A stretch of 58,149 nucleotides of DNA, from the NCBI GenBank assembly GCA_944386225.1, contig CALXAH010000022.1, positions 1 through 58,149 of the forward strand, written 5' to 3'. The position numbers were made by a program, and so were the translations under genes. The notes beneath the pieces are model-generated. The model had not been told where the DNA came from. It searched no databases and saw only the letters and a program-made list of their open reading frames with translations. Shown here in pieces: positions 1-58,149 of this stretch (its first letter is position 1; each line of letters opens with the position of its first letter). Origin of the DNA: an uncultured Gemmiger sp. (lineage in GTDB: Bacteria; Bacillota; Clostridia; Oscillospirales; Ruminococcaceae).

Positions 1-284
1 CGGAAGGTGGGCAGCAGCGCCGGGTCAAAGAACCCGCGCCGGGCCAGCGCCGCGTACAGGCCGGGGCTGCTGTGGCCTTTGCTCAAAACGAACCGGTCCC
101 GGTCGGGCCAGCGGGGCTGGGCCGGGTCAAGGTTCAGTTCCTTGTTATACAGCCAGGTCAGGATGTCGGCGCTGCTCAGCGCGCCGCCCGGATGGCCGGA
201 CTGCGCCGAGAACACCTCTTCCAGCACGTCCAGCCGCAGCCGGGCAGCGGCACGGCGCAGGGCGTTGCGTTCGGATTGTTCCAT
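1..284 (-). CDS. Transketolase N-terminal subunit (5' end only, runs off the window)
   Basis: First 94 residues of a split transketolase, the thiamine-diphosphate subunit that pairs with a separate C-terminal subunit in many Firmicutes and works in the non-oxidative pentose phosphate pathway. Seen: SAQSGHPGGALSSADI, the conserved GHPGG thiamine-diphosphate motif, followed by DRDRFVLSKGHSSPGLYAAL, the SKGH motif. ATG at 284 is preceded by AAAGGGGG. The rest of the gene, and any C-terminal subunit, lies left of base 1. Identification is strong from motifs and spacing. A related 1-deoxyxylulose-5-phosphate synthase is unlikely because its N-terminus is different. Confidence 0.9.
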   Translation of the reverse strand, partial: MEQSERNALRRAAARLRLDVLEEVFSAQSGHPGGALSSADILTWLYNKELNLDPAQPRWPDRDRFVLSKGHSSPGLYAALARRGFFDPALLPTF

Positions 285-352
285 AATGGGGACCCCCTTT
301 GTTATCATCCATATGTGGCCGGCCCGTCGGGGGGCACAGCCTATACAACCCT

Positions 353-382
353 ATAGTACAACCAATCCCCCTGCCGCCGCAA
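353..382 (-). promoter_or_regulatory. Probable sigma-A promoter of the transketolase gene
   Basis: Read on the minus strand: -35 TTGCGG (382-377), an 18-base spacer, then -10 TACTAT (358-353), about 70 bases upstream of the ATG at 284. It faces away from the sigma-factor promoter at 405-433. Confidence 0.5.
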
Positions 383-404
383 GCCTTTTCGGGCAAAAAG
401 CCGA

Positions 405-433
405 TTGCATTTGCCCGGCTGACCCGATACAAT
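405..433 (+). promoter_or_regulatory. Probable promoter of the ECF sigma/anti-sigma operon
   Basis: TTGCAT at 405-410, 17-base spacer, TACAAT at 428-433. This resembles a housekeeping promoter rather than the AAC/CGT type often used for ECF autoregulation. Confidence 0.45.
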
Positions 434-530
434 AGGAAAAGCGGCCGAAAAAAGCCGCGCAACGATGCAATAATCCGGGAGGTCCGTGCGTATGCAGGAC
501 AGAAGCCTACAAGAAGGAAAGGCGGGTACG

Positions 531-1010
531 ATGACGGCGGCCCAGGTGCTGACGCCCGAACAGGCGCTGGAATACTACGGCGACATGGTGCTGCGCACCG
601 CCTTCGGGCTGGTGAAGAACATGGCCGACGCCGAGGATATGGCCCAGGACGTCTTTCTGACCCTGGTGCAGCGTCAGCCTGCCTTTGAGAGCCCCGAGCA
701 CCAGAAAGCCTGGCTGCTGCGGGCCACCATCAACCGGTGCAAGAGCCATTTCCGCAGCGCCTGGCAGCGCCGCACCGAAGGGCTGGACGAGACCCTGCCC
801 GCCTTTACCCCCGAGGAAAGCGGGGTGCTGGAGGCGGTGGCCGCTCTGCCGATGAAGTACCGGCAGGTGGTGTACCTGCATTATATTGAGGGGTATTCCA
901 CCGCCGAGATCGCCCGCCTGCTGGACCGCAGCCAGAACACGGTGCTCAGCCAGCTGAGCCGGGCGCGGGCGAAACTGAAAGACCAACTGGAAGGAGGACA
1001 AACGCCATGA
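531..1010 (+). CDS. ECF-type RNA polymerase sigma factor
   Basis: Small sigma-70 family factor of about 159 residues. Region 2 (LRTAFGLVKNMADAEDMAQD, with the usual DAED(M/L)xQ(D/E)VF core) sits near residues 20-50. Region 4 (LPMKYRQVVYLHYIEGYSTA followed by EIARLL, NTVLSQLSRARAKLK) is the helix-turn-helix that reads the -35 element. ATG 531 is chosen because AAGGAAAGG lies 8-18 bases upstream; in-frame GTG 486 and ATG 492 would add 13-15 residues without a ribosome site. The stop overlaps the start of the next gene (ATGA), so the two are translationally coupled. Its regulon cannot be read from here. Confidence 0.9.
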   Translation: MTAAQVLTPEQALEYYGDMVLRTAFGLVKNMADAEDMAQDVFLTLVQRQPAFESPEHQKAWLLRATINRCKSHFRSAWQRRTEGLDETLPAFTPEESGVLEAVAALPMKYRQVVYLHYIEGYSTAEIARLLDRSQNTVLSQLSRARAKLKDQLEGGQTP

Positions 1011-1651
1011 GCCGACCGGAAGACGCCTACCGCAGCGCCCTGAACAAGGTGACCGCCTCGGAGGACTGGAAGGCCCGTACCCGGGCGGCGATGGAGGCGG
1101 CCTCCTCCCCGGCGGCGCCCCGGCTGCGGGTGGTAAAAAGCCCCCGCCGCGCCTGGAAAGGGGTGCTGGCCGCGGCGGCCTGCCTGATCCTGATCGCCAT
1201 CCCGGTGATGAAATACGGCCCGATGCTCGGCTTTGAGGGTTTTGGCATGTCGGGCGGGGCCGCGGCCCCGAATACGGCGGCGGCCTACGACGCGGCCGGC
1301 GAAGGCGAATCCGCCGAACCCCGCGCCGCCGCGCCCCAGGTGATGGCCATGGCCCCCAGCGAGGCAAGCGCCGCCGAAAAGTCCCAGGTCACGGCGGACG
1401 CAATCACCAGCCCGCTGGCCGCCATTGAGGGCCTGCCCGCCGAGGGCGAGCCGGTGGATACGGTGCTGACCCGGGTGGGCGAGGACGAGGAATCCGTCTA
1501 CTACCTGACCGGCAGCCTGGAAGGGGTCACCGCCCTGTATGAGGACGGCAGCCGCGAACCGCTGGCCGATGCGCTGGAATCCGGCCGGGTGACCCTGTCC
1601 GACCTGCAGCGGCTGGGCGTGCCCCTGACCGCCGAGCCGAAAGAGGGCTGA
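1007..1651 (+). CDS. Probable anti-sigma factor, single-pass membrane protein
   Basis: 214 residues: a basic cytoplasmic N-terminal third, one hydrophobic segment near residues 50-67 (VLAAAACLILIAIPVMKY), then an Ala/Glu-rich extracytoplasmic part. No HxxxCxxC zinc-binding anti-sigma motif is visible, so the role is inferred from topology and from the ATGA overlap with the ECF sigma gene. The C-terminal part (VDTVLTRVGEDEESVYYLTG) could be a small sensor region but matches nothing I recognise. A terminator follows directly, making this a two-gene operon. Confidence 0.7.
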   Translation: MSRPEDAYRSALNKVTASEDWKARTRAAMEAASSPAAPRLRVVKSPRRAWKGVLAAAACLILIAIPVMKYGPMLGFEGFGMSGGAAAPNTAAAYDAAGEGESAEPRAAAPQVMAMAPSEASAAEKSQVTADAITSPLAAIEGLPAEGEPVDTVLTRVGEDEESVYYLTGSLEGVTALYEDGSREPLADALESGRVTLSDLQRLGVPLTAEPKEG

Positions 1652-1676
1652 AACCCCGCTGTATCACAAGGATTTT

Positions 1677-1710
1677 ACCCGCCCGCCGCTTGACGGGCGG
1701 GTTTGTTTTT
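1677..1710 (+). terminator. Rho-independent terminator after the anti-sigma gene
   Basis: CCCGCCCGCCGCTTGACGGG-type hairpin (GCCCGCC/GGCGGGT arms) followed by TTTGTTTTT. Confidence 0.8.
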
Positions 1711-1732
1711 ACTACAATACAAGTTGTATAAC
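1703..1732 (+). promoter_or_regulatory. Probable promoter of the CBS-domain gene
   Basis: TTGTTT (1703-1708), 18-base spacer, TATAAC (1727-1732). The -35 overlaps the T-run of the preceding terminator. Confidence 0.4.
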
Positions 1733-1779
1733 TCAGTTCACTAAAGCGCCGGAATCCCCGGCGGGAGGGAGTACTACAG

Positions 1780-2730
1780 ATGGACCCGGATGGTCTTACG
1801 ATTTTGCTGGCGGCCCTGGCGGCAGGGCTGGTATGTTTTGTGGTGGGCTGGGTGCTGGCCAAGAAGCTGACCCTGCCCGCCTGGCTGGACCGGCTGCTGG
1901 CCCCGGCGGGCCTGGGCGGCAAGGAGCGTGTGACCGAGGAGGAGTTCCTCGAGATCATGGACGACGCGGACGAGGAAGAGATCGACGAAAGCCAGAAACG
2001 GATGATCAACAACATCTTTGATCTGGACGATGTGTGCGCGGGGGATATCATGACCCACCGCACCGAGGTCACCGCCGTGGAGCTGACCGACAGCTGCCGG
2101 GAGGCGGTGGCGGCGGCGCTGAAAAGCGGCAACAGCCGGCTGCCGGTGTACAAGGGCAGCCTGGACGACGTGGCGGGGATGCTGTATGTAAAGGATCTGC
2201 TGCGGCTGGTGGATCACCCGGAGGAGCTGGACAGCCCGGTGCAGCCCTTTGTGCGCCAGGCGATGTTCGTGCCGGAAAGCCGCCCCGCCCGGGAGCTGCT
2301 GCTGGACTTCAAGCGCAAGAAATGCCTGATCGCCATTGTGGTGGACGAGTACGGCGGCACCGCCGGCCTGGTAACGATGGAGGATATCCTGGAGGAGATC
2401 GTAGGCAATATCCAGGACGAGTACGACAACGAGGAAGAACCCCTGACCCGCGGCGAGGACGGCAGCGTGAGCGTGGACGCGGCGCTGGATCTGGAGGATC
2501 TGTTTGACGCGCTGGATCTGCCCCTGCCGGAGCGCAGCGAGGACGAGGAGTTTGACACGGTGGGCGGCCTTGTGGTGGACCGCCTGGGCCATATTCCCGC
2601 CGAGGGCGAAGCCGCCCGGGTGGAATGGGGCGGCGTGGAGTTCACGGTGCAGCGGGTAGCCAGCCGCCGGGTGGTGCGGGTGCTGGCCCGGTGCGCCGAG
2701 ACAGCCGCCGCCGCGAAAGGAGAGGACTGA
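1780..2730 (+). CDS. CorC/HlyC-family CBS-domain protein
   Basis: 316 residues. A single N-terminal membrane anchor (residues 6-28) is followed by an acidic linker (EEEFLEIMDDADEEEIDESQ) and the core typical of CorC/HlyC proteins: NNIFDLDDVCAGDIMTHRTE opens the first CBS domain, and a second CBS domain holds LIAIVVDEYGGTAGLVTMED and ILEEIVG. The C-terminal transporter-associated (CorC_HlyC) domain spans about 220-300. There is no full DUF21 membrane domain, so this is a short form. Family members are linked to Mg/Co efflux and membrane maintenance; the substrate here is not known. Start ATG 1780 lies after GGGAGGGAG. A Nudix gene follows 2 bases after the stop. Confidence 0.88.
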   Translation: MDPDGLTILLAALAAGLVCFVVGWVLAKKLTLPAWLDRLLAPAGLGGKERVTEEEFLEIMDDADEEEIDESQKRMINNIFDLDDVCAGDIMTHRTEVTAVELTDSCREAVAAALKSGNSRLPVYKGSLDDVAGMLYVKDLLRLVDHPEELDSPVQPFVRQAMFVPESRPARELLLDFKRKKCLIAIVVDEYGGTAGLVTMEDILEEIVGNIQDEYDNEEEPLTRGEDGSVSVDAALDLEDLFDALDLPLPERSEDEEFDTVGGLVVDRLGHIPAEGEAARVEWGGVEFTVQRVASRRVVRVLARCAETAAAAKGED

Positions 2731-2732
2731 CC

Positions 2733-3278
2733 ATGGCGCATTTTGAAACCCGGACCGGCAGCGAGGAGATCTTCCGCGGCCGGGTATTCACCGTGACCCG
2801 GGACACCGTGACCCTGGAAAACGGGGCCGAGGGCACCCGGGAGATCGTGCATCATCACGGGGGCGCCTGCGTGGCGGCCCTGACCGAAGATAACCGGGTG
2901 TACCTGGTGCGGCAGTTCCGGTACGCTTTCGGGCAGGAGATCTGGGAGCTGCCCGCCGGCAAGCTGGAAGCGGGCGAAGACCCGCTGGAGGCCGCCAAGC
3001 GGGAGCTGGGCGAGGAAGCGGGCCTGGCCGCCGACCATTGGCGGGACCTGCACCCCATCTGGCCCACGGTGGGCTACTGCAGCGAGATCATCTATACCTA
3101 TCTGGCCACCGGCCTGCACCCGGTGCCCATGCATCTGGACGAGGACGAGTTCCTGACCCCGGAATCCCTGCCCCTGGACGAGGCCGTGGCCATGTGCCTG
3201 GACGGCCGCATCGTGGACGGCAAAACCATCGCCGCCCTGCTCAAGATCCAGGCGCTGCGGGCTAAGGGAGAGCTGTAA
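2733..3278 (+). CDS. NudF-type Nudix hydrolase (ADP-ribose pyrophosphatase family)
   Basis: 181 residues. It hydrolyses nucleoside diphosphate-X compounds; ADP-ribose is the usual substrate of this subgroup. The Nudix box GX5EX7REUXEEXGU is complete (GKLEAGEDPLEAAKRELGEE then AGL). The preceding QFRYAFGQEIWELPAGKLE is typical of NudF/YqkG enzymes. Start ATG 2733 lies 2 bases after the upstream stop with AAAGGAGAGG in that gene's end, so it is co-transcribed with the CBS-domain gene. The stop at 3276-3278 is followed at once by repeat copy R1. Confidence 0.92.
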   Translation: MAHFETRTGSEEIFRGRVFTVTRDTVTLENGAEGTREIVHHHGGACVAALTEDNRVYLVRQFRYAFGQEIWELPAGKLEAGEDPLEAAKRELGEEAGLAADHWRDLHPIWPTVGYCSEIIYTYLATGLHPVPMHLDEDEFLTPESLPLDEAVAMCLDGRIVDGKTIAALLKIQALRAKGEL

Positions 3279-3285
3279 GGGCTGA

Positions 3286-3577
3286 TATGGGGGGATAGAA
3301 CCTATCCCCCCATACCCCCCGGAACACATGGCCGAATTTCTTCGGCCATAGGGAATGATATAACAAGGCCCGCGCAAACCGGAAACGGTCTGCGCGGGCC
3401 TTGCTTTGTATTTATCCCCAGGGCCGAAGATATTCGGCCCTGATTTCCGGGGGCCGGGTCTGCAAAGCAGCCAAGGCCGCAGTGCGGCCTTGGACCGGCA
3501 GTGCGGTCGGCGCAGCCGGGCGGGCGCATCGTTGTTGCGCCCGCAGCGCCGGGGGGACGTTGTCCCCCCAGATCGGC
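3286..3577 (+). repeat. Modular palindromic repeat, copy R1 (full length)
   Basis: Reference copy of the dispersed family. Hairpins in order: a, 3286-3314 (13-bp perfect arms TATGGGGGGATAG, 3-base loop); b, 3328-3349 (ATGGCCGAA/TTCGGCCAT); c, 3364-3403 (CAAGGCCCGCGCA/TGCGCGGGCCTTG, then CTTTGT, terminator-like); d, 3419-3442 (CAGGGCCGAA/TTCGGCCCTG); e, 3443-3577, itself made of CCAAGGCCGC/GCGGCCTTGG, GGGCGCA/TGCGCCC and GGGGGGAC/GTCCCCCC hairpins and ending CAGATCGGC. It fills the whole gap between two convergent genes, so it may also act as a two-way terminator. Confidence 0.92.
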
Positions 3578-4000
3578 TTACACGAACTCGAACAGGTTCA
3601 GGCCGATCTCATCGCTGAAACGGCGCTCGACGGTGCCGTCCACAACCCGCACCACCATCTCGCAGGTGGCGCTGACCAGGGCCCGGTTCAAATGGCCGCC
3701 CACCACGGCGCCGGTCTCGTCGCCGGCGGCCAGATGCAGGTGGGCGTAGAAGGCGCCCTCCTTGGTGGTGACGGTGCCGGTCAGGCTGACGATCTCATGA
3801 TCGCCGGTGAAACTGTTGGCCTTGTACTGCTTTTCGGCGGTGCGCAGCACCCCCACCGTAAACTCGTTGATTGCGCCGATGGCGCTCACCTGGGCCAGTT
3901 TGACCTGCTCGGCGGTGCAGACCTTTTCCAGCTGCTCCAGAATTTCCTCGCCCTTGTCCATCCGGATGAACAGGGTATCCTTGAACCGACGGTATTCCAT
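3578..4000 (-). CDS. PPC/DUF296 domain DNA-binding protein
   Basis: 140 residues, entirely a PPC (plants and prokaryotes conserved, DUF296) domain, a trimeric beta-fold. Diagnostic features: EILEQLEKVCTAEQVKLAQV with SAIGAI near residues 20-45, and FYAHLHLAAGDETGAVVGGH near 84-103, whose His residues are the conserved putative metal ligands. Bacterial members are single-domain and functionally poorly defined; plant relatives carry an AT-hook, absent here. Start ATG 4000 is preceded by AAGGAGTGACAGAGA. It is 15 bases downstream of mnmG, so probably the last gene of the mnmE-mnmG transcript. The TAA stop abuts repeat R1. Confidence 0.85.
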   Translation of the reverse strand: MEYRRFKDTLFIRMDKGEEILEQLEKVCTAEQVKLAQVSAIGAINEFTVGVLRTAEKQYKANSFTGDHEIVSLTGTVTTKEGAFYAHLHLAAGDETGAVVGGHLNRALVSATCEMVVRVVDGTVERRFSDEIGLNLFEFV

Positions 4001-4015
4001 TCTCTGTCACTCCTT

Positions 4016-5923
4016 TTATGCTTCGTCCGGGCCGTGCCCGGCGTTTGCCTGTTTGCGCCGCGCGGCGTGCAGCGCCACGCTGAGCACCGCGATGTCCGAG
4101 GGGGACACCCCCGGCACCCGGGCCGCCTGCCCCAGGCTTACCGGCCGGATGCGGGCCAGCTTTTCCCGGGCTTCCAGCCGCAGGCCTGTGAGGGGCGCGT
4201 AGTCAAAATCCGGCGGGATGGGGGTGTTCTCCTGCCGCTGCACCTGCCGCACCTGCCGCTGCTGCCGCTCGATGTAGCCGGCGTATTTCAGCTCGGTCTC
4301 AATGCGGCCCGCCATGCGGGCGTCCACCCCTTCGCCCCGGCCGATGATCCCGGCCAGCAGTTCGTAGGTCACGCCCGGGCGCAGCAGCAGTCCCGCCGCC
4401 ACGCCGCCCTGGGACGCGGGGGCCAGCCCCGCCGCCGCAAAGGGTTCGGCCAGCGCCGCGCCGGAGATCCGGGTGGCGTGCAGCCGGGCCAGCTCCGCCT
4501 TTTTGATGGCCATATCCTGCTCAAACCGCGCCCAGCGGGCATCGTCCACCAGACCGTATTCCCGGCCGATGAGGGTCAGACGCTCGTCCGCGTTGTCCTG
4601 GCGCAGGGTCAGCCGGTACTCGCTGCGGCTGGTCATCATCCGGTAGGGGTCCAGCACCCCCTTGGTGACCAGATCGTCCACCAGGGTGCCCAGATAACTG
4701 GAGGACCGGGGCAGGATCAGCTGGCTTTTGCCCAGCGCGGCCCGGGCGGCGTTCAGCCCGGCCAGCAGGCCCTGGGCCGCGGCCTCCTCGTAGCCGCTGG
4801 TGCCGTTGAACTGCCCCGCCCCGTACAGCCCGGCCACCGCCTTGCATTCCAGCGTGGCGGCCAGGGCGGTGGGGTCGATGCAGTCGTACTCGATGGCGTA
4901 GGCCGGGCGCATGATCTCCAGCCGCTCAAACCCCACGATGCTGCGGTACATGGCCACCTGCACATCCTCCGGCAGGCTGCTGCTCATGCCCTGCAGGTAC
5001 ATCTCGTCGGTGTCCTCGCCGCAGGGTTCCACAAAGATCTGGTGCCGGTCCTTTTCCGCAAACCGCACCACCTTGTCCTCAATGGAGGGGCAGTACCGGG
5101 GCCCGATGCCCTCGATCTTGCCGCCGTACAGCGGGCTGCGGTGCAGGTTTTCCCGGATGATCCGGTGGGTCTCCGGGTTGGTCCAGGCAATGTGGCAGGC
5201 CACCTTGTTCCGCATGGGGGTGCGGGTCAGAAAACTGAAGGGCTGCAGCAGCTCGTCCGGGTCGCCGGGCTGGCACTCCAGCTTGTCAAAATCAATGCTG
5301 CGCCGGTGCACCCGGGCCGGGGTGCCGGTCTTGAACCGGCGCAGCGGCAGGCCCAGGGCTTTCAGGCTCTCGGTCAGGGCGGTGGCGGCGTGCTGGCCGT
5401 CCGGCCCGCTGGGGTAATCCGCCCCGCCCACAAAGATCTTGCCGCCCAGGTTGGTGCCGGTGGCGATCACCACGCACTTTGCCCCGTAATACCCGTCCAG
5501 ACGGGTGCGCACCCCGGTGACCCGGCCGTTTTCGGCCAGGATATCGGTCACCTCCGCCTGTTTCAGTGCAAGGCCCGGCGTGCGCTCCAGAAACAGCTTC
5601 ATATAGTCGTGGTAGCGCCGCCGGTCGGTCTGCACCCGCAGGCTGTGCACCGCCGGGCCCTTGCCCCGGTTGAGCATCCGGCTCTGCAGATAGGTGGCGT
5701 CCGCCGCCAGACCCATCACGCCGCCCAGCGCGTCCACCTCCCGCACCAGATGGCCCTTGGCGGTGCCGCCGATGCTGGGGTTGCAGGGCATGTTGCCGAT
5801 GCCGTCCAGGCTCAGGGTAAACAGCCCGGTGTGCGCGCCCAGCACCGCCGCCGCGTGGGCGGCCTCGATGCCGGCGTGGCCCGCGCCGATCACGATCACG
5901 TCAAAATCTCCCAGATGGATCAC
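4016..5923 (-). CDS. mnmG: tRNA uridine-5-carboxymethylaminomethyl modification enzyme MnmG (GidA)
   Basis: 635 residues, the usual length. FAD-dependent partner of MnmE; together they install the (carboxy)methylaminomethyl group on the wobble uridine of several tRNAs. Seen: N-terminal FAD motif [18 protein letters not shown], the family signature [21 protein letters not shown], and [20 protein letters not shown] in the second half, followed by the [16 protein letters not shown] stretch and the C-terminal helical domain that binds MnmE. The start is GTG at 5923 with GAGGAGAG upstream. Only 15 bases separate it from the mnmE stop, so mnmE-mnmG form one operon, as in many Firmicutes. Confidence 0.98.
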
Positions 5924-5938
5924 TGTTTTTCTCTCCTC

Positions 5939-7324
5939 TTACTTTCCCACACAGAAGCGGCTGAACACTTCCTCAATCACCGCTTCGTCGGCAGCTTCGC
6001 CGGTCAGTTCATACAGCGCCTGCAGCGCCTCGTCCACGCAGACGCCCACCGCGTCCAGGCCGAAGCCCTGCTGCCCGGCGGCCAGCGCGTCCTCCAGCGC
6101 GTTGCGGGCGGCGGTGGCGGCGGCCAGCTGACGCTGCCCGCTCAAACAGCCCGCCGAGGGGTCCAGGTTGGCCACCCCCAGCAGGGTCTCCACCCGGCCC
6201 GCCAGCAGCTGCAGGCTGGCCGGGTCTCTGGCGGACAGGTGCATCACATCGGAGAAGCACCCCTCCAGCACCGATTCGTCAAATACCTGCGCCCCGGCGT
6301 CCTGCTTGTTCACCAGCGCCAGCGCCGGACGGCCCCGGCACAGCTGCGCCAGCCGGGCATCCTCGTCGGTGGCGGGTTCGCTGGCGTCAAACACCGCCAG
6401 CACCAGCCCGGCGGCGTCCAGCGCCTTGTAGCTGCGGCGGATGCCCTCCGCCTCCACTGCGTCGGCGGTTTCCCGCAGACCGGCGGTGTCGCTCAGGTTC
6501 AGCCGCACGCTGCCCAGCTGCACCGTCTGCTGCACCACGTCCCGGGTGGTGCCGGCCACCGGGGTCACGATAGCCCGCTCAAACCCCGCCAGCAGGTTCA
6601 GCAGGGTACTTTTGCCCACGTTGGGCCGGCCCACGATGGCGGTATCCACCCCGCCCAGGGCCACCGCCCCCGCGCCCCACTGGTCGATCATGGTCTGGAT
6701 CTTATCCCGGCAGCCGGTCAGGGTGGCGGTCAGGGCGGCCGGCTCCAGAGCGGGCACGTCCTCCTCGGGGAAATCCACCCAGGCGGCCAGATGGGCGGCC
6801 AGGGCGGTCAGATCCTCCCGGATCGCCCCGATCCGCCGGGCCACCGCCCCGTCCAGGCTGGCCGCGGCCAGCGCCGCGCCCTGCCGCCCGGCGGCCTGGA
6901 TAGCGTCCATCACCGCCTCGGCCTGGGTCAGGCTGATACGGCCGTTTTCAAAGGCGCGGCGGGTGAACTCCCCCGCCCCGGCGGGCCGGGCGCCCGCCGC
7001 CAGGCAGGCCTGCACCAGCCCCTCGGCCATGGCGCTGCCCCCGTGGCAGCTCAGCTCCACCACATCCTCGCCGGTGTAGCTGCGGGGCGCGCGGAAGCAC
7101 AGGGCCACCGTCTCGTCCAGCACCGAACCGTCCGGCCGCAGGCTGTGGCCGAACAGGGCGGTATAGCCCTTGGCCTGGCTCAGTTTGCGGGCGGGGTTGG
7201 CCGGGCGGAACACCGTTTCCGCGATCGGGTAGGCCTGGGGGCCGCTGATGCGTACCACCGCGATGCCCCCCACCCCCGGCGGGGTGGCCAGGGCGCAGAC
7301 GGTGGCCGAAAGATCCATTGACAT
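5939..7324 (-). CDS. mnmE: tRNA modification GTPase MnmE (TrmE)
   Basis: 461 residues. N-terminal tetrahydrofolate-binding domain (about 1-118), helical domain, and an inserted Ras-like G domain: G1 IVGRPNVGKST, the TPVAGTTRD switch, G3 DTAG, G4 NKQD. The chain ends FSRFCVGK, matching the conserved C-terminal C-(I/L/V)-G-K that positions the catalytic cysteine. Partner of MnmG. ATG 7324 follows GGAGGAAATTGCC; a second in-frame ATG is two codons in. First gene of its operon: a hairpin at 7353-7379 separates it from the upstream LytM genes, which read the same way. Confidence 0.98.
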   Translation of the reverse strand: MSMDLSATVCALATPPGVGGIAVVRISGPQAYPIAETVFRPANPARKLSQAKGYTALFGHSLRPDGSVLDETVALCFRAPRSYTGEDVVELSCHGGSAMAEGLVQACLAAGARPAGAGEFTRRAFENGRISLTQAEAVMDAIQAAGRQGAALAAASLDGAVARRIGAIREDLTALAAHLAAWVDFPEEDVPALEPAALTATLTGCRDKIQTMIDQWGAGAVALGGVDTAIVGRPNVGKSTLLNLLAGFERAIVTPVAGTTRDVVQQTVQLGSVRLNLSDTAGLRETADAVEAEGIRRSYKALDAAGLVLAVFDASEPATDEDARLAQLCRGRPALALVNKQDAGAQVFDESVLEGCFSDVMHLSARDPASLQLLAGRVETLLGVANLDPSAGCLSGQRQLAAATAARNALEDALAAGQQGFGLDAVGVCVDEALQALYELTGEAADEAVIEEVFSRFCVGK

Positions 7325-7352
7325 GGCAATTTCCTCCTTGCCGGAAAAGACG

Positions 7353-7379
7353 GAAAACCACGCGCGGGGGCGTGGTTTT
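7353..7379 (-). terminator. Hairpin terminator between the LytM pair and mnmE
   Basis: AAAACCACGC/GCGTGGTTTT arms, followed on the minus strand by TTTTCC. It lies just after the TAA-proximal end of the 7390 gene. Confidence 0.65.
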
Positions 7380-7389
7380 CCCGAAAGAT

Positions 7390-8784
7390 TTACCGGAACA
7401 GAACGCCCGGGTTCACGTTGCGCCAGACGCTCCAGGGGTCCAGCGCCGCGCCGCCCAGCCGCATATCGCAGACCACGTGCCCCTGGGTGGTGGCCACGGC
7501 CTGGCCCTGGGTGACGTAGTCGCCCTCGCTGACCTTGATGCTGCCCAGCAGATAGAACAGGCTCTTGAGCCCGCCGCCGTGCTCGATGACCAGGGTGCGG
7601 CCGGTGCTGCTGAGGGTACCGGTGTAGACCACCCGGCCCGCCGCGGGGCTGACCACGGTGCTGCCCGCGGGGGTGGAAAAGGTAACGTTGACGCTGTGCC
7701 GGGGGGTGATCAGGGCGTTGGCCGCGTCGATCTGGGCCTGCAGCACCGCCTGCAGTTCCACCGGATAGGTGGCCATGAGCAGCGGGTCGGCCTGGACGCG
7801 GTCGGTGTATTCGTACACGTCGTAGTCCCGCACCAGGGTACCCTGCACCGGCTGCACAAAGCCGTCCTGGGCCCAGTACACATCCGGGTCCACAATGTCC
7901 ATGACCTCGTCCAGCGCGGCGGGCACCGCCCCGATGTAAGGGGCGGCGGCGGTGCCGTCGGCGGTGTAGGTATCCAGTTCCCGCACCTCGCGGCCGTAGA
8001 CCCGCACGGTGGGGGTCAGTTCATACTCGCCGGAACGGATATGCAGCACATACTCGCCGCCGGGGCAGTCGCCCGGAACACCCAGATAGGCCAGCCAGGC
8101 GCCGTTGTACTTGATAAAGACCGCTTCGCCCAGGTCGGTGGTCAGGCTGGGGGGCACATCGCCCAGCACACCGGTCACCCGGATGCCCAGCACACCGCCC
8201 TGCACCACCGATTCGCCGCTCAATTCCACCTGAGGCTCGGCGTTCATGGTAAAGGATACCCGGTACACATCCTCCCCGGTGACCCCCTGCCCCACCTGGG
8301 CGGCGGGCTGGGTCACGGTGATGGCCAGGGTATAGTCCCCGTCGGCGGCAAAGCGGTAGCTGGCAAACTGTTCCCCGCCGCCCTCAAACAGCACCGAACC
8401 GTCGGCGCCGGTCAGGGTGATTTTGGCGTCCATGCCCTTGGGCAGGGTCAGCTGGGGATCGCTTACCTGCACATCCGCCAGCACCGCGCCGTCCGCCTCC
8501 GGGTTTGTGCCCGAAAAGCTGCGCTTGATAAACCCGGCCACCGGCACCTGCCAGTCCCACTGGGCAGCCGACAGGGTCTGGCCCGCAAAGGTGACGGTGC
8601 GGTCGGGCAGGGCCTCCTCGGTGACGGCCCGGTACATTACCAGCACCACGCCGCCCACGATCAGCGCCACGATCAGCACCACCATGCCCAGCCATACCAG
8701 CAGGGTACCCCACCAGGGCCGGGCAGCGGTTTCCTCTTCCTGTTCCTCCTGCTGTTCCAGCAGGCTCTGCTCCTGTTCGCTCAC
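7390..8784 (-). CDS. Membrane-anchored protein with degenerate LytM/M23 domain (paralog 1)
   Basis: 464 residues. Gln/Glu-rich cytoplasmic head, one membrane segment at about 25-50 (WWGTLLVWLGMVVLIVALIV), a long extracytoplasmic middle of beta-rich Ig-like character, and a C-terminal LytM fold (TFSTPAGSTVVSPAAGRVVY to DMRLGGAALDPW). The M23 zinc sites are degraded: the usual HxxxD becomes HSVNV and the final HxH region reads VVCDMRLGG with no His. A hydrolase role is therefore unlikely; a scaffolding or amidase-activating role, as for EnvC/NlpD-type or SpoIIQ-like degenerate LytM proteins, is an inference. GTG start at 8784 with AAGGAGGGATCG upstream, 44 bases after its paralog. Confidence 0.8.
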   Translation of the reverse strand: MSEQEQSLLEQQEEQEEETAARPWWGTLLVWLGMVVLIVALIVGGVVLVMYRAVTEEALPDRTVTFAGQTLSAAQWDWQVPVAGFIKRSFSGTNPEADGAVLADVQVSDPQLTLPKGMDAKITLTGADGSVLFEGGGEQFASYRFAADGDYTLAITVTQPAAQVGQGVTGEDVYRVSFTMNAEPQVELSGESVVQGGVLGIRVTGVLGDVPPSLTTDLGEAVFIKYNGAWLAYLGVPGDCPGGEYVLHIRSGEYELTPTVRVYGREVRELDTYTADGTAAAPYIGAVPAALDEVMDIVDPDVYWAQDGFVQPVQGTLVRDYDVYEYTDRVQADPLLMATYPVELQAVLQAQIDAANALITPRHSVNVTFSTPAGSTVVSPAAGRVVYTGTLSSTGRTLVIEHGGGLKSLFYLLGSIKVSEGDYVTQGQAVATTQGHVVCDMRLGGAALDPWSVWRNVNPGVLFR

Positions 8785-8828
8785 GAAACGATCCCTCCTT
8801 GCCGCCCGCGCCGGGCGGCGGTCTGCGC

Positions 8829-10082
8829 TCAGGCCGGGTTGTAGAACAGCCCGCCCTGCCCCCGGATGGCCATCCAGGGATCAATGCTCTTGTTGCCGAT
8901 CTTCAGCTCGTATTTGAGCAGGTCGCTGCCGGCGGTGCCTACCGCCGCGCCGCGCTCCACCGCCGCGCCGGTTTCCACCGTCAGGGAACCCAGCCGGTAC
9001 AGATAACTCTTGACCCCGCAGCCATGGTCGATGACCACCGTGTTGCCGGTCAGCAGCAGCTTGCCCGCAAAGGCCACCGTGCCGGCGGCCGGGCTGACGA
9101 CCTGGGCGCCCTCGGCGGCGGCCCATTCCACGCCGGTGCTGCGCACCGCCTGCTGGCTGCCGTTCTTGTACTCAAACACGCCGAAATCCAGGCTCACGTC
9201 CCCCTCCACCGGCTGGGCAAAGGCCCCGTTCCAGCGGATTTCCCCCGCGCCGGTGGTGTAGAGCGGCCAGATCTTTTCCCGGAATTCCGCGCTGGCCCCG
9301 GCGGGCTCGTCCGGATCGGCACCGGTGGTGTAGACCTTGGCAAAGTCCCGGTGCTGCACCGTGACGGTGTCCTCCAGCACAAAGCTGCCCACCGTGACGG
9401 TCAGGGCGTGATCCCCGGCCTCGGCGTTGTAGGCGGCGGGGATAAAGCCCAGCCAGCCGCCCTCCACCGGGGCCAGCCAGACGCTGCCCAGTTCGCAGTC
9501 GATGGACGGGGCCACGCCCGCGTCCAGGATGTTGCTTATGTAGACCGCGCACACCTCGCCCCGGGTGATGGTGTCATCCGAGAGGGTCAGGGTGGGCTGG
9601 GCGGCCAGGGTGAACCGGAACCGGTACCGGTAAAAGCCCGCGGGCTTGGCGGGCTTGCCGCCCATCACCCGCCCGGCGGTAAGCAGGCCCTGGTAGTCCC
9701 CGTTGGCGGGCAGCCGCACACTGGCAAGGCCGGACACCGGCCCATTGTAGACCTGGGTGCCGTCCGCGGCGGTAAGCACCAGGAAGCTGCCCGCCGGGTC
9801 CAGGCCGTCGGCCAGCACCACGGCGGGGGTAACCTGGTCAATGGTGCCCAGATCCTGCACGTCGGCGGTGACGCTCTGCTGGAAGGTGCGCCAGACCACC
9901 CCGCCCAGCACCGGCACGCCCCAGCTGTAGCCGTTTACGGTGAGGGACTGCCCGGCAAAACTCGCGCCCTGGGCGGGCAGGTAGGCGGCGGTGGTGCGGC
10001 TGTAGAGAAAGCCCACCGTGCCCCCTACCACCAGCACCACAAACAGGGCCACCATGGTAAGCCAGGTGAGGATTTTTTTCAT
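8829..10082 (-). CDS. Membrane-anchored protein with degenerate LytM/M23 domain (paralog 2)
   Basis: 417 residues from ATG 10082, chosen for the adjacent AAGGAGGTG; a longer frame to 10148 lacks support. One N-terminal membrane segment (ILTWLTMVALFVVLVVGGTV), an extracytoplasmic middle resembling that of the next gene, and a C-terminal LytM fold (GVEWAAAEGAQVVSPAAGTV to ELKIGNKSIDPW). Both zinc motifs are lost: STGVEW replaces HxxxD and LLKYELKIG replaces the HxH segment. Shared phrases with paralog 1 (VVSPAAG.V, LVIEHG/VVIDHG, SIDPW/ALDPW) show duplication. First gene of a two-gene operon. Confidence 0.8.
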   Translation of the reverse strand: MKKILTWLTMVALFVVLVVGGTVGFLYSRTTAAYLPAQGASFAGQSLTVNGYSWGVPVLGGVVWRTFQQSVTADVQDLGTIDQVTPAVVLADGLDPAGSFLVLTAADGTQVYNGPVSGLASVRLPANGDYQGLLTAGRVMGGKPAKPAGFYRYRFRFTLAAQPTLTLSDDTITRGEVCAVYISNILDAGVAPSIDCELGSVWLAPVEGGWLGFIPAAYNAEAGDHALTVTVGSFVLEDTVTVQHRDFAKVYTTGADPDEPAGASAEFREKIWPLYTTGAGEIRWNGAFAQPVEGDVSLDFGVFEYKNGSQQAVRSTGVEWAAAEGAQVVSPAAGTVAFAGKLLLTGNTVVIDHGCGVKSYLYRLGSLTVETGAAVERGAAVGTAGSDLLKYELKIGNKSIDPWMAIRGQGGLFYNPA

Positions 10083-10221
10083 GCCGCGCACCTCCTTGCC
10101 GGGCGGGGGGCGGGCCGCCGCGTAAAGAGCGCGGGCCTTCTCCCCCATTGTATTCTATGATTATACCATAGATGCGCCGGAGCGAACAAGTGGCAGAGTG
10201 GGGCGCGCAGCGCCCCGCAAA

Positions 10222-10253
10222 AAACCGCCGGCCCGACGGGCCGGCGGTTTTGT
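10222..10253 (-). terminator. Terminator of the small membrane-protein gene
   Basis: AACCGCCGGCCC-gacg-GGGCCGGCGGTT type perfect hairpin with T/A runs on both sides; it can act for the minus-strand gene ending at 10266. Confidence 0.75.
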
Positions 10254-10265
10254 CTGTGCAGGTGC

Positions 10266-10460
10266 TTACTCGGCAGCGGGCTCCTCGGCGGGCTTGTCGG
10301 CCTCGGGGGCCTCGTCCTCGTCGAAGTCCTCGCTGAACAGCAGGCTCTCGTACTCATCCAGCTCCTTCTCGCGGCGGCGGATGTAGAGGTAACCGGCGGT
10401 CAGCGCGCCCACGGCGGCGGCCAGGAACAGCAGCACCGCGGCAAAATGGGATTTCTTCAT
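10266..10460 (-). CDS. Small single-pass membrane protein, YtxH-like
   Basis: 64 residues: KKSHFAAVLLFLAAAVGALT gives one membrane helix, then YIRRREKELDEYESLL and a strongly acidic Asp/Glu/Ala/Pro tail. Start ATG 10460 is chosen because AAGGAGAAGGAGATCGTG lies immediately upstream. The frame stays open to ATG 10601, preceded by GAGGGGGC, which would give about 111 residues with a basic N-terminal extension (LAILPVKAADAAALAAAVRK...), so the longer form is possible. Function unknown; the Arg-rich juxtamembrane helix plus acidic tail resembles YtxH-type envelope proteins. It is followed by its own terminator. Confidence 0.65.
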   Translation of the reverse strand: MKKSHFAAVLLFLAAAVGALTAGYLYIRRREKELDEYESLLFSEDFDEDEAPEADKPAEEPAAE

Positions 10461-10689
10461 CACGATCTCCTTCTCCTTTCTCCACGCCGGCAGCTCCCGG
10501 ACGCGGGTGTGCAGGGCTTTCGCGTTTTTCCGGACGGCCGCGGCCAGCGCGGCGGCGTCGGCGGCTTTCACCGGCAGAATCGCCAGATCACGGACAGTCA
10601 TGCGGCAGGCCCCCTCTGGTTCGTTTTTCACAGCCGGGCGGCAAAGCCCGGCTCTGATTTAGCTTTATTATACCCGCCGGCGGGCAAAA

Positions 10690-11763
10690 TTACAACGTCC
10701 CGGCGGGCATTTTTTCGGTTTCCATCACCCGCCGCCAGGCCTTGAAGGCGCCGGGCAGCGGGCGGGTGTCGGCCAGGTCGGCGGCGGTGGCCCAGACGCA
10801 GCCCTCCGGCGCGGGCAGGCGGCGGGTCAGGGTGAAGCGCCGGCCGGTCATATGCCACTCCACATGACTGAATATATGCTTTGCCTGCCCCGCCGGTGCG
10901 CCCGGGCCGGGGTCGGCCCCCAGCAGCCGGGCAACGGCCTCCCGCAAGGCGGCTTCGTCCAGGGCCGTGTCCCACAGCGGCGGCTGCCACAGCCCCGCCA
11001 GCAGACCGCCCTCGCCCCGGCGCTGCAGCAGCCAGCCGTCCGGCCCGGCGATCAGCGCCACCGTTACCGGCTGGGCGGGGCGGGGCTTTTTCGGGGGCTT
11101 GCAGGGCAGATGGCCCGGATTGCCCGCGGCCCGGCCCCGGCAGATATCCGCCAGCGGGCAGGCGGCGCAGTCCGGGTTGCCGGGGACGCAAACCAGCGCG
11201 CCCAGTTCCATCAGCGCCTCGTTGTAGGGGCCGGGGGCGTCGGGGGGCTGGTGGGCCGTCACCCGCCGGGTAAAGGCCCGTTTGACCGCCGGGCGGGTGA
11301 TGGGGGAATCATCGTTGTACAGCCGGGCGAATACCCGCAGCACGTTGCCGTCCACGGCGGGCACGGCCTTGCCGAAGCAGATGGAGGCCACCGCCCCGGC
11401 GGTGTAGTCCCCCACGCCGGGCAGTTCGCGCAGGGCCTCCCAGTCGTCGGGCAGCTCGCCGCCGTACCGTTCGCAGACAAGGCGGGCGGCTTTCTGCAGG
11501 TTGCGGGCCCGGCTGTAGTAGCCCAGCCCCTCCCACAGCTTGAACAGCTGCTCCTCCTCACAAGCGGCCAGATCGGCCACGGTGGGCAGGGCGGCCATAA
11601 ACCGCTCGTAATAGGGCAGCGCAGCGGTCATGCGGGTCTGCTGCAGCATGATCTCGCTGACCCAGACCCGGTAGGGGGTGGGATGCTGCCGGAAAGGCAG
11701 CTTGCGGCCGTTTTCGTAAAACCAGGCCAGCAGCGGCGGGGCGATGGGGGCAAGTTCGGGCAT
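10690..11763 (-). CDS. mutY: A/G-specific adenine glycosylase MutY
   Basis: 357 residues. Base-excision repair enzyme that removes adenine mispaired with 8-oxoguanine. Helix-hairpin-helix LPGVGDYTAGAVASICFGKA followed by the catalytic Asp in VDGN, the catalytic Glu in WVSEIMLQQT, and a complete C-X6-C-X2-C-X5-C iron-sulfur loop (CVPGNPDCAACPLADIC). The C-terminal domain (from about 235, VTVALIAGPDGWLLQRRGEG) is the Nudix-like module that senses 8-oxoG. ATG 11763 is preceded by GAGGTGCCCCT. It is divergent from ybaK, with an 85-base gap between the two starts. Confidence 0.97.
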   Translation of the reverse strand: MPELAPIAPPLLAWFYENGRKLPFRQHPTPYRVWVSEIMLQQTRMTAALPYYERFMAALPTVADLAACEEEQLFKLWEGLGYYSRARNLQKAARLVCERYGGELPDDWEALRELPGVGDYTAGAVASICFGKAVPAVDGNVLRVFARLYNDDSPITRPAVKRAFTRRVTAHQPPDAPGPYNEALMELGALVCVPGNPDCAACPLADICRGRAAGNPGHLPCKPPKKPRPAQPVTVALIAGPDGWLLQRRGEGGLLAGLWQPPLWDTALDEAALREAVARLLGADPGPGAPAGQAKHIFSHVEWHMTGRRFTLTRRLPAPEGCVWATAADLADTRPLPGAFKAWRRVMETEKMPAGTL

Positions 11764-11789
11764 AGGGGCACCTCATAAACAGCGGGGCA

Positions 11790-11818
11790 TTGACAAACGG
11801 GCCCCGGGGTGGTATATC
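11790..11818 (+). promoter_or_regulatory. Strong sigma-A promoter of the YbaK-family gene
   Basis: Perfect -35 TTGACA (11790-11795), 17-base spacer, -10 TATATC (11813-11818), 31 bases before the ATG. Confidence 0.75.
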
Positions 11819-11848
11819 GGATACAAATTCTCTGTGGAGGGATGCGGA

Positions 11849-12337
11849 ATGTCGGTGGAAGCGGTACGGGCGTACCTGACCGGAAAGGGATTCGGGGACC
11901 GGGTTCAGGAATTTACCGAGAGCAGCGCCACGGTGGCGCTGGCGGCCCAGCGGCTGGGCTGTGAGGAGGCGCACATCGCCAAGACCCTGAGCTTTGAAAC
12001 GCCAAAGGGCTGCGTGCTGATCGTGGCCGCCGGGGATGCCAAGGTGGACAACGCAAAGTACAAGGGGATGTTCCACACCAAGGCGAAGATGGTGCCGGCC
12101 GACCAGCTGGAGGAAAAGGTGGGCCATCCGGCGGGCGGGGTGTGCCCCTTTGCGCTGAAAGCCGGGGTGCGGGTGTTCCTGGACGAGTCGCTGCGGCGGT
12201 TTGATACCATCTACCCGGCGGCGGGCAGCGCCGCCAGCGCGGTGCGCCTGTCCTGCGAGGAGCTGACCGCCTGCGCGGACGGCCAGCCGCAATGGGTAGA
12301 CCTGTGTAAGGGGTGGGGGGATGCGGCTGCGAGGTGA
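11849..12337 (+). CDS. YbaK/EbsC-family aminoacyl-tRNA deacylase
   Basis: 162 residues, a stand-alone editing domain related to the ProRS insertion domain; such proteins hydrolyse Cys-tRNAPro or other misacylated tRNAs in trans. Seen: AHIAKTLSFETPKGCVLIVA, with the conserved catalytic Lys of (I/V)xKTL near residue 45; GMFHTKAKMVPADQLEEKVG; and HPAGGVCPFAL, the family GhxxGGVSPF-like signature. ATG 11849 lies after GTGGAGGGATG. The closest subgroup looks like EbsC/YbaK rather than ProX, but the exact tRNA target cannot be told from sequence. Confidence 0.9.
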   Translation: MSVEAVRAYLTGKGFGDRVQEFTESSATVALAAQRLGCEEAHIAKTLSFETPKGCVLIVAAGDAKVDNAKYKGMFHTKAKMVPADQLEEKVGHPAGGVCPFALKAGVRVFLDESLRRFDTIYPAAGSAASAVRLSCEELTACADGQPQWVDLCKGWGDAAAR

Positions 12338-12406
12338 ATCGGCCCGCTCAGAGGACCGATGAGCCCGCAGACGCCCCCTTTACCTAGCGGACGGGCGAGA
12401 AGGCGG

Positions 12407-12546
12407 GCGGGGGCCCGGACCCGATGGGTCCGGGGTTCCGGGTCTGCGAAACAGCCAAAGCCCCGGTGGGGCTTTGGACCGGCGAAACGGTCCGCGAAGC
12501 GGAACGGGCGCATCGTTGTTGCGCCCGTAGTTTCCGCAGGCCATTT
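12407..12546 (+). repeat. Modular palindromic repeat, copy R2 (partial, d/e modules)
   Basis: Carries CGGACCC-gat-GGGTCCG, then the e-type block GGGTCTGCGAAACAGCC with the CCAAAGCCCC/GGGGCTTTGG hairpin and the GGGCGCATCGTTGTTGCGCC hairpin. It lacks modules a-c and the terminal CAGATCGGC. Together with the terminator at 12606-12642 it accounts for most of the 320-base gap between two convergent genes. Confidence 0.8.
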
Positions 12547-12605
12547 ATCCCGCCCCCGTATCGCCCGGGAGCGGGCGGCACGCACAGCCTGTTATCCCGC
12601 TTCCT

Positions 12606-12642
12606 AAAAAAGGCGCACGTTGCGAAAACGTGCGCCTTTTTA
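12606..12642 (-). terminator. Terminator between asnS and the YbaK-family gene
   Basis: AAAAAGGCGCACGTT/AACGTGCGCCTTTTT perfect hairpin with T runs on either strand; could serve both converging genes. Confidence 0.85.
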
Positions 12643-12657
12643 TTGGTATACGGGGGA

Positions 12658-14043
12658 TCAGAACCCGCCGGCGGTGCGGGGGAAGGGCAGCACGTCCCGG
12701 ATGTTGGCGATGCCGGTGACGTACATGATCAGGCGCTCGAAGCCCAGACCGTAGCCCGCGTGGGGCGCGCTGCCGAAGCGGCGCAGATCCAGGTACCAGT
12801 CGTAGTCTTCCCGGCCCAGGCCCAGCTCATCCATGCGGGCCAGCAGCACGTCCAGACGCTCCTCACGCTGGCTGCCGCCGATCAGCTCGCCCACGCCGGG
12901 CACCAGCATATCGGCCGCGGCCACGGTGCGGCCGTCGTCGTTGAGCCGCATGTAGAAGCTCTTGATCTCCTTGGGGTAGTCGGTCACGAACACCGGGCGC
13001 TTGAACACCTGCTCGGTCAGGAAACGCTCGTGCTCGGTCTGCAGATCGCAGCCCCAGCTGACCTTGTACTGGAACTGGTCGTTGTGGGGCTCCAGCAGGG
13101 CCACCGCGTCGGTGTAGCTGACCCGGGCGAAGTCGGCGCTGACCAGGGCGTTCAGACGGTCCAGCAGGCCCTTGTCGATAAACTGGTTGAAGAAGGCCAG
13201 CTCATCGGGGCACTGTTCCAACAGGAAGTTCACCACGTACTTGACCATGGCCTCGGCGTTGTCCATGTAGTCGGACAGGCCGGCAAAGGCCATCTCCGGC
13301 TCGATCATCCAGAACTCGGCGGCGTGGCGCGGGGTGTTGGAGTGCTCGGCCCGGAAGGTGGGCCCGAAGGTGTAGACGCTGCCGAACGCCAGGGCGAAAG
13401 CCTCCGCCTCCAGCTGGCCGGAAACGGTCAGGTTGGTGGAACGGCCGAAGAAGTCCTGGCTGAAATCCACCGCGCCGTCCTCGGTGCGGGGCGGGTTGTT
13501 CACGTCCAGGGTGGTGACCCGGAACATCTCGCCGGCGCCCTCACAGTCGGAGCCGGTGATCAGCGGGGTGTGCACATACACGAAGCCCTGTTCCTGGAAG
13601 AACTTGTGGATGGCCCAGGCGGCCACGCTGCGTACCCGGAACGCCGCCGAGAAGGTGTTGGTGCGGGGGCGCAGATGGGGCATGGTGCGCAGGTATTCCA
13701 GGGTGTGGCGCTTTTTCTGCAGGGGGTATTCGGGCGGGCAGACGTCCAGCAGGGCCACGCTGTCGGCGTTGACCTCAAAGGGCTGCTTGGCGCCGGGGGT
13801 GACCACGATGCGGCCGGTCACCTGCATGCTGGTGCCCACGCCGGCCTTGGCAACCTCCTTGTAGTTTTCCAGCTTGTCCGCCTGGAAAACCACCTGCAGG
13901 TTCTTGAAGCAGCTGCCGTCGCTCAGTTCGATAAAGCCGATGCTCTTGGAGTCCCGCACGGTTTTGGCCCAGCCGCAGACGGTGACGGTCTCGCCGTCGG
14001 CGGGGGTGGCGCGGAACAGTTCGCGGATGCGGATGCGTTCCAT
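12658..14043 (-). CDS. asnS: Asparaginyl-tRNA synthetase
   Basis: 461 residues, class IIb synthetase. N-terminal OB-fold anticodon-binding domain ([20 protein letters not shown]) leads to the catalytic core with motif 2 ([20 protein letters not shown]) and motif 3 ([20 protein letters not shown]). The RHAAEFWM spacing and the absence of the GAD insertion distinguish it from AspRS. ATG 14043 has AAGGAGAAATCACACT upstream; an earlier in-frame ATG at 14076 lies beyond the ribosome site. Expression is controlled by the T-box leader at 14095-14380, consistent with a single-gene unit sensing uncharged tRNA-Asn. Confidence 0.98.
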
Positions 14044-14094
14044 AGTGTGATTTCTCCTTCCGATTTTGGGCCGCAAAGGGGGCGGCCGGATACA

Positions 14095-14380
14095 AATAAA
14101 GGCAGCAAACCGTCCTGCTTTAGGACGGATCGCTGCCGGATCCGCGGTGCCACCTAAATTGCCGCCCGAAAGCGGCCCCCTTTGCCCGGTCCATACCGAA
14201 CCGGCGGCCCGTAACGCTGGCCTGCGTCGCCCCTACTGCCGGGCCGCTTTTTCCGCCCGGGTTGGGTTTGCGGCTCGCAGAGGTTCTTCTCCCGGGTGCA
14301 GGCGCGCCGCTTTCAGCCGTGGCGGCGCTCTCTGGGGGCTGCGGGTTCCGGGGTACCGGGTCTGGTCATCGCCTTTGATA
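14095..14380 (-). promoter_or_regulatory. T-box riboswitch leader of asnS
   Basis: Read on the minus strand. The conserved T-box AGGTGGCACCGCGG is at about 14154-14141, followed by the terminator hairpin CCGTCC(T)...(A)GGACGG and TTTGCTGCCTTT. Stem I lies upstream with an AGAGAG-type S-turn and a likely specifier AAC (14285-14283, in AGAAGAACCTCTG), matching tRNA-Asn. Uncharged tRNA would pair with the TGGC bulge and favour the antiterminator. The specifier placement is by eye; the T-box core itself is unmistakable. Confidence 0.93.
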
Positions 14381-14386
14381 CTGCCG

Positions 14387-14416
14387 ATTGTACACCCCGC
14401 GGGGCCCGCTTGTCAA
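14387..14416 (-). promoter_or_regulatory. Promoter of the asnS T-box transcript
   Basis: Minus strand: -35 TTGACA (14416-14411), 18-base spacer, -10 TACAAT (14392-14387). It starts 5 bases beyond the spoIIP stop. Confidence 0.8.
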
Positions 14417-14421
14417 GCCGT

Positions 14422-15552
14422 TTATCCGGCTGTGCCCGCCAGCAGCGTGGCCAGCGCCCGGGCGGCCAGGCCCCCGGCCCGCACCGCCTCGTCCAGGGTA
14501 TTGGCGTGGCCGCCCACCTCGATCAGCAGGCTGCCGGTGGTCAGGTCCTGGTTGTAGTACCGGTAGGCGAACATCACCGGCCTGGTCAGGCCGGGGGTCT
14601 GGGCCTCCATGGCCGCCTCCCAGGCGGCGGCGAACCGCAGGTTCTGGGCATAGTTGGGGATATTGCCGCCGTTGTCCGCCCCGCAGATGATCATGACCTG
14701 GGCGGCGGGGCCTTCTTCCGTTTGCAGGGTGGGTTTCAGCCGGGTGCCGTCCTCCTGCTCGATGGCGTCCCGGTGCACGTCCAGCACCACCTTGATGCTG
14801 GGGTACTTCTCCAGCCAGCCGCGCACCGTCTCGTTGCTGCGCTCGTAGCTGCCGTTGTAGCTGGGATAGTCGTGCAGAGTGGTGTCCTGCACGGTGTTGA
14901 TGCCGGCGGCGTTCAGCACCCGGACCATCTCGGCGCCCACGGCGGTCATGTTGACGGCGTTGTCGGTGCTGCGGCAGGTGAAGTCCGGGTCGTACCAGCC
15001 GTTGTCGGCCAATTCGTAGGTCTCGGTGGCGTGGGTGTGCATGATGAGAACCTGCGGCTCGTCGCTGTGCAGTTCGATGCCGAAGGGCATGCCCCGGGAA
15101 ATAATGTCCGCTACCTGGCTGTCGGCCAGGGAGGTGCTGTTCTTGATGCTGCCGGTACCGGCGGGAATGTAGCCGTCGCCGCTGCCCTGTTCATAAAAGG
15201 TGGTGCGGATGCTGCCCGCGTCCTCGGGCGCGGGGGCAGGTGTGGCCGCCGGGCCGGGCGCGGGGGTGGCTTCCGGCAGCGGCGTGGCCGCCGGGGACGC
15301 CGCCGGCGTGGGCGCGGCGGAGGGCTGGGGTTCCGGCGAGGGGGAGGATTCCGGCGCGGAGGTTTCGGAAACGACCGGGCTTTCCTCGGCCAGCTGCTGC
15401 ACGGCGGCCATGGCGGCGGCGGGGTTGCGGCCCCAGCTGCCCAGCGTGACCGCCCAGCCGGCCAGACGGGGCAGCGCGTTTGCCGTGACGCCGCACCAGG
15501 CGGTGACCGCCATAAGCCCCGCCGCCGCCAATCGTACACCCCACCGGCCCAT
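14422..15552 (-). CDS. spoIIP: Stage II sporulation protein P (peptidoglycan amidase/endopeptidase)
   Basis: 376 residues. Component of the DMP machinery that thins septal peptidoglycan during forespore engulfment. N-terminal membrane segment (LAAAGLMAVTAWCGVTANAL), a Pro/Ala/Ser-rich linker (about 60-125), then the amidase_3-like SpoIIP domain: VLIMHTHATETY holds the first zinc His/Glu, VVLDVHRDAI the second His, and LLIEVGGHANTLDEA the catalytic Glu. ATG 15552 follows AAGGGAGG. It lies downstream of gpr, as in Bacillus, but repeat R3 is inserted between them. Confidence 0.93.
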   Translation of the reverse strand: MGRWGVRLAAAGLMAVTAWCGVTANALPRLAGWAVTLGSWGRNPAAAMAAVQQLAEESPVVSETSAPESSPSPEPQPSAAPTPAASPAATPLPEATPAPGPAATPAPAPEDAGSIRTTFYEQGSGDGYIPAGTGSIKNSTSLADSQVADIISRGMPFGIELHSDEPQVLIMHTHATETYELADNGWYDPDFTCRSTDNAVNMTAVGAEMVRVLNAAGINTVQDTTLHDYPSYNGSYERSNETVRGWLEKYPSIKVVLDVHRDAIEQEDGTRLKPTLQTEEGPAAQVMIICGADNGGNIPNYAQNLRFAAAWEAAMEAQTPGLTRPVMFAYRYYNQDLTTGSLLIEVGGHANTLDEAVRAGGLAARALATLLAGTAG

Positions 15553-15618
15553 TCGCCCGCCTCCCTTCCCAGCGCATACTTTCAAGGTATGCAGCCCGGG
15601 GCGGGTCTATTCCTGTTT

Positions 15619-15923
15619 GCCAATCTGGGGGGAATCACCGAGGGCTGCGGGCGCAACAAGAATGCGCCCGCCCGGCTGCGCCGACCGCCCTGCCGGTCCA
15701 AAGCCCCACTGGGGCTTTGGCTGCTTCGCAGACCCGGCCCCCAGACCCCGGAAATCAGGGCCAAATGTCTTTGGCCCTGAGGATTTTATATGAAGCAAGG
15801 CCCACGCGAACAGAAATAACTTGGCGCGGGCCTTGTTACTAATATCAAATCCCTGGGGCCAGAGTATTCTGGCCCCGATTTCCGGGGGGTATGGGGGGAT
15901 AGGTTCTATCCCCCCATATTGGC
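15619..15923 (-). repeat. Modular palindromic repeat, copy R3 (full length, inverted)
   Basis: Inverse orientation to R1: e block first (15630-15760, with CCAAAGCCCC/GGGGCTTTGG), a d-type hairpin (GGGCCAA/TTGGCCC), a c-type hairpin (AAGGCCCACGCG/GCGGGCCTTG, weakened), a second d/b-type hairpin (GGGGCCAGA/TCTGGCCCC), and module a at 15890-15918, whose 13-bp arms are identical to those of R1. The outermost GGGGGG hairpin near 15627 is decayed. It separates gpr from spoIIP. Confidence 0.9.
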
Positions 15924-15928
15924 TTTTA

Positions 15929-16720
15929 TCAGCTCACCAGACGGCCCAGTTCGGCGGGGGTCAGGCGGGGCTGGAGTGCGCGGTTCACGGCGCGGGCCAG
16001 CAGGTTGGAGCCCCGGCGCACCAGGCCGTCCAGATCCCGGGGCGTGACCACCAGGCCGGGCACGGAACACACCGCCCCCGCGTCCATCATGGTGGGGATC
16101 CCCAGCGCCACCACCGGCACCCCCACCGTGTCCCGGGTCAGGCTTCGGGCGGTATCCCCGGCGGGCCGCAGGCCCGCGTCGGCCAGCTGCACGCTGCGCC
16201 CCAGCCGTTCCGGCCCGGCACAGGCCAGGCTGTCCACCGCCAGCACCGCCGCCGCGTCCATCTCCTTCACCAGCGCCGCCACGATCCCCGCCAGCGCCAG
16301 CCCCGTGACCCCGCCCGGCCCCGGCGCGATGCTGGCCACGGTGCGCAGCCCCAGCGGCGCGGCCACCGTTTCCAGCCCCCGGGTCACCAGCACCTGCCCC
16401 GCTACCCGGGGCCCCAGCGCGTCCGCCGTCACCCGGCGGTTTCCGACCCCCACCACCAGCACCGGCCCCGGCGGCAGCATTTCCGCCACCTCCCGCGCCA
16501 GCAGCGCCGTCAGCTTTTCGTCCTGATCGTCCAGCACCGCCACGCGGGGCGTCTCCACCGTTACATAACTTCCCGCGGGCCGCGCCAGCCCGTCCCGCTC
16601 GATCCGCACCCGGGTGATGCGGCACGCCCCCGCCTGATGCACCGTGCACCGCACCCCTTCCGGCACCCGGCCCCGGCCCGGCGGGTAGATCTCCGGCGCG
16701 ATATCCGTGTATACTGCCAT
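15929..16720 (-). CDS. gpr: Germination protease GPR
   Basis: 263 residues, peptidase family A25. It degrades small acid-soluble spore proteins during germination and is made as a zymogen in the forespore. Seen: YTDIAPEIYPPGRGRVPEGV propeptide-like start, VLVVGVGNRRVTADALGP with the conserved GLGN-type core and ALGPxV, AVDSLACAGPERLGRSVQLA, and IPTMMDAG. ATG 16720 is preceded by GGCAGGGGAATCCT; upstream in-frame codons to 16801 look non-coding. It is divergent from rpsT, conserving the rpsT-gpr-spoIIP neighbourhood known in Bacillus. Confidence 0.94.
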   Translation of the reverse strand: MAVYTDIAPEIYPPGRGRVPEGVRCTVHQAGACRITRVRIERDGLARPAGSYVTVETPRVAVLDDQDEKLTALLAREVAEMLPPGPVLVVGVGNRRVTADALGPRVAGQVLVTRGLETVAAPLGLRTVASIAPGPGGVTGLALAGIVAALVKEMDAAAVLAVDSLACAGPERLGRSVQLADAGLRPAGDTARSLTRDTVGVPVVALGIPTMMDAGAVCSVPGLVVTPRDLDGLVRRGSNLLARAVNRALQPRLTPAELGRLVS

Positions 16721-16899
16721 AGGATTCCCCTGCCTTTCCTGCTTTTCAGTCTGGCCCGGGCCGGGCGGTTTCATTCCCCTTTGCGGAAAATTTTTCCTCA
16801 CCCCGCCAAGTTTTCAACATTTCACCAACGATTTGTGGAAAACCCGGCCGCACACCGGCATTTTTGCGGAATTTTTTCGCGGAAATTTTGGAAAAACCC

Positions 16900-16928
16900 T
16901 TGCGGAATCCTGCCCGTTGTGGTATTAT
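16900..16928 (+). promoter_or_regulatory. Promoter of rpsT
   Basis: TTGCGG (16900-16905), 17-base spacer, TATTAT (16923-16928), in an unusually A/T-rich gap for this genome. Confidence 0.65.
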
Positions 16929-16965
16929 AAGATGCACTGTTATGGGGAATAAGGAGGTGGTACGA

Positions 16966-17229
16966 ATGCCTAACATTAAATCGCAGAAGGACCGGGTCGT
17001 CCAGGCGAAGAAGGAAGCCCTGCACAACAAGGCGATTAAGTCTAACCTGAAAACAGTCACCAAGCAGGCAAACGCTGCCATCGAGGCCGGCGCCGAGAAC
17101 CGTGACGCCGCGATCCGCACCGCGGTTTCCGCGATCGACAAGGCCAAGAGCAAGGGTGTGCTGCACAAGAACACCGCGGCCCGCAAGATCAGCCGCATGG
17201 CCAAGCGCGCCAACAAGGCCCAGGCCTGA
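16966..17229 (+). CDS. rpsT: 30S ribosomal protein S20
   Basis: 87 residues, Lys/Ala-rich helical-bundle protein of the small subunit that binds 16S rRNA. Typical start MPNIKSQKDRVVQAKKEALH and end GVLHKNTAARKISRMAKRAN. ATG 16966 has an ideal AAGGAGGTGG at 16951-16960. Monocistronic, with its own promoter and terminator. Codon usage is more biased than in neighbouring genes, as expected for a highly expressed protein. Confidence 0.98.
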   Translation: MPNIKSQKDRVVQAKKEALHNKAIKSNLKTVTKQANAAIEAGAENRDAAIRTAVSAIDKAKSKGVLHKNTAARKISRMAKRANKAQA

Positions 17230-17253
17230 GCGCTTACGTGAACTGAAACAAAC

Positions 17254-17289
17254 AAAGCCGAAGGGATTTTCCCTTCGGCTTTTGTTTTT
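17254..17289 (+). terminator. Terminator of rpsT
   Basis: AAAGCCGAAGGG/CCCTTCGGCTTT arms followed by TGTTTTT. It can also end the minus-strand gene at 17297. Confidence 0.9.
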
Positions 17290-17296
17290 GCCGGAT

Positions 17297-17623
17297 TCAC
17301 AGCAGCGCCCGCAGCGTGTCCAGGAAACTTTCCTCGCCCCAGGTGTTGATCTTGAAGAACAGTGCCTGGCTGCCCCCGGCGGTGATGGCCGACAGCTGCA
17401 CCGGCCCATCCCCCGCCTGGAACAGGGTCACGTTCATGCTGACCCGGTTGCCGCCCGCGTAGCTGTACCGCTCAAACACCCGCACGCTGCACCGGGCCCC
17501 GCCGCCGGTAAAATCGCTGGAATCCTCCAGCGTGGCGGACATGCTGCCGTTCAGCACGCCGCTTTCGATCTTTGCCAGAATCTCGTCAAAATTCCCGCTC
17601 AAGGTCTGTTCCAGTTTCGCCAT
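17297..17623 (-). CDS. DUF6054-like small protein
   Basis: 108 residues, soluble, with no signal or membrane segment. The pattern FDEILAKIESGVLNGSMSAT, ...CSVRVFERYSYAGGNRVSMN and ITAGGSQALFFKINTWGEES is that of the DUF6054 family, for which I know of no function. ATG 17623 has AAGGAGG 9 bases upstream; an in-frame ATG at 17653 would overlap the preceding gene. It starts 14 bases after the AAA-ATPase stop and is the last gene of a four-gene unit, suggesting it acts with the ATPase/two-component system. Confidence 0.75.
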   Translation of the reverse strand: MAKLEQTLSGNFDEILAKIESGVLNGSMSATLEDSSDFTGGGARCSVRVFERYSYAGGNRVSMNVTLFQAGDGPVQLSAITAGGSQALFFKINTWGEESFLDTLRALL

Positions 17624-17636
17624 CCGCCGCGCCTCC

Positions 17637-19655
17637 TTACGCCTCCAGCTCAAAATCCCCGATCAGCAGCCGGTCCAGCGGCGCATCCGGGTCAGCCACC
17701 AGGCGGCGGCTCTGGTTCAGGATGGCCTGTTCCAGCGTGTTGCGGGCCATGCGCCCGTTGCCCGCCTTGGCCGCGTCCTCCGCCTGACGGCGGGCATAGT
17801 AGGCCAGCAGCGGGGCCTTGCAGCCCTCGTCCAGCACGTAGCCCCGGCCGGTGGCCTGCAATTCCGTAATTTTCAGCAGTTCCTCGGCGGTGTAATCCGG
17901 GAACTCGATGGTCTGGGCAAACCGGCTGGCCAGACCGGAGTTGGCGGTCAGAAACTGGGCCATCTCCCGGCTGTAACCCGCCAGCACCACCACCAGCTCG
18001 TCCCGGTGATCCTCCATGCCCTTGACCAGCGTGTCGATGGCCTCCAGGCCGAAGCTGTCCTCCTTGCCCCGGTACAGGCTGTAGGCCTCGTCAATAAACA
18101 GCACGCCGCCCAGGGCGCTGCGGATCACCTGTTCGGTCAGGGGTGCGGTGTGGCCCACATACCGGCCCACCAGATCCGCCCGGCTTACCTCCACCAGCTG
18201 GCCGCCCCGCAGCGCGCCCACCGCTTTCAGATACTGGCTTACCAGCCGGGCGATGGTGGTTTTGCCGGTGCCCGGGTTGCCGGTAAAGATCATATGCATG
18301 GTCAGGCTGCCCGCGGGCAGGCCCTGGGCCTTGCGGCGGCGCTGCACCCGCACATGGTCGGCCAGACCCCGCACGTAGGTCTTGACCTCTTCCAGACCCA
18401 CGATTTTATCCAGTTCCGCCTCCACCCGGGCCAGCGCCCCGGCGGATTCGTCCGCCTCGGCCAGCAGGGGCCGGGGCTCGTCGGCGCCAAAGGCCGCCAG
18501 CAGCTGCCCCTCCTGTACCGACAGCGCCACCGTCAGCCCGGGCTGAGGCTCCCGTTCCAGCAGGTACTGGCCCACCGCCTTGTACACCCGGTCGCAGAAA
18601 GCCACGATCGGTTCCGCGCCCCGGGCCGCGTCGGCCATACCGGCCGCCAGGTCCCGCACCTCTTCGGTCATGGTCAGGGTCACCCCCAGCCGCTCTTTGG
18701 CCCGGCGCACCGTCCGGTTCAGCTGGCCCGCCGCCAGCACCCGCAGGCTCTCCGGGGTAAAGGGCGCGGTGGCGCACACGTCCCCCAGGGCGGCGGCAAA
18801 GGGCCCGCCAAACCGCTCGGCCATCGCGTCCGGGCCTTTATGGCTGAAAAATACCAGATACTTGTCCCGGGCGGTGAGCTCCCCCACCGCCCCCGGCACC
18901 AGGGCGGTGCCCGCGTCCACCAGCATGCCTTTCTGCACCACATAGCGGCTGGCCAGCGGGGCTTTGCCCTCCTGCACCAGGCCCGCCAGCAGGTTCAGAA
19001 AACCCGGGTGGCACTCCTCGTAATGGTCAAAAACCAGAATCTGCCCCGGCGCGGTGAGGGCCGCGTACAGATCCTGCAAAAACAGTTTTTCCTGCCCGGG
19101 GCCGGGATAGCGGGCCAGGTCCATCGTGGCCAGGTTGGCACTGTCCAGCACCCCTTTTTCCGCCAGCAGACCGGCCAGCGTTTGCAGGGCAAAATGCCGC
19201 CCGGTGCCCTCCCCGCCCCAGATCAGGATGGTGTTGCGGGCCCCGCCGGGGGCGTAGCCCAGCACAAAGGGGCGGCGGAACGCCCGCACCAGCGCCCGCA
19301 CAAAGTCCGGCTGGCCGATCACCGTCTGTTCCAGCTGCTCGGCCAGCCCGGCAAAGGCGGTGTCCGGGGCGGCGGGGGCGGGCTTTTCCTGGGGCAGCAG
19401 ACCGTCCCGGCGCAGGTTCTCGGTCATCTCCCCGCCCAGGCGGCGGATCTGCTCGGCCTGGTCGGCGGCCGCGTCGGCCAGCCGGGCGGCGTTTTTCTGC
19501 AGCGCGGCGGGGGCGGCGGGCTGCCGGGCCATCAGCTCTTCCAGTTCCCGCCGGGCCTGTTCGGCGTCGCGGCGGGCGCTGGTTTCGGCGGCGGAACGGC
19601 TGCGGCGGCCAAAGGCCCCGTCCATCAGCGCTTCCCAATCGGTTTTGTCGGGCAT
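17637..19655 (-). CDS. Double AAA+ ATPase with SpoVK/CbbX-type C-terminal module
   Basis: 672 residues. N-terminal coiled-coil region rich in Ala/Arg/Glu (about 20-90), a first AAA-like domain (about 100-400; loose Walker A GGEGTGRH near 147, ILVFDHYEE in place of Walker B), and a second canonical AAA domain (about 415-672) with TGNPGTGKTT (Walker A, 459-467), GGVLFIDEAYSL (Walker B, near 520), and sensor-2 GNGRMARN. The second domain is closest to SpoVK/CbbX remodelling ATPases; the first resembles ClpB-like AAA with a weakened nucleotide site. ATG 19655 follows AGGAGG. It is 24 bases downstream of a response regulator gene. Substrate unknown. Confidence 0.87.
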   Translation of the reverse strand: MPDKTDWEALMDGAFGRRSRSAAETSARRDAEQARRELEELMARQPAAPAALQKNAARLADAAADQAEQIRRLGGEMTENLRRDGLLPQEKPAPAAPDTAFAGLAEQLEQTVIGQPDFVRALVRAFRRPFVLGYAPGGARNTILIWGGEGTGRHFALQTLAGLLAEKGVLDSANLATMDLARYPGPGQEKLFLQDLYAALTAPGQILVFDHYEECHPGFLNLLAGLVQEGKAPLASRYVVQKGMLVDAGTALVPGAVGELTARDKYLVFFSHKGPDAMAERFGGPFAAALGDVCATAPFTPESLRVLAAGQLNRTVRRAKERLGVTLTMTEEVRDLAAGMADAARGAEPIVAFCDRVYKAVGQYLLEREPQPGLTVALSVQEGQLLAAFGADEPRPLLAEADESAGALARVEAELDKIVGLEEVKTYVRGLADHVRVQRRRKAQGLPAGSLTMHMIFTGNPGTGKTTIARLVSQYLKAVGALRGGQLVEVSRADLVGRYVGHTAPLTEQVIRSALGGVLFIDEAYSLYRGKEDSFGLEAIDTLVKGMEDHRDELVVVLAGYSREMAQFLTANSGLASRFAQTIEFPDYTAEELLKITELQATGRGYVLDEGCKAPLLAYYARRQAEDAAKAGNGRMARNTLEQAILNQSRRLVADPDAPLDRLLIGDFELEA

Positions 19656-19679
19656 GATGCGTACCTCCTAGACGGAAAT

Positions 19680-20348
19680 TCAGAACAGGTGGCTGATGTT
19701 CAGCCCCCGGATCATATCCACGATCTCGTGGGTGCGGGAACAGCCGAACTTGGCCCGCAGGCTCTTGATCTGTGCCTTGACGGTGCCCGGCTCCACACAG
19801 CGCTGGGCGGCGATGTCCTTGACCGACATATCCTGTAACAGGCACCGCACCAGCTCCCGCTCGGTGGGGGTCAGCCGGGAAATGTTGTTGATGAAGAACA
19901 ACAGGTTAGACTCGCTGCGGCGCAGGCGGCTGTATTCCTTCATCACGATGCCCTGGATATCCGGGTCCAGCATGGGGCGGCCCTCGTAGGCCAGCCGGAT
20001 ATGGCGGAACAGATCCTCGTCCTTGCCGCCCTTGACCACATAGTCCACCGCGCCGGTGGCCATGGCCACGGTGATCATGTTTTCGGTCTCGTGGGCGGTG
20101 AGGAAGATGATCTTCGCGTCCGGGTCGGCGTCCCGGATCTTTTCGGCGGCCAGGATGCCGGCGTTCACCTGTTCCATCTCAATGTCCATGAGCAGGATGT
20201 CGTAGGGCACCCGGGCGGCCAGCTCCACCGCCTCGGCGCCGCTGCCGGCGCTGCCCACCACCTGAAAATCCGGCTGCAGGCTGAGAACCTCGCACATGTC
20301 CTCCCGCAGCAGTTCAAAGTCATCGGCTACCAGGATTCGGATGCTCAT
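19680..20348 (-). CDS. Response regulator, receiver + LuxR-type HTH
   Basis: 222 residues. Receiver domain: acidic pair DD at 10-11, phospho-acceptor Asp55 in YDILLMDIEME, Thr in IIFLTAHETEN, Lys in YVVKGGKDED. C-terminal DNA-binding helix-turn-helix (LTPTERELVRCLLQDMSVKD then IAAQRCVEPGTVKAQI, about 155-205) of the NarL/LuxR kind. It overlaps the kinase stop by 4 bases (ATG inside the kinase 3' end, with AAAGGAGAAACGCCC as ribosome site), so the pair is coupled. It presumably controls this operon or nearby genes; no binding site could be assigned. Confidence 0.92.
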   Translation of the reverse strand: MSIRILVADDFELLREDMCEVLSLQPDFQVVGSAGSGAEAVELAARVPYDILLMDIEMEQVNAGILAAEKIRDADPDAKIIFLTAHETENMITVAMATGAVDYVVKGGKDEDLFRHIRLAYEGRPMLDPDIQGIVMKEYSRLRRSESNLLFFINNISRLTPTERELVRCLLQDMSVKDIAAQRCVEPGTVKAQIKSLRAKFGCSRTHEIVDMIRGLNISHLF

Positions 20349-21859
20349 GGGCGTTTCTCCTTTCGTTTGCCGTGCTCAAACCGGGGCAGGATCACAAAGA
20401 ACCGGGTACCCTTGCCCCGCTCGCTCTCCACCCGCACGCTGCCCAGATGGCTGCGCACGATGGAGCGCACATAATACAGCCCCATGCCCCAGTTGTAGTT
20501 GGAGTTCTTGCTGGAATAAAAGGGCTCGAAGATTCGCTTTGTCTCGGCGCGGGAGATGCCGCAGCCCGCGTCCCGCACCTCCAGCACGATGTTCAGCCGT
20601 TCGGTGTGGCTGATCAGCTGCACCGGGTCGGTGCGGCCGGCGGCCAGGGTGGCCTCCCACCCGTTGGACAGCAGGTTGCTCAGCGCCGCCGCCAGATGGG
20701 AGCGGTCGGCCAGCACCCGGCAGCCCTCGTCCACCGTGATCTCCACCGCCGCGTCCGGGTGTTTGCGGTGCGTCCGGTCCACCGCGTCGGCGGCCAGTTC
20801 GCCCAGGGTCACCGGCACCAGGGTGATGGTGCTGCTCTTGACGCTCTGGTACAGCTCTCCCACCCGGATCAGCAGATTTTCGTTGGTTTCTTTCAGTGCG
20901 TCCACATAGTCCTGCACCTTGGCCATATCCGGCTGGGGCTGGGCCAGGGCGGCGTCCAGCCGCTTGAACACCACCCGGTTGGCCAGCAGCTGGTTCTTGA
21001 TGCTGTGGGCAAAGACGCTGGCCCCCATGCTGGCCGCGTCGAACCGGCGGCGCAGGCTGACCTCGTCCATATTTTCCGAGATGCGCAGCTGGGCGTAACG
21101 GAACATGGTCCACAACCCCACCGCACCGGATACCGCGCTGACGGTAAGCACCAGCGTATACAGCAGCGGCGAGAGCCGGGGGTTCAGGTACCACAGCCCC
21201 AGATACCACATATAGTCGCTCTGGTAGAACAGGTAGATCTGGGCGGGGTCCTGGGGGCAGTAGAGGGCATAGAGCACAGCCATGCTCACCAGCATGGCGC
21301 ACTGGGGAATATACTGCTGGCGGCAGATGCGCATGGTGATGCTGAACGCTTCATACAGCAGCAGCGCCACCGCCGCGGCCACATAACACAGCACCCAGAC
21401 GCGGCTGAAATTTACCAGGAACCACTGCACCTCCGGCCGGCCGCCGGCCAGGGCGTAAAAGACAGCGGGCTCGTAGATGATCAGGGTGAGCAGGGGAAGC
21501 GGCCAGACGGCCAGCACCCGGCCCCGCACCGGGCCCATGCCCGGATTCATGGAATGGCGGATCGCCAGGGTAAGCAGCAGCGGCGGAAACAGATACCGCC
21601 CCACCGCCACAATAAAGCCCTGGGCGCCCAGGGTCAGGCTGGCGTAGCGCAGCGCGTTTTTCAGGGGCGCGCAGACAAACAGCAGCGATTCCAGCACGCC
21701 GTCGGTGCCGCCCCGCTTGGCGATGAACATCAGGATGCCCAGCCAGTAGATCACCAGGCTGCCGAACATGGCGCAGACCAGCTGTTCTTCCCGGCCGCGG
21801 CGCAGCGCCAGCAGCACCAGCGACACGGCAAACAGCACCGATACCAGGATCAGCGGCAT
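20345..21859 (-). CDS. Membrane sensor histidine kinase
   Basis: 504 residues. Seven or so hydrophobic segments across about 1-250 form a membrane sensor region. The phospho-acceptor is probably His285 in VFAHSIKNQLLA. A C-terminal HATPase domain shows the N box (NLLSNGWEAT), G1 (DAGCGI), F box (IFEPFYSSK) and G2 (WGMGLYYVRSIV). No periplasmic ligand domain is evident, so the signal may be membrane-based. Start ATG 21859 after GAAAGGGGGCTGCTGT. It heads the kinase-regulator-ATPase-DUF6054 unit. Confidence 0.9.
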   Translation of the reverse strand: MPLILVSVLFAVSLVLLALRRGREEQLVCAMFGSLVIYWLGILMFIAKRGGTDGVLESLLFVCAPLKNALRYASLTLGAQGFIVAVGRYLFPPLLLTLAIRHSMNPGMGPVRGRVLAVWPLPLLTLIIYEPAVFYALAGGRPEVQWFLVNFSRVWVLCYVAAAVALLLYEAFSITMRICRQQYIPQCAMLVSMAVLYALYCPQDPAQIYLFYQSDYMWYLGLWYLNPRLSPLLYTLVLTVSAVSGAVGLWTMFRYAQLRISENMDEVSLRRRFDAASMGASVFAHSIKNQLLANRVVFKRLDAALAQPQPDMAKVQDYVDALKETNENLLIRVGELYQSVKSSTITLVPVTLGELAADAVDRTHRKHPDAAVEITVDEGCRVLADRSHLAAALSNLLSNGWEATLAAGRTDPVQLISHTERLNIVLEVRDAGCGISRAETKRIFEPFYSSKNSNYNWGMGLYYVRSIVRSHLGSVRVESERGKGTRFFVILPRFEHGKRKEKRP

Positions 21860-21944
21860 ACAGCAGCCCCCTTTCGCGCCGATGCATTTTTTCTATTGTA
21901 ACACACTTTTATCCGGCAAACCATAGGCACAGCAAAACCGGATA

Positions 21945-21972
21945 AGGCGGGCGACCTTTCGGCCGCCCGCCC
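21945..21972 (-). terminator. Hairpin after the ABC importer operon
   Basis: GGCGGGCGACC-TTTC-GGCCGCCCGCC: near-perfect stem, minus-strand side followed by TTATCCGGTTTT. Probably terminates the transcript ending with the binding-protein gene at 22024. Confidence 0.55.
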
Positions 21973-22023
21973 GATCCGGAGTGAATCAAAGAGGGTGTTG
22001 TTTGTTTTTGGGGAAAAGGCCCG

Positions 22024-23085
22024 TTACGCAGCGGCCTCTTCCATCACATCCCACAGGATGTAGTCCTCCAGGGGCACAGTGGCCGCCACGTCGCCGGTGG
22101 CGATGAAGCCGTCCTGCTGGCTCTGGTACAGCTTGGCCAGGGTGCCGTCCTCGATCTGGGCCAGCATCTCCTCGCTGGTCAGCCATTCGGCGTCGCCGCG
22201 CTGGGCGTAGACGGTCTCCTTATCCAGGCCGGTCTCCTTGGCGATGTACTCGCTGATCTCCTCGGCATGGGTCATGTCGGCGCGGTAATCCTTGGCCTTG
22301 TACAGGGCGCGGGTGAAGCGCACCAGCAGGTCATGGTTCTCCTCGGCGAACTTGGGCATCACGATCCAGCTGCTGATGGAGGCGCTCTCCTCGGCGTAGG
22401 TCATGTTGTCAGCCAGGGTGACCACGTCGTCGCCCAGCTGCTCTTCCACCTTCAGGGTGGAGGGGCTCCACAGAGCGGCCGCGTCCAGGCTGCCGCCGAT
22501 CATGGCGGTCACGATGCCGTCGGCGTCCATGCTCATCAGGTTCACGTCGCTCTCCGCCAGGCCGGCCTCCGCCAGAACCTTCTTCAGGATGGCTTCGGAA
22601 GAGGTGCCGGGGGCGTAGCCGATGACCTTGCCCTTCAGGTCGGCAGCGGTCTCCACGCCCTTGCTCTTCAGGCCCATGACCGCGTCGCCGTTGCCGCAGT
22701 GGGCAAAGCAGAAGATCTTGCACTGACCGTTGATGGCCAGCTTGTGAGCGCCGGAACCGATGTAGCCGATGTCAATGGAGCCGTTCTCCATGGCGGCGAT
22801 GATGGTGGGGCCGTCCTGGAAAGCGGTCAGCTTGACCTCGATGTTCTCGTCGGCAAAGTAGCCCTTGTTCATGGCGGTGCAGACCTCAACGAGGCTGGAG
22901 TAGTTGGCCATGTAGGCCACATTCACCACGTCGGGATCACCGGCGGGCTCGGAAGCGGGGGTGCTGCTGCCGGCCGCGGAAGAGCCGCCGGCCGCGGGGG
23001 TGCTGCTGGAAGCGCCGTTGCCGCCGCAGGCAGCCAGGGTCAGCGCCAGGGCCAGAACCAGCACCAGAGCAAGAATCTTTTTCAT
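22024..23085 (-). CDS. ABC importer substrate-binding lipoprotein (SsuA/TauA/NrtA-like)
   Basis: 353 residues. Lipoprotein signal with lipobox LAAC at Cys20, then a Gly/Ser/Ala-rich tether (to about 45) and a type II periplasmic-binding fold (NMT1/THI5/SsuA class): VNVAYMANYSSLVEVCTAMN, VIGYAPGTSSEAILKKVLAE, IGGSLDAAALWSPSTLKVEE. Captures the substrate outside the cell for the permease and ATPase encoded upstream. Relatives bind sulfonates, nitrate, bicarbonate, thiamine precursors or aromatics; the ligand here is not predictable. ATG 23085 after AAGGAGG. Last gene of the operon; a GC-rich hairpin (about 23131-23150) separates it from the ATPase gene. Confidence 0.9.
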   Translation of the reverse strand: MKKILALVLVLALALTLAACGGNGASSSTPAAGGSSAAGSSTPASEPAGDPDVVNVAYMANYSSLVEVCTAMNKGYFADENIEVKLTAFQDGPTIIAAMENGSIDIGYIGSGAHKLAINGQCKIFCFAHCGNGDAVMGLKSKGVETAADLKGKVIGYAPGTSSEAILKKVLAEAGLAESDVNLMSMDADGIVTAMIGGSLDAAALWSPSTLKVEEQLGDDVVTLADNMTYAEESASISSWIVMPKFAEENHDLLVRFTRALYKAKDYRADMTHAEEISEYIAKETGLDKETVYAQRGDAEWLTSEEMLAQIEDGTLAKLYQSQQDGFIATGDVAATVPLEDYILWDVMEEAAA

Positions 23086-23172
23086 GGTTGGTTTCCTCCT
23101 TAATGTGTTGTTGATTTCACTCTCGTATCTGCACGGCGCGCCGCGCCGTCAGGTTCGGTTGCGGGTATGCGC

Positions 23173-23985
23173 TTACTTGCGCACCTCCAGGTACTCCTTG
23201 TAAACTTCGCCCCAGATGTGGTTCTTCAGTTCCATGAACCGGGGGCTGAGCTTGGTCTCCTGGTCGCGGGGGTACGGGATGTCGATGTCCACGATGTCCT
23301 TGATGCGGCCGGGGCGGGCGCTCATGATGATGCAGCGCTGGCCCAGCACGATGGCCTCATCCACGTCGTGGGTGATGAAGAAGCAGGTCTTCTGCTTCTT
23401 CTCCCAGGTCTCCAGCAGCTCGGTCTGCAGCTGGGTACGGGTCTGGGCGTCCAGCGCGCCGAAGGGTTCGTCCATCAGCAGCACTTCCGGGTCGGCGGCG
23501 TAGGCGCGGGCGATGGCCACACGCTGTTTCATACCGCCGGACAGCTCCTTGGGATAGTGGTTGGCAAACTTGGCCAGATCCACCATCTCCAGGTACTGCA
23601 TGGCTTCTTCCTGGGCCTGCTTGCCCTTGACGCCCCGCATGTTCAGGGCGAATTCCACGTTTTTCTGCACGGTCAGCCAGGGGAACAGCGCGTACTGCTG
23701 GAACACAACGCCGCGCTCGGTGCCCACGCCGGTGACCTCTTTGCCGTTGCACAGAACCCGGCCGCTGGTGGCGGGCAGCAGGCCCGCGATGATGTTGAGC
23801 AGGGTGGACTTGCCGCAGCCGGAGGGGCCCACCACCGTGATGAACTCGTTCTCGTGAATATCCAGGCTGACGCCGTTCAAAGCGATCATCTCGCCGTTGC
23901 GGCCGTCAAACTTCTTGACAACGTTCTCGATCTTGACCTTCACCGGGCGGGTATCGGTCTTCAGATCTCTCGCTTCTCCTGCCAT
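23173..23985 (-). CDS. ABC importer ATP-binding protein (SsuB/TauB-like)
   Basis: 270 residues. Walker A VVGPSGCGKSTLLNIIAG, Q-loop VVFQQYALFPWLTV, signature LSGGMKQRVAIARAYA, Walker B VLLMDEPFGALDAQT and the H-loop His in FFITHDVDEAI. The FGALD and DVDEAI phrases are typical of the nitrate/sulfonate/taurine family. ATG 23985 lies inside the permease 3' end (25-base overlap), with GGAAGCTGACAGG upstream, so translation is coupled. Confidence 0.95.
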   Translation of the reverse strand: MAGEARDLKTDTRPVKVKIENVVKKFDGRNGEMIALNGVSLDIHENEFITVVGPSGCGKSTLLNIIAGLLPATSGRVLCNGKEVTGVGTERGVVFQQYALFPWLTVQKNVEFALNMRGVKGKQAQEEAMQYLEMVDLAKFANHYPKELSGGMKQRVAIARAYAADPEVLLMDEPFGALDAQTRTQLQTELLETWEKKQKTCFFITHDVDEAIVLGQRCIIMSARPGRIKDIVDIDIPYPRDQETKLSPRFMELKNHIWGEVYKEYLEVRK

Positions 23986-24749
23986 CCTGTCAGCTTCCTT
24001 TCCACAAATTTGATGAGTTTCTCGATGATGAGGCCGATGATGCCGATGATGATGATGTACAGCAGCATGGGGCCGGGCTCATAGTTGGAGTTGAAAGCCC
24101 GGATGCGCATGCCCAGGCCCAGGCCGCTGCCCACGGATTCGGCGGCGATCAGGGTGGTCAGGGCGGTGGAGGCGCCCAGACGGGCGGCGGTGAGGATGAA
24201 GGGCAGGCTGGCCGGGGCAATGACCCGGACGAACACGTCCTTATCCTTGGCGCCCAGCACGCGGGCGGCCTTGATGAGGGTCTCGTCGATGTTGACCACG
24301 CCCTGGTAGATGGTGATGCTCATGATCAGGGTGGTGGAGATGGTGATAACGGTGATCTGGGGCTGCCGGCCGACGCCCAGCATCAGCACGATCAGGGGCA
24401 CGTAGGCCAGGGGCGGGATGTTCCGGATGAACTGGATCCAGGGCTGCACCACATAGCGAACCGGCCGGTACCAGGCCATCAGGATGGCCAGAGGCAGCGC
24501 AATGACAAAACCGATCAGATAACCCGCCACTACCGTGAGCAGGCTGCTGGCGATATCGCTCAGCAGGATGCCGCGTTCAAAAGCGACGGTTACGAAAATC
24601 CCGGGGATCTCCCAGGGATGGCAGAAGGACCGACCGGTCTTTTCGCCGAAGGACAAGGCGGTCCAGACCAGCAGGGCCACCGCCAGCGAGATCAACAGCC
24701 ATGCCCAATTGGGGATGCGGTCGACCACGCTCTTTTTCTTTGCTTTCAC
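23961..24749 (-). CDS. ABC importer permease (SsuC/TauC-like)
   Basis: 262 residues, about six membrane helices and the inner-membrane loop EAA-type motif (LIKAARVLGAKDKDVFVRVI near 150-170). The GTG at 24749 is chosen as start: AAAAAGGAG lies 11 bases upstream, whereas the longer frame back to 24830 would place an ATG inside the TATAAT box of the operon promoter. First gene of permease-ATPase-binding protein, an order that puts the binding protein last. Confidence 0.92.
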   Translation of the reverse strand: MKAKKKSVVDRIPNWAWLLISLAVALLVWTALSFGEKTGRSFCHPWEIPGIFVTVAFERGILLSDIASSLLTVVAGYLIGFVIALPLAILMAWYRPVRYVVQPWIQFIRNIPPLAYVPLIVLMLGVGRQPQITVITISTTLIMSITIYQGVVNIDETLIKAARVLGAKDKDVFVRVIAPASLPFILTAARLGASTALTTLIAAESVGSGLGLGMRIRAFNSNYEPGPMLLYIIIIGIIGLIIEKLIKFVERKLTGWQEKREI

Positions 24750-24807
24750 GCGTTGATCCACTCCTTTTTGGATTTTATGCCCCAAAACGGGGGCCTTTGT
24801 TGATTCC

Positions 24808-24836
24808 ATTATAGCAATTCTGCCCAGCATCGGAAA
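24808..24836 (-). promoter_or_regulatory. Promoter of the ABC importer operon
   Basis: Minus strand: perfect -10 TATAAT (24813-24808), 17-base spacer, weak -35 TTTCCG (24836-24831). The weak -35 suggests an activator may be needed. Confidence 0.55.
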
Positions 24837-24937
24837 GGGGTATCTTTCTTATCCCCCCTGACGATATTTTTTGTGCACATTGCCCATGCCCATCCGGGCA
24901 AAACCGTCGAAATGATCATCAAAACTGGTTAAAAGAA

Positions 24938-24984
24938 AAACAAGGACGTTTCCCGCCCGGTTTCGGGCAGGAACGTCCTTGTTT
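24938..24984 (-). terminator. Terminator of the HtrA gene
   Basis: AAACAAGGACGTTCCTGCCC with the complementary arm ...GGGCGGGAAACGTCCTTGTTT, read on the minus strand and followed by TTTCTTTT. It also blocks read-through into the ABC operon. Confidence 0.85.
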
Positions 24985-25027
24985 ATGTTGTCAGTATACC
25001 TCCCCCGCGGGGAAAGGTCAAGCTTTT

Positions 25028-26281
25028 TTAGCTGGCGCTCTTCTCGCCCAGGGTCACCTGCACGGTGAACAGCTGGCCCTTGCGGGCTACCTGCAGTTCC
25101 ACCGTGTCCCCGGCGGAGTAGGCGCTCAGCGCGTCGGTCAGTTCGTCGGTGGTCTCCACCAGGGTGCCGTCCATGCTCACGATGCGGTCGCCGTACTGCA
25201 GGCCCGCATTGGCGGCGCCGCCGCCTTCCACGACCTCCACGATGTACACGCCGCTGGTGCCGAAGTACTGCATGGCGGTGTCACCGCTGATAACGCTCAC
25301 GCCCAGGGCGGGCCGGCCGGTCACATAGCCGTTGCTGATCAGTTCCTGGGCCACCTCTTTGGCGGTGTTCACCGGGATGGCAAAGCCGATGCCCTCGGCC
25401 TCACTGTCGCCGGACTTGGCGTTCACGATGCCCACCAGCTCGCCGTTCATGTTGAACAGGCCGCCGCCGCTGTTGCCGGGGCTGACCTGGGCGCTGTGCT
25501 GGATCAGGGTCATGGTCTGGCCTTCCACGTTGATGCTGCGGTTCAGCGCCGAGACGATGCCGTTGGTCACGGTGCCGCCCAGGGTACCCAGCGGGTTGCC
25601 CACAGCCAGCACTTCCTGGCCCACGGCCAGGGTATCGCTGTCGCCCAGCACCGCGGGCACCAGGCCCTCGGCCTCCACCTTGATCACCGCGATGTCGGTC
25701 TGGGAGTCCGCGCCCACCAGGGTGGCGGTGTACTCGGTGCCGTCATACAGGGTCACCTTGATGCTGCTGGCGCCTTCCACCACGTGGTTGTTGGTGATGA
25801 TGTAGCCGTCCTGGGTCATGACCACGCCGCTGCCGGCGCCGCTCTCCACGTACTGGCCGAAGAAGCCGCCGCTCATGACCACCTGCTCGGTGGTGATGAC
25901 CACCACGCTGGGCTCCACCAGGCTGGACACGTCCACCTTGCTCAGGGCCGACGCGCCGCTGTCACCGGCGGGTTCCACCGTGGAATGGCTGCCGCCCAGC
26001 ACCACACCGCTGGAGCTGCTGTCCGCGCCCGCGACCTGGCTGGCGGTCATGTACCCGGCCCAGCCGCCGCCGAAGCCCACGCCCGCGGCCACTACCAGCG
26101 CCAGCGCGCCGGTCAGGATGCGCCGGGCAATGTCCCGCTTTTTCTTGGCGGGCTTCATATCCTGCACCGGGGGCTGATCCGGCGCGGGGGTAAAGGCGGG
26201 CTGTACAGGGGGTTCCTGCGGGGGGGTGCCGCCGCCGGAGGTATACAGAGAAGAATAATCATACTCCCATTTGTTTTCCAT
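25028..26281 (-). CDS. HtrA/DegP-family membrane serine protease with PDZ domain
   Basis: 417 residues, peptidase S1C, envelope quality control. Pro/Gln-rich cytoplasmic N-terminus (1-50), one membrane segment (about 53-80), Ser-rich linker, trypsin-like domain with catalytic His166 (ITNNHVVEG), Asp196 (DSQTDIAVIKV) and Ser271 (SPGNSGGGLF), then one PDZ domain (about 320-410; GVYIVEVVEGGGAANAGLQY, GDRIVSMDGT). All catalytic residues are intact. ATG 26281 after GAAAGGAAGATCCTT. Monocistronic, divergent from the GNAT-MnmM gene. Confidence 0.96.
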   Translation of the reverse strand: MENKWEYDYSSLYTSGGGTPPQEPPVQPAFTPAPDQPPVQDMKPAKKKRDIARRILTGALALVVAAGVGFGGGWAGYMTASQVAGADSSSSGVVLGGSHSTVEPAGDSGASALSKVDVSSLVEPSVVVITTEQVVMSGGFFGQYVESGAGSGVVMTQDGYIITNNHVVEGASSIKVTLYDGTEYTATLVGADSQTDIAVIKVEAEGLVPAVLGDSDTLAVGQEVLAVGNPLGTLGGTVTNGIVSALNRSINVEGQTMTLIQHSAQVSPGNSGGGLFNMNGELVGIVNAKSGDSEAEGIGFAIPVNTAKEVAQELISNGYVTGRPALGVSVISGDTAMQYFGTSGVYIVEVVEGGGAANAGLQYGDRIVSMDGTLVETTDELTDALSAYSAGDTVELQVARKGQLFTVQVTLGEKSAS

Positions 26282-26394
26282 AAGGATCTTCCTTTCTTTC
26301 TATCGGCTGCCCCCAATCGGGGGCTTTTCTCTTAACCTGTGCCCTCAGTATACCCGTAAATTGTGAAAAACCCATCCTTTCCGGGTGAAAAAGA

Positions 26395-26423
26395 TGTGAA
26401 ACCGGGGCCATGGCTGGTATAAT
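26395..26423 (+). promoter_or_regulatory. Promoter of the GNAT-MnmM gene
   Basis: Perfect TATAAT (26418-26423) with weak -35 TGTGAA (26395-26400) at 17 bases. Confidence 0.5.
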
Positions 26424-26468
26424 AGACACACATACGATACCACATTTATGTGAAAGGGGCAACGGAGA

Positions 26469-27395
26469 ATGCAGCTTTTGGTGCCGGACCGGGAACAATC
26501 GGCCTTTCTGGCCGCGGGCGAAGCCCGTGCTGTGGGCGGCGCGGCCTGTCCGGAAGCCTGGGCCCCCGCCCCGGGGCGGGCGGTCTGGGCGCTGGAAAAG
26601 GACGGTGCGCTCATCGGCGGGGCCCGGGCCGAGGCCGGGGTGCTGACCGGGCTGTACATCCTGCCCCCGTGGCAGGGCAAGGGCTACGGCCGGTACCTGC
26701 TGCGGGCGGTGCTGCGGCAGCCCGGCCATCCGGCGGCGGTGGCGGCGCCGGGCGATGCGGCGGGGTTTTTCCGCCGGCTGGGCTTTGCCCCCCAGCCGGA
26801 CGGGCTGTGGCGGCGCCCCGCCCCGGTCAGCGACGGGGTGGTGTGGGCCCAGCGGGCGCTGGCCGAAGCCCTGGCGGACAAGCCCGCGCCGGTCTGCATC
26901 GACGCCACCTGCGGCAACGGCCACGATACGGTGTTCCTGGCCGGGCTGGGGGGCCGGGTGCTGGCGCTGGATATCCAGCCGGCGGCGGTACAGGCCACCC
27001 GGGCGCGGCTGGCAGCGGCGGGGTATGCCGATCCGGCCCGGTACCGGGTGGTGCAGGCCGACCACGCCGGCCTGGCCCGGCTGGCCGACCGGGAGGGCTT
27101 TACCCCGGCGGACGGGGTGATGTTCAACTTCGGCTGGCTGCCGGGGGCGGACCACGGGGTACAGAGCCGGGCCCACAGCAGCCGGACGGCGCTGGCGGCG
27201 GCGCTGGAACTGCTGGCGCCGGGCGGCGCGCTGACGGCGGTGCTGTACAGCCCGGGCCACGGCCCCCAGGAGGAGGAAAAGCAGGCGGTGCTGGCGCAGC
27301 TGGCCGGGCTGGACGAGGCCCGGTTTACGGTGACGGTGCATCCGGGCCATCCCGGCGCGCCGCTGCCGGTGCTGGTGCGCCGCCTGCCTGTATAA
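26469..27395 (+). CDS. Fusion of a GNAT-like domain with an MnmM/YtqB-type tRNA methyltransferase
   Basis: 308 residues. Residues 1-110 look like a compact GNAT acetyltransferase (VLTGLYILPPWQGKGYGRYL carries the V-x-P-x-W/Y-Q-G-K-G-Y-G acetyl-CoA loop; GFFRRLGF). Residues 125-308 are a class I SAM methyltransferase of the YtqB family: VCIDATCGNGHDTVFLAGLG (motif I, the TxGNGHDT signature), VLALDIQPAA, FNFGWLPGADHGVQ. YtqB/MnmM methylates nm5U34 to mnm5U34, the step after MnmE/MnmG, whose genes lie in this window. The fusion may merge two steps or simply two functions. ATG 26469 after AAAGGGGCAACGGAGA. Confidence 0.85.
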   Translation: MQLLVPDREQSAFLAAGEARAVGGAACPEAWAPAPGRAVWALEKDGALIGGARAEAGVLTGLYILPPWQGKGYGRYLLRAVLRQPGHPAAVAAPGDAAGFFRRLGFAPQPDGLWRRPAPVSDGVVWAQRALAEALADKPAPVCIDATCGNGHDTVFLAGLGGRVLALDIQPAAVQATRARLAAAGYADPARYRVVQADHAGLARLADREGFTPADGVMFNFGWLPGADHGVQSRAHSSRTALAAALELLAPGGALTAVLYSPGHGPQEEEKQAVLAQLAGLDEARFTVTVHPGHPGAPLPVLVRRLPV

Positions 27396-27421
27396 CTATA
27401 TAGAAAAAGGAGGTCAAGCCC

Positions 27422-27976
27422 ATGCTGTTGACCACCGAACGGCTGCTGCTGCGGCCCTGGCAGGAAACCGATGTGAACGATCTGTATTTCTATTCCCGGG
27501 ACCCGGACGTGGGCCCGGCCTGCGGCTGGGCGCCCCATCAGAGTGTGGAGGAAAGCCGGGCGGTGCTGCGGGGCATCCTGTCCGGCCCGGAGTGCTACGC
27601 GTTGTGCATCAAGGAAACCAACAAGCCCATCGGCACGGCGGAGCTGATGCTGCGGGGCAACACCGATGTGACCGACCGGGCGGATGAGTGCGAGCTGGGC
27701 TACTGGCTGGGCAAGCCCTACTGGGGTCAGGGGTACATGCCGGAGGCTGCGGCGGAGCTGCTGCGCCACGCGTTCGAGGATCTGAACATGCGGACGGTCT
27801 GGTGCGGCTACCACGAGGGCAACGACAAGTCCCGCCGGGTGCAGGAAAAGCTGGGGTTTGTGTTCCACCACGCCCATCCGGTGCAGGTGCTGGGCCGGGA
27901 GCGGATCAGCCGCGTGAACCGGCTAACCCGGGAACAGTGGCTGGCCCGGCGGTTAGGGTTGATCTGGGGGATATAA
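27422..27976 (+). CDS. GNAT acetyltransferase, RimJ/RimL type
   Basis: 184 residues. Typical start TTERLLLRPWQETDVNDLYF and acetyl-CoA loop CELGYWLGKPYWGQGYMPEA, ending with ...GYHEGNDKSRRVQEKLGF, all as in RimJ/RimL-like protein N-acetyltransferases; the substrate is unknown. ATG 27422 has AAAAAGGAGG upstream. Downstream of the GNAT-MnmM gene by 26 bases, so likely co-transcribed. The last residues (LIWGI) and the TAA stop are encoded inside repeat R4, suggesting the repeat trimmed or extended the original C-terminus. Confidence 0.9.
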   Translation: MLLTTERLLLRPWQETDVNDLYFYSRDPDVGPACGWAPHQSVEESRAVLRGILSGPECYALCIKETNKPIGTAELMLRGNTDVTDRADECELGYWLGKPYWGQGYMPEAAAELLRHAFEDLNMRTVWCGYHEGNDKSRRVQEKLGFVFHHAHPVQVLGRERISRVNRLTREQWLARRLGLIWGI

Positions 27977-28178
27977 CATATCCCCCCGCGCTGCGGGCGC
28001 AACAACGATGCGCCCGCCCGGCTTCGCCGACCGCGCTGCCGGTCCAAGGCCCCACTGGGGCCTTGGCCGCTTCGCGGACCCGGACCCCCGAAAATCGGGC
28101 CGGAATACTCCGGCCCTCGGGATACCATAAAAGAAACAGGCACGCGCAAACCATGTTGGTTCTTCGTGGGCCTCGCTT
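27961..28178 (-). repeat. Modular palindromic repeat, copy R4 (inverted, overlaps a gene end)
   Basis: Opens with GATCTGGGGGATATAAC and the GGGGGATAT/ATATCCCCC hairpin, then an inverted e block (GGGCGCA/TGCGCCC, CCAAGGCCCC/GGGGCCTTGG), d-type GGGCCGGA/TCCGGCCC, and a decayed c module (CACGCGCAAACC...). It overlaps the final codons and stop of the acetyltransferase gene. Confidence 0.88.
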
Positions 28179-28241
28179 TTTTGATTCTGCCGCTTATTTC
28201 GATGACGGCAGATACACAACGCCCCTTTCCCGGGAAATGTA

Positions 28242-28270
28242 TTGACTTCTTCCTTTGACAGTTGTAGAAT
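28242..28270 (+). promoter_or_regulatory. Promoter of the M56-BlaI operon
   Basis: TTGACT (28242-28247), 17-base spacer, TAGAAT (28265-28270). The BlaI-type operator covers the spacer, the -10 and the start site. Confidence 0.7.
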
Positions 28271-28300
28271 GTAAGCAGAGAACATTCGACACTTGTCAAA
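28254..28300 (+). promoter_or_regulatory. Double BlaI/MecI-type operator
   Basis: 47-bp dyad centred on 28277: TTTGACA (28254-28260) pairs with TGTCAAA (28294-28300) and GAATGT (28267-28272) with ACATTC (28282-28287). It contains two ACA-NN-TGT boxes of the BlaI/MecI kind, GACAGTTGTA at 28257-28266 and GACACTTGTC at 28288-28297, 31 bp apart centre to centre. The likely ligand is the BlaI homologue encoded at 30318. Confidence 0.75.
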
Positions 28301-28318
28301 TGTAAGGAGGCGACCGGT

Positions 28319-30328
28319 ATGCGCACTCTGTTTCTGACCTATCTGGTGCAAGGGGTGCTGCTGGGGGCGGCAGGGCTGGCCCTGGCGGCGCCGGCCCGTG
28401 TTCTGCGGCGGCGGTACGGCCCGGCCTGGCTGTGCCGGGCCTGGCTGGCGCTGGCCATTCTGCTGGTGCTGCCGCTGCGTCTTGCGCTGCCCGCCGCGGC
28501 CCCCGCGCCGGTGCGGCTGACCCCGCCCGCCGTGCTGCTGGAGGCGTCCCCCGCCCAAGCGCAGCCGGTTTTCCCGCCGCAAAGCCCGGCCTTGCCCCAG
28601 ACCGGCGGCGAAACCGCCGCCCCCGGCGGGCAAAGCGCCGCCGGGCCGTCCGACCCCTCCCCTGTCCTGCCCGCTCCGTTGGACGCGCTGGCGCTGGTCT
28701 GGCTGACCGGGGCGGCAGGCAGCCTTGCCTGGCAGTGGCTGAGTTACGGGGTCTGGCGGCGGCACACCCTGCGGCGCAGCCTGCCCGCGCCGGACAGCTG
28801 GCAAACCGCCCTGAACGCGGCGATGGCCCGCCAGCCGGTAGGCCGCCGGGTGCGGGTGCTGGCCGGCCCGGTGGACGGCCCGCTGGTGACCGGCTTTGCC
28901 CGCCCGGTGCTGCTGGTGCCGGAGGGGGAACAGCCCGGTGCGGACGCGCCCTGCGTGCTGGCCCATGAGCTGGCCCATCTGCGCCGCCATGACCTGGCCC
29001 GCAAGGGGTTGTTCACCCTGGTGCGGGCGCTGCACTGGTACAATCCGCTGGTGCGGCTGACCCTGCGCCGGGCCGCACGGGAGATGGAATACGCCTGCGA
29101 CGCGGCGGCCCTGCGGGCGCTGGGCACAGACTGCCGGGCGGCTTATGGCGGCGCGCTGCTGCGGGCGGCAGGCCGGGGGCGGGTACCGGCCCTGACCGGC
29201 GGGTTTGTGTTCTCCAAACGGGAGATGAAAACCCGGCTGGCCCGTCTGTGGGACGCGGCCCCGAAACGCCGGGGTGCCGCGGCCCTGGCGCTCGTCTGCC
29301 TGGCGGGCTGCGCGCTGGGTGTACTGGTGGCCTGCGGCGAACCGGCCGGCGAACAGCCGGCCAGCACCCCGGCCCCTGCCGCCCGGCCCGAGCCGACCCC
29401 CGAACCTACGCCGGACCTGGCGGGCGACCGGGAGGTCTGGCCGGCGGTGTATTACGGGCATCTTCCCACAGAAAGCTATGCGGAGATCGTGGACACCCTG
29501 CCTTTGTCCGAAGCAGAACGGACGCCCCGTTGGGTGGGATATGCCGCTCCCGGCCTGCTGTATGCGGGGCTGGTACAGTTTCGCTATGGTGAGGATTTGG
29601 CAGAAGTAACCACCTCTCCGGTGCTGACCCTTTGGAATACATCCGACGGGGGCGAACACTGGACCGCCACCCCGCTGGACCTGTCCGATTGGCTGACGGA
29701 GCAGGCGGAGGTGAGCGGCTGGGCCGAACTGGGCGAAGGCCAATCCACCGTGAGCCCGGTGCACTATCAGTTCGTGAACCCGGAAGTGGGTTTCCTGGCC
29801 TGCTGGGGCCAGTATGAGTACCGGAACGAAAACGGCCGGGCCTATGCGGATTCGAAGGAGTTCCTGCTGCTGCGCACCCTTGACGGCGGCGCCAGCTGGG
29901 AGCGGATGTACAGCGGCGACGGTACCGACCTGGCGGAAGGTGCGGCGATGTCGGTTGATCTTTGCACCCCCTTTGCCTTTCTGAACGAAAACGTGGGCTT
30001 TTTGTGCGCGCACTCATCGAGGTACGGATACGACGACGGACATTTCAATGTGCTGCGCACCACCGACGGAGGCCGCAGCTGGCAGCGGCTGGATATGCGC
30101 GAGCTGGAGGCCAGCCTGCCGGGCGGGGTCTGGGACAAGCCCCACGCCTGCGGCGCGATCGGGGTGGATACCCAGTTTTTGCCCGATGGGATTCTGAATA
30201 GGGAGGCCCCGGGCAGCATCGCGCTGACGGCCCGAAACATGGGCAGCGAAGAACGTCCGCTTCTGATCCTGTACAGCCGGGACTGGGGCGAAAGTTGGAA
30301 TTGGGAGTATCGGAACTATGAACAATAA
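28319..30328 (+). CDS. M56 (BlaR1-type) metallopeptidase with C-terminal Asp-box (BNR) domain
   Basis: 669 residues. N-terminal membrane part with M56 zinc site HELAH (His216-Glu217-His220) and the downstream MEYACDAAAL stretch that usually carries the third ligand. A further membrane segment (about 315-342) leads to an extracytoplasmic Pro/Ala linker and a roughly 300-residue domain with four Asp-box motifs: TSDGGEHW (~440), LDGGASW (~520), TDGGRSW (~582), SRDWGESW (~655). BlaR1 has a penicillin-binding sensor there; this has a beta-propeller-like one, so a different ligand is expected. ATG 28319 after AAGGAGG. Overlaps its BlaI repressor gene by 11 bases. Confidence 0.87.
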   Translation: MRTLFLTYLVQGVLLGAAGLALAAPARVLRRRYGPAWLCRAWLALAILLVLPLRLALPAAAPAPVRLTPPAVLLEASPAQAQPVFPPQSPALPQTGGETAAPGGQSAAGPSDPSPVLPAPLDALALVWLTGAAGSLAWQWLSYGVWRRHTLRRSLPAPDSWQTALNAAMARQPVGRRVRVLAGPVDGPLVTGFARPVLLVPEGEQPGADAPCVLAHELAHLRRHDLARKGLFTLVRALHWYNPLVRLTLRRAAREMEYACDAAALRALGTDCRAAYGGALLRAAGRGRVPALTGGFVFSKREMKTRLARLWDAAPKRRGAAALALVCLAGCALGVLVACGEPAGEQPASTPAPAARPEPTPEPTPDLAGDREVWPAVYYGHLPTESYAEIVDTLPLSEAERTPRWVGYAAPGLLYAGLVQFRYGEDLAEVTTSPVLTLWNTSDGGEHWTATPLDLSDWLTEQAEVSGWAELGEGQSTVSPVHYQFVNPEVGFLACWGQYEYRNENGRAYADSKEFLLLRTLDGGASWERMYSGDGTDLAEGAAMSVDLCTPFAFLNENVGFLCAHSSRYGYDDGHFNVLRTTDGGRSWQRLDMRELEASLPGGVWDKPHACGAIGVDTQFLPDGILNREAPGSIALTARNMGSEERPLLILYSRDWGESWNWEYRNYEQ

Positions 30329-30707
30329 CGACAACATCAAGCGGCTGCCGGACGCGGAGCTGGAGATCATGAAGGAGTTGTGGGCAGCCGGCGAACCGCT
30401 GACCCGGCCTCAGCTGGAAGCGCGGCTGGCCCGCAAAAGCTGGACCAGCACCACCCTGCTGGCGCTGCTGGCCCGGCTGGAGAACAAAGGGTTTGTGAGC
30501 CGCCAAAAGCAGGGCAAGGGCTATCTGTACGCCGCCCAGGTGACCCGGCAGGAATACCTGCCGGTGGAAAGCCGGTCGGCGCTGGGCCGGATGTTCGGCG
30601 GCAGCGCCCGCAACCTGGTGGCCGCCCTGGCCGAGACCCACGCCCTCTCGGACACGGACATCGACGAGCTGGCCGCGTATCTGGAACAGCTGCGCCGCAA
30701 AGGCTGA
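30318..30707 (+). CDS. BlaI/MecI/CopY-family transcriptional repressor
   Basis: 129 residues. Winged helix (LPDAELEIMKELWAAGEPLT, STTLLALLARLENKGFVSRQ, KQGKGYLYAAQVTRQEY) followed by a short helical dimerisation tail, as in BlaI/MecI. Expected to bind the double operator at 28254-28300 and to be inactivated by the M56 protease encoded just upstream. The order protease-repressor with overlapping reading frames guarantees balanced synthesis. Its TGA stop lies in the first bases of repeat R5. Confidence 0.93.
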   Translation: MNNNDNIKRLPDAELEIMKELWAAGEPLTRPQLEARLARKSWTSTTLLALLARLENKGFVSRQKQGKGYLYAAQVTRQEYLPVESRSALGRMFGGSARNLVAALAETHALSDTDIDELAAYLEQLRRKG

Positions 30708-30903
30708 TCTGGGGGAATCAACGATTCCCCCAGACCCCCGGAAATCATGGCCGAAACAATTCGGCCATGGGGAATAGTACAGAATTAAGGCCCGCGCAAA
30801 CCATTTTGGTTCGGCGCAGGCCTTGCTTTTGTTTTATCCCGAGGGCCGAGTATTCGGCCCTCTGTTTCCGGGGTCTGGGGAGACGTTGTCTCCCCAGATC
30901 GGC
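30703..30903 (+). repeat. Modular palindromic repeat, copy R5
   Basis: Same orientation as R1: a (GGGGGAATC/GATTCCCCC), b (ATGGCCGAA/TTCGGCCAT), c (AAGGCCCGCGC.../...GCAGGCCTT then GCTTTTG), d (GGGCCGA/TCGGCCC) and the terminal GGGGAGAC/GTCTCCCC hairpin with CAGATCGGC. The central part of e is missing, showing that modules are gained or lost as units. It begins within the blaI-like stop codon. Confidence 0.92.
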
Positions 30904-30920
30904 AATCCGCACGCAAACCC

Positions 30921-30949
30921 TTGCGCAGAGCCAAAAAACCGTATATACT
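30921..30949 (+). promoter_or_regulatory. Promoter of prfC
   Basis: TTGCGC (30921-30926), 17-base spacer, TATACT (30944-30949), about 85 bases before the ATG, just outside repeat R5. Confidence 0.65.
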
Positions 30950-31033
30950 ATATAAGGTTATGCCCTATTTTCCGCCGCGGCGCCAGGTCGCGGGCGTTTT
31001 TTTCTGTTTTTACACCACACAGGAGGGAAATTC

Positions 31034-32632
31034 ATGCCATCCATGCGCGAAGAAATCCAGCGCCGGCGCACCTTTGCCATCATCAGCCACCCGGACGCCG
31101 GTAAGACCACCCTGACCGAAAAGCTGCTGCTGTACGGCGGCGCGATCCAGCAGGCCGGCAGCGTCAAGGGCAAGCAGAGCGCCCGCCACGCGGTGAGCGA
31201 CTGGATGGAGATTGAGAAGCAGCGCGGTATCTCGGTCACCAGCAGCGTGCTGCAGTTTGAATACGACGGCCGCTGCGTGAACATTCTGGACACCCCCGGT
31301 CACCAGGACTTCTCGGAGGACACCTACCGCACCCTGATGGCGGCGGACGCGGCGGTCATGGTGATCGACGCGGCCAAGGGCGTGGAGGCCCAGACCATCA
31401 AGCTGTTCAAGGTCTGCACCCTGCGTCACATCCCCATCTTTACCTTTGTGAACAAGATGGACCGGGAAGCCCGGGATCCCTTTGAGCTGATGGAAGAGAT
31501 CGAGACGGTGCTGGGCATCCAGACCTACCCGATGAACTGGCCCATCGGCTGCGGCAAGGCGTTCAAGGGCGTGTATGACCGGGCGGCGAAGCATATTCTG
31601 GCGTTCCAGGGCGACGGCCGTGCCAACGGCGTGCGGATGGTGGATACCATCGAGGCCACCCTGGGCGACCCGCAGTTGGACGATCTGATCACCGCCCCGT
31701 TGCACGCCCAGCTGGCCGACGACGTGGAACTGCTGGACGGCGCGGGCATGGATTTTGACGAGGACGCGGTACAGCGCGGCGCGCTGAGCCCGGTGTTCTT
31801 CGGGTCGGCGCTGACCAACTTCGGCGTGGAGCCCTTCCTGCGGGATTTCCTGCGGCTGAGCCCCTCTCCCCTGCCCCGCAGCACCGCGGACGGCCCGGTG
31901 GATCCCTACCGGGATGAGTTCTCCGGTTTTATCTTCAAGATCCAGGCCAACATGAACAAGGCCCATCGGGACCGCATCGCCTTCCTGCGCATCTGCTCGG
32001 GCAAGTTCGAGCGCGGCATGGAGGTCACCCACGTACAGGGCGGCAAGAAGATCAAGCTGGCCCAGTCCACCCAGCTGATGGCCCAGGACCGGGCCACCGT
32101 GGACGAAGCCTACGCGGGCGACATCGTGGGCCTGTTTGATCCGGGCATCTTCTCCATCGGCGATACCCTGTGCACCGGCAAGCAGACGGTGCAGTTCGAG
32201 GGTATCCCCACCTTTGCGCCGGAGCATTTCGCCCGTGTGACCCAGGTGGACACCATGAAGCGCAAGCAGTTCGTGAAAGGCATGGAGCAGATCGCCCAGG
32301 AGGGCGCCATCCAGATCTTCCGCGACCTGGGCGGCGGCATGGAGGAGGTCATCGTGGGCGTGGTAGGCGTGCTGCAGTTCGAGGTGCTGGAGTACCGGCT
32401 GAAGAACGAGTACAACGTGGATATCCGGATGCAGAACCTGCCCTATGAGCAGATCCGCTGGATCACCGACCCGGAGACCGATCCCAAGACCCTGGACCTG
32501 ACCAGCGACACCCGCCGCATCGAGGATCTGAAGGGCAACAAGCTGCTGCTGTTCACCAACAGCTGGAGTATTGATTGGGCCATGGAACACAACCCCAACC
32601 TCAGGCTCTGTGAGTTCGGCAGGAACGAGTAA
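31034..32632 (+). CDS. prfC: Peptide chain release factor 3
   Basis: 532 residues. Translational GTPase that recycles RF1/RF2. P-loop ISHPDAGKTTLTEKLL (about 17-25), switch II VNILDTPGHQDFSEDTYRTL, NKMD (G4) in FTFVNKMDREARDP. The SxEQRG-like IEKQRGISVTSSVLQFEY stretch and full-length C-terminal domains (DLGGGMEEVIVGVVGVLQFE, VLEYRLKNEYNVDIRMQNLP) distinguish RF3 from EF-G. ATG 31034 after CAGGAGGGAAATTC. Monocistronic between repeats R5 and R6. Confidence 0.98.
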   Translation: MPSMREEIQRRRTFAIISHPDAGKTTLTEKLLLYGGAIQQAGSVKGKQSARHAVSDWMEIEKQRGISVTSSVLQFEYDGRCVNILDTPGHQDFSEDTYRTLMAADAAVMVIDAAKGVEAQTIKLFKVCTLRHIPIFTFVNKMDREARDPFELMEEIETVLGIQTYPMNWPIGCGKAFKGVYDRAAKHILAFQGDGRANGVRMVDTIEATLGDPQLDDLITAPLHAQLADDVELLDGAGMDFDEDAVQRGALSPVFFGSALTNFGVEPFLRDFLRLSPSPLPRSTADGPVDPYRDEFSGFIFKIQANMNKAHRDRIAFLRICSGKFERGMEVTHVQGGKKIKLAQSTQLMAQDRATVDEAYAGDIVGLFDPGIFSIGDTLCTGKQTVQFEGIPTFAPEHFARVTQVDTMKRKQFVKGMEQIAQEGAIQIFRDLGGGMEEVIVGVVGVLQFEVLEYRLKNEYNVDIRMQNLPYEQIRWITDPETDPKTLDLTSDTRRIEDLKGNKLLLFTNSWSIDWAMEHNPNLRLCEFGRNE

Positions 32633-32634
32633 CA

Positions 32635-32760
32635 GGCCAATATGGGGGAATCAACGATTCCCCCATACCCCCGGAATCATGGCCGGAATACTCCGGCCAT
32701 AGGGGATTTTACGGATATGCAAAAGACCCGCGCGGACTGGAATTCTGCGCGGGCCCTTTT
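32635..32760 (+). repeat. Modular palindromic repeat, copy R6 (a-b-c only)
   Basis: a (ATGGGGGAATC/GATTCCCCCAT), b (ATGGCCGGA/TCCGGCCAT, both arms changed relative to R1), c (GACCCGCGCGGA/TCTGCGCGGGCC then CTTTTACTT). It starts 2 bases after the prfC stop and could serve as its terminator. Confidence 0.9.
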
Positions 32761-32846
32761 ACTTGCGCTCTGCATCCCCGTCCCGGCTTGCCCCGGGGCG
32801 GGATTTTTGGTATAGTGAAGCCATCAAAACACAAAGGAGTATCCCT

Positions 32847-33422
32847 ATGAAGCTGCATTACATGGGCCGGTTTTCCGGCGATCCGGCCAGCCTGCCCCAC
32901 GGGGAACACAAACCCGGCGCAGTCCCCTTCAAGGAAGCCCAGGACCCTCAAAAACTGGCGCTGCTGGCCAACGGTGTTGCGCTGGGGCTGATGATCCTTC
33001 TGCTGGCGGCGGCGTTTTTGCGGGGCGGGGCCTATTACAGCTTCCGGCAGCTGGCGGTGGGCTGGCTGCTGTCCATGGCCATTCTGTTCCCCCATGAACT
33101 GCTGCATGCGGTCTGCTTCAAACAGGACGTATACCTGTACACCTACCGCAAACAGGGGATGCTGTTTGTGGTGGGGCCGGAGGATATGTCCCGGGCGCGG
33201 TTTGTGTTCATGAGCCTGCTGCCCAATCTGGTGTTCGGTCTGGTGCCCTATCTGGTGGGGATGGCCTTTCCCCGGCTGTTTTTTCTGCTGATCTGGGGCG
33301 CGATCGCCCTGAGCATGGGCGCGGGCGACTACTACAACGTGTTCAACGCCCTGACCCAGATGCCCAAAGGGGCCCGCACCTATCTGTACCAGTTCAACTC
33401 CTGGTGGTACATTCCCCGATAA
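32847..33422 (+). CDS. DUF3267 membrane protein, putative zincin
   Basis: 191 residues, four membrane segments (about 40-60, 70-90, 120-140, 145-165). HELLHA near residue 92 is an HExxH-type zinc motif placed at the end of a membrane helix, as in DUF3267/YfhO-like putative intramembrane metalloproteases. DMSRARFVFMSLLPNLVFGL and GAGDYYNVFNALTQMPKGA complete the family pattern. ATG 32847 after AAAGGAGTATCCCT. Substrate unknown. It is followed by a strong terminator, so probably monocistronic. Confidence 0.8.
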   Translation: MKLHYMGRFSGDPASLPHGEHKPGAVPFKEAQDPQKLALLANGVALGLMILLLAAAFLRGGAYYSFRQLAVGWLLSMAILFPHELLHAVCFKQDVYLYTYRKQGMLFVVGPEDMSRARFVFMSLLPNLVFGLVPYLVGMAFPRLFFLLIWGAIALSMGAGDYYNVFNALTQMPKGARTYLYQFNSWWYIPR

Positions 33423-33429
33423 ACACGCC

Positions 33430-33457
33430 GGCGCGCCCTTTGCGGGCGCGCTTTTTC
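33430..33457 (+). terminator. Terminator after the DUF3267 gene
   Basis: GCGCGCCC-tttg-CGGGCGCGC followed by TTTTTC. Confidence 0.88.
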
Positions 33458-33532
33458 TGTTCCCCGTCCGGCGCATAATGCCGCCCCCGCCCGGGCACAC
33501 TGAACCCATCGAGTTTTTCCGGGAGGGATACC

Positions 33533-33982
33533 ATGAAACCGGACAAGGAACAATACGCCCGGCTGCTGAAACAGGCCTGTCCCCGTTCGCCGCTGCTGCG
33601 GGATTGCCTGTGGGCATTTTTTGTGGGCGGCGGCATCTGCCTGCTGGGAGAGGGCATCCGCACCGCCTGGCTGGCGGCGGGGCACACCTTAAGCGACGCG
33701 GGCGCGCTGACCAGCGCCACCCTGATCGTGATCAGCGGCGTGCTCACCGGCCTGGGCTGGTACCAGAAGCTGGCGTCCAAAGCCGGGGCGGGCACCCTGG
33801 TGCCCATCACCGGCTTTGCCAACGCGGTGGTAAGCCCGGCGATCGAGTTCCGGTGCGAGGGGCTTGTGACCGGCGTGGGGGCGCGGATGTTCAGTATTGC
33901 CGGGCCGGTGCTGGTGTACGGGCTGCTGGCCTCGGCGGTATGGGGGGTGATCTGGTGGCTGATCCGTCCGTGGCTGCTGTAG
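33533..33982 (+). CDS. spoVAC: Stage V sporulation protein AC
   Basis: 149 residues, integral membrane protein of the SpoVA channel that moves calcium-dipicolinate into the forespore and out at germination. Four hydrophobic segments and the family phrases LLRDCLWAFFVGGGICLLGE, GAGTLVPITGFANAVVSPAI and EFRCEGLVTGVGARMFSIAG. ATG 33533 has GGGAGGGATACC upstream. A CATAATG at 33475-33481 resembles a sigma-G/F -10 element, but no convincing -35 was found. First gene of spoVAC-spoVAD-spoVAE. Confidence 0.94.
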   Translation: MKPDKEQYARLLKQACPRSPLLRDCLWAFFVGGGICLLGEGIRTAWLAAGHTLSDAGALTSATLIVISGVLTGLGWYQKLASKAGAGTLVPITGFANAVVSPAIEFRCEGLVTGVGARMFSIAGPVLVYGLLASAVWGVIWWLIRPWLL

Positions 33983-34995
33983 TGCGGCTGGGGGATACGG
34001 TGCGGTTCACCCGTCCGCCGGGTCTGGAGGCCTGGGCGGCGGTGGGCGGCAAAAAGGAGGCGGACGGCCCGCTGGCCGTCGGGTTCGACCTGCTGTTTAC
34101 CGACAACCGGCTGGGTGAAGAAACCTGGGAGCAGGCCGAAAGCACCCTGCAGCGCCATTGCGTGGAGCTGGTGCTGCAAAAGGCGGGGCTGGGGGCGGCG
34201 CAGGTGGATCTGGCGCTGGGGGGCGACCTGCAAAGCCAGTGCACCGCCACCGCCTATACCTTTCGAAGCCTGGACATTCCCTTTGCGGGGGTGTACGGGG
34301 CCTGTTCCACCATGGCGGAGACGCTGGGCCTGGCGGCCTGTCTGACGGCGGGCGGCGCGGCGGGCCGGGCCCTGGCCATGACCAGCAGCCATTTCTGCGC
34401 GGCGGAACGGCAGTTCCGCACCCCGCTGAACTACGGGGGCAAGCGCACCCCCACCGCCCAGTGGACGGCCACCGGCGCGGGGGCCTGCCTGGTAACGGCC
34501 CAGGCCGGGCCGGGGCAGGTGCAGCTGACGGCGGCGGCCTTTGGCCGGGTGCGGGACCTGTCGGTGCGGGACGGCACCAACATGGGCGGGGCGATGGCCC
34601 CCGCCGCCGCGGAAACGCTCTGCCGCTTCTTTGCGGACAACCGGTGCCGCCCCGCCGACTACGACGGGGTGTATACCGGCGATCTGGGGGTGGTGGGCAG
34701 CGAGCTTCTGGCACAGCTGCTGACGGCGGAAGGGATTGACCTGGCCGACCGCCACCGGGACTGCGGCCTGCTGCTTTACGACCGGGAAACCCAGCAGACC
34801 GGCGCGGGCGGCAGCGGCGCGGGCTGCGCGGCCAGCGTGCTGACGGCCCATATCCTGCCCGCGCTGAAGGCCGGCCGGATGCGCCGGGTGCTGCTGGTGT
34901 GCACCGGCGCGCTCATGAGCACCACCACCCTGCTGCAGGGGGAAAGCATCCCCGCCGTGGCCCATCTGGTGGAACTGACCGCGCCGGAGAGTTAA
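33955..34995 (+). CDS. spoVAD: Stage V sporulation protein AD
   Basis: 346 residues, thiolase-fold cytoplasmic subunit that binds dipicolinic acid. Seen: RLGDTVRFTRPPGLEAWAAV, GKKEADGPL, GVYGACSTMAETLGLAACLT (the modified active-site Cys region), TSSHFCAAERQFRTPLNYGG, and GAGGSGAGCAASVLTAHILP. Start chosen as GTG 33955, overlapping spoVAC by 28 bases, because GGGGGGTGAT lies just upstream; ATG 33940 or GTG 33970 are alternatives and would alter the length by only 5 residues. The stop is followed at once by repeat R7. Confidence 0.93.
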   Translation: MADPSVAAVVRLGDTVRFTRPPGLEAWAAVGGKKEADGPLAVGFDLLFTDNRLGEETWEQAESTLQRHCVELVLQKAGLGAAQVDLALGGDLQSQCTATAYTFRSLDIPFAGVYGACSTMAETLGLAACLTAGGAAGRALAMTSSHFCAAERQFRTPLNYGGKRTPTAQWTATGAGACLVTAQAGPGQVQLTAAAFGRVRDLSVRDGTNMGGAMAPAAAETLCRFFADNRCRPADYDGVYTGDLGVVGSELLAQLLTAEGIDLADRHRDCGLLLYDRETQQTGAGGSGAGCAASVLTAHILPALKAGRMRRVLLVCTGALMSTTTLLQGESIPAVAHLVELTAPES

Positions 34996-34997
34996 TT

Positions 34998-35103
34998 GAG
35001 CCAATATGGGGGACCAGTCCCCCATACCCCCACTAAGCGGGACGATAATTCGTCCCGCGATTTCCGGGGGTCTGGGGGATATGTTATATCCCCCAGATCA
35101 GCC
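34998..35103 (+). repeat. Modular palindromic repeat, copy R7 (short)
   Basis: a-type GGGGGAC/GTCCCCC hairpin, d-type GCGGGACGA/TCGTCCCGC hairpin, then TTTCCGGGGG and the terminal GGGGGATAT/ATATCCCCC hairpin with CAGATC. It sits inside the spoVA operon between spoVAD and spoVAE. Confidence 0.88.
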
Positions 35104-35125
35104 CCAAATACAACGAGGTGAACCT

Positions 35126-35482
35126 ATGCATTATCTATGGGCGTTCCTGGTGGGCGGCACGCTCTGCGTGGCCGGCCAGCTGCTGATCGACCTGACCAAC
35201 CTGACCCCCGCCCGGGTGCTGGTGCTCTACGTGACCAGCGGCGTACTGCTGAGCGCGGTGGGGCTGTACGGCCCGCTGGCCGAACTGGCCGGGGCCGGGG
35301 CCACCGTACCGCTGACCGGCTTCGGCCACCTGCTGGCGCAGGGGGTAAAACGGGCAGTGGACGAACAGGGCCTGCTGGGCGCGCTGACCGGCGGCGGCGC
35401 GGCCTGCGCGGCAGGGGTGGCCGCCAGCCTGCTGACCGGCGTGGCCGCCAGCCTGCTGACCAAAAGCCACGACCAGAACTGA
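35126..35482 (+). CDS. spoVAE: Stage V sporulation protein AE (SpoVAEb)
   Basis: 118 residues, very hydrophobic, four membrane segments: LWAFLVGGTLCVAGQLLIDL, NLTPARVLVLYVTSGVLLSA, GAGATVPLTGFGHLLAQGVK and the last helix around LTGGGAACAAGVAASLLTGV. These are the standard SpoVAEb phrases. A near-perfect internal repeat (GVAASLLTGVAASLLT) gives a local duplication. ATG 35126 after CGAGGTGAACC. Forms the membrane channel with SpoVAC; separated from spoVAD by repeat R7. Confidence 0.93.
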   Translation: MHYLWAFLVGGTLCVAGQLLIDLTNLTPARVLVLYVTSGVLLSAVGLYGPLAELAGAGATVPLTGFGHLLAQGVKRAVDEQGLLGALTGGGAACAAGVAASLLTGVAASLLTKSHDQN

Positions 35483-35485
35483 AAA

Positions 35486-35528
35486 CAGGCCCGGAGCAAG
35501 GGAACCCCCCCTGCCCCGGGCCTGTTCT
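35486..35528 (+). terminator. Terminator after the spoVA operon
   Basis: AGGCCCGGAGC...CCGGGCCT hairpin (35489-35523) followed by GTTCTTT. Confidence 0.7.
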
Positions 35529-35537
35529 TTGCCGGTT

Positions 35538-36512
35538 TTACCCCGCCAGCGGGCCGTAGGCTACATAGAAGCTGCTCACCGCGCCCTCCCGGAAATAGAC
35601 ACAGAGGATCATGCCCTCGGTGTGGTAGTCCGCCCGGATCGCGTCGCCGCTCACCGCCAGGCGGCCCCAGTCGGTATCGGAAATCTGGTACAGCGGCACC
35701 GAGACCTCCTCCCCGGCCGCGGCCCGGGTCTGCATATCCGCAAACACCGCCGCCGGGTCGGCCAGCACCGCCTCATCGGCACAATAGAACCGGTTCAGCG
35801 CCTCGGCCGCCTCGGTTCCGATGGTCAGGCCCCGGGGCCCTTCGATCCGGGTATCGCTGTTCACCGCCACCAGCGCCAGATCCTAGTTTTCGGTGGCCAC
35901 ATACACCGAGATCTGCGGGTCGGCCATGCGGATGGGCATGGCGGTGATCGCGCCGCTGCCGATCAGCGGCGCCTGCTGGGCCATCCAGTCCTCTATGCTG
36001 GTATCCAGTTCCAGCCCGGCGGCGGCCACCTGCTCCAGGGTGGTGCCCGGCGCAAAGAACACGCCCTCACCCAGATCCTCCGTCCAGAAGGGATCTTCTC
36101 CGGTCTGGTTCGCGGCGGCCTGCTCTTCGGTCAGCGGATATCCGCCCTCCTCCGGCTCAGCCTGCGGTTCGCCGTTCTCATCCGCCGCGGCCTGGGCTTC
36201 CTCCCGCTTGGCGGTCAGGGCGTCGCTCTCGCCGCACTGGGCAATACCTTCTTCCACAGCCGCCAGCGCTGCCGCCCCGTCGCCCTGGGCCAGGTATACA
36301 TCCGCCAGCCCGATATAGGCTTCCTCCCGCTTCGGGTCCACCCGGATGGCTTCCCGGAACGCCAGGATCGCTTCCTCATAGCTCTGCTCGCTCAGCAGCC
36401 GCATGCCCAGATCGTACTGTTCCTTCCAGGCCGCCTGGGCGTTCCGGCTACAGCCCGCCAATACCGCCAGGGTCAGCGCCAGCGCCAGCAGCGTGCGCAG
36501 AATCTTTTTCAT
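35538..36512 (-). pseudogene. TPR lipoprotein gene split by an in-frame amber codon
   Basis: The first part, 36512-35883, encodes a 209-residue lipoprotein: signal with lipobox LAGC, TPR-like repeats (YDLGMRLLSEQSYEEAILAF to AYIGLADVYLAQGDGAAALA), a Glu-rich stretch, and ISVYVATEN. A TAG at 35885-35883 follows, after which the same frame continues without a shift (DLALVAVNSDTRIEGPRGLT...) to a TGA at 35538, through a domain resembling those at the end of related TPR lipoproteins. Either a point nonsense mutation has truncated the gene, the codon is read through, or the assembly has an error. ATG 36512 has GGAGGAGGAG upstream. A separate 110-residue product from GTG 35870 is unlikely for lack of a ribosome site. 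Confidence 0.78.
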
Positions 36513-36604
36513 AGTCTCCTCCTCCTTTGTCTTTTGCCAGTGTACCACATTCCGGGACAGTGCGGGCCTGCCAGTTCTGCGCGCAACTGTGCCAATCCGG
36601 AAGA

Positions 36605-36648
36605 AAACCGGCAGGGCCGGGGCGCAATGCGCCCCGGCCCTGCCGGTT
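36605..36648 (-). terminator. 44-bp perfect palindromic terminator (copy 1)
   Basis: Perfect arms AAACCGGCAGGGCCGGGGCG + CA, with no spacer, followed on the minus strand by TTTTCTTCC. A 40-bp identical core recurs at 40945-40984. Ends the alpha/beta hydrolase transcript. Confidence 0.82.
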
Positions 36649-36671
36649 TGTATATAAGAGGAGAAAACAAT

Positions 36672-38429
36672 TTATACCACCAGCTGCTGGGTATTGACCG
36701 ACAGCCAGGTAATAAAGGCGGCGTTGGTCATGGCAACCACATAGATGTTGCCGGTTTTCTTGTAGAAATAGGTCACCACCTTGGCGATAACGAGATAGAG
36801 CAGCAGCATGCCCATCATAGCGCCCTGGGCACGGGACATCTCCCGGCCGGTGATGGGGGTCACATGGGTCAGGATCAGCTCACCGTAGAGCGCGCCCAGG
36901 AACAGGGCGGCGGGCAGGGCGTTGGCCAGCAGGGTGATCAGATAGTTCACGGTTTCGTTGCCGCTGCGCAGCCGCAGGCCCTCGGCCTGGATAAAGGCGT
37001 ACACGGTGAACAGCACCGCAAAGATCACAAAATACACCAGATAGCTGACCAGCCGGTTGGCGCTGACCGAGGCAAAATAGGTCTGGAAGATACGGCCGTA
37101 CCAGCCCACGGTGCGTTCGCCCACCACGGCGCAGGCGTAGGGCAGCGCCACGGCGGCCAGGCCGAAGAGCACCGCCCGGCCCAGGTTGGCGGGGGTGGTG
37201 CGCAGGCGGGCCAGGGCCGCGCCGCGGTCCATGGTTTTATCCACCGCCATCCGCACCAGGAAGAACGCGGTGCCGATCAGCGCGGACAGGAAGAACCACC
37301 ACACAAAGCCGTTGGTGCTCTGCACCGGGAACAGGTTCGGCGCCATACCCAGAATGGTCTGCCCCTGCATGATGGTGGTTTTGACGATCAGGGCGGACAG
37401 GATGCCCGGCACCAGCAGGAAGATCCAGAATTTGGCGTCACCCCGGGAGGTGGCGGCGGGCACGGGGCGGCACAGCGGCGCGAAGAATTTGGTATCCAGC
37501 AGCAGGCTGCCCATCGGGAAAAGCATCACGCACAGGCTGATGGCGGCGGCCAGCACCGCCAGTTCCTGCCACAGATAGATGTGGCTGGAGGGGGCCAGCC
37601 CGCTCACGTTGCCGCCCACGGTGGTGTCGATGTAGGTCAGGATATCGGTGACCGAGCCGGGCATGATGTTGGACAGGCTGTGGAAGGTGTTGGGGGTATA
37701 GAGCACCCGGGCGGAACCGTCCGCCGCGTCGCCGTACCACTGGCCGGGCACAAATTCCTCGTTGGTCACGCCGGCCAGCGCGGGCATGGCCCCGTAGTTC
37801 AGCGCGTCCTCATGCACCACATCCCAGAAGGTGCCCTGGCCGCACTCGTCCAGCAGGCCCCAGACCGCGCCCACGTTGATACCCTCGTAGACGGCGGGAT
37901 CCTCGCTGGCTACACCGCAGCCGATGAACAGCACGCTGCGGCTGGCAGCGGAAGCGGCGTATTCGCAGGTGATGGCAGCGGACGCCTGTGCGCCGCCGTT
38001 GGAGTGGCCGGTAGAGGCCAGACGGTCGGTGTCCACAAAGGTCAGGCTGGTCAGGTATTTCATGGCGGCCACCGCGCCGGAGCTGCCCTCGGCGCTAAAG
38101 TCGGAGCTCATGGTGCCGTAGTAGTCATAGGCCAGCACCACATAGCCCCGGCGGGCCAGTTCCAGTGAATAGCTGGCATAGAAGGTATGGGGGGTATTGC
38201 CGCCGGGGCATACCAGCACGCCGGCAGCGGGGGTCTCGGGGGTGGCGTTGGACGGCACAAACAGGGTGGCCGACAGGTTCACGCCCTCGTCGGTAACCCA
38301 GTTCACGGCGCGGGTTTCCACCGTAAAGCCGCTGGTCAGGGTGGCCGCCAGCAGCAGCATACTGGCCGCAAATACCGCCAGCGCCGCCAGCAGGGCCAGC
38401 GCCCGGCGGGAGATCGTTTGCTTTTTCAT
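36672..38429 (-). CDS. Alpha/beta hydrolase fused to a multi-pass membrane domain
   Basis: 585 residues. Signal-like first helix (ALALLAALAVFAASMLLLAA), then an extracytoplasmic alpha/beta hydrolase (about 40-295): VLVCPGGNTPHTFYA oxyanion region, LAYDYYGTMSSD, and nucleophile elbow TGHSNGGAQ with Ser143; NTFHSL near 250 supplies a candidate catalytic His. The C-terminal half (about 305-585) has eight or so membrane helices. The arrangement is that of uncharacterised membrane-tethered dienelactone-hydrolase-like enzymes; no substrate can be assigned. ATG 38429 after GAAGGAGGAACGC. Monocistronic. Confidence 0.8.
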   Translation of the reverse strand: MKKQTISRRALALLAALAVFAASMLLLAATLTSGFTVETRAVNWVTDEGVNLSATLFVPSNATPETPAAGVLVCPGGNTPHTFYASYSLELARRGYVVLAYDYYGTMSSDFSAEGSSGAVAAMKYLTSLTFVDTDRLASTGHSNGGAQASAAITCEYAASAASRSVLFIGCGVASEDPAVYEGINVGAVWGLLDECGQGTFWDVVHEDALNYGAMPALAGVTNEEFVPGQWYGDAADGSARVLYTPNTFHSLSNIMPGSVTDILTYIDTTVGGNVSGLAPSSHIYLWQELAVLAAAISLCVMLFPMGSLLLDTKFFAPLCRPVPAATSRGDAKFWIFLLVPGILSALIVKTTIMQGQTILGMAPNLFPVQSTNGFVWWFFLSALIGTAFFLVRMAVDKTMDRGAALARLRTTPANLGRAVLFGLAAVALPYACAVVGERTVGWYGRIFQTYFASVSANRLVSYLVYFVIFAVLFTVYAFIQAEGLRLRSGNETVNYLITLLANALPAALFLGALYGELILTHVTPITGREMSRAQGAMMGMLLLYLVIAKVVTYFYKKTGNIYVVAMTNAAFITWLSVNTQQLVV

Positions 38430-38506
38430 GGTTTGCGTTCCTCCTTCGGTAGGCAGATGGGGGCGGCCCGGCCCCGGGCTCCGGCGCCGCCTGTTGTGCT
38501 GTCTGT

Positions 38507-38536
38507 ATTATACGCCCTGCCGCCCGGGCGCCACAA
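38507..38536 (-). promoter_or_regulatory. Probable promoter of the membrane alpha/beta hydrolase
   Basis: Minus strand: TTGTGG (38536-38531), 18-base spacer, TATAAT (38512-38507). A 14-bp palindrome ATGAAAATTTTCAT lies further upstream at 38583-38596 and could be an operator. Confidence 0.45.
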
Positions 38537-38599
38537 TTCGCAATCCAGCCAAGGATTTTCATAAAAAAGCGCCGGTTTGCGCATGAAAATTTTCATATA

Positions 38600-38640
38600 A
38601 AAAATGCCGGTGCCCCTTCCGAAGAAAGAGCACCGGCCTG
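38600..38640 (-). terminator. Terminator of the LacI-family regulator gene
   Basis: Minus strand: GCCGGTGCTCTTTCTTCGG then aAGGGGCACCGGC followed by ATTTTTTAT; arms GCCGGTGC/GCACCGGC. Confidence 0.8.
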
Positions 38641-38651
38641 CCGGTTTCGCG

Positions 38652-39689
38652 TTATACCGACGCCCGCTCGGTGAGCGCCGGGCACAGATGCACCTGCCGG
38701 GGAATCATCCGTTCCACCGGTTCCTGCAGGCGGGCCAGCAGTTCCACCGCCGCCGCGCAGACCCGCTCGGTGGGCACCTCCACCGAGGTGACCGGCGGGC
38801 AGAGGAAGGGCGCGTATTCGCTGTGGAACGCGATCACCTTCACGTCCCGGGGCACCCGTTTTTCCAGCTCGGCCAGATGCCACAGCGCCCCGGCCAGATA
38901 GGCGTCGTTCCAGCCCAGGATACCGTCGATATCCGGGTTGCGCGCAAAGGCCTCTTTGGCGGCTTTGTACCCCGCCTCGGCAAAAGGAATGTTGCCCACC
39001 GGCAGCGGTTCAAAAGCGGCCAGGCAGTCGGTTTCCTCCAGTCCGGCGTGCCGTATCTGCTGCCAGAACCCGGCCAGCCGCTGGGCGGAGGCCTTGTTCT
39101 TGTCCGGCGGCGGCCCCAGATAGGCCAGCCGGTGGCAGCCCGCCTCCAGCAGGCGTTTCACCGCGATCATCGCCCCGGCGTCGTTCTCCCGCAGGATGCA
39201 GTTCACCTGGGGATAGCTGTCGGCAAATTCCGAGATCAGCACCACCGGGATCCGGCAGTCCCGCAGGTAATCCACCTCCGCGTCGCTCAGCTTCATCATC
39301 GGCAGCATGGGCACAAAGATCCCGCAGACCCGCTCCCGGCAGATGGATTCCAACGCCTGTATCAGCGGCACCCGGCTCAGGTCATAATAACAGTCCAGCA
39401 CATGATACCCCGCCTTTTCCGCCTGACGGGTGAACTGGGCCTTCATCTCCAGGCCGTATCCGTCGTACTGAAAGGGCGGCAGCAGAATCCCGAAGGTCTT
39501 GCACCGGGGATACCGGCTGGCGTGATCCGCCGGCGGCTCAAAGCCCAGTTCCTCGATGGCCCGGCGGATCGCCTCCCGCTTTTCTTTGGACAGATACCCG
39601 CTGTCGTTCAGATACCGGCTCACCGCCGCGCCGGACACCCCGGCCCGGCGGGCCACCTCGCTCATCCTGATCTCACCGTATCGCGCCAT
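38652..39689 (-). CDS. LacI/GalR-family transcriptional regulator
   Basis: 345 residues. N-terminal helix-turn-helix and hinge (IRMSEVARRAGVSGAAVSRY, LNDSGYLSKEKREAIRRAIE) followed by a periplasmic-binding-like sugar-sensing domain (TFGILLPPFQYDGYGLEMKA; GILGWNDAYLAGALW; VTSVEVPTERV). ATG 39689 has AAAGGAG ten bases upstream and overlaps the MFS gene by 17 bases, so it is co-transcribed with it. The likely operators are the palindromes TACACACGTGTGTA (47863-47876) and its near-copy at 48037-48050 ahead of the sugar operon; the inducer is probably a sugar from that pathway (inference). Confidence 0.93.
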   Translation of the reverse strand: MARYGEIRMSEVARRAGVSGAAVSRYLNDSGYLSKEKREAIRRAIEELGFEPPADHASRYPRCKTFGILLPPFQYDGYGLEMKAQFTRQAEKAGYHVLDCYYDLSRVPLIQALESICRERVCGIFVPMLPMMKLSDAEVDYLRDCRIPVVLISEFADSYPQVNCILRENDAGAMIAVKRLLEAGCHRLAYLGPPPDKNKASAQRLAGFWQQIRHAGLEETDCLAAFEPLPVGNIPFAEAGYKAAKEAFARNPDIDGILGWNDAYLAGALWHLAELEKRVPRDVKVIAFHSEYAPFLCPPVTSVEVPTERVCAAAVELLARLQEPVERMIPRQVHLCPALTERASV

Positions 39690-40836
39690 CCCCGGTTTGC
39701 TCCTTTCCCTGTTCCTCTTTCGGCAGCGCCAGCACCAGCCAGATCCCGCCCGCCACGGCCAGCAGGGCCGCCGGCACAAAGGCCAGCCGCAGCGGGCCGG
39801 GCCATACCGCCAGCAGCCCGTTGGCCAGCAGGGCGCAGAAGGCCATCTGCACCCCGGTCCAGACGGCGGCGGCCCGGGCCTGTGCCGCGCCGCCCCGCCG
39901 GGCAATCAGTTCCATCACACCGGGCTGCAGCAGCCCGTAGCTGGGCCCCTCGGCCAGCTGGACCACCGCCAGCGCCCAGGGCCCCAGCGGCAGCGCCATA
40001 CAGGCCAGACGCAGCGCCATTGCCGCCGCGCCCGCCCCCATCAGCGCCCGCAGAGAAAGCCGGCGCCGCAGCCGGGGCCAGGCGGCCAGCACCGGCAGAC
40101 AGCTCAGGCTGATAATGGCCATCGCCGTCCCCTGCTGACGGCTGGCGCCCCCCTGCTCCACAACCAGCAGCGGCAGAAAGGCCAGCACCACCCGCCAGCC
40201 GGTGAACAGCAGGATGCCCGCCGGCAGCAGCCGCAGCAGAGGCACACCGGCCCGGCCGCCGGTGCGGGCCTGGGTGGCGGGCGGCTCCCCTTCCGGCAGG
40301 CTGTATACCAGGGCCAGCGCCGCGGCCAGGCCCGCCGTGTGCACCCGGAACATCAGCCCCATGCCCGCACGGGCCAGCAGATCCCCCAGCCCGGCGGACA
40401 GCACCGCCCCGCTCAGGCCGCCCAGCGCCCGCATCCGGCTGTACTGTATCCGGGGATACCGGGCACCCAGCCGCAAGGTCAGCGCGTCCAGCTGACCCAG
40501 GGCGGAAAAGTCCAGCAGCGTCAGGGGCAGCAGCGCGGCCAGCACCGGCCCCAGCCGGGCGGGCACGCCGCCCAGCAGCAAGCCGAAGGGCAGCGCCCCG
40601 GTCAGGCACAGCGTCAGCACCCGCCGGGGGGACAGGCGGGCCGCCAGCCGCCCCATGACAAACTGGCTGCCGAAGTTTACCAGCGCCACACCGGTGTTGA
40701 CCAGGGCAATCTGCCCCGCGCCGAACCCCCGCCCGCTCAAATATACAGACAGGAACGAAAAGCACGATATATACCCAGCGTAGTACAGCACATACGCCGC
40801 CCCCAAACGCGCCGAAACTGCCCGCTGCCCCTGCAT
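39673..40836 (-). CDS. MFS transporter
   Basis: 387 residues, about 12 membrane helices. The loop after helix 2 reads GRLAARLSPRRV, matching the MFS G-x-x-x-D/R-R-x-G-R-R pattern loosely, and SRMRALGGLSGAVLS follows helix 4. Its shape fits the MFS_1-like/LacY-type sugar porter group, but the substrate is not readable. ATG 40836 is chosen because AAAAAGGAGG sits just before it; the in-frame ATG at 40857 precedes that ribosome site. Upstream on the minus strand is a direct repeat TGTGAAAA-CAGA-TGTGAAAA (about 40868-40891) that may be regulatory. Confidence 0.87.
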   Translation of the reverse strand: MQGQRAVSARLGAAYVLYYAGYISCFSFLSVYLSGRGFGAGQIALVNTGVALVNFGSQFVMGRLAARLSPRRVLTLCLTGALPFGLLLGGVPARLGPVLAALLPLTLLDFSALGQLDALTLRLGARYPRIQYSRMRALGGLSGAVLSAGLGDLLARAGMGLMFRVHTAGLAAALALVYSLPEGEPPATQARTGGRAGVPLLRLLPAGILLFTGWRVVLAFLPLLVVEQGGASRQQGTAMAIISLSCLPVLAAWPRLRRRLSLRALMGAGAAAMALRLACMALPLGPWALAVVQLAEGPSYGLLQPGVMELIARRGGAAQARAAAVWTGVQMAFCALLANGLLAVWPGPLRLAFVPAALLAVAGGIWLVLALPKEEQGKEQTGDGAIR

Positions 40837-40944
40837 TTCCGCTTCCTCCTTTTTCATATATCAACCAATATTTTCACATCTGTTTTCACACCCAGCCTAC
40901 CACAGATTGGCGGCGAACGCAAGCCCATACCGGCGGCGCGAAAA

Positions 40945-40984
40945 ACCGGCAGGGCCGGGGCGCAATGCGCCCCGGCCCTGCCGG
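40945..40984 (-). terminator. 40-bp perfect palindromic terminator (copy 2)
   Basis: Arms ACCGGCAGGGCCGGGGCGCA and its complement, followed on the minus strand by TTTTTCGC. Same core sequence as at 36605-36648. Ends the sugar operon after the SIS gene. Confidence 0.85.
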
Positions 40985-41032
40985 TCTGTGTAGGCTGCCG
41001 CGCGGCCGGAAAGCCGCACAACAAGGGGGATC

Positions 41033-42094
41033 TTATTTGTCGTTCAGCACGATGGCCTGGGTCAGGTGACGGGGGTTGTCCGCGTCGATGCCCTTCTTCT
41101 CGGCGATGTAGTAGCCCAGGAACTGGCCGATCAGGCCGATCAGCGCCGCGCTGCGGGCCGCGTCGTAGCCGCAGCCCAGCTCCAGGTGATAGGCCGCGTC
41201 GGGCATGGCCTCGGTCACGCCCTCGCCGATGGCCACGGTCACGCCGCCGTAGCTGTTCATCTGGGTCAGCAGGGCCGCGTCCTCCTTCATGGTCTCGGGA
41301 TGGGCCAGGGTCACCAGCAGGGTGTTCTCGTCCACCAGGCTCATGGGGCCGTGGCGGTACTCCAGGCTGAAATAGGCCTCGCTGTTGGCAATGCCCATCT
41401 CCTTCATCTTGTTCATGCACTCGTTGGCCACGCCGTAGTATTCGCCCTGGCCCAGGGTGATGTACAGATTCAGTTCCGGATGCTCGGCCACGATGGTGCG
41501 GGCCAGGTCATCGGTGGCTTTCAGCAGGCGGCGGGCATGGTCGGGGTAGGCGGCCAGGCTTTCCAGCTCGGCCTTCTTGCCCGCCACGTGCAGGCTCAGC
41601 ACGGTGGCCAGATAGACCATGCTGGTGAAGCTGCGGGTCATGATGACGCTGTCCTCGGCGGTTTCGGGGCTCAGGATGTAGGCGTCGTTGTACAGGCGGC
41701 TGTCCGCGTCGCAGGTGATGGCCAGGGTCTTGACCTCCGGCAGGCTACGCACCTTGTCGATGGCCATGCGCACCTCGGTGGTGTAGCTCTTGCGGGTGAT
41801 GGGCAGGATCAGCACCTTGCGGCCCGGCTTGACGTACACCCGGGGGAAGAAGTACAGCTCACTGCAGCAGACCGCCTTGGCGGGGATGTCGTTGAACTCG
41901 CTGAAGATATGGGCGGCGGTCTGGGCCAGGTAGAGGCTGGTGCCGCAGCCGGTGAAGATCAGCTCGTCGTACGGTTCACTGAACACCTTGTCCAGGGTCT
42001 CCTGGATGGCGGGCAGGGTGGCGTTGATGGCGGCAAAGGAATCGGCCTGGCCGTAGATTTCGGCGTAGGTCAGCGCACTGTTTTTCTTTTCCAT
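41033..42094 (-). CDS. Double SIS-domain sugar isomerase/deaminase (AgaS/GlmS-C-like)
   Basis: 353 residues with two SIS domains (about 30-165 and 205-345). ELIFTGCGTSLYLAQTAAHI is the first phosphosugar loop; SEAYFSLEYRHGPMSLVDEN is the characteristic second-domain motif with the catalytic Glu and His region. Family members (GlmS isomerase part, AgaS, FrlB) isomerise or deaminate aldose/ketose amino-sugar phosphates. ATG 42094 after AAAGGAGCGACCC. Last gene of the sugar operon, followed by the palindromic terminator. Exact reaction unknown. Confidence 0.87.
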   Translation of the reverse strand: MEKKNSALTYAEIYGQADSFAAINATLPAIQETLDKVFSEPYDELIFTGCGTSLYLAQTAAHIFSEFNDIPAKAVCCSELYFFPRVYVKPGRKVLILPITRKSYTTEVRMAIDKVRSLPEVKTLAITCDADSRLYNDAYILSPETAEDSVIMTRSFTSMVYLATVLSLHVAGKKAELESLAAYPDHARRLLKATDDLARTIVAEHPELNLYITLGQGEYYGVANECMNKMKEMGIANSEAYFSLEYRHGPMSLVDENTLLVTLAHPETMKEDAALLTQMNSYGGVTVAIGEGVTEAMPDAAYHLELGCGYDAARSAALIGLIGQFLGYYIAEKKGIDADNPRHLTQAIVLNDK

Positions 42095-42149
42095 GATGGG
42101 TCGCTCCTTTCAGCGTAGGGCGGCAAAGCCGCCGGTAAAATCGGTTCAA

Positions 42150-42194
42150 TCAGAGCTCCGGCCCTTGGTCGGAGGCATCGAAACGGGGGCCCAT
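42150..42194 (-). CDS. Very small ORF with strong ribosome site (14 codons)
   Basis: MGPRFDASDQGPEL followed by TGA. AAAGGAG lies 7 bases before the ATG, as good a site as those of the real genes. It sits in the 115-base gap between the isomerase and the SIS gene, ahead of a GGCGGC/GCCGCC hairpin. It could be a leader peptide that spaces translation, or a chance ATG behind a relic ribosome site. Confidence 0.25.
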   Translation of the reverse strand: MGPRFDASDQGPEL

Positions 42195-42209
42195 ACACGT
42201 ACTCCTTTC

Positions 42210-43559
42210 TTACAGCCGGATCACCGGGATATGCAGCAGTTCGGCGGCGCGGGCCATCTGGTCGGCCACGTCGGCCCAGACCAGGCTGTAGTGGTGGGCC
42301 ATGCCGCTGTCGGCGATCTTCTGCACCAGTTCCAGAACGGGGGTTTCCACCTTCACGTTCACCATGCAGCCGCGGGTATTGCGCACCGTCTGCACGCCGG
42401 TACCGCTGAGCAGGAACAGCCGGTACTGCCCGTCGATGTTGGTCAGCCGGGCGGCGGTGACCGGGCCCTCCTTCAGCGCGCACCAGAACGCGGTGCCCTG
42501 GCCCAGCAGCGGGTGGTTGCAGACGGTCACCCCGTCCCGGGTGTCGTGCAGGCTGGGGGCCGCGTTGCCGCAGTGCCAGAAGGTCACGGTGTTTTCGGTT
42601 TCGTCCAGGTTGATCAGGTCGGTCACGAAGGTGGGGGTGCCGGTCAGCTGGTTCTGCATTACGCCGGCCAGGCCCGCGTCCACGTCGCCCTCGCAGGCGA
42701 TGGACAGGCCCTCGTCCGCCAGGCGGCCCAGCACCGCGCAGGGGGTGGTGTGCAGGTTGCCCATCTCGGGCCAGCACTTGATGGCCGCGTAGTCGTATTT
42801 CTGTTCCGGCATCAGCTCTTTCAGCACCAGATACAGCCGGGCGTGGTTCTCCAGGTGGCCGTCGGGCAGAGCGGACACATCCCAGGTGTCGCTCACCCGC
42901 TTCATCTCGGCCTCCACCTCGCTCCAGGGCAGGGCGGCCATCCGGTCAAAGACCACCTTCAGGTCGGTTTCCTCCATATCGATGCCGAAGGTGCGGCGGA
43001 TCACCGTCTCATCAAAGGCGCAGTTGTAGAACGCGGTGGGCCGGTAGCCGAACAGCCCGAAGGTCATCCCCTTCATGGCCCGCACCAGCGCCTGGGCGGT
43101 CAGCTCCTCGAACAGCTCCTTCTGTACCCGTTCCTCCTCCTTGTTGCCGTACAGGATGCGGGCGGGCGCGCCGATCCGCTTCAGCGCCGCGCCGTTCATG
43201 GTGGCGCAGCACAGGGCGTTGGCGTACAGACGGTCCTGCCGCACCCACTGTTCCTCCCGGGGGGCCCACAGGATCATGGGCTTGCCCAGCCGGTCGGCCA
43301 GGCCGCAGGCGATGTCGTCGCCGGTAAAGGCGCCGTACAGCTGGATCACCAGATCCACACCGGCCCCGGCGAAGGCGGCGGCGCATTCCTCCATGTCGGC
43401 CCGGGTGCAGACCACCTTGTCAAAGGCGGTCAGGGTGCAGCAGGCGGGCAGGTTGTCCTTCATCCAGGCGCCGTAGTCGGCCAGACGGCGCTCGGGCAGT
43501 TCCCGGGGCCAGCGGCCGGACAGGGTGACGAGGAATCCTACGTTCAGTTTGCGTTTCAT
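42210..43559 (-). CDS. L-fucose/L-arabinose isomerase-family protein
   Basis: 449 residues. N-terminal Rossmann-like part (VGFLVTLSGRWPRELPERRL, VDLVIQLYGAFTGDDIACGL) and the FucI/AraA-type metal site in the second half: DYAAIKCWPEM, LADEGLSIACEGDVDAGLAG (Glu and Asp ligands), and VTFWHCGNAAPSL with the conserved WHCG His. Acts as a keto-aldose isomerase on a free or modified sugar; the family is broad (fucose, arabinose, xylulose, sulfoquinovose-type substrates). ATG 43559 after AAAGGGGGATATACC. Between aldolase and SIS genes in the sugar operon. Confidence 0.88.
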   Translation of the reverse strand: MKRKLNVGFLVTLSGRWPRELPERRLADYGAWMKDNLPACCTLTAFDKVVCTRADMEECAAAFAGAGVDLVIQLYGAFTGDDIACGLADRLGKPMILWAPREEQWVRQDRLYANALCCATMNGAALKRIGAPARILYGNKEEERVQKELFEELTAQALVRAMKGMTFGLFGYRPTAFYNCAFDETVIRRTFGIDMEETDLKVVFDRMAALPWSEVEAEMKRVSDTWDVSALPDGHLENHARLYLVLKELMPEQKYDYAAIKCWPEMGNLHTTPCAVLGRLADEGLSIACEGDVDAGLAGVMQNQLTGTPTFVTDLINLDETENTVTFWHCGNAAPSLHDTRDGVTVCNHPLLGQGTAFWCALKEGPVTAARLTNIDGQYRLFLLSGTGVQTVRNTRGCMVNVKVETPVLELVQKIADSGMAHHYSLVWADVADQMARAAELLHIPVIRL

Positions 43560-43575
43560 ACGGTATATCCCCCTT

Positions 43576-43600
43576 TAGGGCGGCCCGCTGCGGGCCGCCC
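43576..43600 (-). other. Intercistronic hairpin between aldolase and isomerase genes
   Basis: GGGCGGCCCGC-TGC-GGGCCGCCC-type stem with no T-run, so more likely a transcript-stability or processing element than a terminator. Confidence 0.5.
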
Positions 43601-43611
43601 TCTGTGTTTGC

Positions 43612-44463
43612 TTATACGGTGCCCGCGGAGCCGGACAGCCGGATGATGTTCTCCACGTCCCTGGTCAGCGCCTCGTTGGCGAACTGGCTCAGCTTCCAGG
43701 AATGGCCCTGGTGGTTCAGCTGCTCCAGGCCCTCCTGGTAGTGCTGCACATATTTGTAGCGGATCTCGGTGCCGAAGTTGATCTTGGCCACGCCCAGCTT
43801 GATGGCGTCCCGGATGACGCTCTCTTCCATGCCGGTGCAGCCGTGCAGCACCAGCGGGATGTCGGTGAACCTGCGCACCGCCTCCAGCACCTCCAGGTGG
43901 ATGTCCGGCTTGCCCTTGTAGTAGCCGTGGGCGTTGCCGATGCCGATGGCCAGGGTGTCCGGCTGGCACAGATCCAGGAACCGGCGTACCTCCTCCGGGT
44001 TCACGATGTTCTTGTTCTCCATGGGTACGCCGTTGTCCAGCCGCAGCAGCTCGCCGATCTCGGCCTCCACCGGCACGTCGAAGTGTTTGGCCACCTTGAT
44101 GACCTCATTGGTCATGGCGGCGTTCTCCTCGATGGGATGGGTGGAGCCGTCGATCATCACGCTGGTAAAGCCCAGCCGCAGCGCCTCCATGCAGATGGCA
44201 AAGTCGCTGCCGTGGTCCAGATGGATGGACACCGGCACGTCCACCTTATTGGCACACCATTTGGCCACCTCCACAAAGAAGTCGTTGCCGGAGTAGGCCC
44301 CGGTGGACACGTAATGGGCCAGGATGATGGGGCTGCGCAGGTTCTGGGCGGCCTTGCAGCAGGCCCAGATGATGTCGTAGTTTCCGCCCTGGGTATTGAT
44401 GGCCGGGATGGCGAACCCTTCCCGGGAGGCCCGCCGCAGCAGGTCGAGGTTGTTGGTAAGCAT
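43612..44463 (-). CDS. Class II ketose-bisphosphate aldolase (GatY/KbaY/Fba-like)
   Basis: 283 residues. TIM barrel with zinc ligands: VPVSIHLDHGSDF (catalytic Asp and first His; FxxCMEAL follows), EAEIGELLRL (Glu), GNAHGYYKGKPDIHLEVLEA (His), and IPLVLHGCTGMEESVIRDAI (His; usual HGGSG is HGCTG here). NFGTEIRY replaces the common NINTD/E. These small active-site departures set it apart from glycolytic Fba and suggest a different ketose phosphate. ATG 44463 after AAGGAGGAAAAACGCC. Co-transcribed with the sugar importer. Confidence 0.9.
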   Translation of the reverse strand: MLTNNLDLLRRASREGFAIPAINTQGGNYDIIWACCKAAQNLRSPIILAHYVSTGAYSGNDFFVEVAKWCANKVDVPVSIHLDHGSDFAICMEALRLGFTSVMIDGSTHPIEENAAMTNEVIKVAKHFDVPVEAEIGELLRLDNGVPMENKNIVNPEEVRRFLDLCQPDTLAIGIGNAHGYYKGKPDIHLEVLEAVRRFTDIPLVLHGCTGMEESVIRDAIKLGVAKINFGTEIRYKYVQHYQEGLEQLNHQGHSWKLSQFANEALTRDVENIIRLSGSAGTV

Positions 44464-44499
44464 GGCGTTTTTCCTCCTTAACGCTTTCGGTTTGACGGA

Positions 44500-45339
44500 T
44501 CAGCCCTTGACGGCGCCGGCCACCAGGCCCTTGACCATGTACTTCTGGAAGAAGAAGAACAGCAGCAGCATGGGCACGGTGCCGATGATGGAGATGGTGT
44601 TGATCAGGCTCCAGTCGTAGCTCAGCTCGCCCAGGTAGCGCATGGCCACACCGGCCGACATGGTACGCAGCGCGTCGTTCTGGATCAGGGTGATACAGTG
44701 CAGGTAGTCGTCCCAGGTCATCAGGAAGGAGTAGATGGCCACGGCCAGCATGCCGGGCTTGACCAGAGGCACCACGATCCGCCACAGAACCGCCAGCCGG
44801 GACGCGCCGTCCACGTAGGCGGCCTCCTCCACGGCGTTGGGCACGCTGTCGAAGAAGCTGCTCATCAGCATGACCGTAAAGGGCAGCATGGCGGCGGTCA
44901 GGGCCAGGATCAGGCCGGGCAGGGTGTTGATCAGGTTCATCTTGTTCATCAGGTCATACAGGCTGATCATACGGCTGACCACCGGGAACATCTGGCTGGA
45001 CAGCAGGATGGCCACCACGATGCCGTTCCATTTGAAGTGGAAGCGGCTCAGCCCGTAGCCGGCCAGGATGGCCAGGCAGGTGGTGATCAGGGCGGTAACG
45101 CCGGACACGATGAAGTTGTTTTTGTAGTAGACGAAGAAATCGTTGTTCTCGGTAAACAGCTTGATGTAGCTTTCCACGGTGGGGGCGTCCGGGAAGAAGG
45201 TGGGGGTGGCCCGGTAGGCCTCCATGTTGGTCTTGAAGCTGGTGACCAGCACCCAGTACAGCGGGAAGAGCAGGAAGAACAGAATCAGAACCAGCAGCGC
45301 CCATTTGCATACCGAGAGCGGGATGTTTTTCTCTTTCAT
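44500..45339 (-). CDS. Sugar ABC importer permease (MalG-like)
   Basis: 279 residues, six membrane helices, with the EAA loop EEAAYVDGASRLAVLWRIVV PLVKPG near 180-205 that docks on the ATPase. Preceded by LVTSFKTNMEAYRATPTFFP, the extracytoplasmic stretch typical of CUT1 MalG-type permeases. ATG 45339 follows GAGAGGAGGAACATC, 19 bases after the previous permease. No ATPase gene lies in the operon; CUT1 importers often share an MsmX-type ATPase. Confidence 0.95.
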   Translation of the reverse strand: MKEKNIPLSVCKWALLVLILFFLLFPLYWVLVTSFKTNMEAYRATPTFFPDAPTVESYIKLFTENNDFFVYYKNNFIVSGVTALITTCLAILAGYGLSRFHFKWNGIVVAILLSSQMFPVVSRMISLYDLMNKMNLINTLPGLILALTAAMLPFTVMLMSSFFDSVPNAVEEAAYVDGASRLAVLWRIVVPLVKPGMLAVAIYSFLMTWDDYLHCITLIQNDALRTMSAGVAMRYLGELSYDWSLINTISIIGTVPMLLLFFFFQKYMVKGLVAGAVKG

Positions 45340-45358
45340 GGCTGATGTTCCTCCTCTC

Positions 45359-46294
45359 TCAGTTCATGTCTTCCGCCTGGAAGAGCTTGCGGTATACCGC
45401 CACGACCACGATCATCAGCAGCATCCACAGGGTGGTGACCGCCGCGCCGCTGCCCAGGTTGTTGGACACAAAGGCTTCCCGGTAGCTCAGCACGGCCAGG
45501 GTGGTGGTGGACTCGCTGGGGCCGCCGCCGGTCATGGTCCAGATCAGGGGGAACTGCTTGAAGTTCTCGATGATGGCCATGCTCACCACGATGCTGATCA
45601 CGCTCTTCATGTAGGGGATCACGATGGCGAAGAATTTCTTGGCCCGGGAGGCGCCGTCGATGGTGGCGGCTTCCAGCATATCGTCGGGCACGTTCTGCAG
45701 CCCGCTCAGCAGCAGCAGGGTGGTCAGGGGCACCTGTTTCCACAGTGCGGCGACGGCCACGCCCAGCAGGGCGGTGTTGGGATCATTCAGGATGGCAAAG
45801 TCGCTGACGGCGCCGCCGGTAATCACGCTGACCGCGTATTTCAGCAGGCCGTACTGGGGCTGGAAAATCCACATCCAGACCAGGGCGGAGATGATGGTGG
45901 GCACCACCCAGGGCATCATCATGACGCTGCGGATGAACCGGGCGCCCTTGAGGCCGGAGTTCAGGATCACCGCCAGGGCCATGCCCAGCACGAACTGGGC
46001 CAGCACCACGCCCACCACAAACAGCAGGGTGTGGATCACGGCCGGCCAGAGCTTGCCGCCCTCGAACAGTTTGATGTAGTTTTCAAAGTTGTTCCATTCG
46101 CCGGGCGCGCCGCTGATGATGTTCTTGATCTTGTATTCGGTAAAGCTCTTGATCACCGAATCGATCACCGGCACGATGATGAACACAATGGTCACCAGCA
46201 GGGTGGGCGCGATCAGCGCCAGGCTGAACAGCTGGTCGCCGGTGGTTTTTTTCAGCTTCAGGCGTGGCTGCCGAACAGCCGTGGAAGTGGACAT
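45359..46294 (-). CDS. Sugar ABC importer permease (MalF-like)
   Basis: 311 residues, six helices, with the EAA loop MLEAATIDGASRAKKFFAIV IPYMKS. The start ATSTAV-like region is cytoplasmic. Partner of the MalG-type permease encoded 19 bases downstream. ATG 46294 after AAGGGGGGTATTTCC. Upstream, two stable hairpins separate it from the binding-protein gene. Confidence 0.95.
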   Translation of the reverse strand: MSTSTAVRQPRLKLKKTTGDQLFSLALIAPTLLVTIVFIIVPVIDSVIKSFTEYKIKNIISGAPGEWNNFENYIKLFEGGKLWPAVIHTLLFVVGVVLAQFVLGMALAVILNSGLKGARFIRSVMMMPWVVPTIISALVWMWIFQPQYGLLKYAVSVITGGAVSDFAILNDPNTALLGVAVAALWKQVPLTTLLLLSGLQNVPDDMLEAATIDGASRAKKFFAIVIPYMKSVISIVVSMAIIENFKQFPLIWTMTGGGPSESTTTLAVLSYREAFVSNNLGSGAAVTTLWMLLMIVVVAVYRKLFQAEDMN

Positions 46295-46361
46295 GGAAAT
46301 ACCCCCCTTGGTAGGTTGGGCCGGCGCGCGGCGGCGCGGGCGCGGAAAAATTTCGATAAAA

Positions 46362-46392
46362 TGGGCGGGATAGCCACAGAATCTATCCCGCC
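46362..46392 (-). other. Intercistronic hairpin after the sugar-binding protein gene
   Basis: GGGCGGGATAG-(9)-CTATCCCGCCC, 11-bp perfect arms. A second GC-rich stem, GCGCGGCGGC.../...GCCGCCGCGC, is at about 46411-46439. As in malE-malF type operons, such stems can protect the binding-protein mRNA and lower permease expression (inference). Confidence 0.6.
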
Positions 46393-46474
46393 CGGGGCAT
46401 CAGAACCGGTGCGCGGCGGCGGGTTGCGGCCGCCGCGCCGGTGTATTGCGTTGTTATGGAATGGGGTTTCCGGC

Positions 46475-47791
46475 TCAGCCTACCATGCCGGAAGCGGTCT
46501 TTTCAAAGTTGGCGATCGCGGTATCCACATCGGTGTCGCTCACGGTCACCGCCTGGGCCAGGGTGCACAGCTCCAGGTTCAGGTCCGCCTGGGCGGCCAC
46601 GAAGGGCGCGCTGGACAGGTTGTCGATGGAACCGGCAGCGCCCTGCAGCACCGGATTCAGCTCCATGTCGGCCATGCTCTGCTTGGCGGGGTAGGCGGGG
46701 GTGATGTTGGTGATGTAGTCCACCAGAACCTCTTCGGTCAGCATGTACTCGGTGAGCAGACGGCAGGCTTCCCGCTGCAGGTCGCCGTTATCCATGTACA
46801 GCAGCACCTGGCCCTGCAGGATGGAGGCGCCGTCGCCGCTGCCGCCCTTCAGGGCAGGCGCGCTGGCGGTAAAGCTGGCCGCGTCGGGGTTGATGCTGCT
46901 CACGCCGTTGAAGCCCCAGCTCTGGTCATAGTACATGGCCAGCTGACCGGTGGCGAACAGCTGCCGCAGATCCTTCAGCTTGGCGTTCTGGGGATTGTAG
47001 CCCTTCTCGTCCAGGGTCTGGAGCATGGTGAATGCGTCCTTCAGACCCTGGTTGCCGGTGGCCAGCTGGCCGTTCTCGTCCAGCACGGTGCCGCCGAAGT
47101 TGTAGACCATGCCGGTCAGGGACGCGCCGGACACCGCCACCGAAGCGGTGGTCTGGCCGAAGGGATAGACGGGGTTGCCGTCGGCGGTGGTCAGCTTGCT
47201 CAGGGATTCGGCCATGGTCAGCATCTCGTCATAGGTGGTAGGCGGGGTGTTGGGATCCAGGCCGGCCTGCTCGAACAGGTCCTTGTTGTAGTACAGGATG
47301 AAGGGGCTGATGTACATGGGCAGACCGTAGATCTCATCGCCCACCTTGCAGCTTTCCAGCACGCTGGGATAGAAGTCGGCCAGATATTCCTCGGTGAGCA
47401 CGCTGGTCACGGGAACGGTCAGGCCCGCATCCTCCAGGGTGGGGATCCAGTCCAGCTCGCCGAACATCATATCCACCATGTCGCCGCCGCCGGCCATGTT
47501 GATGACCTGGTTGGTGATCTCACCGTAGGGGGCGGTGACCCACTCGATGGTGATGTTGGGATACTGTGCTTCAAAGCCGCTCTTGACGCCTTCCCAGAAC
47601 TCGGTGTAGCCGTCCTCCAGCAGGGCGTAGTTGGCAAATTTGATGGTGATCTCCTCGGTCAGAACGGCTTCGGCAGCGCTGCTGCCGGTTTCCGACCCGC
47701 CGGCCGGCTGGGAAGTGGAGTTGCCGCCGCCGCAGGCGGCCAGGCTGAGCGCCAGACACAGCGCCAGAACCAGTGCCAGAACTCGTTTCAT
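46475..47791 (-). CDS. Sugar ABC importer substrate-binding lipoprotein (CUT1)
   Basis: 438 residues. Lipoprotein signal (LALVLALCLALSLAACGGGN) with Cys at about 21, then a family 1 extracellular solute-binding fold: ITIKFANYALLEDGYTEFWE, VINMAGGGDMVDMMFGELDW, IYGLPMYISPFILYYNKDLF, GLDPNTPPTTYDEMLTMAES. ATG 47791 after AAGGAGGAAACCAC. First gene of the six-gene sugar operon, about 265 bases from its promoter, with a LacI-type operator in the leader. Confidence 0.95.
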   Translation of the reverse strand: MKRVLALVLALCLALSLAACGGGNSTSQPAGGSETGSSAAEAVLTEEITIKFANYALLEDGYTEFWEGVKSGFEAQYPNITIEWVTAPYGEITNQVINMAGGGDMVDMMFGELDWIPTLEDAGLTVPVTSVLTEEYLADFYPSVLESCKVGDEIYGLPMYISPFILYYNKDLFEQAGLDPNTPPTTYDEMLTMAESLSKLTTADGNPVYPFGQTTASVAVSGASLTGMVYNFGGTVLDENGQLATGNQGLKDAFTMLQTLDEKGYNPQNAKLKDLRQLFATGQLAMYYDQSWGFNGVSSINPDAASFTASAPALKGGSGDGASILQGQVLLYMDNGDLQREACRLLTEYMLTEEVLVDYITNITPAYPAKQSMADMELNPVLQGAAGSIDNLSSAPFVAAQADLNLELCTLAQAVTVSDTDVDTAIANFEKTASGMVG

Positions 47792-47862
47792 AGTGGTTTC
47801 CTCCTTGTGCGTTCCTCTCTTATGAGCGTCCCCACAGCAGGGACGCGCTTTCCGGTTTTGTG

Positions 47863-47876
47863 TACACACGTGTGTA
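47863..47876 (-). promoter_or_regulatory. LacI-type operator 1 (sugar operon leader)
   Basis: Perfect 14-bp palindrome TACACACGTGTGTA with the central CpG typical of LacI-family operators, 72 bases upstream of the binding-protein ATG and 174 bp (centre to centre) from operator 2. Confidence 0.75.
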
Positions 47877-48036
47877 TTTCCCTGGAAAATAAATTCGCTC
47901 CGCCCCGGGGGCCCTGCGCAAAGGGGCTGGATTTTTGCATTTCGTTTTTCGAAATTTTATCCAATTCGCACAGTGGTCTCCCGCCAATTCAGCCGTTTGG
48001 TTTCCACGGGCAGCAGCGAGATCAAATTCCATTTTA

Positions 48037-48050
48037 TAAACACGTGTGTA
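48037..48050 (-). promoter_or_regulatory. LacI-type operator 2 (at the transcription start)
   Basis: TAAACACGTGTGTA, palindromic except for one position, same core as operator 1. It lies 15-28 bases downstream of the -10 box, about +8 to +21, so a bound repressor would block initiation. Confidence 0.75.
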
Positions 48051-48064
48051 CATTTGCTAGCTTT

Positions 48065-48094
48065 ATTATAAAATCATTTGTATGTCAAAGTCAA
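48065..48094 (-). promoter_or_regulatory. Promoter of the sugar operon
   Basis: Minus strand: -35 TTGACT (48094-48089), 18-base spacer, -10 TATAAT (48070-48065), in the most A/T-rich stretch of the window. A second TTGACA starts right after the -35. Confidence 0.75.
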
Positions 48095-48243
48095 TGGGAT
48101 TGGCGCATTTTCGGCGTTTGTACAGTTTTTGTCAAGCCGGTATGTGCAATCCTGCCAACGGCGGCGGGGCATTTTCGGAGCAGATTTCCGGTTCTGTTTC
48201 AAAAGTGGCGCGCTTCCCCTTTCCCGGTGAATGACACGAGGAA

Positions 48244-48280
48244 ACGGCGCCGCCCTCCCAGGTGGGAGGGCGGCGCCGCT
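48244..48280 (-). terminator. Hairpin after the flavoprotein gene
   Basis: GGCGCCGCCCTCCCA-gg-TGGGAGGGCGGCGCC, perfect 15-bp arms; only a weak T-run (GTTTCC) follows on the minus strand. Confidence 0.65.
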
Positions 48281-48309
48281 GTGCTTCTTATTTATACAAG
48301 GGTTCGCAA

Positions 48310-50100
48310 TCAGGCAGCGTAGGCCGCGGCGGAAGCGCCGGCGATACGGCCCCAGGCGAAGCAGTTGGCCAGGGTGAAGCCCATGTAGGCGCTGTTGGCG
48401 CTGGCCTCACCGGCCACGAACAGGCCGGGGATGCTGGTGCCGTCGGCGCGCAGGACCTCGGCGTCCGCGTTGCGGGCGATGCCGCCGTAGGTGATGATCT
48501 CGCAGGGAACCTGGGCCAGGGCCACGTAGGGAGCGGTCAGCTTGGTGGTCAGCTGGTCGCCGATGCGGCCGAACTCCTCATCATAGCCCGCGTCCACGTA
48601 GCTGTTGAAGTCGTTGATGGTCTTTTCCAGACCGGCAGCGTCCACGCCCATCTTCTCGGCCAGCTCGGCCACGGTATCGGCAGTGACGTACTCCAGGTCC
48701 AGACCGCGCTTGGTGCGGCCGGAAGCGTCGATGGCAGCCTGGTCGCTGATGGTCCAGACGTAGCCCAGGCCGTCCTTGTGCATCTGGTCAAAGATGGGGC
48801 TGTTCAGCTTCTGGGTCATGTAGCCCTGGTCCTTCTCGTTGACGAAACGGGTGCCGTCCGCGCCCACCATGATCATGTTGGGCAGGCTCATGAAGCCGGC
48901 GTTGGAGGCGGTGGCGGAGGTGCCGTTGTGCTCGGCCATGATCTCATAGTCCTTCAGCACGCACATCATGTCGTCGGTGTGGGTGGTAGCCGCGCCCACG
49001 TTGCTGGCCATGATGATGCCGTCGCCGGTGGCGCCGGGGAAGCCGATGCCAAAGGTGCCGGCCAGTTCCGGGCTGAACAGGGCGGTCAGTTCGGGGTTGT
49101 AGGCGTAGCCGCCGGTGCAGATGATCACGCTCTTGGCGCTGATGGTGAAGCTCTGGCCCGCGGTCTCGGCCTTGACGCCGGCCACGCTGCCGTCCTCGTT
49201 CATCACCAGTTCGGTGGCGCGGGTCTCCAGCATGAGCTCCACGCCGGCCTCTTCGATGCTGCTGCTGAAAGGCTCCATCATGTCGGCGCCGCCGTTCGGC
49301 AGGGCGTGCATCATCTGGTAGGGACCGTAGCCCACCTTCACGTCGGTGAAGGGCAGGCCCACCCGCTCCATCAGCCAGTCGATGGTTTCGCCGCTCTTTT
49401 CCAGGGTGATGGTGGTCAGAGCGGGATCCAGGTGGTAGGAAGCGTTGCTCATCAGGTTGTCGTACATCTGCTCGAAGGTGAGCTCGATGCCCATTTCGGC
49501 CTGCAGCTTGCTGCCGTAGGCGCCCACGACGCCCTGGCTGGTGAAGGTGGTGCCGCCGATGGAGGCCATCTTCTCCAGCAGGATGACGCTCTCAGCGCCC
49601 TGATCCTTGGCCTCGATGGCCGCGCACAGGCCCGCGCCGCCCGCGCCGATGACCACCACGTCGGCGGACTTGTCGCCCACCTGGGCAGCCTCGCCGCCGG
49701 ACACGGCCACATTCTTCAGGGCCTCCACGTCGCCGCCGGCCTGCTCAATGGCGTCGGCCACAGCGGTCAGGATGGCGGTGCTGGTGACGGTGGCGCCGCT
49801 CACCGCGTCCACGGCCAGGCTCTGGTTGTCCACGATGGCCTGGGGGATGCGCTCGATGGCGGGGCCGGCGATGCTCTCGGTCTCGGCCTGCTCGGTGACC
49901 TTCACCTCGGTGATGGCGGTGTCGGACACGGTGACCTCCACGGTGACCGGGCCGTTGTTGCCGTCGGCGGTGGCGGTGTAGGTACCGGCGGTGTAGGACG
50001 CACCGCTCGCAGCGGCGGGAGCCTTCTGCCCGCAGCCCGCGGCCAGACCGGCCAGCATGACCACGACAAGCAGCACGCTCAGCAGCTTCATACGCTTCAT
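48310..50100 (-). CDS. Extracellular flavinylated FAD reductase (fumarate/urocanate reductase-like lipoprotein)
   Basis: 596 residues. Lipoprotein signal ending LAAGC (about 23), an FMN-binding domain (about 35-115) with the ApbE flavinylation motif DAVSGATVTS, and an FAD_binding_2 domain with VVVIGAGGAGLCAAIEAKDQ (FAD, about 147), GGTTFTSQG, IICTGGYAYN and the C-terminal GLFVAGEASANSAYMGFTLA. The layout matches single-polypeptide extracellular reductases of gut anaerobes that use fumarate, urocanate or similar acceptors. Acceptor specificity cannot be read. No cytochrome domain. ATG 50100 after AAAGGAGAAGTTGT. Monocistronic. Confidence 0.9.
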   Translation of the reverse strand: MKRMKLLSVLLVVVMLAGLAAGCGQKAPAAASGASYTAGTYTATADGNNGPVTVEVTVSDTAITEVKVTEQAETESIAGPAIERIPQAIVDNQSLAVDAVSGATVTSTAILTAVADAIEQAGGDVEALKNVAVSGGEAAQVGDKSADVVVIGAGGAGLCAAIEAKDQGAESVILLEKMASIGGTTFTSQGVVGAYGSKLQAEMGIELTFEQMYDNLMSNASYHLDPALTTITLEKSGETIDWLMERVGLPFTDVKVGYGPYQMMHALPNGGADMMEPFSSSIEEAGVELMLETRATELVMNEDGSVAGVKAETAGQSFTISAKSVIICTGGYAYNPELTALFSPELAGTFGIGFPGATGDGIIMASNVGAATTHTDDMMCVLKDYEIMAEHNGTSATASNAGFMSLPNMIMVGADGTRFVNEKDQGYMTQKLNSPIFDQMHKDGLGYVWTISDQAAIDASGRTKRGLDLEYVTADTVAELAEKMGVDAAGLEKTINDFNSYVDAGYDEEFGRIGDQLTTKLTAPYVALAQVPCEIITYGGIARNADAEVLRADGTSIPGLFVAGEASANSAYMGFTLANCFAWGRIAGASAAAYAA

Positions 50101-50178
50101 ACAACTTCTCCTTTTTTGCTTCTTTTCTTCTTTTCTCTTCGTTGCGGTTGGAAGGGCAGCCGCCCTCCCGTCGTTTCC

Positions 50179-50206
50179 ATTTTAACAAAGTTTGGCGCTT
50201 TGTCTA
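50179..50206 (-). promoter_or_regulatory. Probable promoter of the flavoprotein gene
   Basis: Minus strand: TAGACA (50206-50201), 16-base spacer, TAAAAT (50184-50179). Confidence 0.4.
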
Positions 50207-50302
50207 TGGCCGGGGCGGTTTATTATTTGACAGTTTCAGAACTATTTCACAGAATTTACGCAGATAAAGCGGATTTCCACGCGAGTGTATACGCTGTTTT
50301 TA

Positions 50303-50344
50303 CCGTTTCATTCCATTCACACAACCGTTTCGTTCATGAAACGG
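50303..50344. promoter_or_regulatory. Candidate operator cluster between divergent genes
   Basis: CCGTTTCATTC (50303-50313) and CCGTTTCGTTC (50325-50335) as direct copies, the second forming an inverted pair CCGTTTC-gttcat-GAAACGG (50325-50344). Lies between the flavoprotein gene and the XRE regulator gene, so it may bind that regulator. The rest of this 386-base gap holds only weak promoter-like sequence. Confidence 0.4.
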
Positions 50345-50486
50345 AAAACCCTGTTGTCCCCTTATGCGCCCGGCGGTTGCGCAAATTCCAACCGCCGGGT
50401 GGTAGCGGGAAACCGGCAAACCCGGTATACTGAAGGCAGAAAAACCGCCCGGTGCGCCGGGCGGCGGGAAAGGATGGAACACAGGT

Positions 50487-51470
50487 ATGATCCTGGCAGA
50501 AAAGATTGCGCTGCTGCGCCGGCGCAGCGGCCTGTCGCAGGAAGAACTGGCCGAAAAGATGCAGGTAAGCCGGCAGTCGGTATCCAAATGGGAGAGCGGC
50601 GTCTCGATCCCGGATCTGGAAAAGATCCTGCGGCTGAGCGTGCTGTTTGGGGTAAGCACCGACTTTTTATTGAAGGACGATCTGAACGAACAGGCGCTGC
50701 CCGACGCACCCGCGCCGGACACCGACCCGGACGCCCCCCGCACCCTGACCGCCGAGGAGGCGGACGACTGTCTGACCCTGTACGAGCAGCTGACCGGCCG
50801 GATCTCGGCGGCGGTGGCGGCGCTGATTGTGTCGCCGGTGCCGTTTCTGGGGCTGATGAGCCGGGCCGAAGCGGGGCTGCTGCACGAGGATCTGGGGGCC
50901 GGCGTGGGGTTGTCGGTGCTGCTGGTGATCGTGGCGGCGGCGGTGGCGGTGCTGATCCTGACCGGGATGCGGCTGTCCCGGTACGAGTATCTGGAAAAGG
51001 AACCGTTCCGCCTGGCCTACGGGGTGGAAGGGGTGCTGCTGCGCCGCAAGGAGGAGCTGGAACCCCGGTTCCGGGTATCGGTGGCGATCGGGGTGGTGCT
51101 GTTTATTCTGTCGCTGGCGCCGGTACTGCTGGCCGCGGGGCTGGACGCCTCCGGCTCGGTGATCCTGAGCCTGCTCTGCCTGCTGCTGGCGCTGGTAGCG
51201 CTGGGGGTGGCCATTATCCTGCGCACCGGGCTGGTGTACGGATGCCTGAACAAGCTGCTGCAGCTGGGGGATTACACCCCGGAAAACAAACGGCTGGAAA
51301 AACAGCTGGAGCCCTTTGTGGCCGCCTACTGGTGCGCCGTGACCGCCGGATACCTGCTGTGGAGTTTCCTCACCATGCAATGGGGGTTCACCTGGCTGGT
51401 CTGGCCGGTGGCCGCGGTGGCCTTTGCCGCCATCCATGCGGTGCTGCAGGGTGTGCTGGGCCGGCGCTGA
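50487..51470 (+). CDS. XRE-family regulator with membrane C-terminus
   Basis: 327 residues. N-terminal Cro/C1 helix-turn-helix (IALLRRRSGLSQEELAEKMQ, VSRQSVSKWESGVSIPDLEK, about 5-60), an acidic/Pro linker, then five or six hydrophobic segments from about 105 to 325. Membrane-tethered XRE regulators of this shape are common in Firmicutes and are thought to sense envelope signals or to act with small transporters. ATG 50487 after AAAGGATGGAACACAGGT. No partner transporter gene adjoins; repeat R8 follows. Confidence 0.87.
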   Translation: MILAEKIALLRRRSGLSQEELAEKMQVSRQSVSKWESGVSIPDLEKILRLSVLFGVSTDFLLKDDLNEQALPDAPAPDTDPDAPRTLTAEEADDCLTLYEQLTGRISAAVAALIVSPVPFLGLMSRAEAGLLHEDLGAGVGLSVLLVIVAAAVAVLILTGMRLSRYEYLEKEPFRLAYGVEGVLLRRKEELEPRFRVSVAIGVVLFILSLAPVLLAAGLDASGSVILSLLCLLLALVALGVAIILRTGLVYGCLNKLLQLGDYTPENKRLEKQLEPFVAAYWCAVTAGYLLWSFLTMQWGFTWLVWPVAAVAFAAIHAVLQGVLGRR

Positions 51471-51487
51471 CAGAGATTTTGCCGGTT

Positions 51488-51777
51488 GCCGATAGGGGGG
51501 TCATTGACCCCCATGCCCCCTTCAAGCGGGCCGAATCCTCGGCCCGCGGGAAACATAAACAGCAAGGCCCGCGCACAGCCGGACGGCTCGCGCGGGCCTT
51601 GTTCTATATCATTCCCTGGGGCCGGAGTATTCCGGCCCCGATTTCCGGGGGTCCCGGGTCTGCGAAGCAGCCAAGGCCGCGGTGCGGCCTTGGACCGGCA
51701 ACGCAGTCGGCGCAGCCGGGCGGGCGCATCGTTGTTGCGCCCGCAGCGCCGGGGGGACGTTGTCCCCCCAGATCGGC
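51488..51777 (+). repeat. Modular palindromic repeat, copy R8 (full length)
   Basis: Same orientation as R1. a is modified (GGGGGGTCA/TGACCCCC), b-type GCGGGCCGA/TCGGCCCGC, c CAAGGCCCGCGC/GCGCGGGCCTTG then TTC, d GGGGCCGGA/TCCGGCCCC, and an e block differing from that of R1 at only about five positions over roughly 120 bases. Ends CAGATCGGC. The high match over e implies recent spread or gene conversion. Fills most of a 384-base gap. Confidence 0.93.
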
Positions 51778-51790
51778 TTTGCCGCCCCGG

Positions 51791-51819
51791 TTGCCCCTGG
51801 CGGCAAAGTGTGGTACACT
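51791..51819 (+). promoter_or_regulatory. Promoter of the alpha/beta hydrolase-GPH symporter operon
   Basis: TTGCCC (51791-51796), 17-base spacer, TACACT (51814-51819), directly after repeat R8. Confidence 0.6.
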
Positions 51820-51854
51820 TTATTGCAACACCATGTAAAAAGGGAGGGGCCGGG

Positions 51855-52823
51855 ATGATCGACCGGAAACGATACGTGACCCTGGGCAATCTGCCCCAGA
51901 AGATCCACGTAAAAGGCGACGAAACCAAACCGCTGCTGCTGTTCCTGCACGGGGGCCCGGGGGTGTGCAACCGGCACACCGTCATGACCACCCACGCGGA
52001 TCTGCAGCGGGATTTTCTCGTGGTGGCCTGGGATCAGCGGGGCAGCGGCGGCTCCTATAAAGGCGCGAAGCCCGAAACCCTGACCATTGACCGTCTGGTG
52101 GAGGACGCCCGGGAACTGGTGGCCTGGCTGTGCCGGGAATACCGGCGTAAAAAGGTCTATCTGCTGGGCGGCAGCTGGGGTTCCCAGCTGGGCACCCTGC
52201 TGGCGCACCGGTATCCGGAACAGGTGGTCGCCTATGTGGGCTTCGGCCAGGTGGTCAACGGGGCGGAAAACGAGCGGCTCAGCTACGCCTTTGCCCTGCA
52301 GGAGGCCAAAAAGGCCGGCGACACCGCCGCCATCCGCAAACTGAAACGGGTAGGCCCGCCGGAAAACGGCGTGTACAAGGGCGGTTTTGCGGGCATGATG
52401 ACCCAGCGCCGGGTCATGATGAAATACGGCGGCTATTCCCAAAGCAAGGCCAAGCGCAGCTATTTTTCCAGCATGGTGGTGCCGATGCTCTTTTCCGGGG
52501 AATACTCCCCCGCCGACCTGATCGGGGTGGCCAGAGGATACAAGTACGTCCTGACCGCCATGTGGCCCCAGGTGGGCGCGTCGGATCTGGCCCGGGACTG
52601 CCGGGAGTTCCGGGTTCCCTACTTCATCTTTGACGGGGTGCTGGATCAGAACACCCCCGCGGCGCTGGTGCAGGCCTATTTTGACGGCATCACCGCCCCG
52701 AAAAAGGAGCTGATCTGGTTCGAGCACTCGGGCCACAACCCCATGACCGACGAGCCGGAACGGTTCAAATCCCTGCTGCGTGACCGGCTTCTCACCCTGG
52801 AAAAGGAGGACCCCACCCTATGA
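51855..52823 (+). CDS. Alpha/beta hydrolase, proline iminopeptidase-like
   Basis: 322 residues, soluble. LLLFLHGGPGVCNRHTV holds the HGGPG oxyanion motif, VAWDQRGSGGSY follows, nucleophile elbow GGSWGSQLGTL (Ser at about 113), catalytic Asp in FIFDGVLDQNTPAALV and His in WFEHSGHNPM. This set is that of the S33 family; many members act on peptides or esters rather than proline peptides. ATG 51855 after AGGGAGGGGCCGGG. The stop overlaps the next gene (ATGA), so hydrolysis and transport are probably linked. Confidence 0.9.
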   Translation: MIDRKRYVTLGNLPQKIHVKGDETKPLLLFLHGGPGVCNRHTVMTTHADLQRDFLVVAWDQRGSGGSYKGAKPETLTIDRLVEDARELVAWLCREYRRKKVYLLGGSWGSQLGTLLAHRYPEQVVAYVGFGQVVNGAENERLSYAFALQEAKKAGDTAAIRKLKRVGPPENGVYKGGFAGMMTQRRVMMKYGGYSQSKAKRSYFSSMVVPMLFSGEYSPADLIGVARGYKYVLTAMWPQVGASDLARDCREFRVPYFIFDGVLDQNTPAALVQAYFDGITAPKKELIWFEHSGHNPMTDEPERFKSLLRDRLLTLEKEDPTL

Positions 52824-54214
52824 ATGAATCCGCCATCCCCCGCCTGAAATTTCCCGAGAAATTCGGGTTCTTTACCTTCTCCACCGCCAGCAACGTGGTG
52901 TACCAGTTCAAGAGCCTGTACTATCTGTTCTTTCTCACCAACGTGCTCAAGATCGACGTGCTGGCCGCGGGCCTGATCCTGACCATCGGCACCATCTGGG
53001 ACGCCGTCAACGACCCGCTGATCGGGTTCTGGTCGGTGAACCACAAGTTCAAAAACGGCGAGCGGTGCCGCCCCTTTGCCCTCTGGTTCGCGGTGCCCTG
53101 GGCGCTGTCGGTGGTGGCGCTGTTCTGCGATTTCCGCACCAGCCAGACGGTCACCGTGATCCTGGCGCTGGTGATCTATTTTATCTTTGAGTCCTTCAAC
53201 ACCTTTGTGGCCATCCCCTACAACAGCATGGGCGGCCTGGCCACCAACCGGGACGAGGACCGCCGCTCCATCAACGTGTACCGCAACCTGGGCGGCTGCC
53301 TGGGCAGCGGCATCGGGGCGGTGGCCTGTCTGCCGCTGCTCAAGGTGTTCGGCGCCCTGGACGAAACCGGCAACCTGATCGACGGTTCCAGTGCCCGGGG
53401 CTTCCTGCTCACCGCCATGGTGATGGGGGCGGTGTGCGTGATCGGCAGCCTGGCCCACTACTTCACCACCCGGGAACGGGTGCGCCAGATCGCCGACGAC
53501 GAGGATCATGTAAGCCCGCTGGCCGCAGCCAGCATGCTGCTGCGCTGCCGCTCCTGGGTGCTGAACATGTTCTATATCATCTGCTACGGCGTCAACAACG
53601 TGCTCATCATGAGTTCCATCACCTACTACGCCACCTATGTGATGGGCAGCACCGCCGCCGCCACCGCCATCCAGGCGGTGTACCTGGTGGTGTCCATCGT
53701 CACCACCCTGCTGGTGGGCCCGCTGGACCGGCTGCTGGGCCGCAAGCGCACCATGCTGTTCGGCGCGGCGGTACTGGTGCTGGGCAAGATCTGGTTTGTG
53801 CTGGATCCCTGGTCCACCGGGGCGATCTATACCAACGCGGTAACGGTGGGCATCGGCCTGGCCATTGCCTTTGTGATGTTCAACACCAACCGGAACAACA
53901 TCGCCGATCTGATCGAATGGAGCAGCGGCCGCCGGATCGACAGCCTGGTCTCCACCGGGGACAACCTGGCCGCCAAGCTGGCTCAGGCGGGCGCCACCCA
54001 GCTGCTGACGGTGGCGCTGCACCTGTCCGGCTTCAACGAGGCGCTGCCCGCCCAGCCCGCCGCCACCCTGGACACCATCAACGCCCTGCTGGGCTGGGTG
54101 CCCGGTCTGGTGACCCTGGTGATGCTGGCCGTGCTGCTGGCCATGGACATTGAGGGCGACATGCGCCGCATGAACCAGGAAAAAGCCGCCCGCGGCATCC
54201 CGGTCTCGGGCTGA
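52820..54214 (+). CDS. GPH-family cation symporter (glycoside-pentoside-hexuronide type)
   Basis: 464 residues, about 12 helices. KFGFFTFSTASNVVYQFKSL resembles the N-terminal helix of MelB-like symporters, GTIWDAVNDPLIGFWSVNHK carries the WDxxNDPxxG cation-site motif, and FNTFVAIPYNSMGGLATNRD EDR matches the PY-x-x-(M/L)-x(3)-T-x-D-x-x-(D/E)R loop. Expected substrate: a sugar, glucuronide or small glycoside carried with Na+ or H+. Coupled to the upstream hydrolase by an ATGA overlap. Confidence 0.92.
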   Translation: MNESAIPRLKFPEKFGFFTFSTASNVVYQFKSLYYLFFLTNVLKIDVLAAGLILTIGTIWDAVNDPLIGFWSVNHKFKNGERCRPFALWFAVPWALSVVALFCDFRTSQTVTVILALVIYFIFESFNTFVAIPYNSMGGLATNRDEDRRSINVYRNLGGCLGSGIGAVACLPLLKVFGALDETGNLIDGSSARGFLLTAMVMGAVCVIGSLAHYFTTRERVRQIADDEDHVSPLAAASMLLRCRSWVLNMFYIICYGVNNVLIMSSITYYATYVMGSTAAATAIQAVYLVVSIVTTLLVGPLDRLLGRKRTMLFGAAVLVLGKIWFVLDPWSTGAIYTNAVTVGIGLAIAFVMFNTNRNNIADLIEWSSGRRIDSLVSTGDNLAAKLAQAGATQLLTVALHLSGFNEALPAQPAATLDTINALLGWVPGLVTLVMLAVLLAMDIEGDMRRMNQEKAARGIPVSG

Positions 54215-54229
54215 CAGCCGAGAGCTGAA

Positions 54230-54262
54230 TCCGGGGGATATGTTATATCCCCCAGATCGGCC
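54230..54262. repeat. Modular palindromic repeat, copy R9 (minimal, one hairpin)
   Basis: GGGGGATAT-gtt-ATATCCCCC with CAGATCGG. It is only the terminal hairpin of the family, between two convergent genes. Confidence 0.8.
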
Positions 54263-54272
54263 TCTGTCTCCC

Positions 54273-55181
54273 TCACCAGTACCGCTTGCGGCGGAAGTAG
54301 ACTACGCAGCCGCCCACCACCAGCACGCTCACGGCAATCACCATCGGGTACCCGTAGGGCCATCGCAGTTCCGGCATATAGGCAAAGTTCATGCCGTACC
54401 AACCCACAATCAAGGACAGTGGCATAAAAATTGTGGTCACGATGGTCAGCAGCTTCATGATCCGGTTCTGGGCAATATCCACCTGTGCCTGGTACTCGCT
54501 GCTCACCTGGCTGGCGTACTCCCGCAGCAGCTGGGTCTCGCTCTGCAGCCGGTCCAGCCGCCGCAGCACATACAACAGCCGGCTCTGGCTGCACTCGTCC
54601 AGCAGATCGGCCGCGTTCTCCTGCAGGGTGGTCACCAGATCGTCCAGCTGGGCATAGAACCGGTTGCGCTGGTTCAGTTCCCGGCGCAGGCGGCTCATCC
54701 GGGCGATAAACCCTTCCGTGTGGCTCTCCAGCACCGCCTTCTCCAGTTCCGAAATCTGATCCTCCATCGCCTGGATCTCGCCCAGATCCTCCGCCACCAG
54801 CGCCAGAAAAAAGTCCATCAGCAGATCGTCCGCCGCGTCGGCGTGATGGGGCCGCATCCGGCGCACCGTTTCCAGGCAGGCCGCCGCGGTTTCGCCCGGA
54901 TCCACAAACAGCAGGCTGTTCTCCCACCAGGCAAACAGCAGGTTCCGGGCCTTGCGCCCGCCCTTGGCCGGAACGTGCAGTTCCCCCTGGATGCAGTCCG
55001 GCTCCACCGTCAGGCGGCAGCCACGGCAGCCGGCCAGCCGTTCCGCCGCCTGCTCCGCCACGCCCCGGGGCAGCCCTGCGCCGGCCAGTTCCTCCGGCCG
55101 CAGAACCGCCGCCAGTCCCTGCCAGCCGTTCCGTGCCCCCTGGGGCTCCTCGGCCAGCTTTTCCGCGATGCGATAGTACAT
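54273..55181 (-). CDS. CorA-family divalent metal transporter
   Basis: 302 residues. Large cytoplasmic domain with the long stalk helix (TTLQENAADLLDECSQSRLL ...YVLRRLDRLQSETQLLREYA), then two membrane helices with the hallmark YGMNF between them (about 263-267), followed by a basic tail FRRKRYW. Transports Mg2+ or Co2+, possibly in the efflux-like subgroup. ATG 55181 after CGAAACGGGGGAGACGG. It is 24 bases downstream of an M42 peptidase gene, probably co-transcribed. Confidence 0.95.
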   Translation of the reverse strand: MYYRIAEKLAEEPQGARNGWQGLAAVLRPEELAGAGLPRGVAEQAAERLAGCRGCRLTVEPDCIQGELHVPAKGGRKARNLLFAWWENSLLFVDPGETAAACLETVRRMRPHHADAADDLLMDFFLALVAEDLGEIQAMEDQISELEKAVLESHTEGFIARMSRLRRELNQRNRFYAQLDDLVTTLQENAADLLDECSQSRLLYVLRRLDRLQSETQLLREYASQVSSEYQAQVDIAQNRIMKLLTIVTTIFMPLSLIVGWYGMNFAYMPELRWPYGYPMVIAVSVLVVGGCVVYFRRKRYW

Positions 55182-55205
55182 CCCGTCTCCCCCGTTTCGT
55201 CTGTA

Positions 55206-56258
55206 TTACGCCAGTTCCAGATACAGCCCCGCCAGTTCCATGGTGGCGTGCAGCGCGTCCAGATGGGTGCGCTCCATGCCGTGGGAGGCATGCACCCCCG
55301 GCCCGATCAGCGCCGCCCGGGCGTCCATGCCCGCGCCCCAGGCAGCCCCCACGTCCGAGCCGTAATGGGGGTAAATGTCCACCGCATAGTCCACGCCGTT
55401 GGCCGCGGCCAGCTTTACCAGACGGCTCACCATCTCGTAGTCATAGGGCCCGCGGCTGTCCTTGGCGCAGATGGATACCTGATACTCGGTGCAGGACAGA
55501 TCCTCCCCGATGCAGCCCATATCCACGGCCAGCAGCTCGTCCACCGGCGGCAGGGTGGCGCCGCCGTGGCCCACCTCCTCGTGTACGGTAAAGGTCATCC
55601 AGGTGTCGAACCGGGGCCGCTCGCCGGTATGTTTCATCCGCCACAGCAGCGCCAGCAGGCAGGACGCGCTGGCCTTGTCGTCCAGAAACCGGGATTTCAC
55701 AAACCCGCTTTCGGTGATCACCGTCTTGGGATCGTAGCACACATAATCGCCGGCCGCGATACCCAGCGCCTGCACGTCCGCCTTGCTGTGCACCTTCTCG
55801 TCGATCCGCACCGCCATGTTTTTCTCGTCCCGGGCGCGGGTGGCCGCGTCGTCCTGCACGTGCACCGACGGCGACAGCCCCAGCACCGTGCCGGCGTACA
55901 CCCGGCCGTCCCGGGTGTAGATGCGGCAGTATTCCCCGTCCAGCGTGGGCATCAGCGGGCCGCCCACACGGGTCACCATCAGCATCCCGTCGGCGGTGAT
56001 GGAGCGCACCATCAGCCCCAGGGTATCCACATGGGCGCACAGGCCCACCCGGCGCCCCGGCTCCCGCCCGGGCACCGCCACCACCAGATTCCCCTTGTTG
56101 GTGCGCCGGGCCTCAAAGCCCAGTTCCCTGGCGATGCCTGCCGCCAGTTCCACCGCCCGGTCGGTAAACCCGCTGGGGCTGTCCTGCCCCAGCAGTTTGT
56201 ACAGCGTATCCCGCAGAAACGCGTCCTGCTCCTGTTTCAGGGTTTTATCCATCTTCAT
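55206..56258 (-). CDS. M42-family aminopeptidase (FrvX/PepA-like)
   Basis: 350 residues. Metal ligands in order: VGLCAHVDTLGLMV (His, Asp), KSRFLDDKASA (bridging Asp), VHEEVGHGGA (catalytic Glu-Glu), AVDMGCIGED (Asp) and ASHGMERTH (His). All M42 catalytic positions are present. Such enzymes are dodecameric cobalt/zinc aminopeptidases in the cytoplasm, trimming peptides. Two in-frame ATGs open it; 56258 is preceded by GGAGAGGATGAAACAAT. Divergent from the unknown lipoprotein gene. Confidence 0.93.
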   Translation of the reverse strand: MKMDKTLKQEQDAFLRDTLYKLLGQDSPSGFTDRAVELAAGIARELGFEARRTNKGNLVVAVPGREPGRRVGLCAHVDTLGLMVRSITADGMLMVTRVGGPLMPTLDGEYCRIYTRDGRVYAGTVLGLSPSVHVQDDAATRARDEKNMAVRIDEKVHSKADVQALGIAAGDYVCYDPKTVITESGFVKSRFLDDKASASCLLALLWRMKHTGERPRFDTWMTFTVHEEVGHGGATLPPVDELLAVDMGCIGEDLSCTEYQVSICAKDSRGPYDYEMVSRLVKLAAANGVDYAVDIYPHYGSDVGAAWGAGMDARAALIGPGVHASHGMERTHLDALHATMELAGLYLELA

Positions 56259-56490
56259 ATTGTTTCATCCTCTCTGGAAAATGGTTCATCCGGCTCCATC
56301 TTACAAAAAAATTCTCGGCTTGGCAAGTGCGGAATGGCTTCAACCCGTCACTCACCGCAAGAGCACCAGATAAAAGCCATGCCGCCTGTCATCCACCCGC
56401 CGGCGGACGTACCGTAAAGAAGCGGCTCGCTTTCCCACCCTGAAAATGGTATACTGAAAGCAGAAAAGAGCTTTGCCTGAGAAAGGGGCG

Positions 56491-57513
56491 ATGAAGATGA
56501 AGCCTGCCAAACGGCTGCTGGCAGCTTTGCTGGTCCTGGCTTTTGCAGGCTGTAGCCAGCCGAGCGAGACCCCGCCTGTCACTACGCCTGCCGAACAAGC
56601 CACTGCCACCCCTGCCCCTACCCAAAGTCCCGTTTTCTGGCAGGAATGGACCGACCCGTTTTCCCCCGAAGCGGCCCGGGAGCTGGAGAGTCGGGCCGGC
56701 AGCCGGTGGGAAGAGCAACTGAACCAGCCTTCCCGGTACGCCTGGGTGCTGGATATCCAGAGCCGGTACCTCCCTCCCGAACAGTGGAGCGAAGAACCGA
56801 ACCTGGCCAATATTCTGACATTTTTCCAGGATGTGGACAACATTGCCCTGGAGGAGGGAACAGCGGGCATCTGCCGGGTGGATTTCACCTTCTGGTACCA
56901 GCCGGAAACCTACTACATGGGCCCCCAGTACGGGGACGGCGCCTGCTATGTATATCTTCTGGTTTACCAGGATCCGGCCCGGGAGCCGCAGTGCATCAGC
57001 GCCTGGTATTCACCGGAGACTACCGCCCAGCGTCCGGAGAATCCTGATGCTTCCTCTCTGGGCTTGAATGATTACCAGTACACCATGCTGACCCACCAGT
57101 GCCGGGCGCTGGCCGCTGCGGGGATTACAGCGCTGCCGGAGCAATGGACTGCCCAGGAACTGGCCCGTTATCTGATGGCCCGGGGGCAGGACTTTGGCCG
57201 GAAACCGGAGGAATGGTCGACAAACAGGGCATACGATTTTCTGCCGGGAATGATCCTCAGCATCGACTTTACCGGGGAGGATGATGCGTGGGCCAACGCC
57301 CCGTCCCCGGATCTGTTAAAAGCCATCACCCCAGAGGATTGGGAGACAGCCCTGGTCGCCTTGGATACCCCGACCGGCAATTGGACTTACCAGAAGGAAG
57401 AGGAGCAGGTAACAGCGGTTCTGGAGGGAGACGTTGCGTACACCTTCTCTCTCTGTCCCGGTTTTGCAGAATGGAACAGCCGCACCTTCTGCACCGGCAT
57501 TCGGGAACTATAA
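56491..57513 (+). CDS. Lipoprotein of unknown function
   Basis: 340 residues. Lipoprotein signal MKMKPAKRLLAALLVLAFAG with Cys21 (lipobox FAGC), then a Pro/Thr/Ala tether and a soluble extracellular part rich in Trp, Tyr, Glu and Pro. No domain recognised; no repeats. ATG 56491 has GAAAGGGGCG upstream, and ATG 56497 is equally possible. Base composition is a little less G/C-rich than in neighbouring genes, hinting at accessory origin. A TATACT box at about 56450 may be its -10. Confidence 0.75.
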   Translation: MKMKPAKRLLAALLVLAFAGCSQPSETPPVTTPAEQATATPAPTQSPVFWQEWTDPFSPEAARELESRAGSRWEEQLNQPSRYAWVLDIQSRYLPPEQWSEEPNLANILTFFQDVDNIALEEGTAGICRVDFTFWYQPETYYMGPQYGDGACYVYLLVYQDPAREPQCISAWYSPETTAQRPENPDASSLGLNDYQYTMLTHQCRALAAAGITALPEQWTAQELARYLMARGQDFGRKPEEWSTNRAYDFLPGMILSIDFTGEDDAWANAPSPDLLKAITPEDWETALVALDTPTGNWTYQKEEEQVTAVLEGDVAYTFSLCPGFAEWNSRTFCTGIREL

Positions 57514-57542
57514 GCACCTGTGCACAGCTTTTTACTTTAAAA

Positions 57543-57602
57543 GCCAATCTGGGGCCACAGGCCCCAGACCCCATCCCGCGGGCCGGATCACTCCGGCCCG
57601 CA
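57543..57602 (+). repeat. Modular palindromic repeat, copy R10 (short)
   Basis: CCAATCTGGGGCC-ACA-GGCCCCAGA a-type hairpin and GCGGGCCGGA/TCCGGCCCGC b/d-type hairpin, then TTTTTATTG. It follows the lipoprotein gene. Confidence 0.78.
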
Positions 57603-57641
57603 CTTTTTATTGATTACGCCGTCATCCATCCACCGCGGGCC

Positions 57642-57715
57642 TGGTGCGCTTCCAGACGAGGCCGTTAAGACCGACCTTCCGGTGGAAGGTCGGTCAGGCC
57701 GAGAGTCCCTGCGAG
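57642..57715 (+). repeat. 74-bp direct repeat, copy 1
   Basis: Starts TGGTGCGCTTCCAGACGAGG, contains the hairpin GACCGACCTTCC-ggt-GGAAGGTCGGTC, ends GTCCCTGCGAG. It differs from copy 2 (58061-58134) at one base. No coding frame explains it. Confidence 0.92.
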
Positions 57716-57787
57716 ACGAACGCGAGCCGCAGGCGAAGCGCGAGTCCGCCCCACGGGAAACGATCAGTTTCCCGTGGGGGAAGCAGC

Positions 57788-57832
57788 ACCAAACAAAAAA
57801 GCCACCCGGATCGGGTGGCTTTTTGTTCGGTG
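57788..57832. repeat. Long inverted repeat between the direct repeats
   Basis: CACCAAACAAAAAAGCCACCC paired with GGGTGGCTTTTTGTTCGGTG; near-perfect stem, followed by GCGCTTCC as after the second stem. Could function as a terminator on either strand. Confidence 0.8.
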
Positions 57833-58018
57833 CGCTTCCTGGGACTCATCCGGTTGCGGCGTGTCGCGCTGACATCGCGCGTTAGCACGCGCTCGCATCG
57901 CTCTGCGCCGCTGCCCAGCCCGCTCCGGCTCGCTGCATCCGCCACTGGCGGCGCTCGCCTCCGGGGCACCCAGGACCCGCATCAGCGGTCCGATGGAGTC
58001 CGGGTCCCGGGCAAACAT
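57833..58018. other. Non-coding stretch between the two long inverted repeats
   Basis: No convincing gene on either strand. It contains a GCGCTTCC copy of the repeat edge and a GGGACTC.../...GAGTCCGGGTCCC pair of complementary stretches about 140 bases apart, which could fold into one long-range stem. Confidence 0.5.
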
Positions 58019-58064
58019 ACCAAAAGCAAAGGGCCACCCATTCGGGTGGCCCTTTGCTTTTGGT
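58019..58064. repeat. Perfect 21-bp inverted repeat
   Basis: ACCAAAAGCAAAGGGCCACC + C and its exact complement around a 4-base loop ATTC. Shares the GCCACCC/GGGTGGC core with the stem at 57788 and runs into direct-repeat copy 2. Confidence 0.9.
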
Positions 58065-58134
58065 GCGCTTCTAGACGAGGCCGTTAAGACCGACCTTCCG
58101 GTGGAAGGTCGGTCAGGCCGAGAGTCCCTGCGAG
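58061..58134 (+). repeat. 74-bp direct repeat, copy 2
   Basis: 73 of 74 bases match copy 1 (one C to T change, CCAGACG to CTAGACG). Sequence after it diverges (CTGAAC versus ACGAAC). The unit may recur beyond the window. Confidence 0.92.
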
Positions 58135-58149
58135 CTGAACCGGAGCGCG

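Follow-up and report, generated by a model that had tools for sequence, protein, structure and literature searches.

Palindromic elements that abut stop codons and invert in place in Gemmiger

Introduction

What are the long palindromes that recur between genes in a contig of an uncultured Gemmiger sp.? The contig stretch analyzed here (58,149 nt, hereafter the window) was described in an initial annotation as carrying at least ten copies (R1 to R10) of one dispersed family, built from a set of about seven stems with whole modules missing in some copies, occurring in both orientations, and located mostly at gene 3′ ends. The family was likened to REP and MITE families but was not recognized as a known one. 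We read and folded the ten places and compared them with other genomes; every genome used is a draft, with one per species.

Architecture and census of the family

The modular, multicopy family of palindromic intergenic elements is confirmed as real. A full element has two ~70-bp inverted ends, which are the repeat unit, flanking a terminator-like core hairpin; each end holds two hairpins (S1 and S2), and an optional module of ~100 bp is found in some copies (table 1). Elements measure 100–300 bases, the largest reaching ~300 bp. Hairpins were assigned in nine of the ten places, R2 being the exception, and R1 and R8 have seven each. Whole modules are indeed missing in R4, R6, R7, and R10. Both orientations occur as described, though a single element is itself nearly palindromic.

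Table 1. Positions, parts, and gene context of the ten copies in the window.
Copy	Position	Strand	Description	Parts	Gene context
R1	3281..3577	.	Full element	Left end 3281-3354 (S1 3286-3314, S2 3328-3349); core hairpin 3364-3403; right S2 3419-3442; module 3449-3552; right S1 3551-3569	Convergent genes on either side (stops 3278 and 3578)
R2	12438..12530	+	~100-bp module only, inside a different hairpin	Hairpin 12407-12546	
R3	15619..15923	.	Full element; module within left S1	Module 15644-15742 (- strand); S2 15755-15780; core 15796-15835; S2 15855-15876; S1 15890-15918	3′ of gpr, 5′ of spoIIP (both genes - strand)
R4	27958..28181	.	Truncated; degenerate core, without right end	S1 27966-27986; module 27985-28088 (- strand); S2 28097-28116	
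R5	30703..30903	.	Full element without module	S1 30708-30734; S2 30746-30769; core 30787-30824; S2 30841-30862; S1 30874-30898	
R6	32636..32760	+	One end plus a hairpin; without right end	S1 32641-32667; S2 32679-32700; hairpin 32727-32753	After prfC
R7	35000..35102	.	S1-S2-S1; without terminator core	S1 35005-35026; S2 35037-35058; S1 35071-35097	After spoVAD; next gene 22 bp on
R8	51488..51777	.	Full element; module inside right S1	Core 51563-51601; module 51647-51752 (+ strand)	
R9	54225..54262	.	Lone S1 hairpin	S1 54229-54257	Convergent genes on either side
R10	57543..57605	+	Single end	S1 57548-57568; S2 57578-57601	

The grouping of all ten copies in one family stands in part. R1, R3 to R8, and R10 are full or partial members, and R9 is a deletion remnant; its orthologue in genome G002 measures 282 bp. 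R2 is not an element of the main family because it has only the module in common (82% over 93 bp), set in a different hairpin. In genome G001, the orthologue of R2 is identical at 140/140 positions and that of R1 at 296/298, the latter in the same orientation.

The family extends beyond the window, with about 48 loci counted in the whole Gemmiger-like genome (G000), and congeners also carry copies. A blastn search with R8 yielded at least 77 matches in this genome (E from 1.8e-155 to 8.6e-4; 40 of 89 first-look candidates scored), and a search with a covariance model for the inverted end (74 nt) found at least 94 with E ≤ 0.01, after scoring 150 of 520 candidates. The family is present in all four genomes of the genus (4/4) and in 0 of 293 others of the same GTDB family. 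A pattern search of genomes returned 22 stretches, 20 of them labeled Gemmiger; the other two (L069 and L082) were rejected as chance matches because in both the similarity stops short of the linker and S2. Self-blast of 200 kb of genome G014, which is from another genus, showed no dispersed family of the Gemmiger type, with 7 self-palindromic matches of at least 40 nt versus 18 such places in 196 kb of G000. Searches of viral contigs with the pattern, of plasmids with R5, and of phages with R8 gave no match. Rfam had 0 matches at the gathering score over the window, and the portions of the literature reached by our search held no description of the family.

Position relative to genes and the origin

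Of the elements of G000, 41 are at least 90 bp long and flanked by called genes; their gaps are convergent in 22 cases, tandem in 18, and divergent in 1, versus 75, 440, and 70, respectively, for all 585 gaps in the same stretches (Fisher P = 4.6e-11). The reported location at gene 3′ ends can be sharpened to direct abutment on stop codons. For 15 of the 22 convergent elements, the distance to each of the two stop codons is −1 to 11 bp, and convergent gaps are often filled from stop to stop; for 13 of the 18 tandem elements, the distance to the upstream stop codon is −6 to 10 bp. Across four whole contigs, elements occupy 13/24 convergent, 18/171 tandem, and 1/25 divergent gaps. Element positions are largely conserved between species, and the optional module has been gained or lost between orthologues. 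The description of the family as dispersed calls for a correction, as copies are strongly clustered on contigs around dnaA, with 17 of about 48 loci on the two contigs (138 kb) that carry this gene. Positional conservation, in situ inversion, stop-codon abutment, and clustering around the origin were missed in the initial annotation because they require relatives to be seen.

It is unlikely that the elements are MITEs, that is, nonautonomous transposons mobilized via terminal inverted repeats and found at gene ends owing to selection against gene disruption. Like RUP/BOX and the enterobacterial RU-1/RU-2, the Gemmiger elements are modular, 100–300 bp in size, and have terminal inverted repeats; these are long, and the elements are multicopy and restricted to one genus. 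The gain and loss of the module between orthologues also fits. However, no target-site duplication was found at k ≥ 4 in 55 intact elements, and duplications at k = 3, in 3/55, are a weak excess that 7 of 500 shuffles equaled or surpassed. A search for the RAYT/Y1 transposase (PF01797), the one transposase family searched, gave 0 matches in G000, whereas 5 of the 14 controls were positive; the matching RAYT-type gene that had been envisaged was thus not found. Moreover, loci are largely common to several species and the distance to stop codons is nearly fixed. The family does look REP- or MITE-like, but neither a RAYT gene nor a convincing target-site duplication was found.

In situ inversion between species

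Element orientation differs between species at conserved positions. Of 23 pairs from G000 and G001, 10 scored higher when aligned inverted. Restricted to the 17 pairs whose orthologue is the best match among 29 G001 elements, the number inverted is 7. R5, for example, matches the reverse complement of its G001 orthologue at 196/201 positions, and the flanks are collinear. Inversions involve the whole element at C22:30702, C12:17947, and C21:13954, but are confined to the inside of S1 at C12:8970 and to the core loop at C1:222654. In 55 intact elements, the arms have only short exact inverted matches (median of 10 and maximum of 18 nt). Of 14 elements inspected in flipped pairs, 4 lack any such match of 8 nt or longer, making microhomology alone a thin explanation for those elements. 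Ordinary hairpins, which are shorter than the elements, showed 0 credible loop flips in 57. Assembly error was considered as a source of flips and is unlikely because exact matches between arms never exceed 18 nt, which is below the usual assembly k. The frequency of in-place flipping between sister species suggests that DNA structure itself shapes the evolution of these elements.

Perfection of the S1 and S2 stems

Together with stop-codon abutment and in situ inversion at conserved positions, the near-pure Watson–Crick composition of S1 and S2 is new here. Stem pairs of S1/S2 comprise 2,585 Watson–Crick, 6 G·U, 9 A·C, and 7 other pairs in 129 distinct ends, selected with a model that was itself derived from good stems; in 170 ordinary terminators from these genomes, the counts are 2,261, 52, 22, and 15, respectively. 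Core stems, at 931 Watson–Crick, 32 G·U, and 34 A·C pairs, are less perfect than S1/S2. In an alignment of 143 distinct ends that was itself fitted to structure, 98.0% of stem cells are paired, versus 78.9% when shuffled and 29–60% with slid partners. Stem cells changed on both sides in 520 cases and on one side in 25, of which 21 are at one outer pair, and these cells are not independent events because a few S1 alleles recur. An excess of G·U was considered as a sign of selection on RNA; there is none in S1/S2, yet it is seen in ordinary terminators.

Strong covariation could reflect selection on a structured RNA only, in which transcripts of both strands must fold, stems are kept perfect as a result, and inversions arise through ordinary recombination. 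Because a G·U pair on one strand is A·C on the other, such two-way selection would forbid both. We consider this improbable. The core, which both transcripts would need, is the least perfect stem whereas S1 and S2 are nearly flawless, and arms sharing no more than 18 exact nt are short for RecA recombination.

The terminator-like core

Like an intrinsic terminator, the core is a GC-rich hairpin followed by a U-tract and located 3′ of genes. In 48 cores, the T content of the flanks is 7.1 per 12 nt on one side and 6.8 on the other. The conserved core and T-rich flanks on both sides point to a predicted role in termination. Bidirectional intrinsic terminators likewise have a GC-rich hairpin with A/T-rich sequence to either side and show compensatory evolution of stems, but the Gemmiger core lies between four further hairpins. 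Among terminators of Bacillus cereus, G·U is the commonest intermediate (PMC5381666), whereas it is nearly absent in S1/S2 of Gemmiger.

The palindromic, multicopy, and intergenic nature of the elements, their mosaic of modules, and their location at gene 3′ ends are shared with REP, BIME, and REPIN sequences of enterobacteria and Pseudomonas. Given this REP/BIME-like gene position, the clustering around the origin, and the high perfection of the palindromes as DNA, the elements could act between convergent genes by binding gyrase or nucleoid proteins, and termination could be secondary. But a conserved core flanked on both sides by T-rich sequence argues for termination, and we view a primary binding function as quite unlikely. 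Gemmiger elements also differ in being up to ~300 bp, extending from stop to stop, being invertible, and having no Y1 transposase found. REPs are 20–40 bp and RAYT genes occur in many hosts (PMC3733652, PMC2817692), with termination, mRNA stability, and supercoiling as proposed roles (PMC3733652). The Gemmiger unit is an end of ~70 bp with two hairpins, longer than the short REP unit, whose foot carries a tag such as GTAG/CGTC. Phase switching of the element by a recombinase is very unlikely, for although inversion occurs in situ with collinear flanks, flips are nested at differing levels and with differing arm sequences instead of between two fixed sites, the short arm matches provide no long common crossover site, and the payload is almost symmetric.

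Proposed two-way punctuation and template switching

The reading we favor, and to which we give an even chance, is that the elements punctuate transcription units in both directions and that their arms are flipped and kept perfect by template switching during replication. RNA polymerase arriving from either side would transcribe S1, S2, and then the core with its U-rich tail, and stop. With S1 and S2 transcribed before the stop in both directions, the resulting mRNAs would end in protective hairpins and convergent genes would be insulated. The tandem copy at C21:23352, which has a core and a next gene only 29 bp on, counts against this reading.

During replication, nascent strands may fold back on the hairpins and switch template at short inverted arms of about 10 nt, which would flip the spacer and copy one arm from the other. 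Template switching may sometimes also delete between direct G-tracts; deletion remnants consisting of a lone S1 are present. Given the near symmetry of the element, a flip would not alter its function and hence would be tolerated. The elements would offer a compact design for a two-way terminator that still functions after inversion.

More tentatively, the family may represent a class of bacterial repeats whose sequence owes its form to replication and not to a transposase, in which template switching flips and perfects nested gene-end palindromes that are concentrated around the origin, where forks pass most often and copy number is highest. In that case, the "compensatory" evidence for RNA structure in repeats of this kind would be largely mutational. 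Perfect covariation of intergenic hairpins is no proof of selection on RNA. Clustering around dnaA suggests a testable link among palindromes, replication, and gene order, and the loci are natural replicates for measuring in-place inversion and template-switch repair of palindromes in a bacterium. In previous work, template-switch mutation homogenizes arms and inverts spacers of inverted repeats (PMC8604942) and makes and keeps perfect stems (PMC8794818). The cases described there are from yeast genes and RNA genes (PMC8604942, PMC8794818), whereas those of Gemmiger are whole intergenic elements, nested, bacterial, and at many loci.

Structure and distribution of the element

Full elements have two 74-nt inverted ends that are opposed and separated by an A/T-rich stretch holding a core hairpin, commonly AAGGCCCGCGC...GCGCGGGCCTT or AAGGCCGGTGCG...CGCACCGGCCTT. 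Each inverted end starts with GCC-AT-A/C-T-GGGGGG, forms hairpin S1 (loop an AAC triloop in most ends), and continues through a linker near CCCCCGGAAATC to hairpin S2, which has a four-base loop. An optional ∼100-bp module is located at S1 of one arm; it is also found alone, as in R2, and can be tandemly repeated (see table). Among the ten repeat places of the window (R1–R10), R1 and R8 have seven hairpins each, R7 consists of S1-S2-S1 only, and R9 of one S1 only. The same module is hosted by a second hairpin family near GTTTCCGNAGG-CATTTATCCC, found at window positions 12407-12546 and at two other places.

Copies were counted in the 3.38-Mb draft genome (G000; 77 contigs, the window being the entire 58,149-b contig C22). 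With 150 of 520 candidates scored, a covariance model of the inverted end yielded 94 matches at E ≤ 0.01, and the 80 with E ≤ 1.1e-4 merged into 49 loci. Because the end of C12 and the start of C21 each carry half of a single element split by a contig break, the family totals ∼48 loci. Of the 49 loci, 18 are on contigs C12 and C21 (2.0 expected), with 11.3 and 15.3 loci per 100 kb, respectively, versus 2.5 in C4; C22 is likewise dense (13.8). C21 carries yidC, rnpA, dnaA, dnaN, recF, and gyrB, the usual gene set of the oriC region; seven of its loci lie on the left side of dnaA and two on the right side. In other species of the genus (genomes G001 and G002), contigs link C12 with C21 and C4 with the far end of C12, from which we infer the same joins in G000.

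Of 41 relatives, 4 carry the family according to blastn searches with R5 as query, and the module is likewise present in 4 of 41. The end model, run under stricter filters and limited to 16 scored candidates in each genome, was positive in 4 of 297 genomes from the host's GTDB family, all belonging to one genus out of 126.

Selected element and module places in G000, with gene context or content and orientation relative to G001
Place	Position	Context or content	Orientation
R3		after gpr, before spoIIP	
R5	C22:30702	between BlaI/CopY-like repressor gene and prfC	inverted
R6		after prfC	
R7		after spoVAD; next gene 22 bp on; without core	
	C12:8970		inverted
	C12:17947		inverted
	C13:14177		inverted
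	C20:13957		inverted
	C21:13954		inverted
	C21:27109		inverted
L047	C3:133894-134180	three modules in tandem, one gap	
L034	C12:69642	second hairpin family with module	
L041	C21:40972	second hairpin family with module	
L040/L041	C21:30652-30782	lone module, 366 bp before dnaA; also in G001	

Gene context

Elements are located at gene ends. After leaving out 21 of 62 element places in G000 stretches (shorter than 90 bp or without a flanking gene), 41 elements remained that are 90 bp or longer and have genes on either side; our own crude codon-based gene caller placed 22 of them in convergent, 18 in tandem, and 1 in divergent gaps. The background of all gaps in the same stretches, which were picked for holding elements, is 75 convergent, 440 tandem, and 70 divergent. 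Of the 22 convergent elements, 15 have gaps of −1 to 11 bp on both sides, and of the 18 tandem ones, 13 lie −6 to 10 bp from the upstream stop. The sole divergent entry, located between rnpA and dnaA, consists of the module alone. The G002 orthologue of R7 also appears coreless by eye. An exception is C21:23352, which by eye has a core-like hairpin yet is only 29 bp from the next gene. Symmetry, position, and T-rich flanks in both directions fit a predicted role as two-directional punctuation.

The upstream gene at R5 ends in a TGA stop that the element itself provides (window 30703-30707), and the gene preceding R4 runs into S1 (window 27976), its G001 counterpart stopping earlier with TAA.

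In-place inversion between species

Shared loci across four species were assigned by 800-bp flanks and scored on both strands, in 40-bp windows for 56 pairs and as whole elements (120 bp or longer) for 49 pairs. The inverted orientation scores higher in 19 of 49 whole-element pairs and in 10 of 23 G000–G001 pairs, in which flanks are mostly 90–99% identical. In 17 G000–G001 pairs, two of them module-type places (C21:30652, C22:12407), the orthologue is the best of 29 elements drawn from G001 stretches rather than the whole genome, and 7 of the 17 are inverted. R5 matches its orthologue at 196/201 inverted and 152/195 direct, and the runner-up among G001 elements scores 187 versus 377. For 6 of the 23 G000–G001 pairs, an element other than the orthologue matches best; therefore, arms or modules were replaced or exchanged at those loci.

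At C12:8970 and C12:17947, orientation in the outgroup G002 (flanks about 80–95%) agrees with G000 and not G001, placing both flips on the G001 side. Flips differ in extent: at C12:8970 the inside flipped and the outer S1 pair stayed put, and at C1:222654 the flip is limited to the core loop. Of 57 hairpins outside elements that are comparable with G001, 55 have the same orientation; one was called flipped, but the call is not credible (0.2 vs. 0.4). Inside elements, 20 of 27 comparable hairpins have the same orientation and four are flipped; two of the four belong to the module and moved along with it. Exact inverted matches between arms are short (median 10, maximum 18 nt; 55 intact elements).

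Stem evolution and deletions

Stems are nearly perfect. In 129 distinct ends, drawn from the 150 best-scoring of 165 matches, S1 and S2 have 2585 Watson–Crick, 6 G.U, 9 A.C, and 7 other pairs. The corresponding counts are 2261, 52, 22, and 15 in 170 ordinary terminators from the same stretches, and 931, 32, 34, and 10 in 61 element cores. Across 143 distinct rows, both sides changed in 520 stem cells and one side in 25, 21 of which are at the outermost pair. For Bacillus cereus terminators, G.U is reported to be the commonest intermediate (PMC5381666).

R9 and G002:C18:22087 are each a lone S1 hairpin in which the left arm of one S1 is fused to the right S1, the arrangement expected from a deletion between G-tracts. 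Species also differ in whether a locus has the module, as at C20:6560, C20:13957, and C12:53946. At G001:C6:27245, a half element adjoins a terminator; the same terminator in G000 lacks the half element, a difference that could be a gain or a loss. In a separate case (L088/L089, G001:C6:58.6 kb), 18-bp tandem units (GGACCGGGACATCTGCGG) that are missing in G000 adjoin a half element.

Template switching fits the combination of multilevel flips with short arms, stems that are nearly perfect and lack G.U intermediates, and deletions between G-tracts. It is reported to be a source of arm homogenization and spacer inversion (PMC8604942) and to maintain perfect stems (PMC8794818).

Other repeats in the window

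Two perfect terminator-like palindromes of 51 nt each (36604-36654 and 40942-40992), 96% identical and 4.3 kb apart, are unrelated to the gene-end family. The contig end has an 86-nt direct repeat, 94% identical, at 57642-57727 and 58061-58146, with an inner palindrome.
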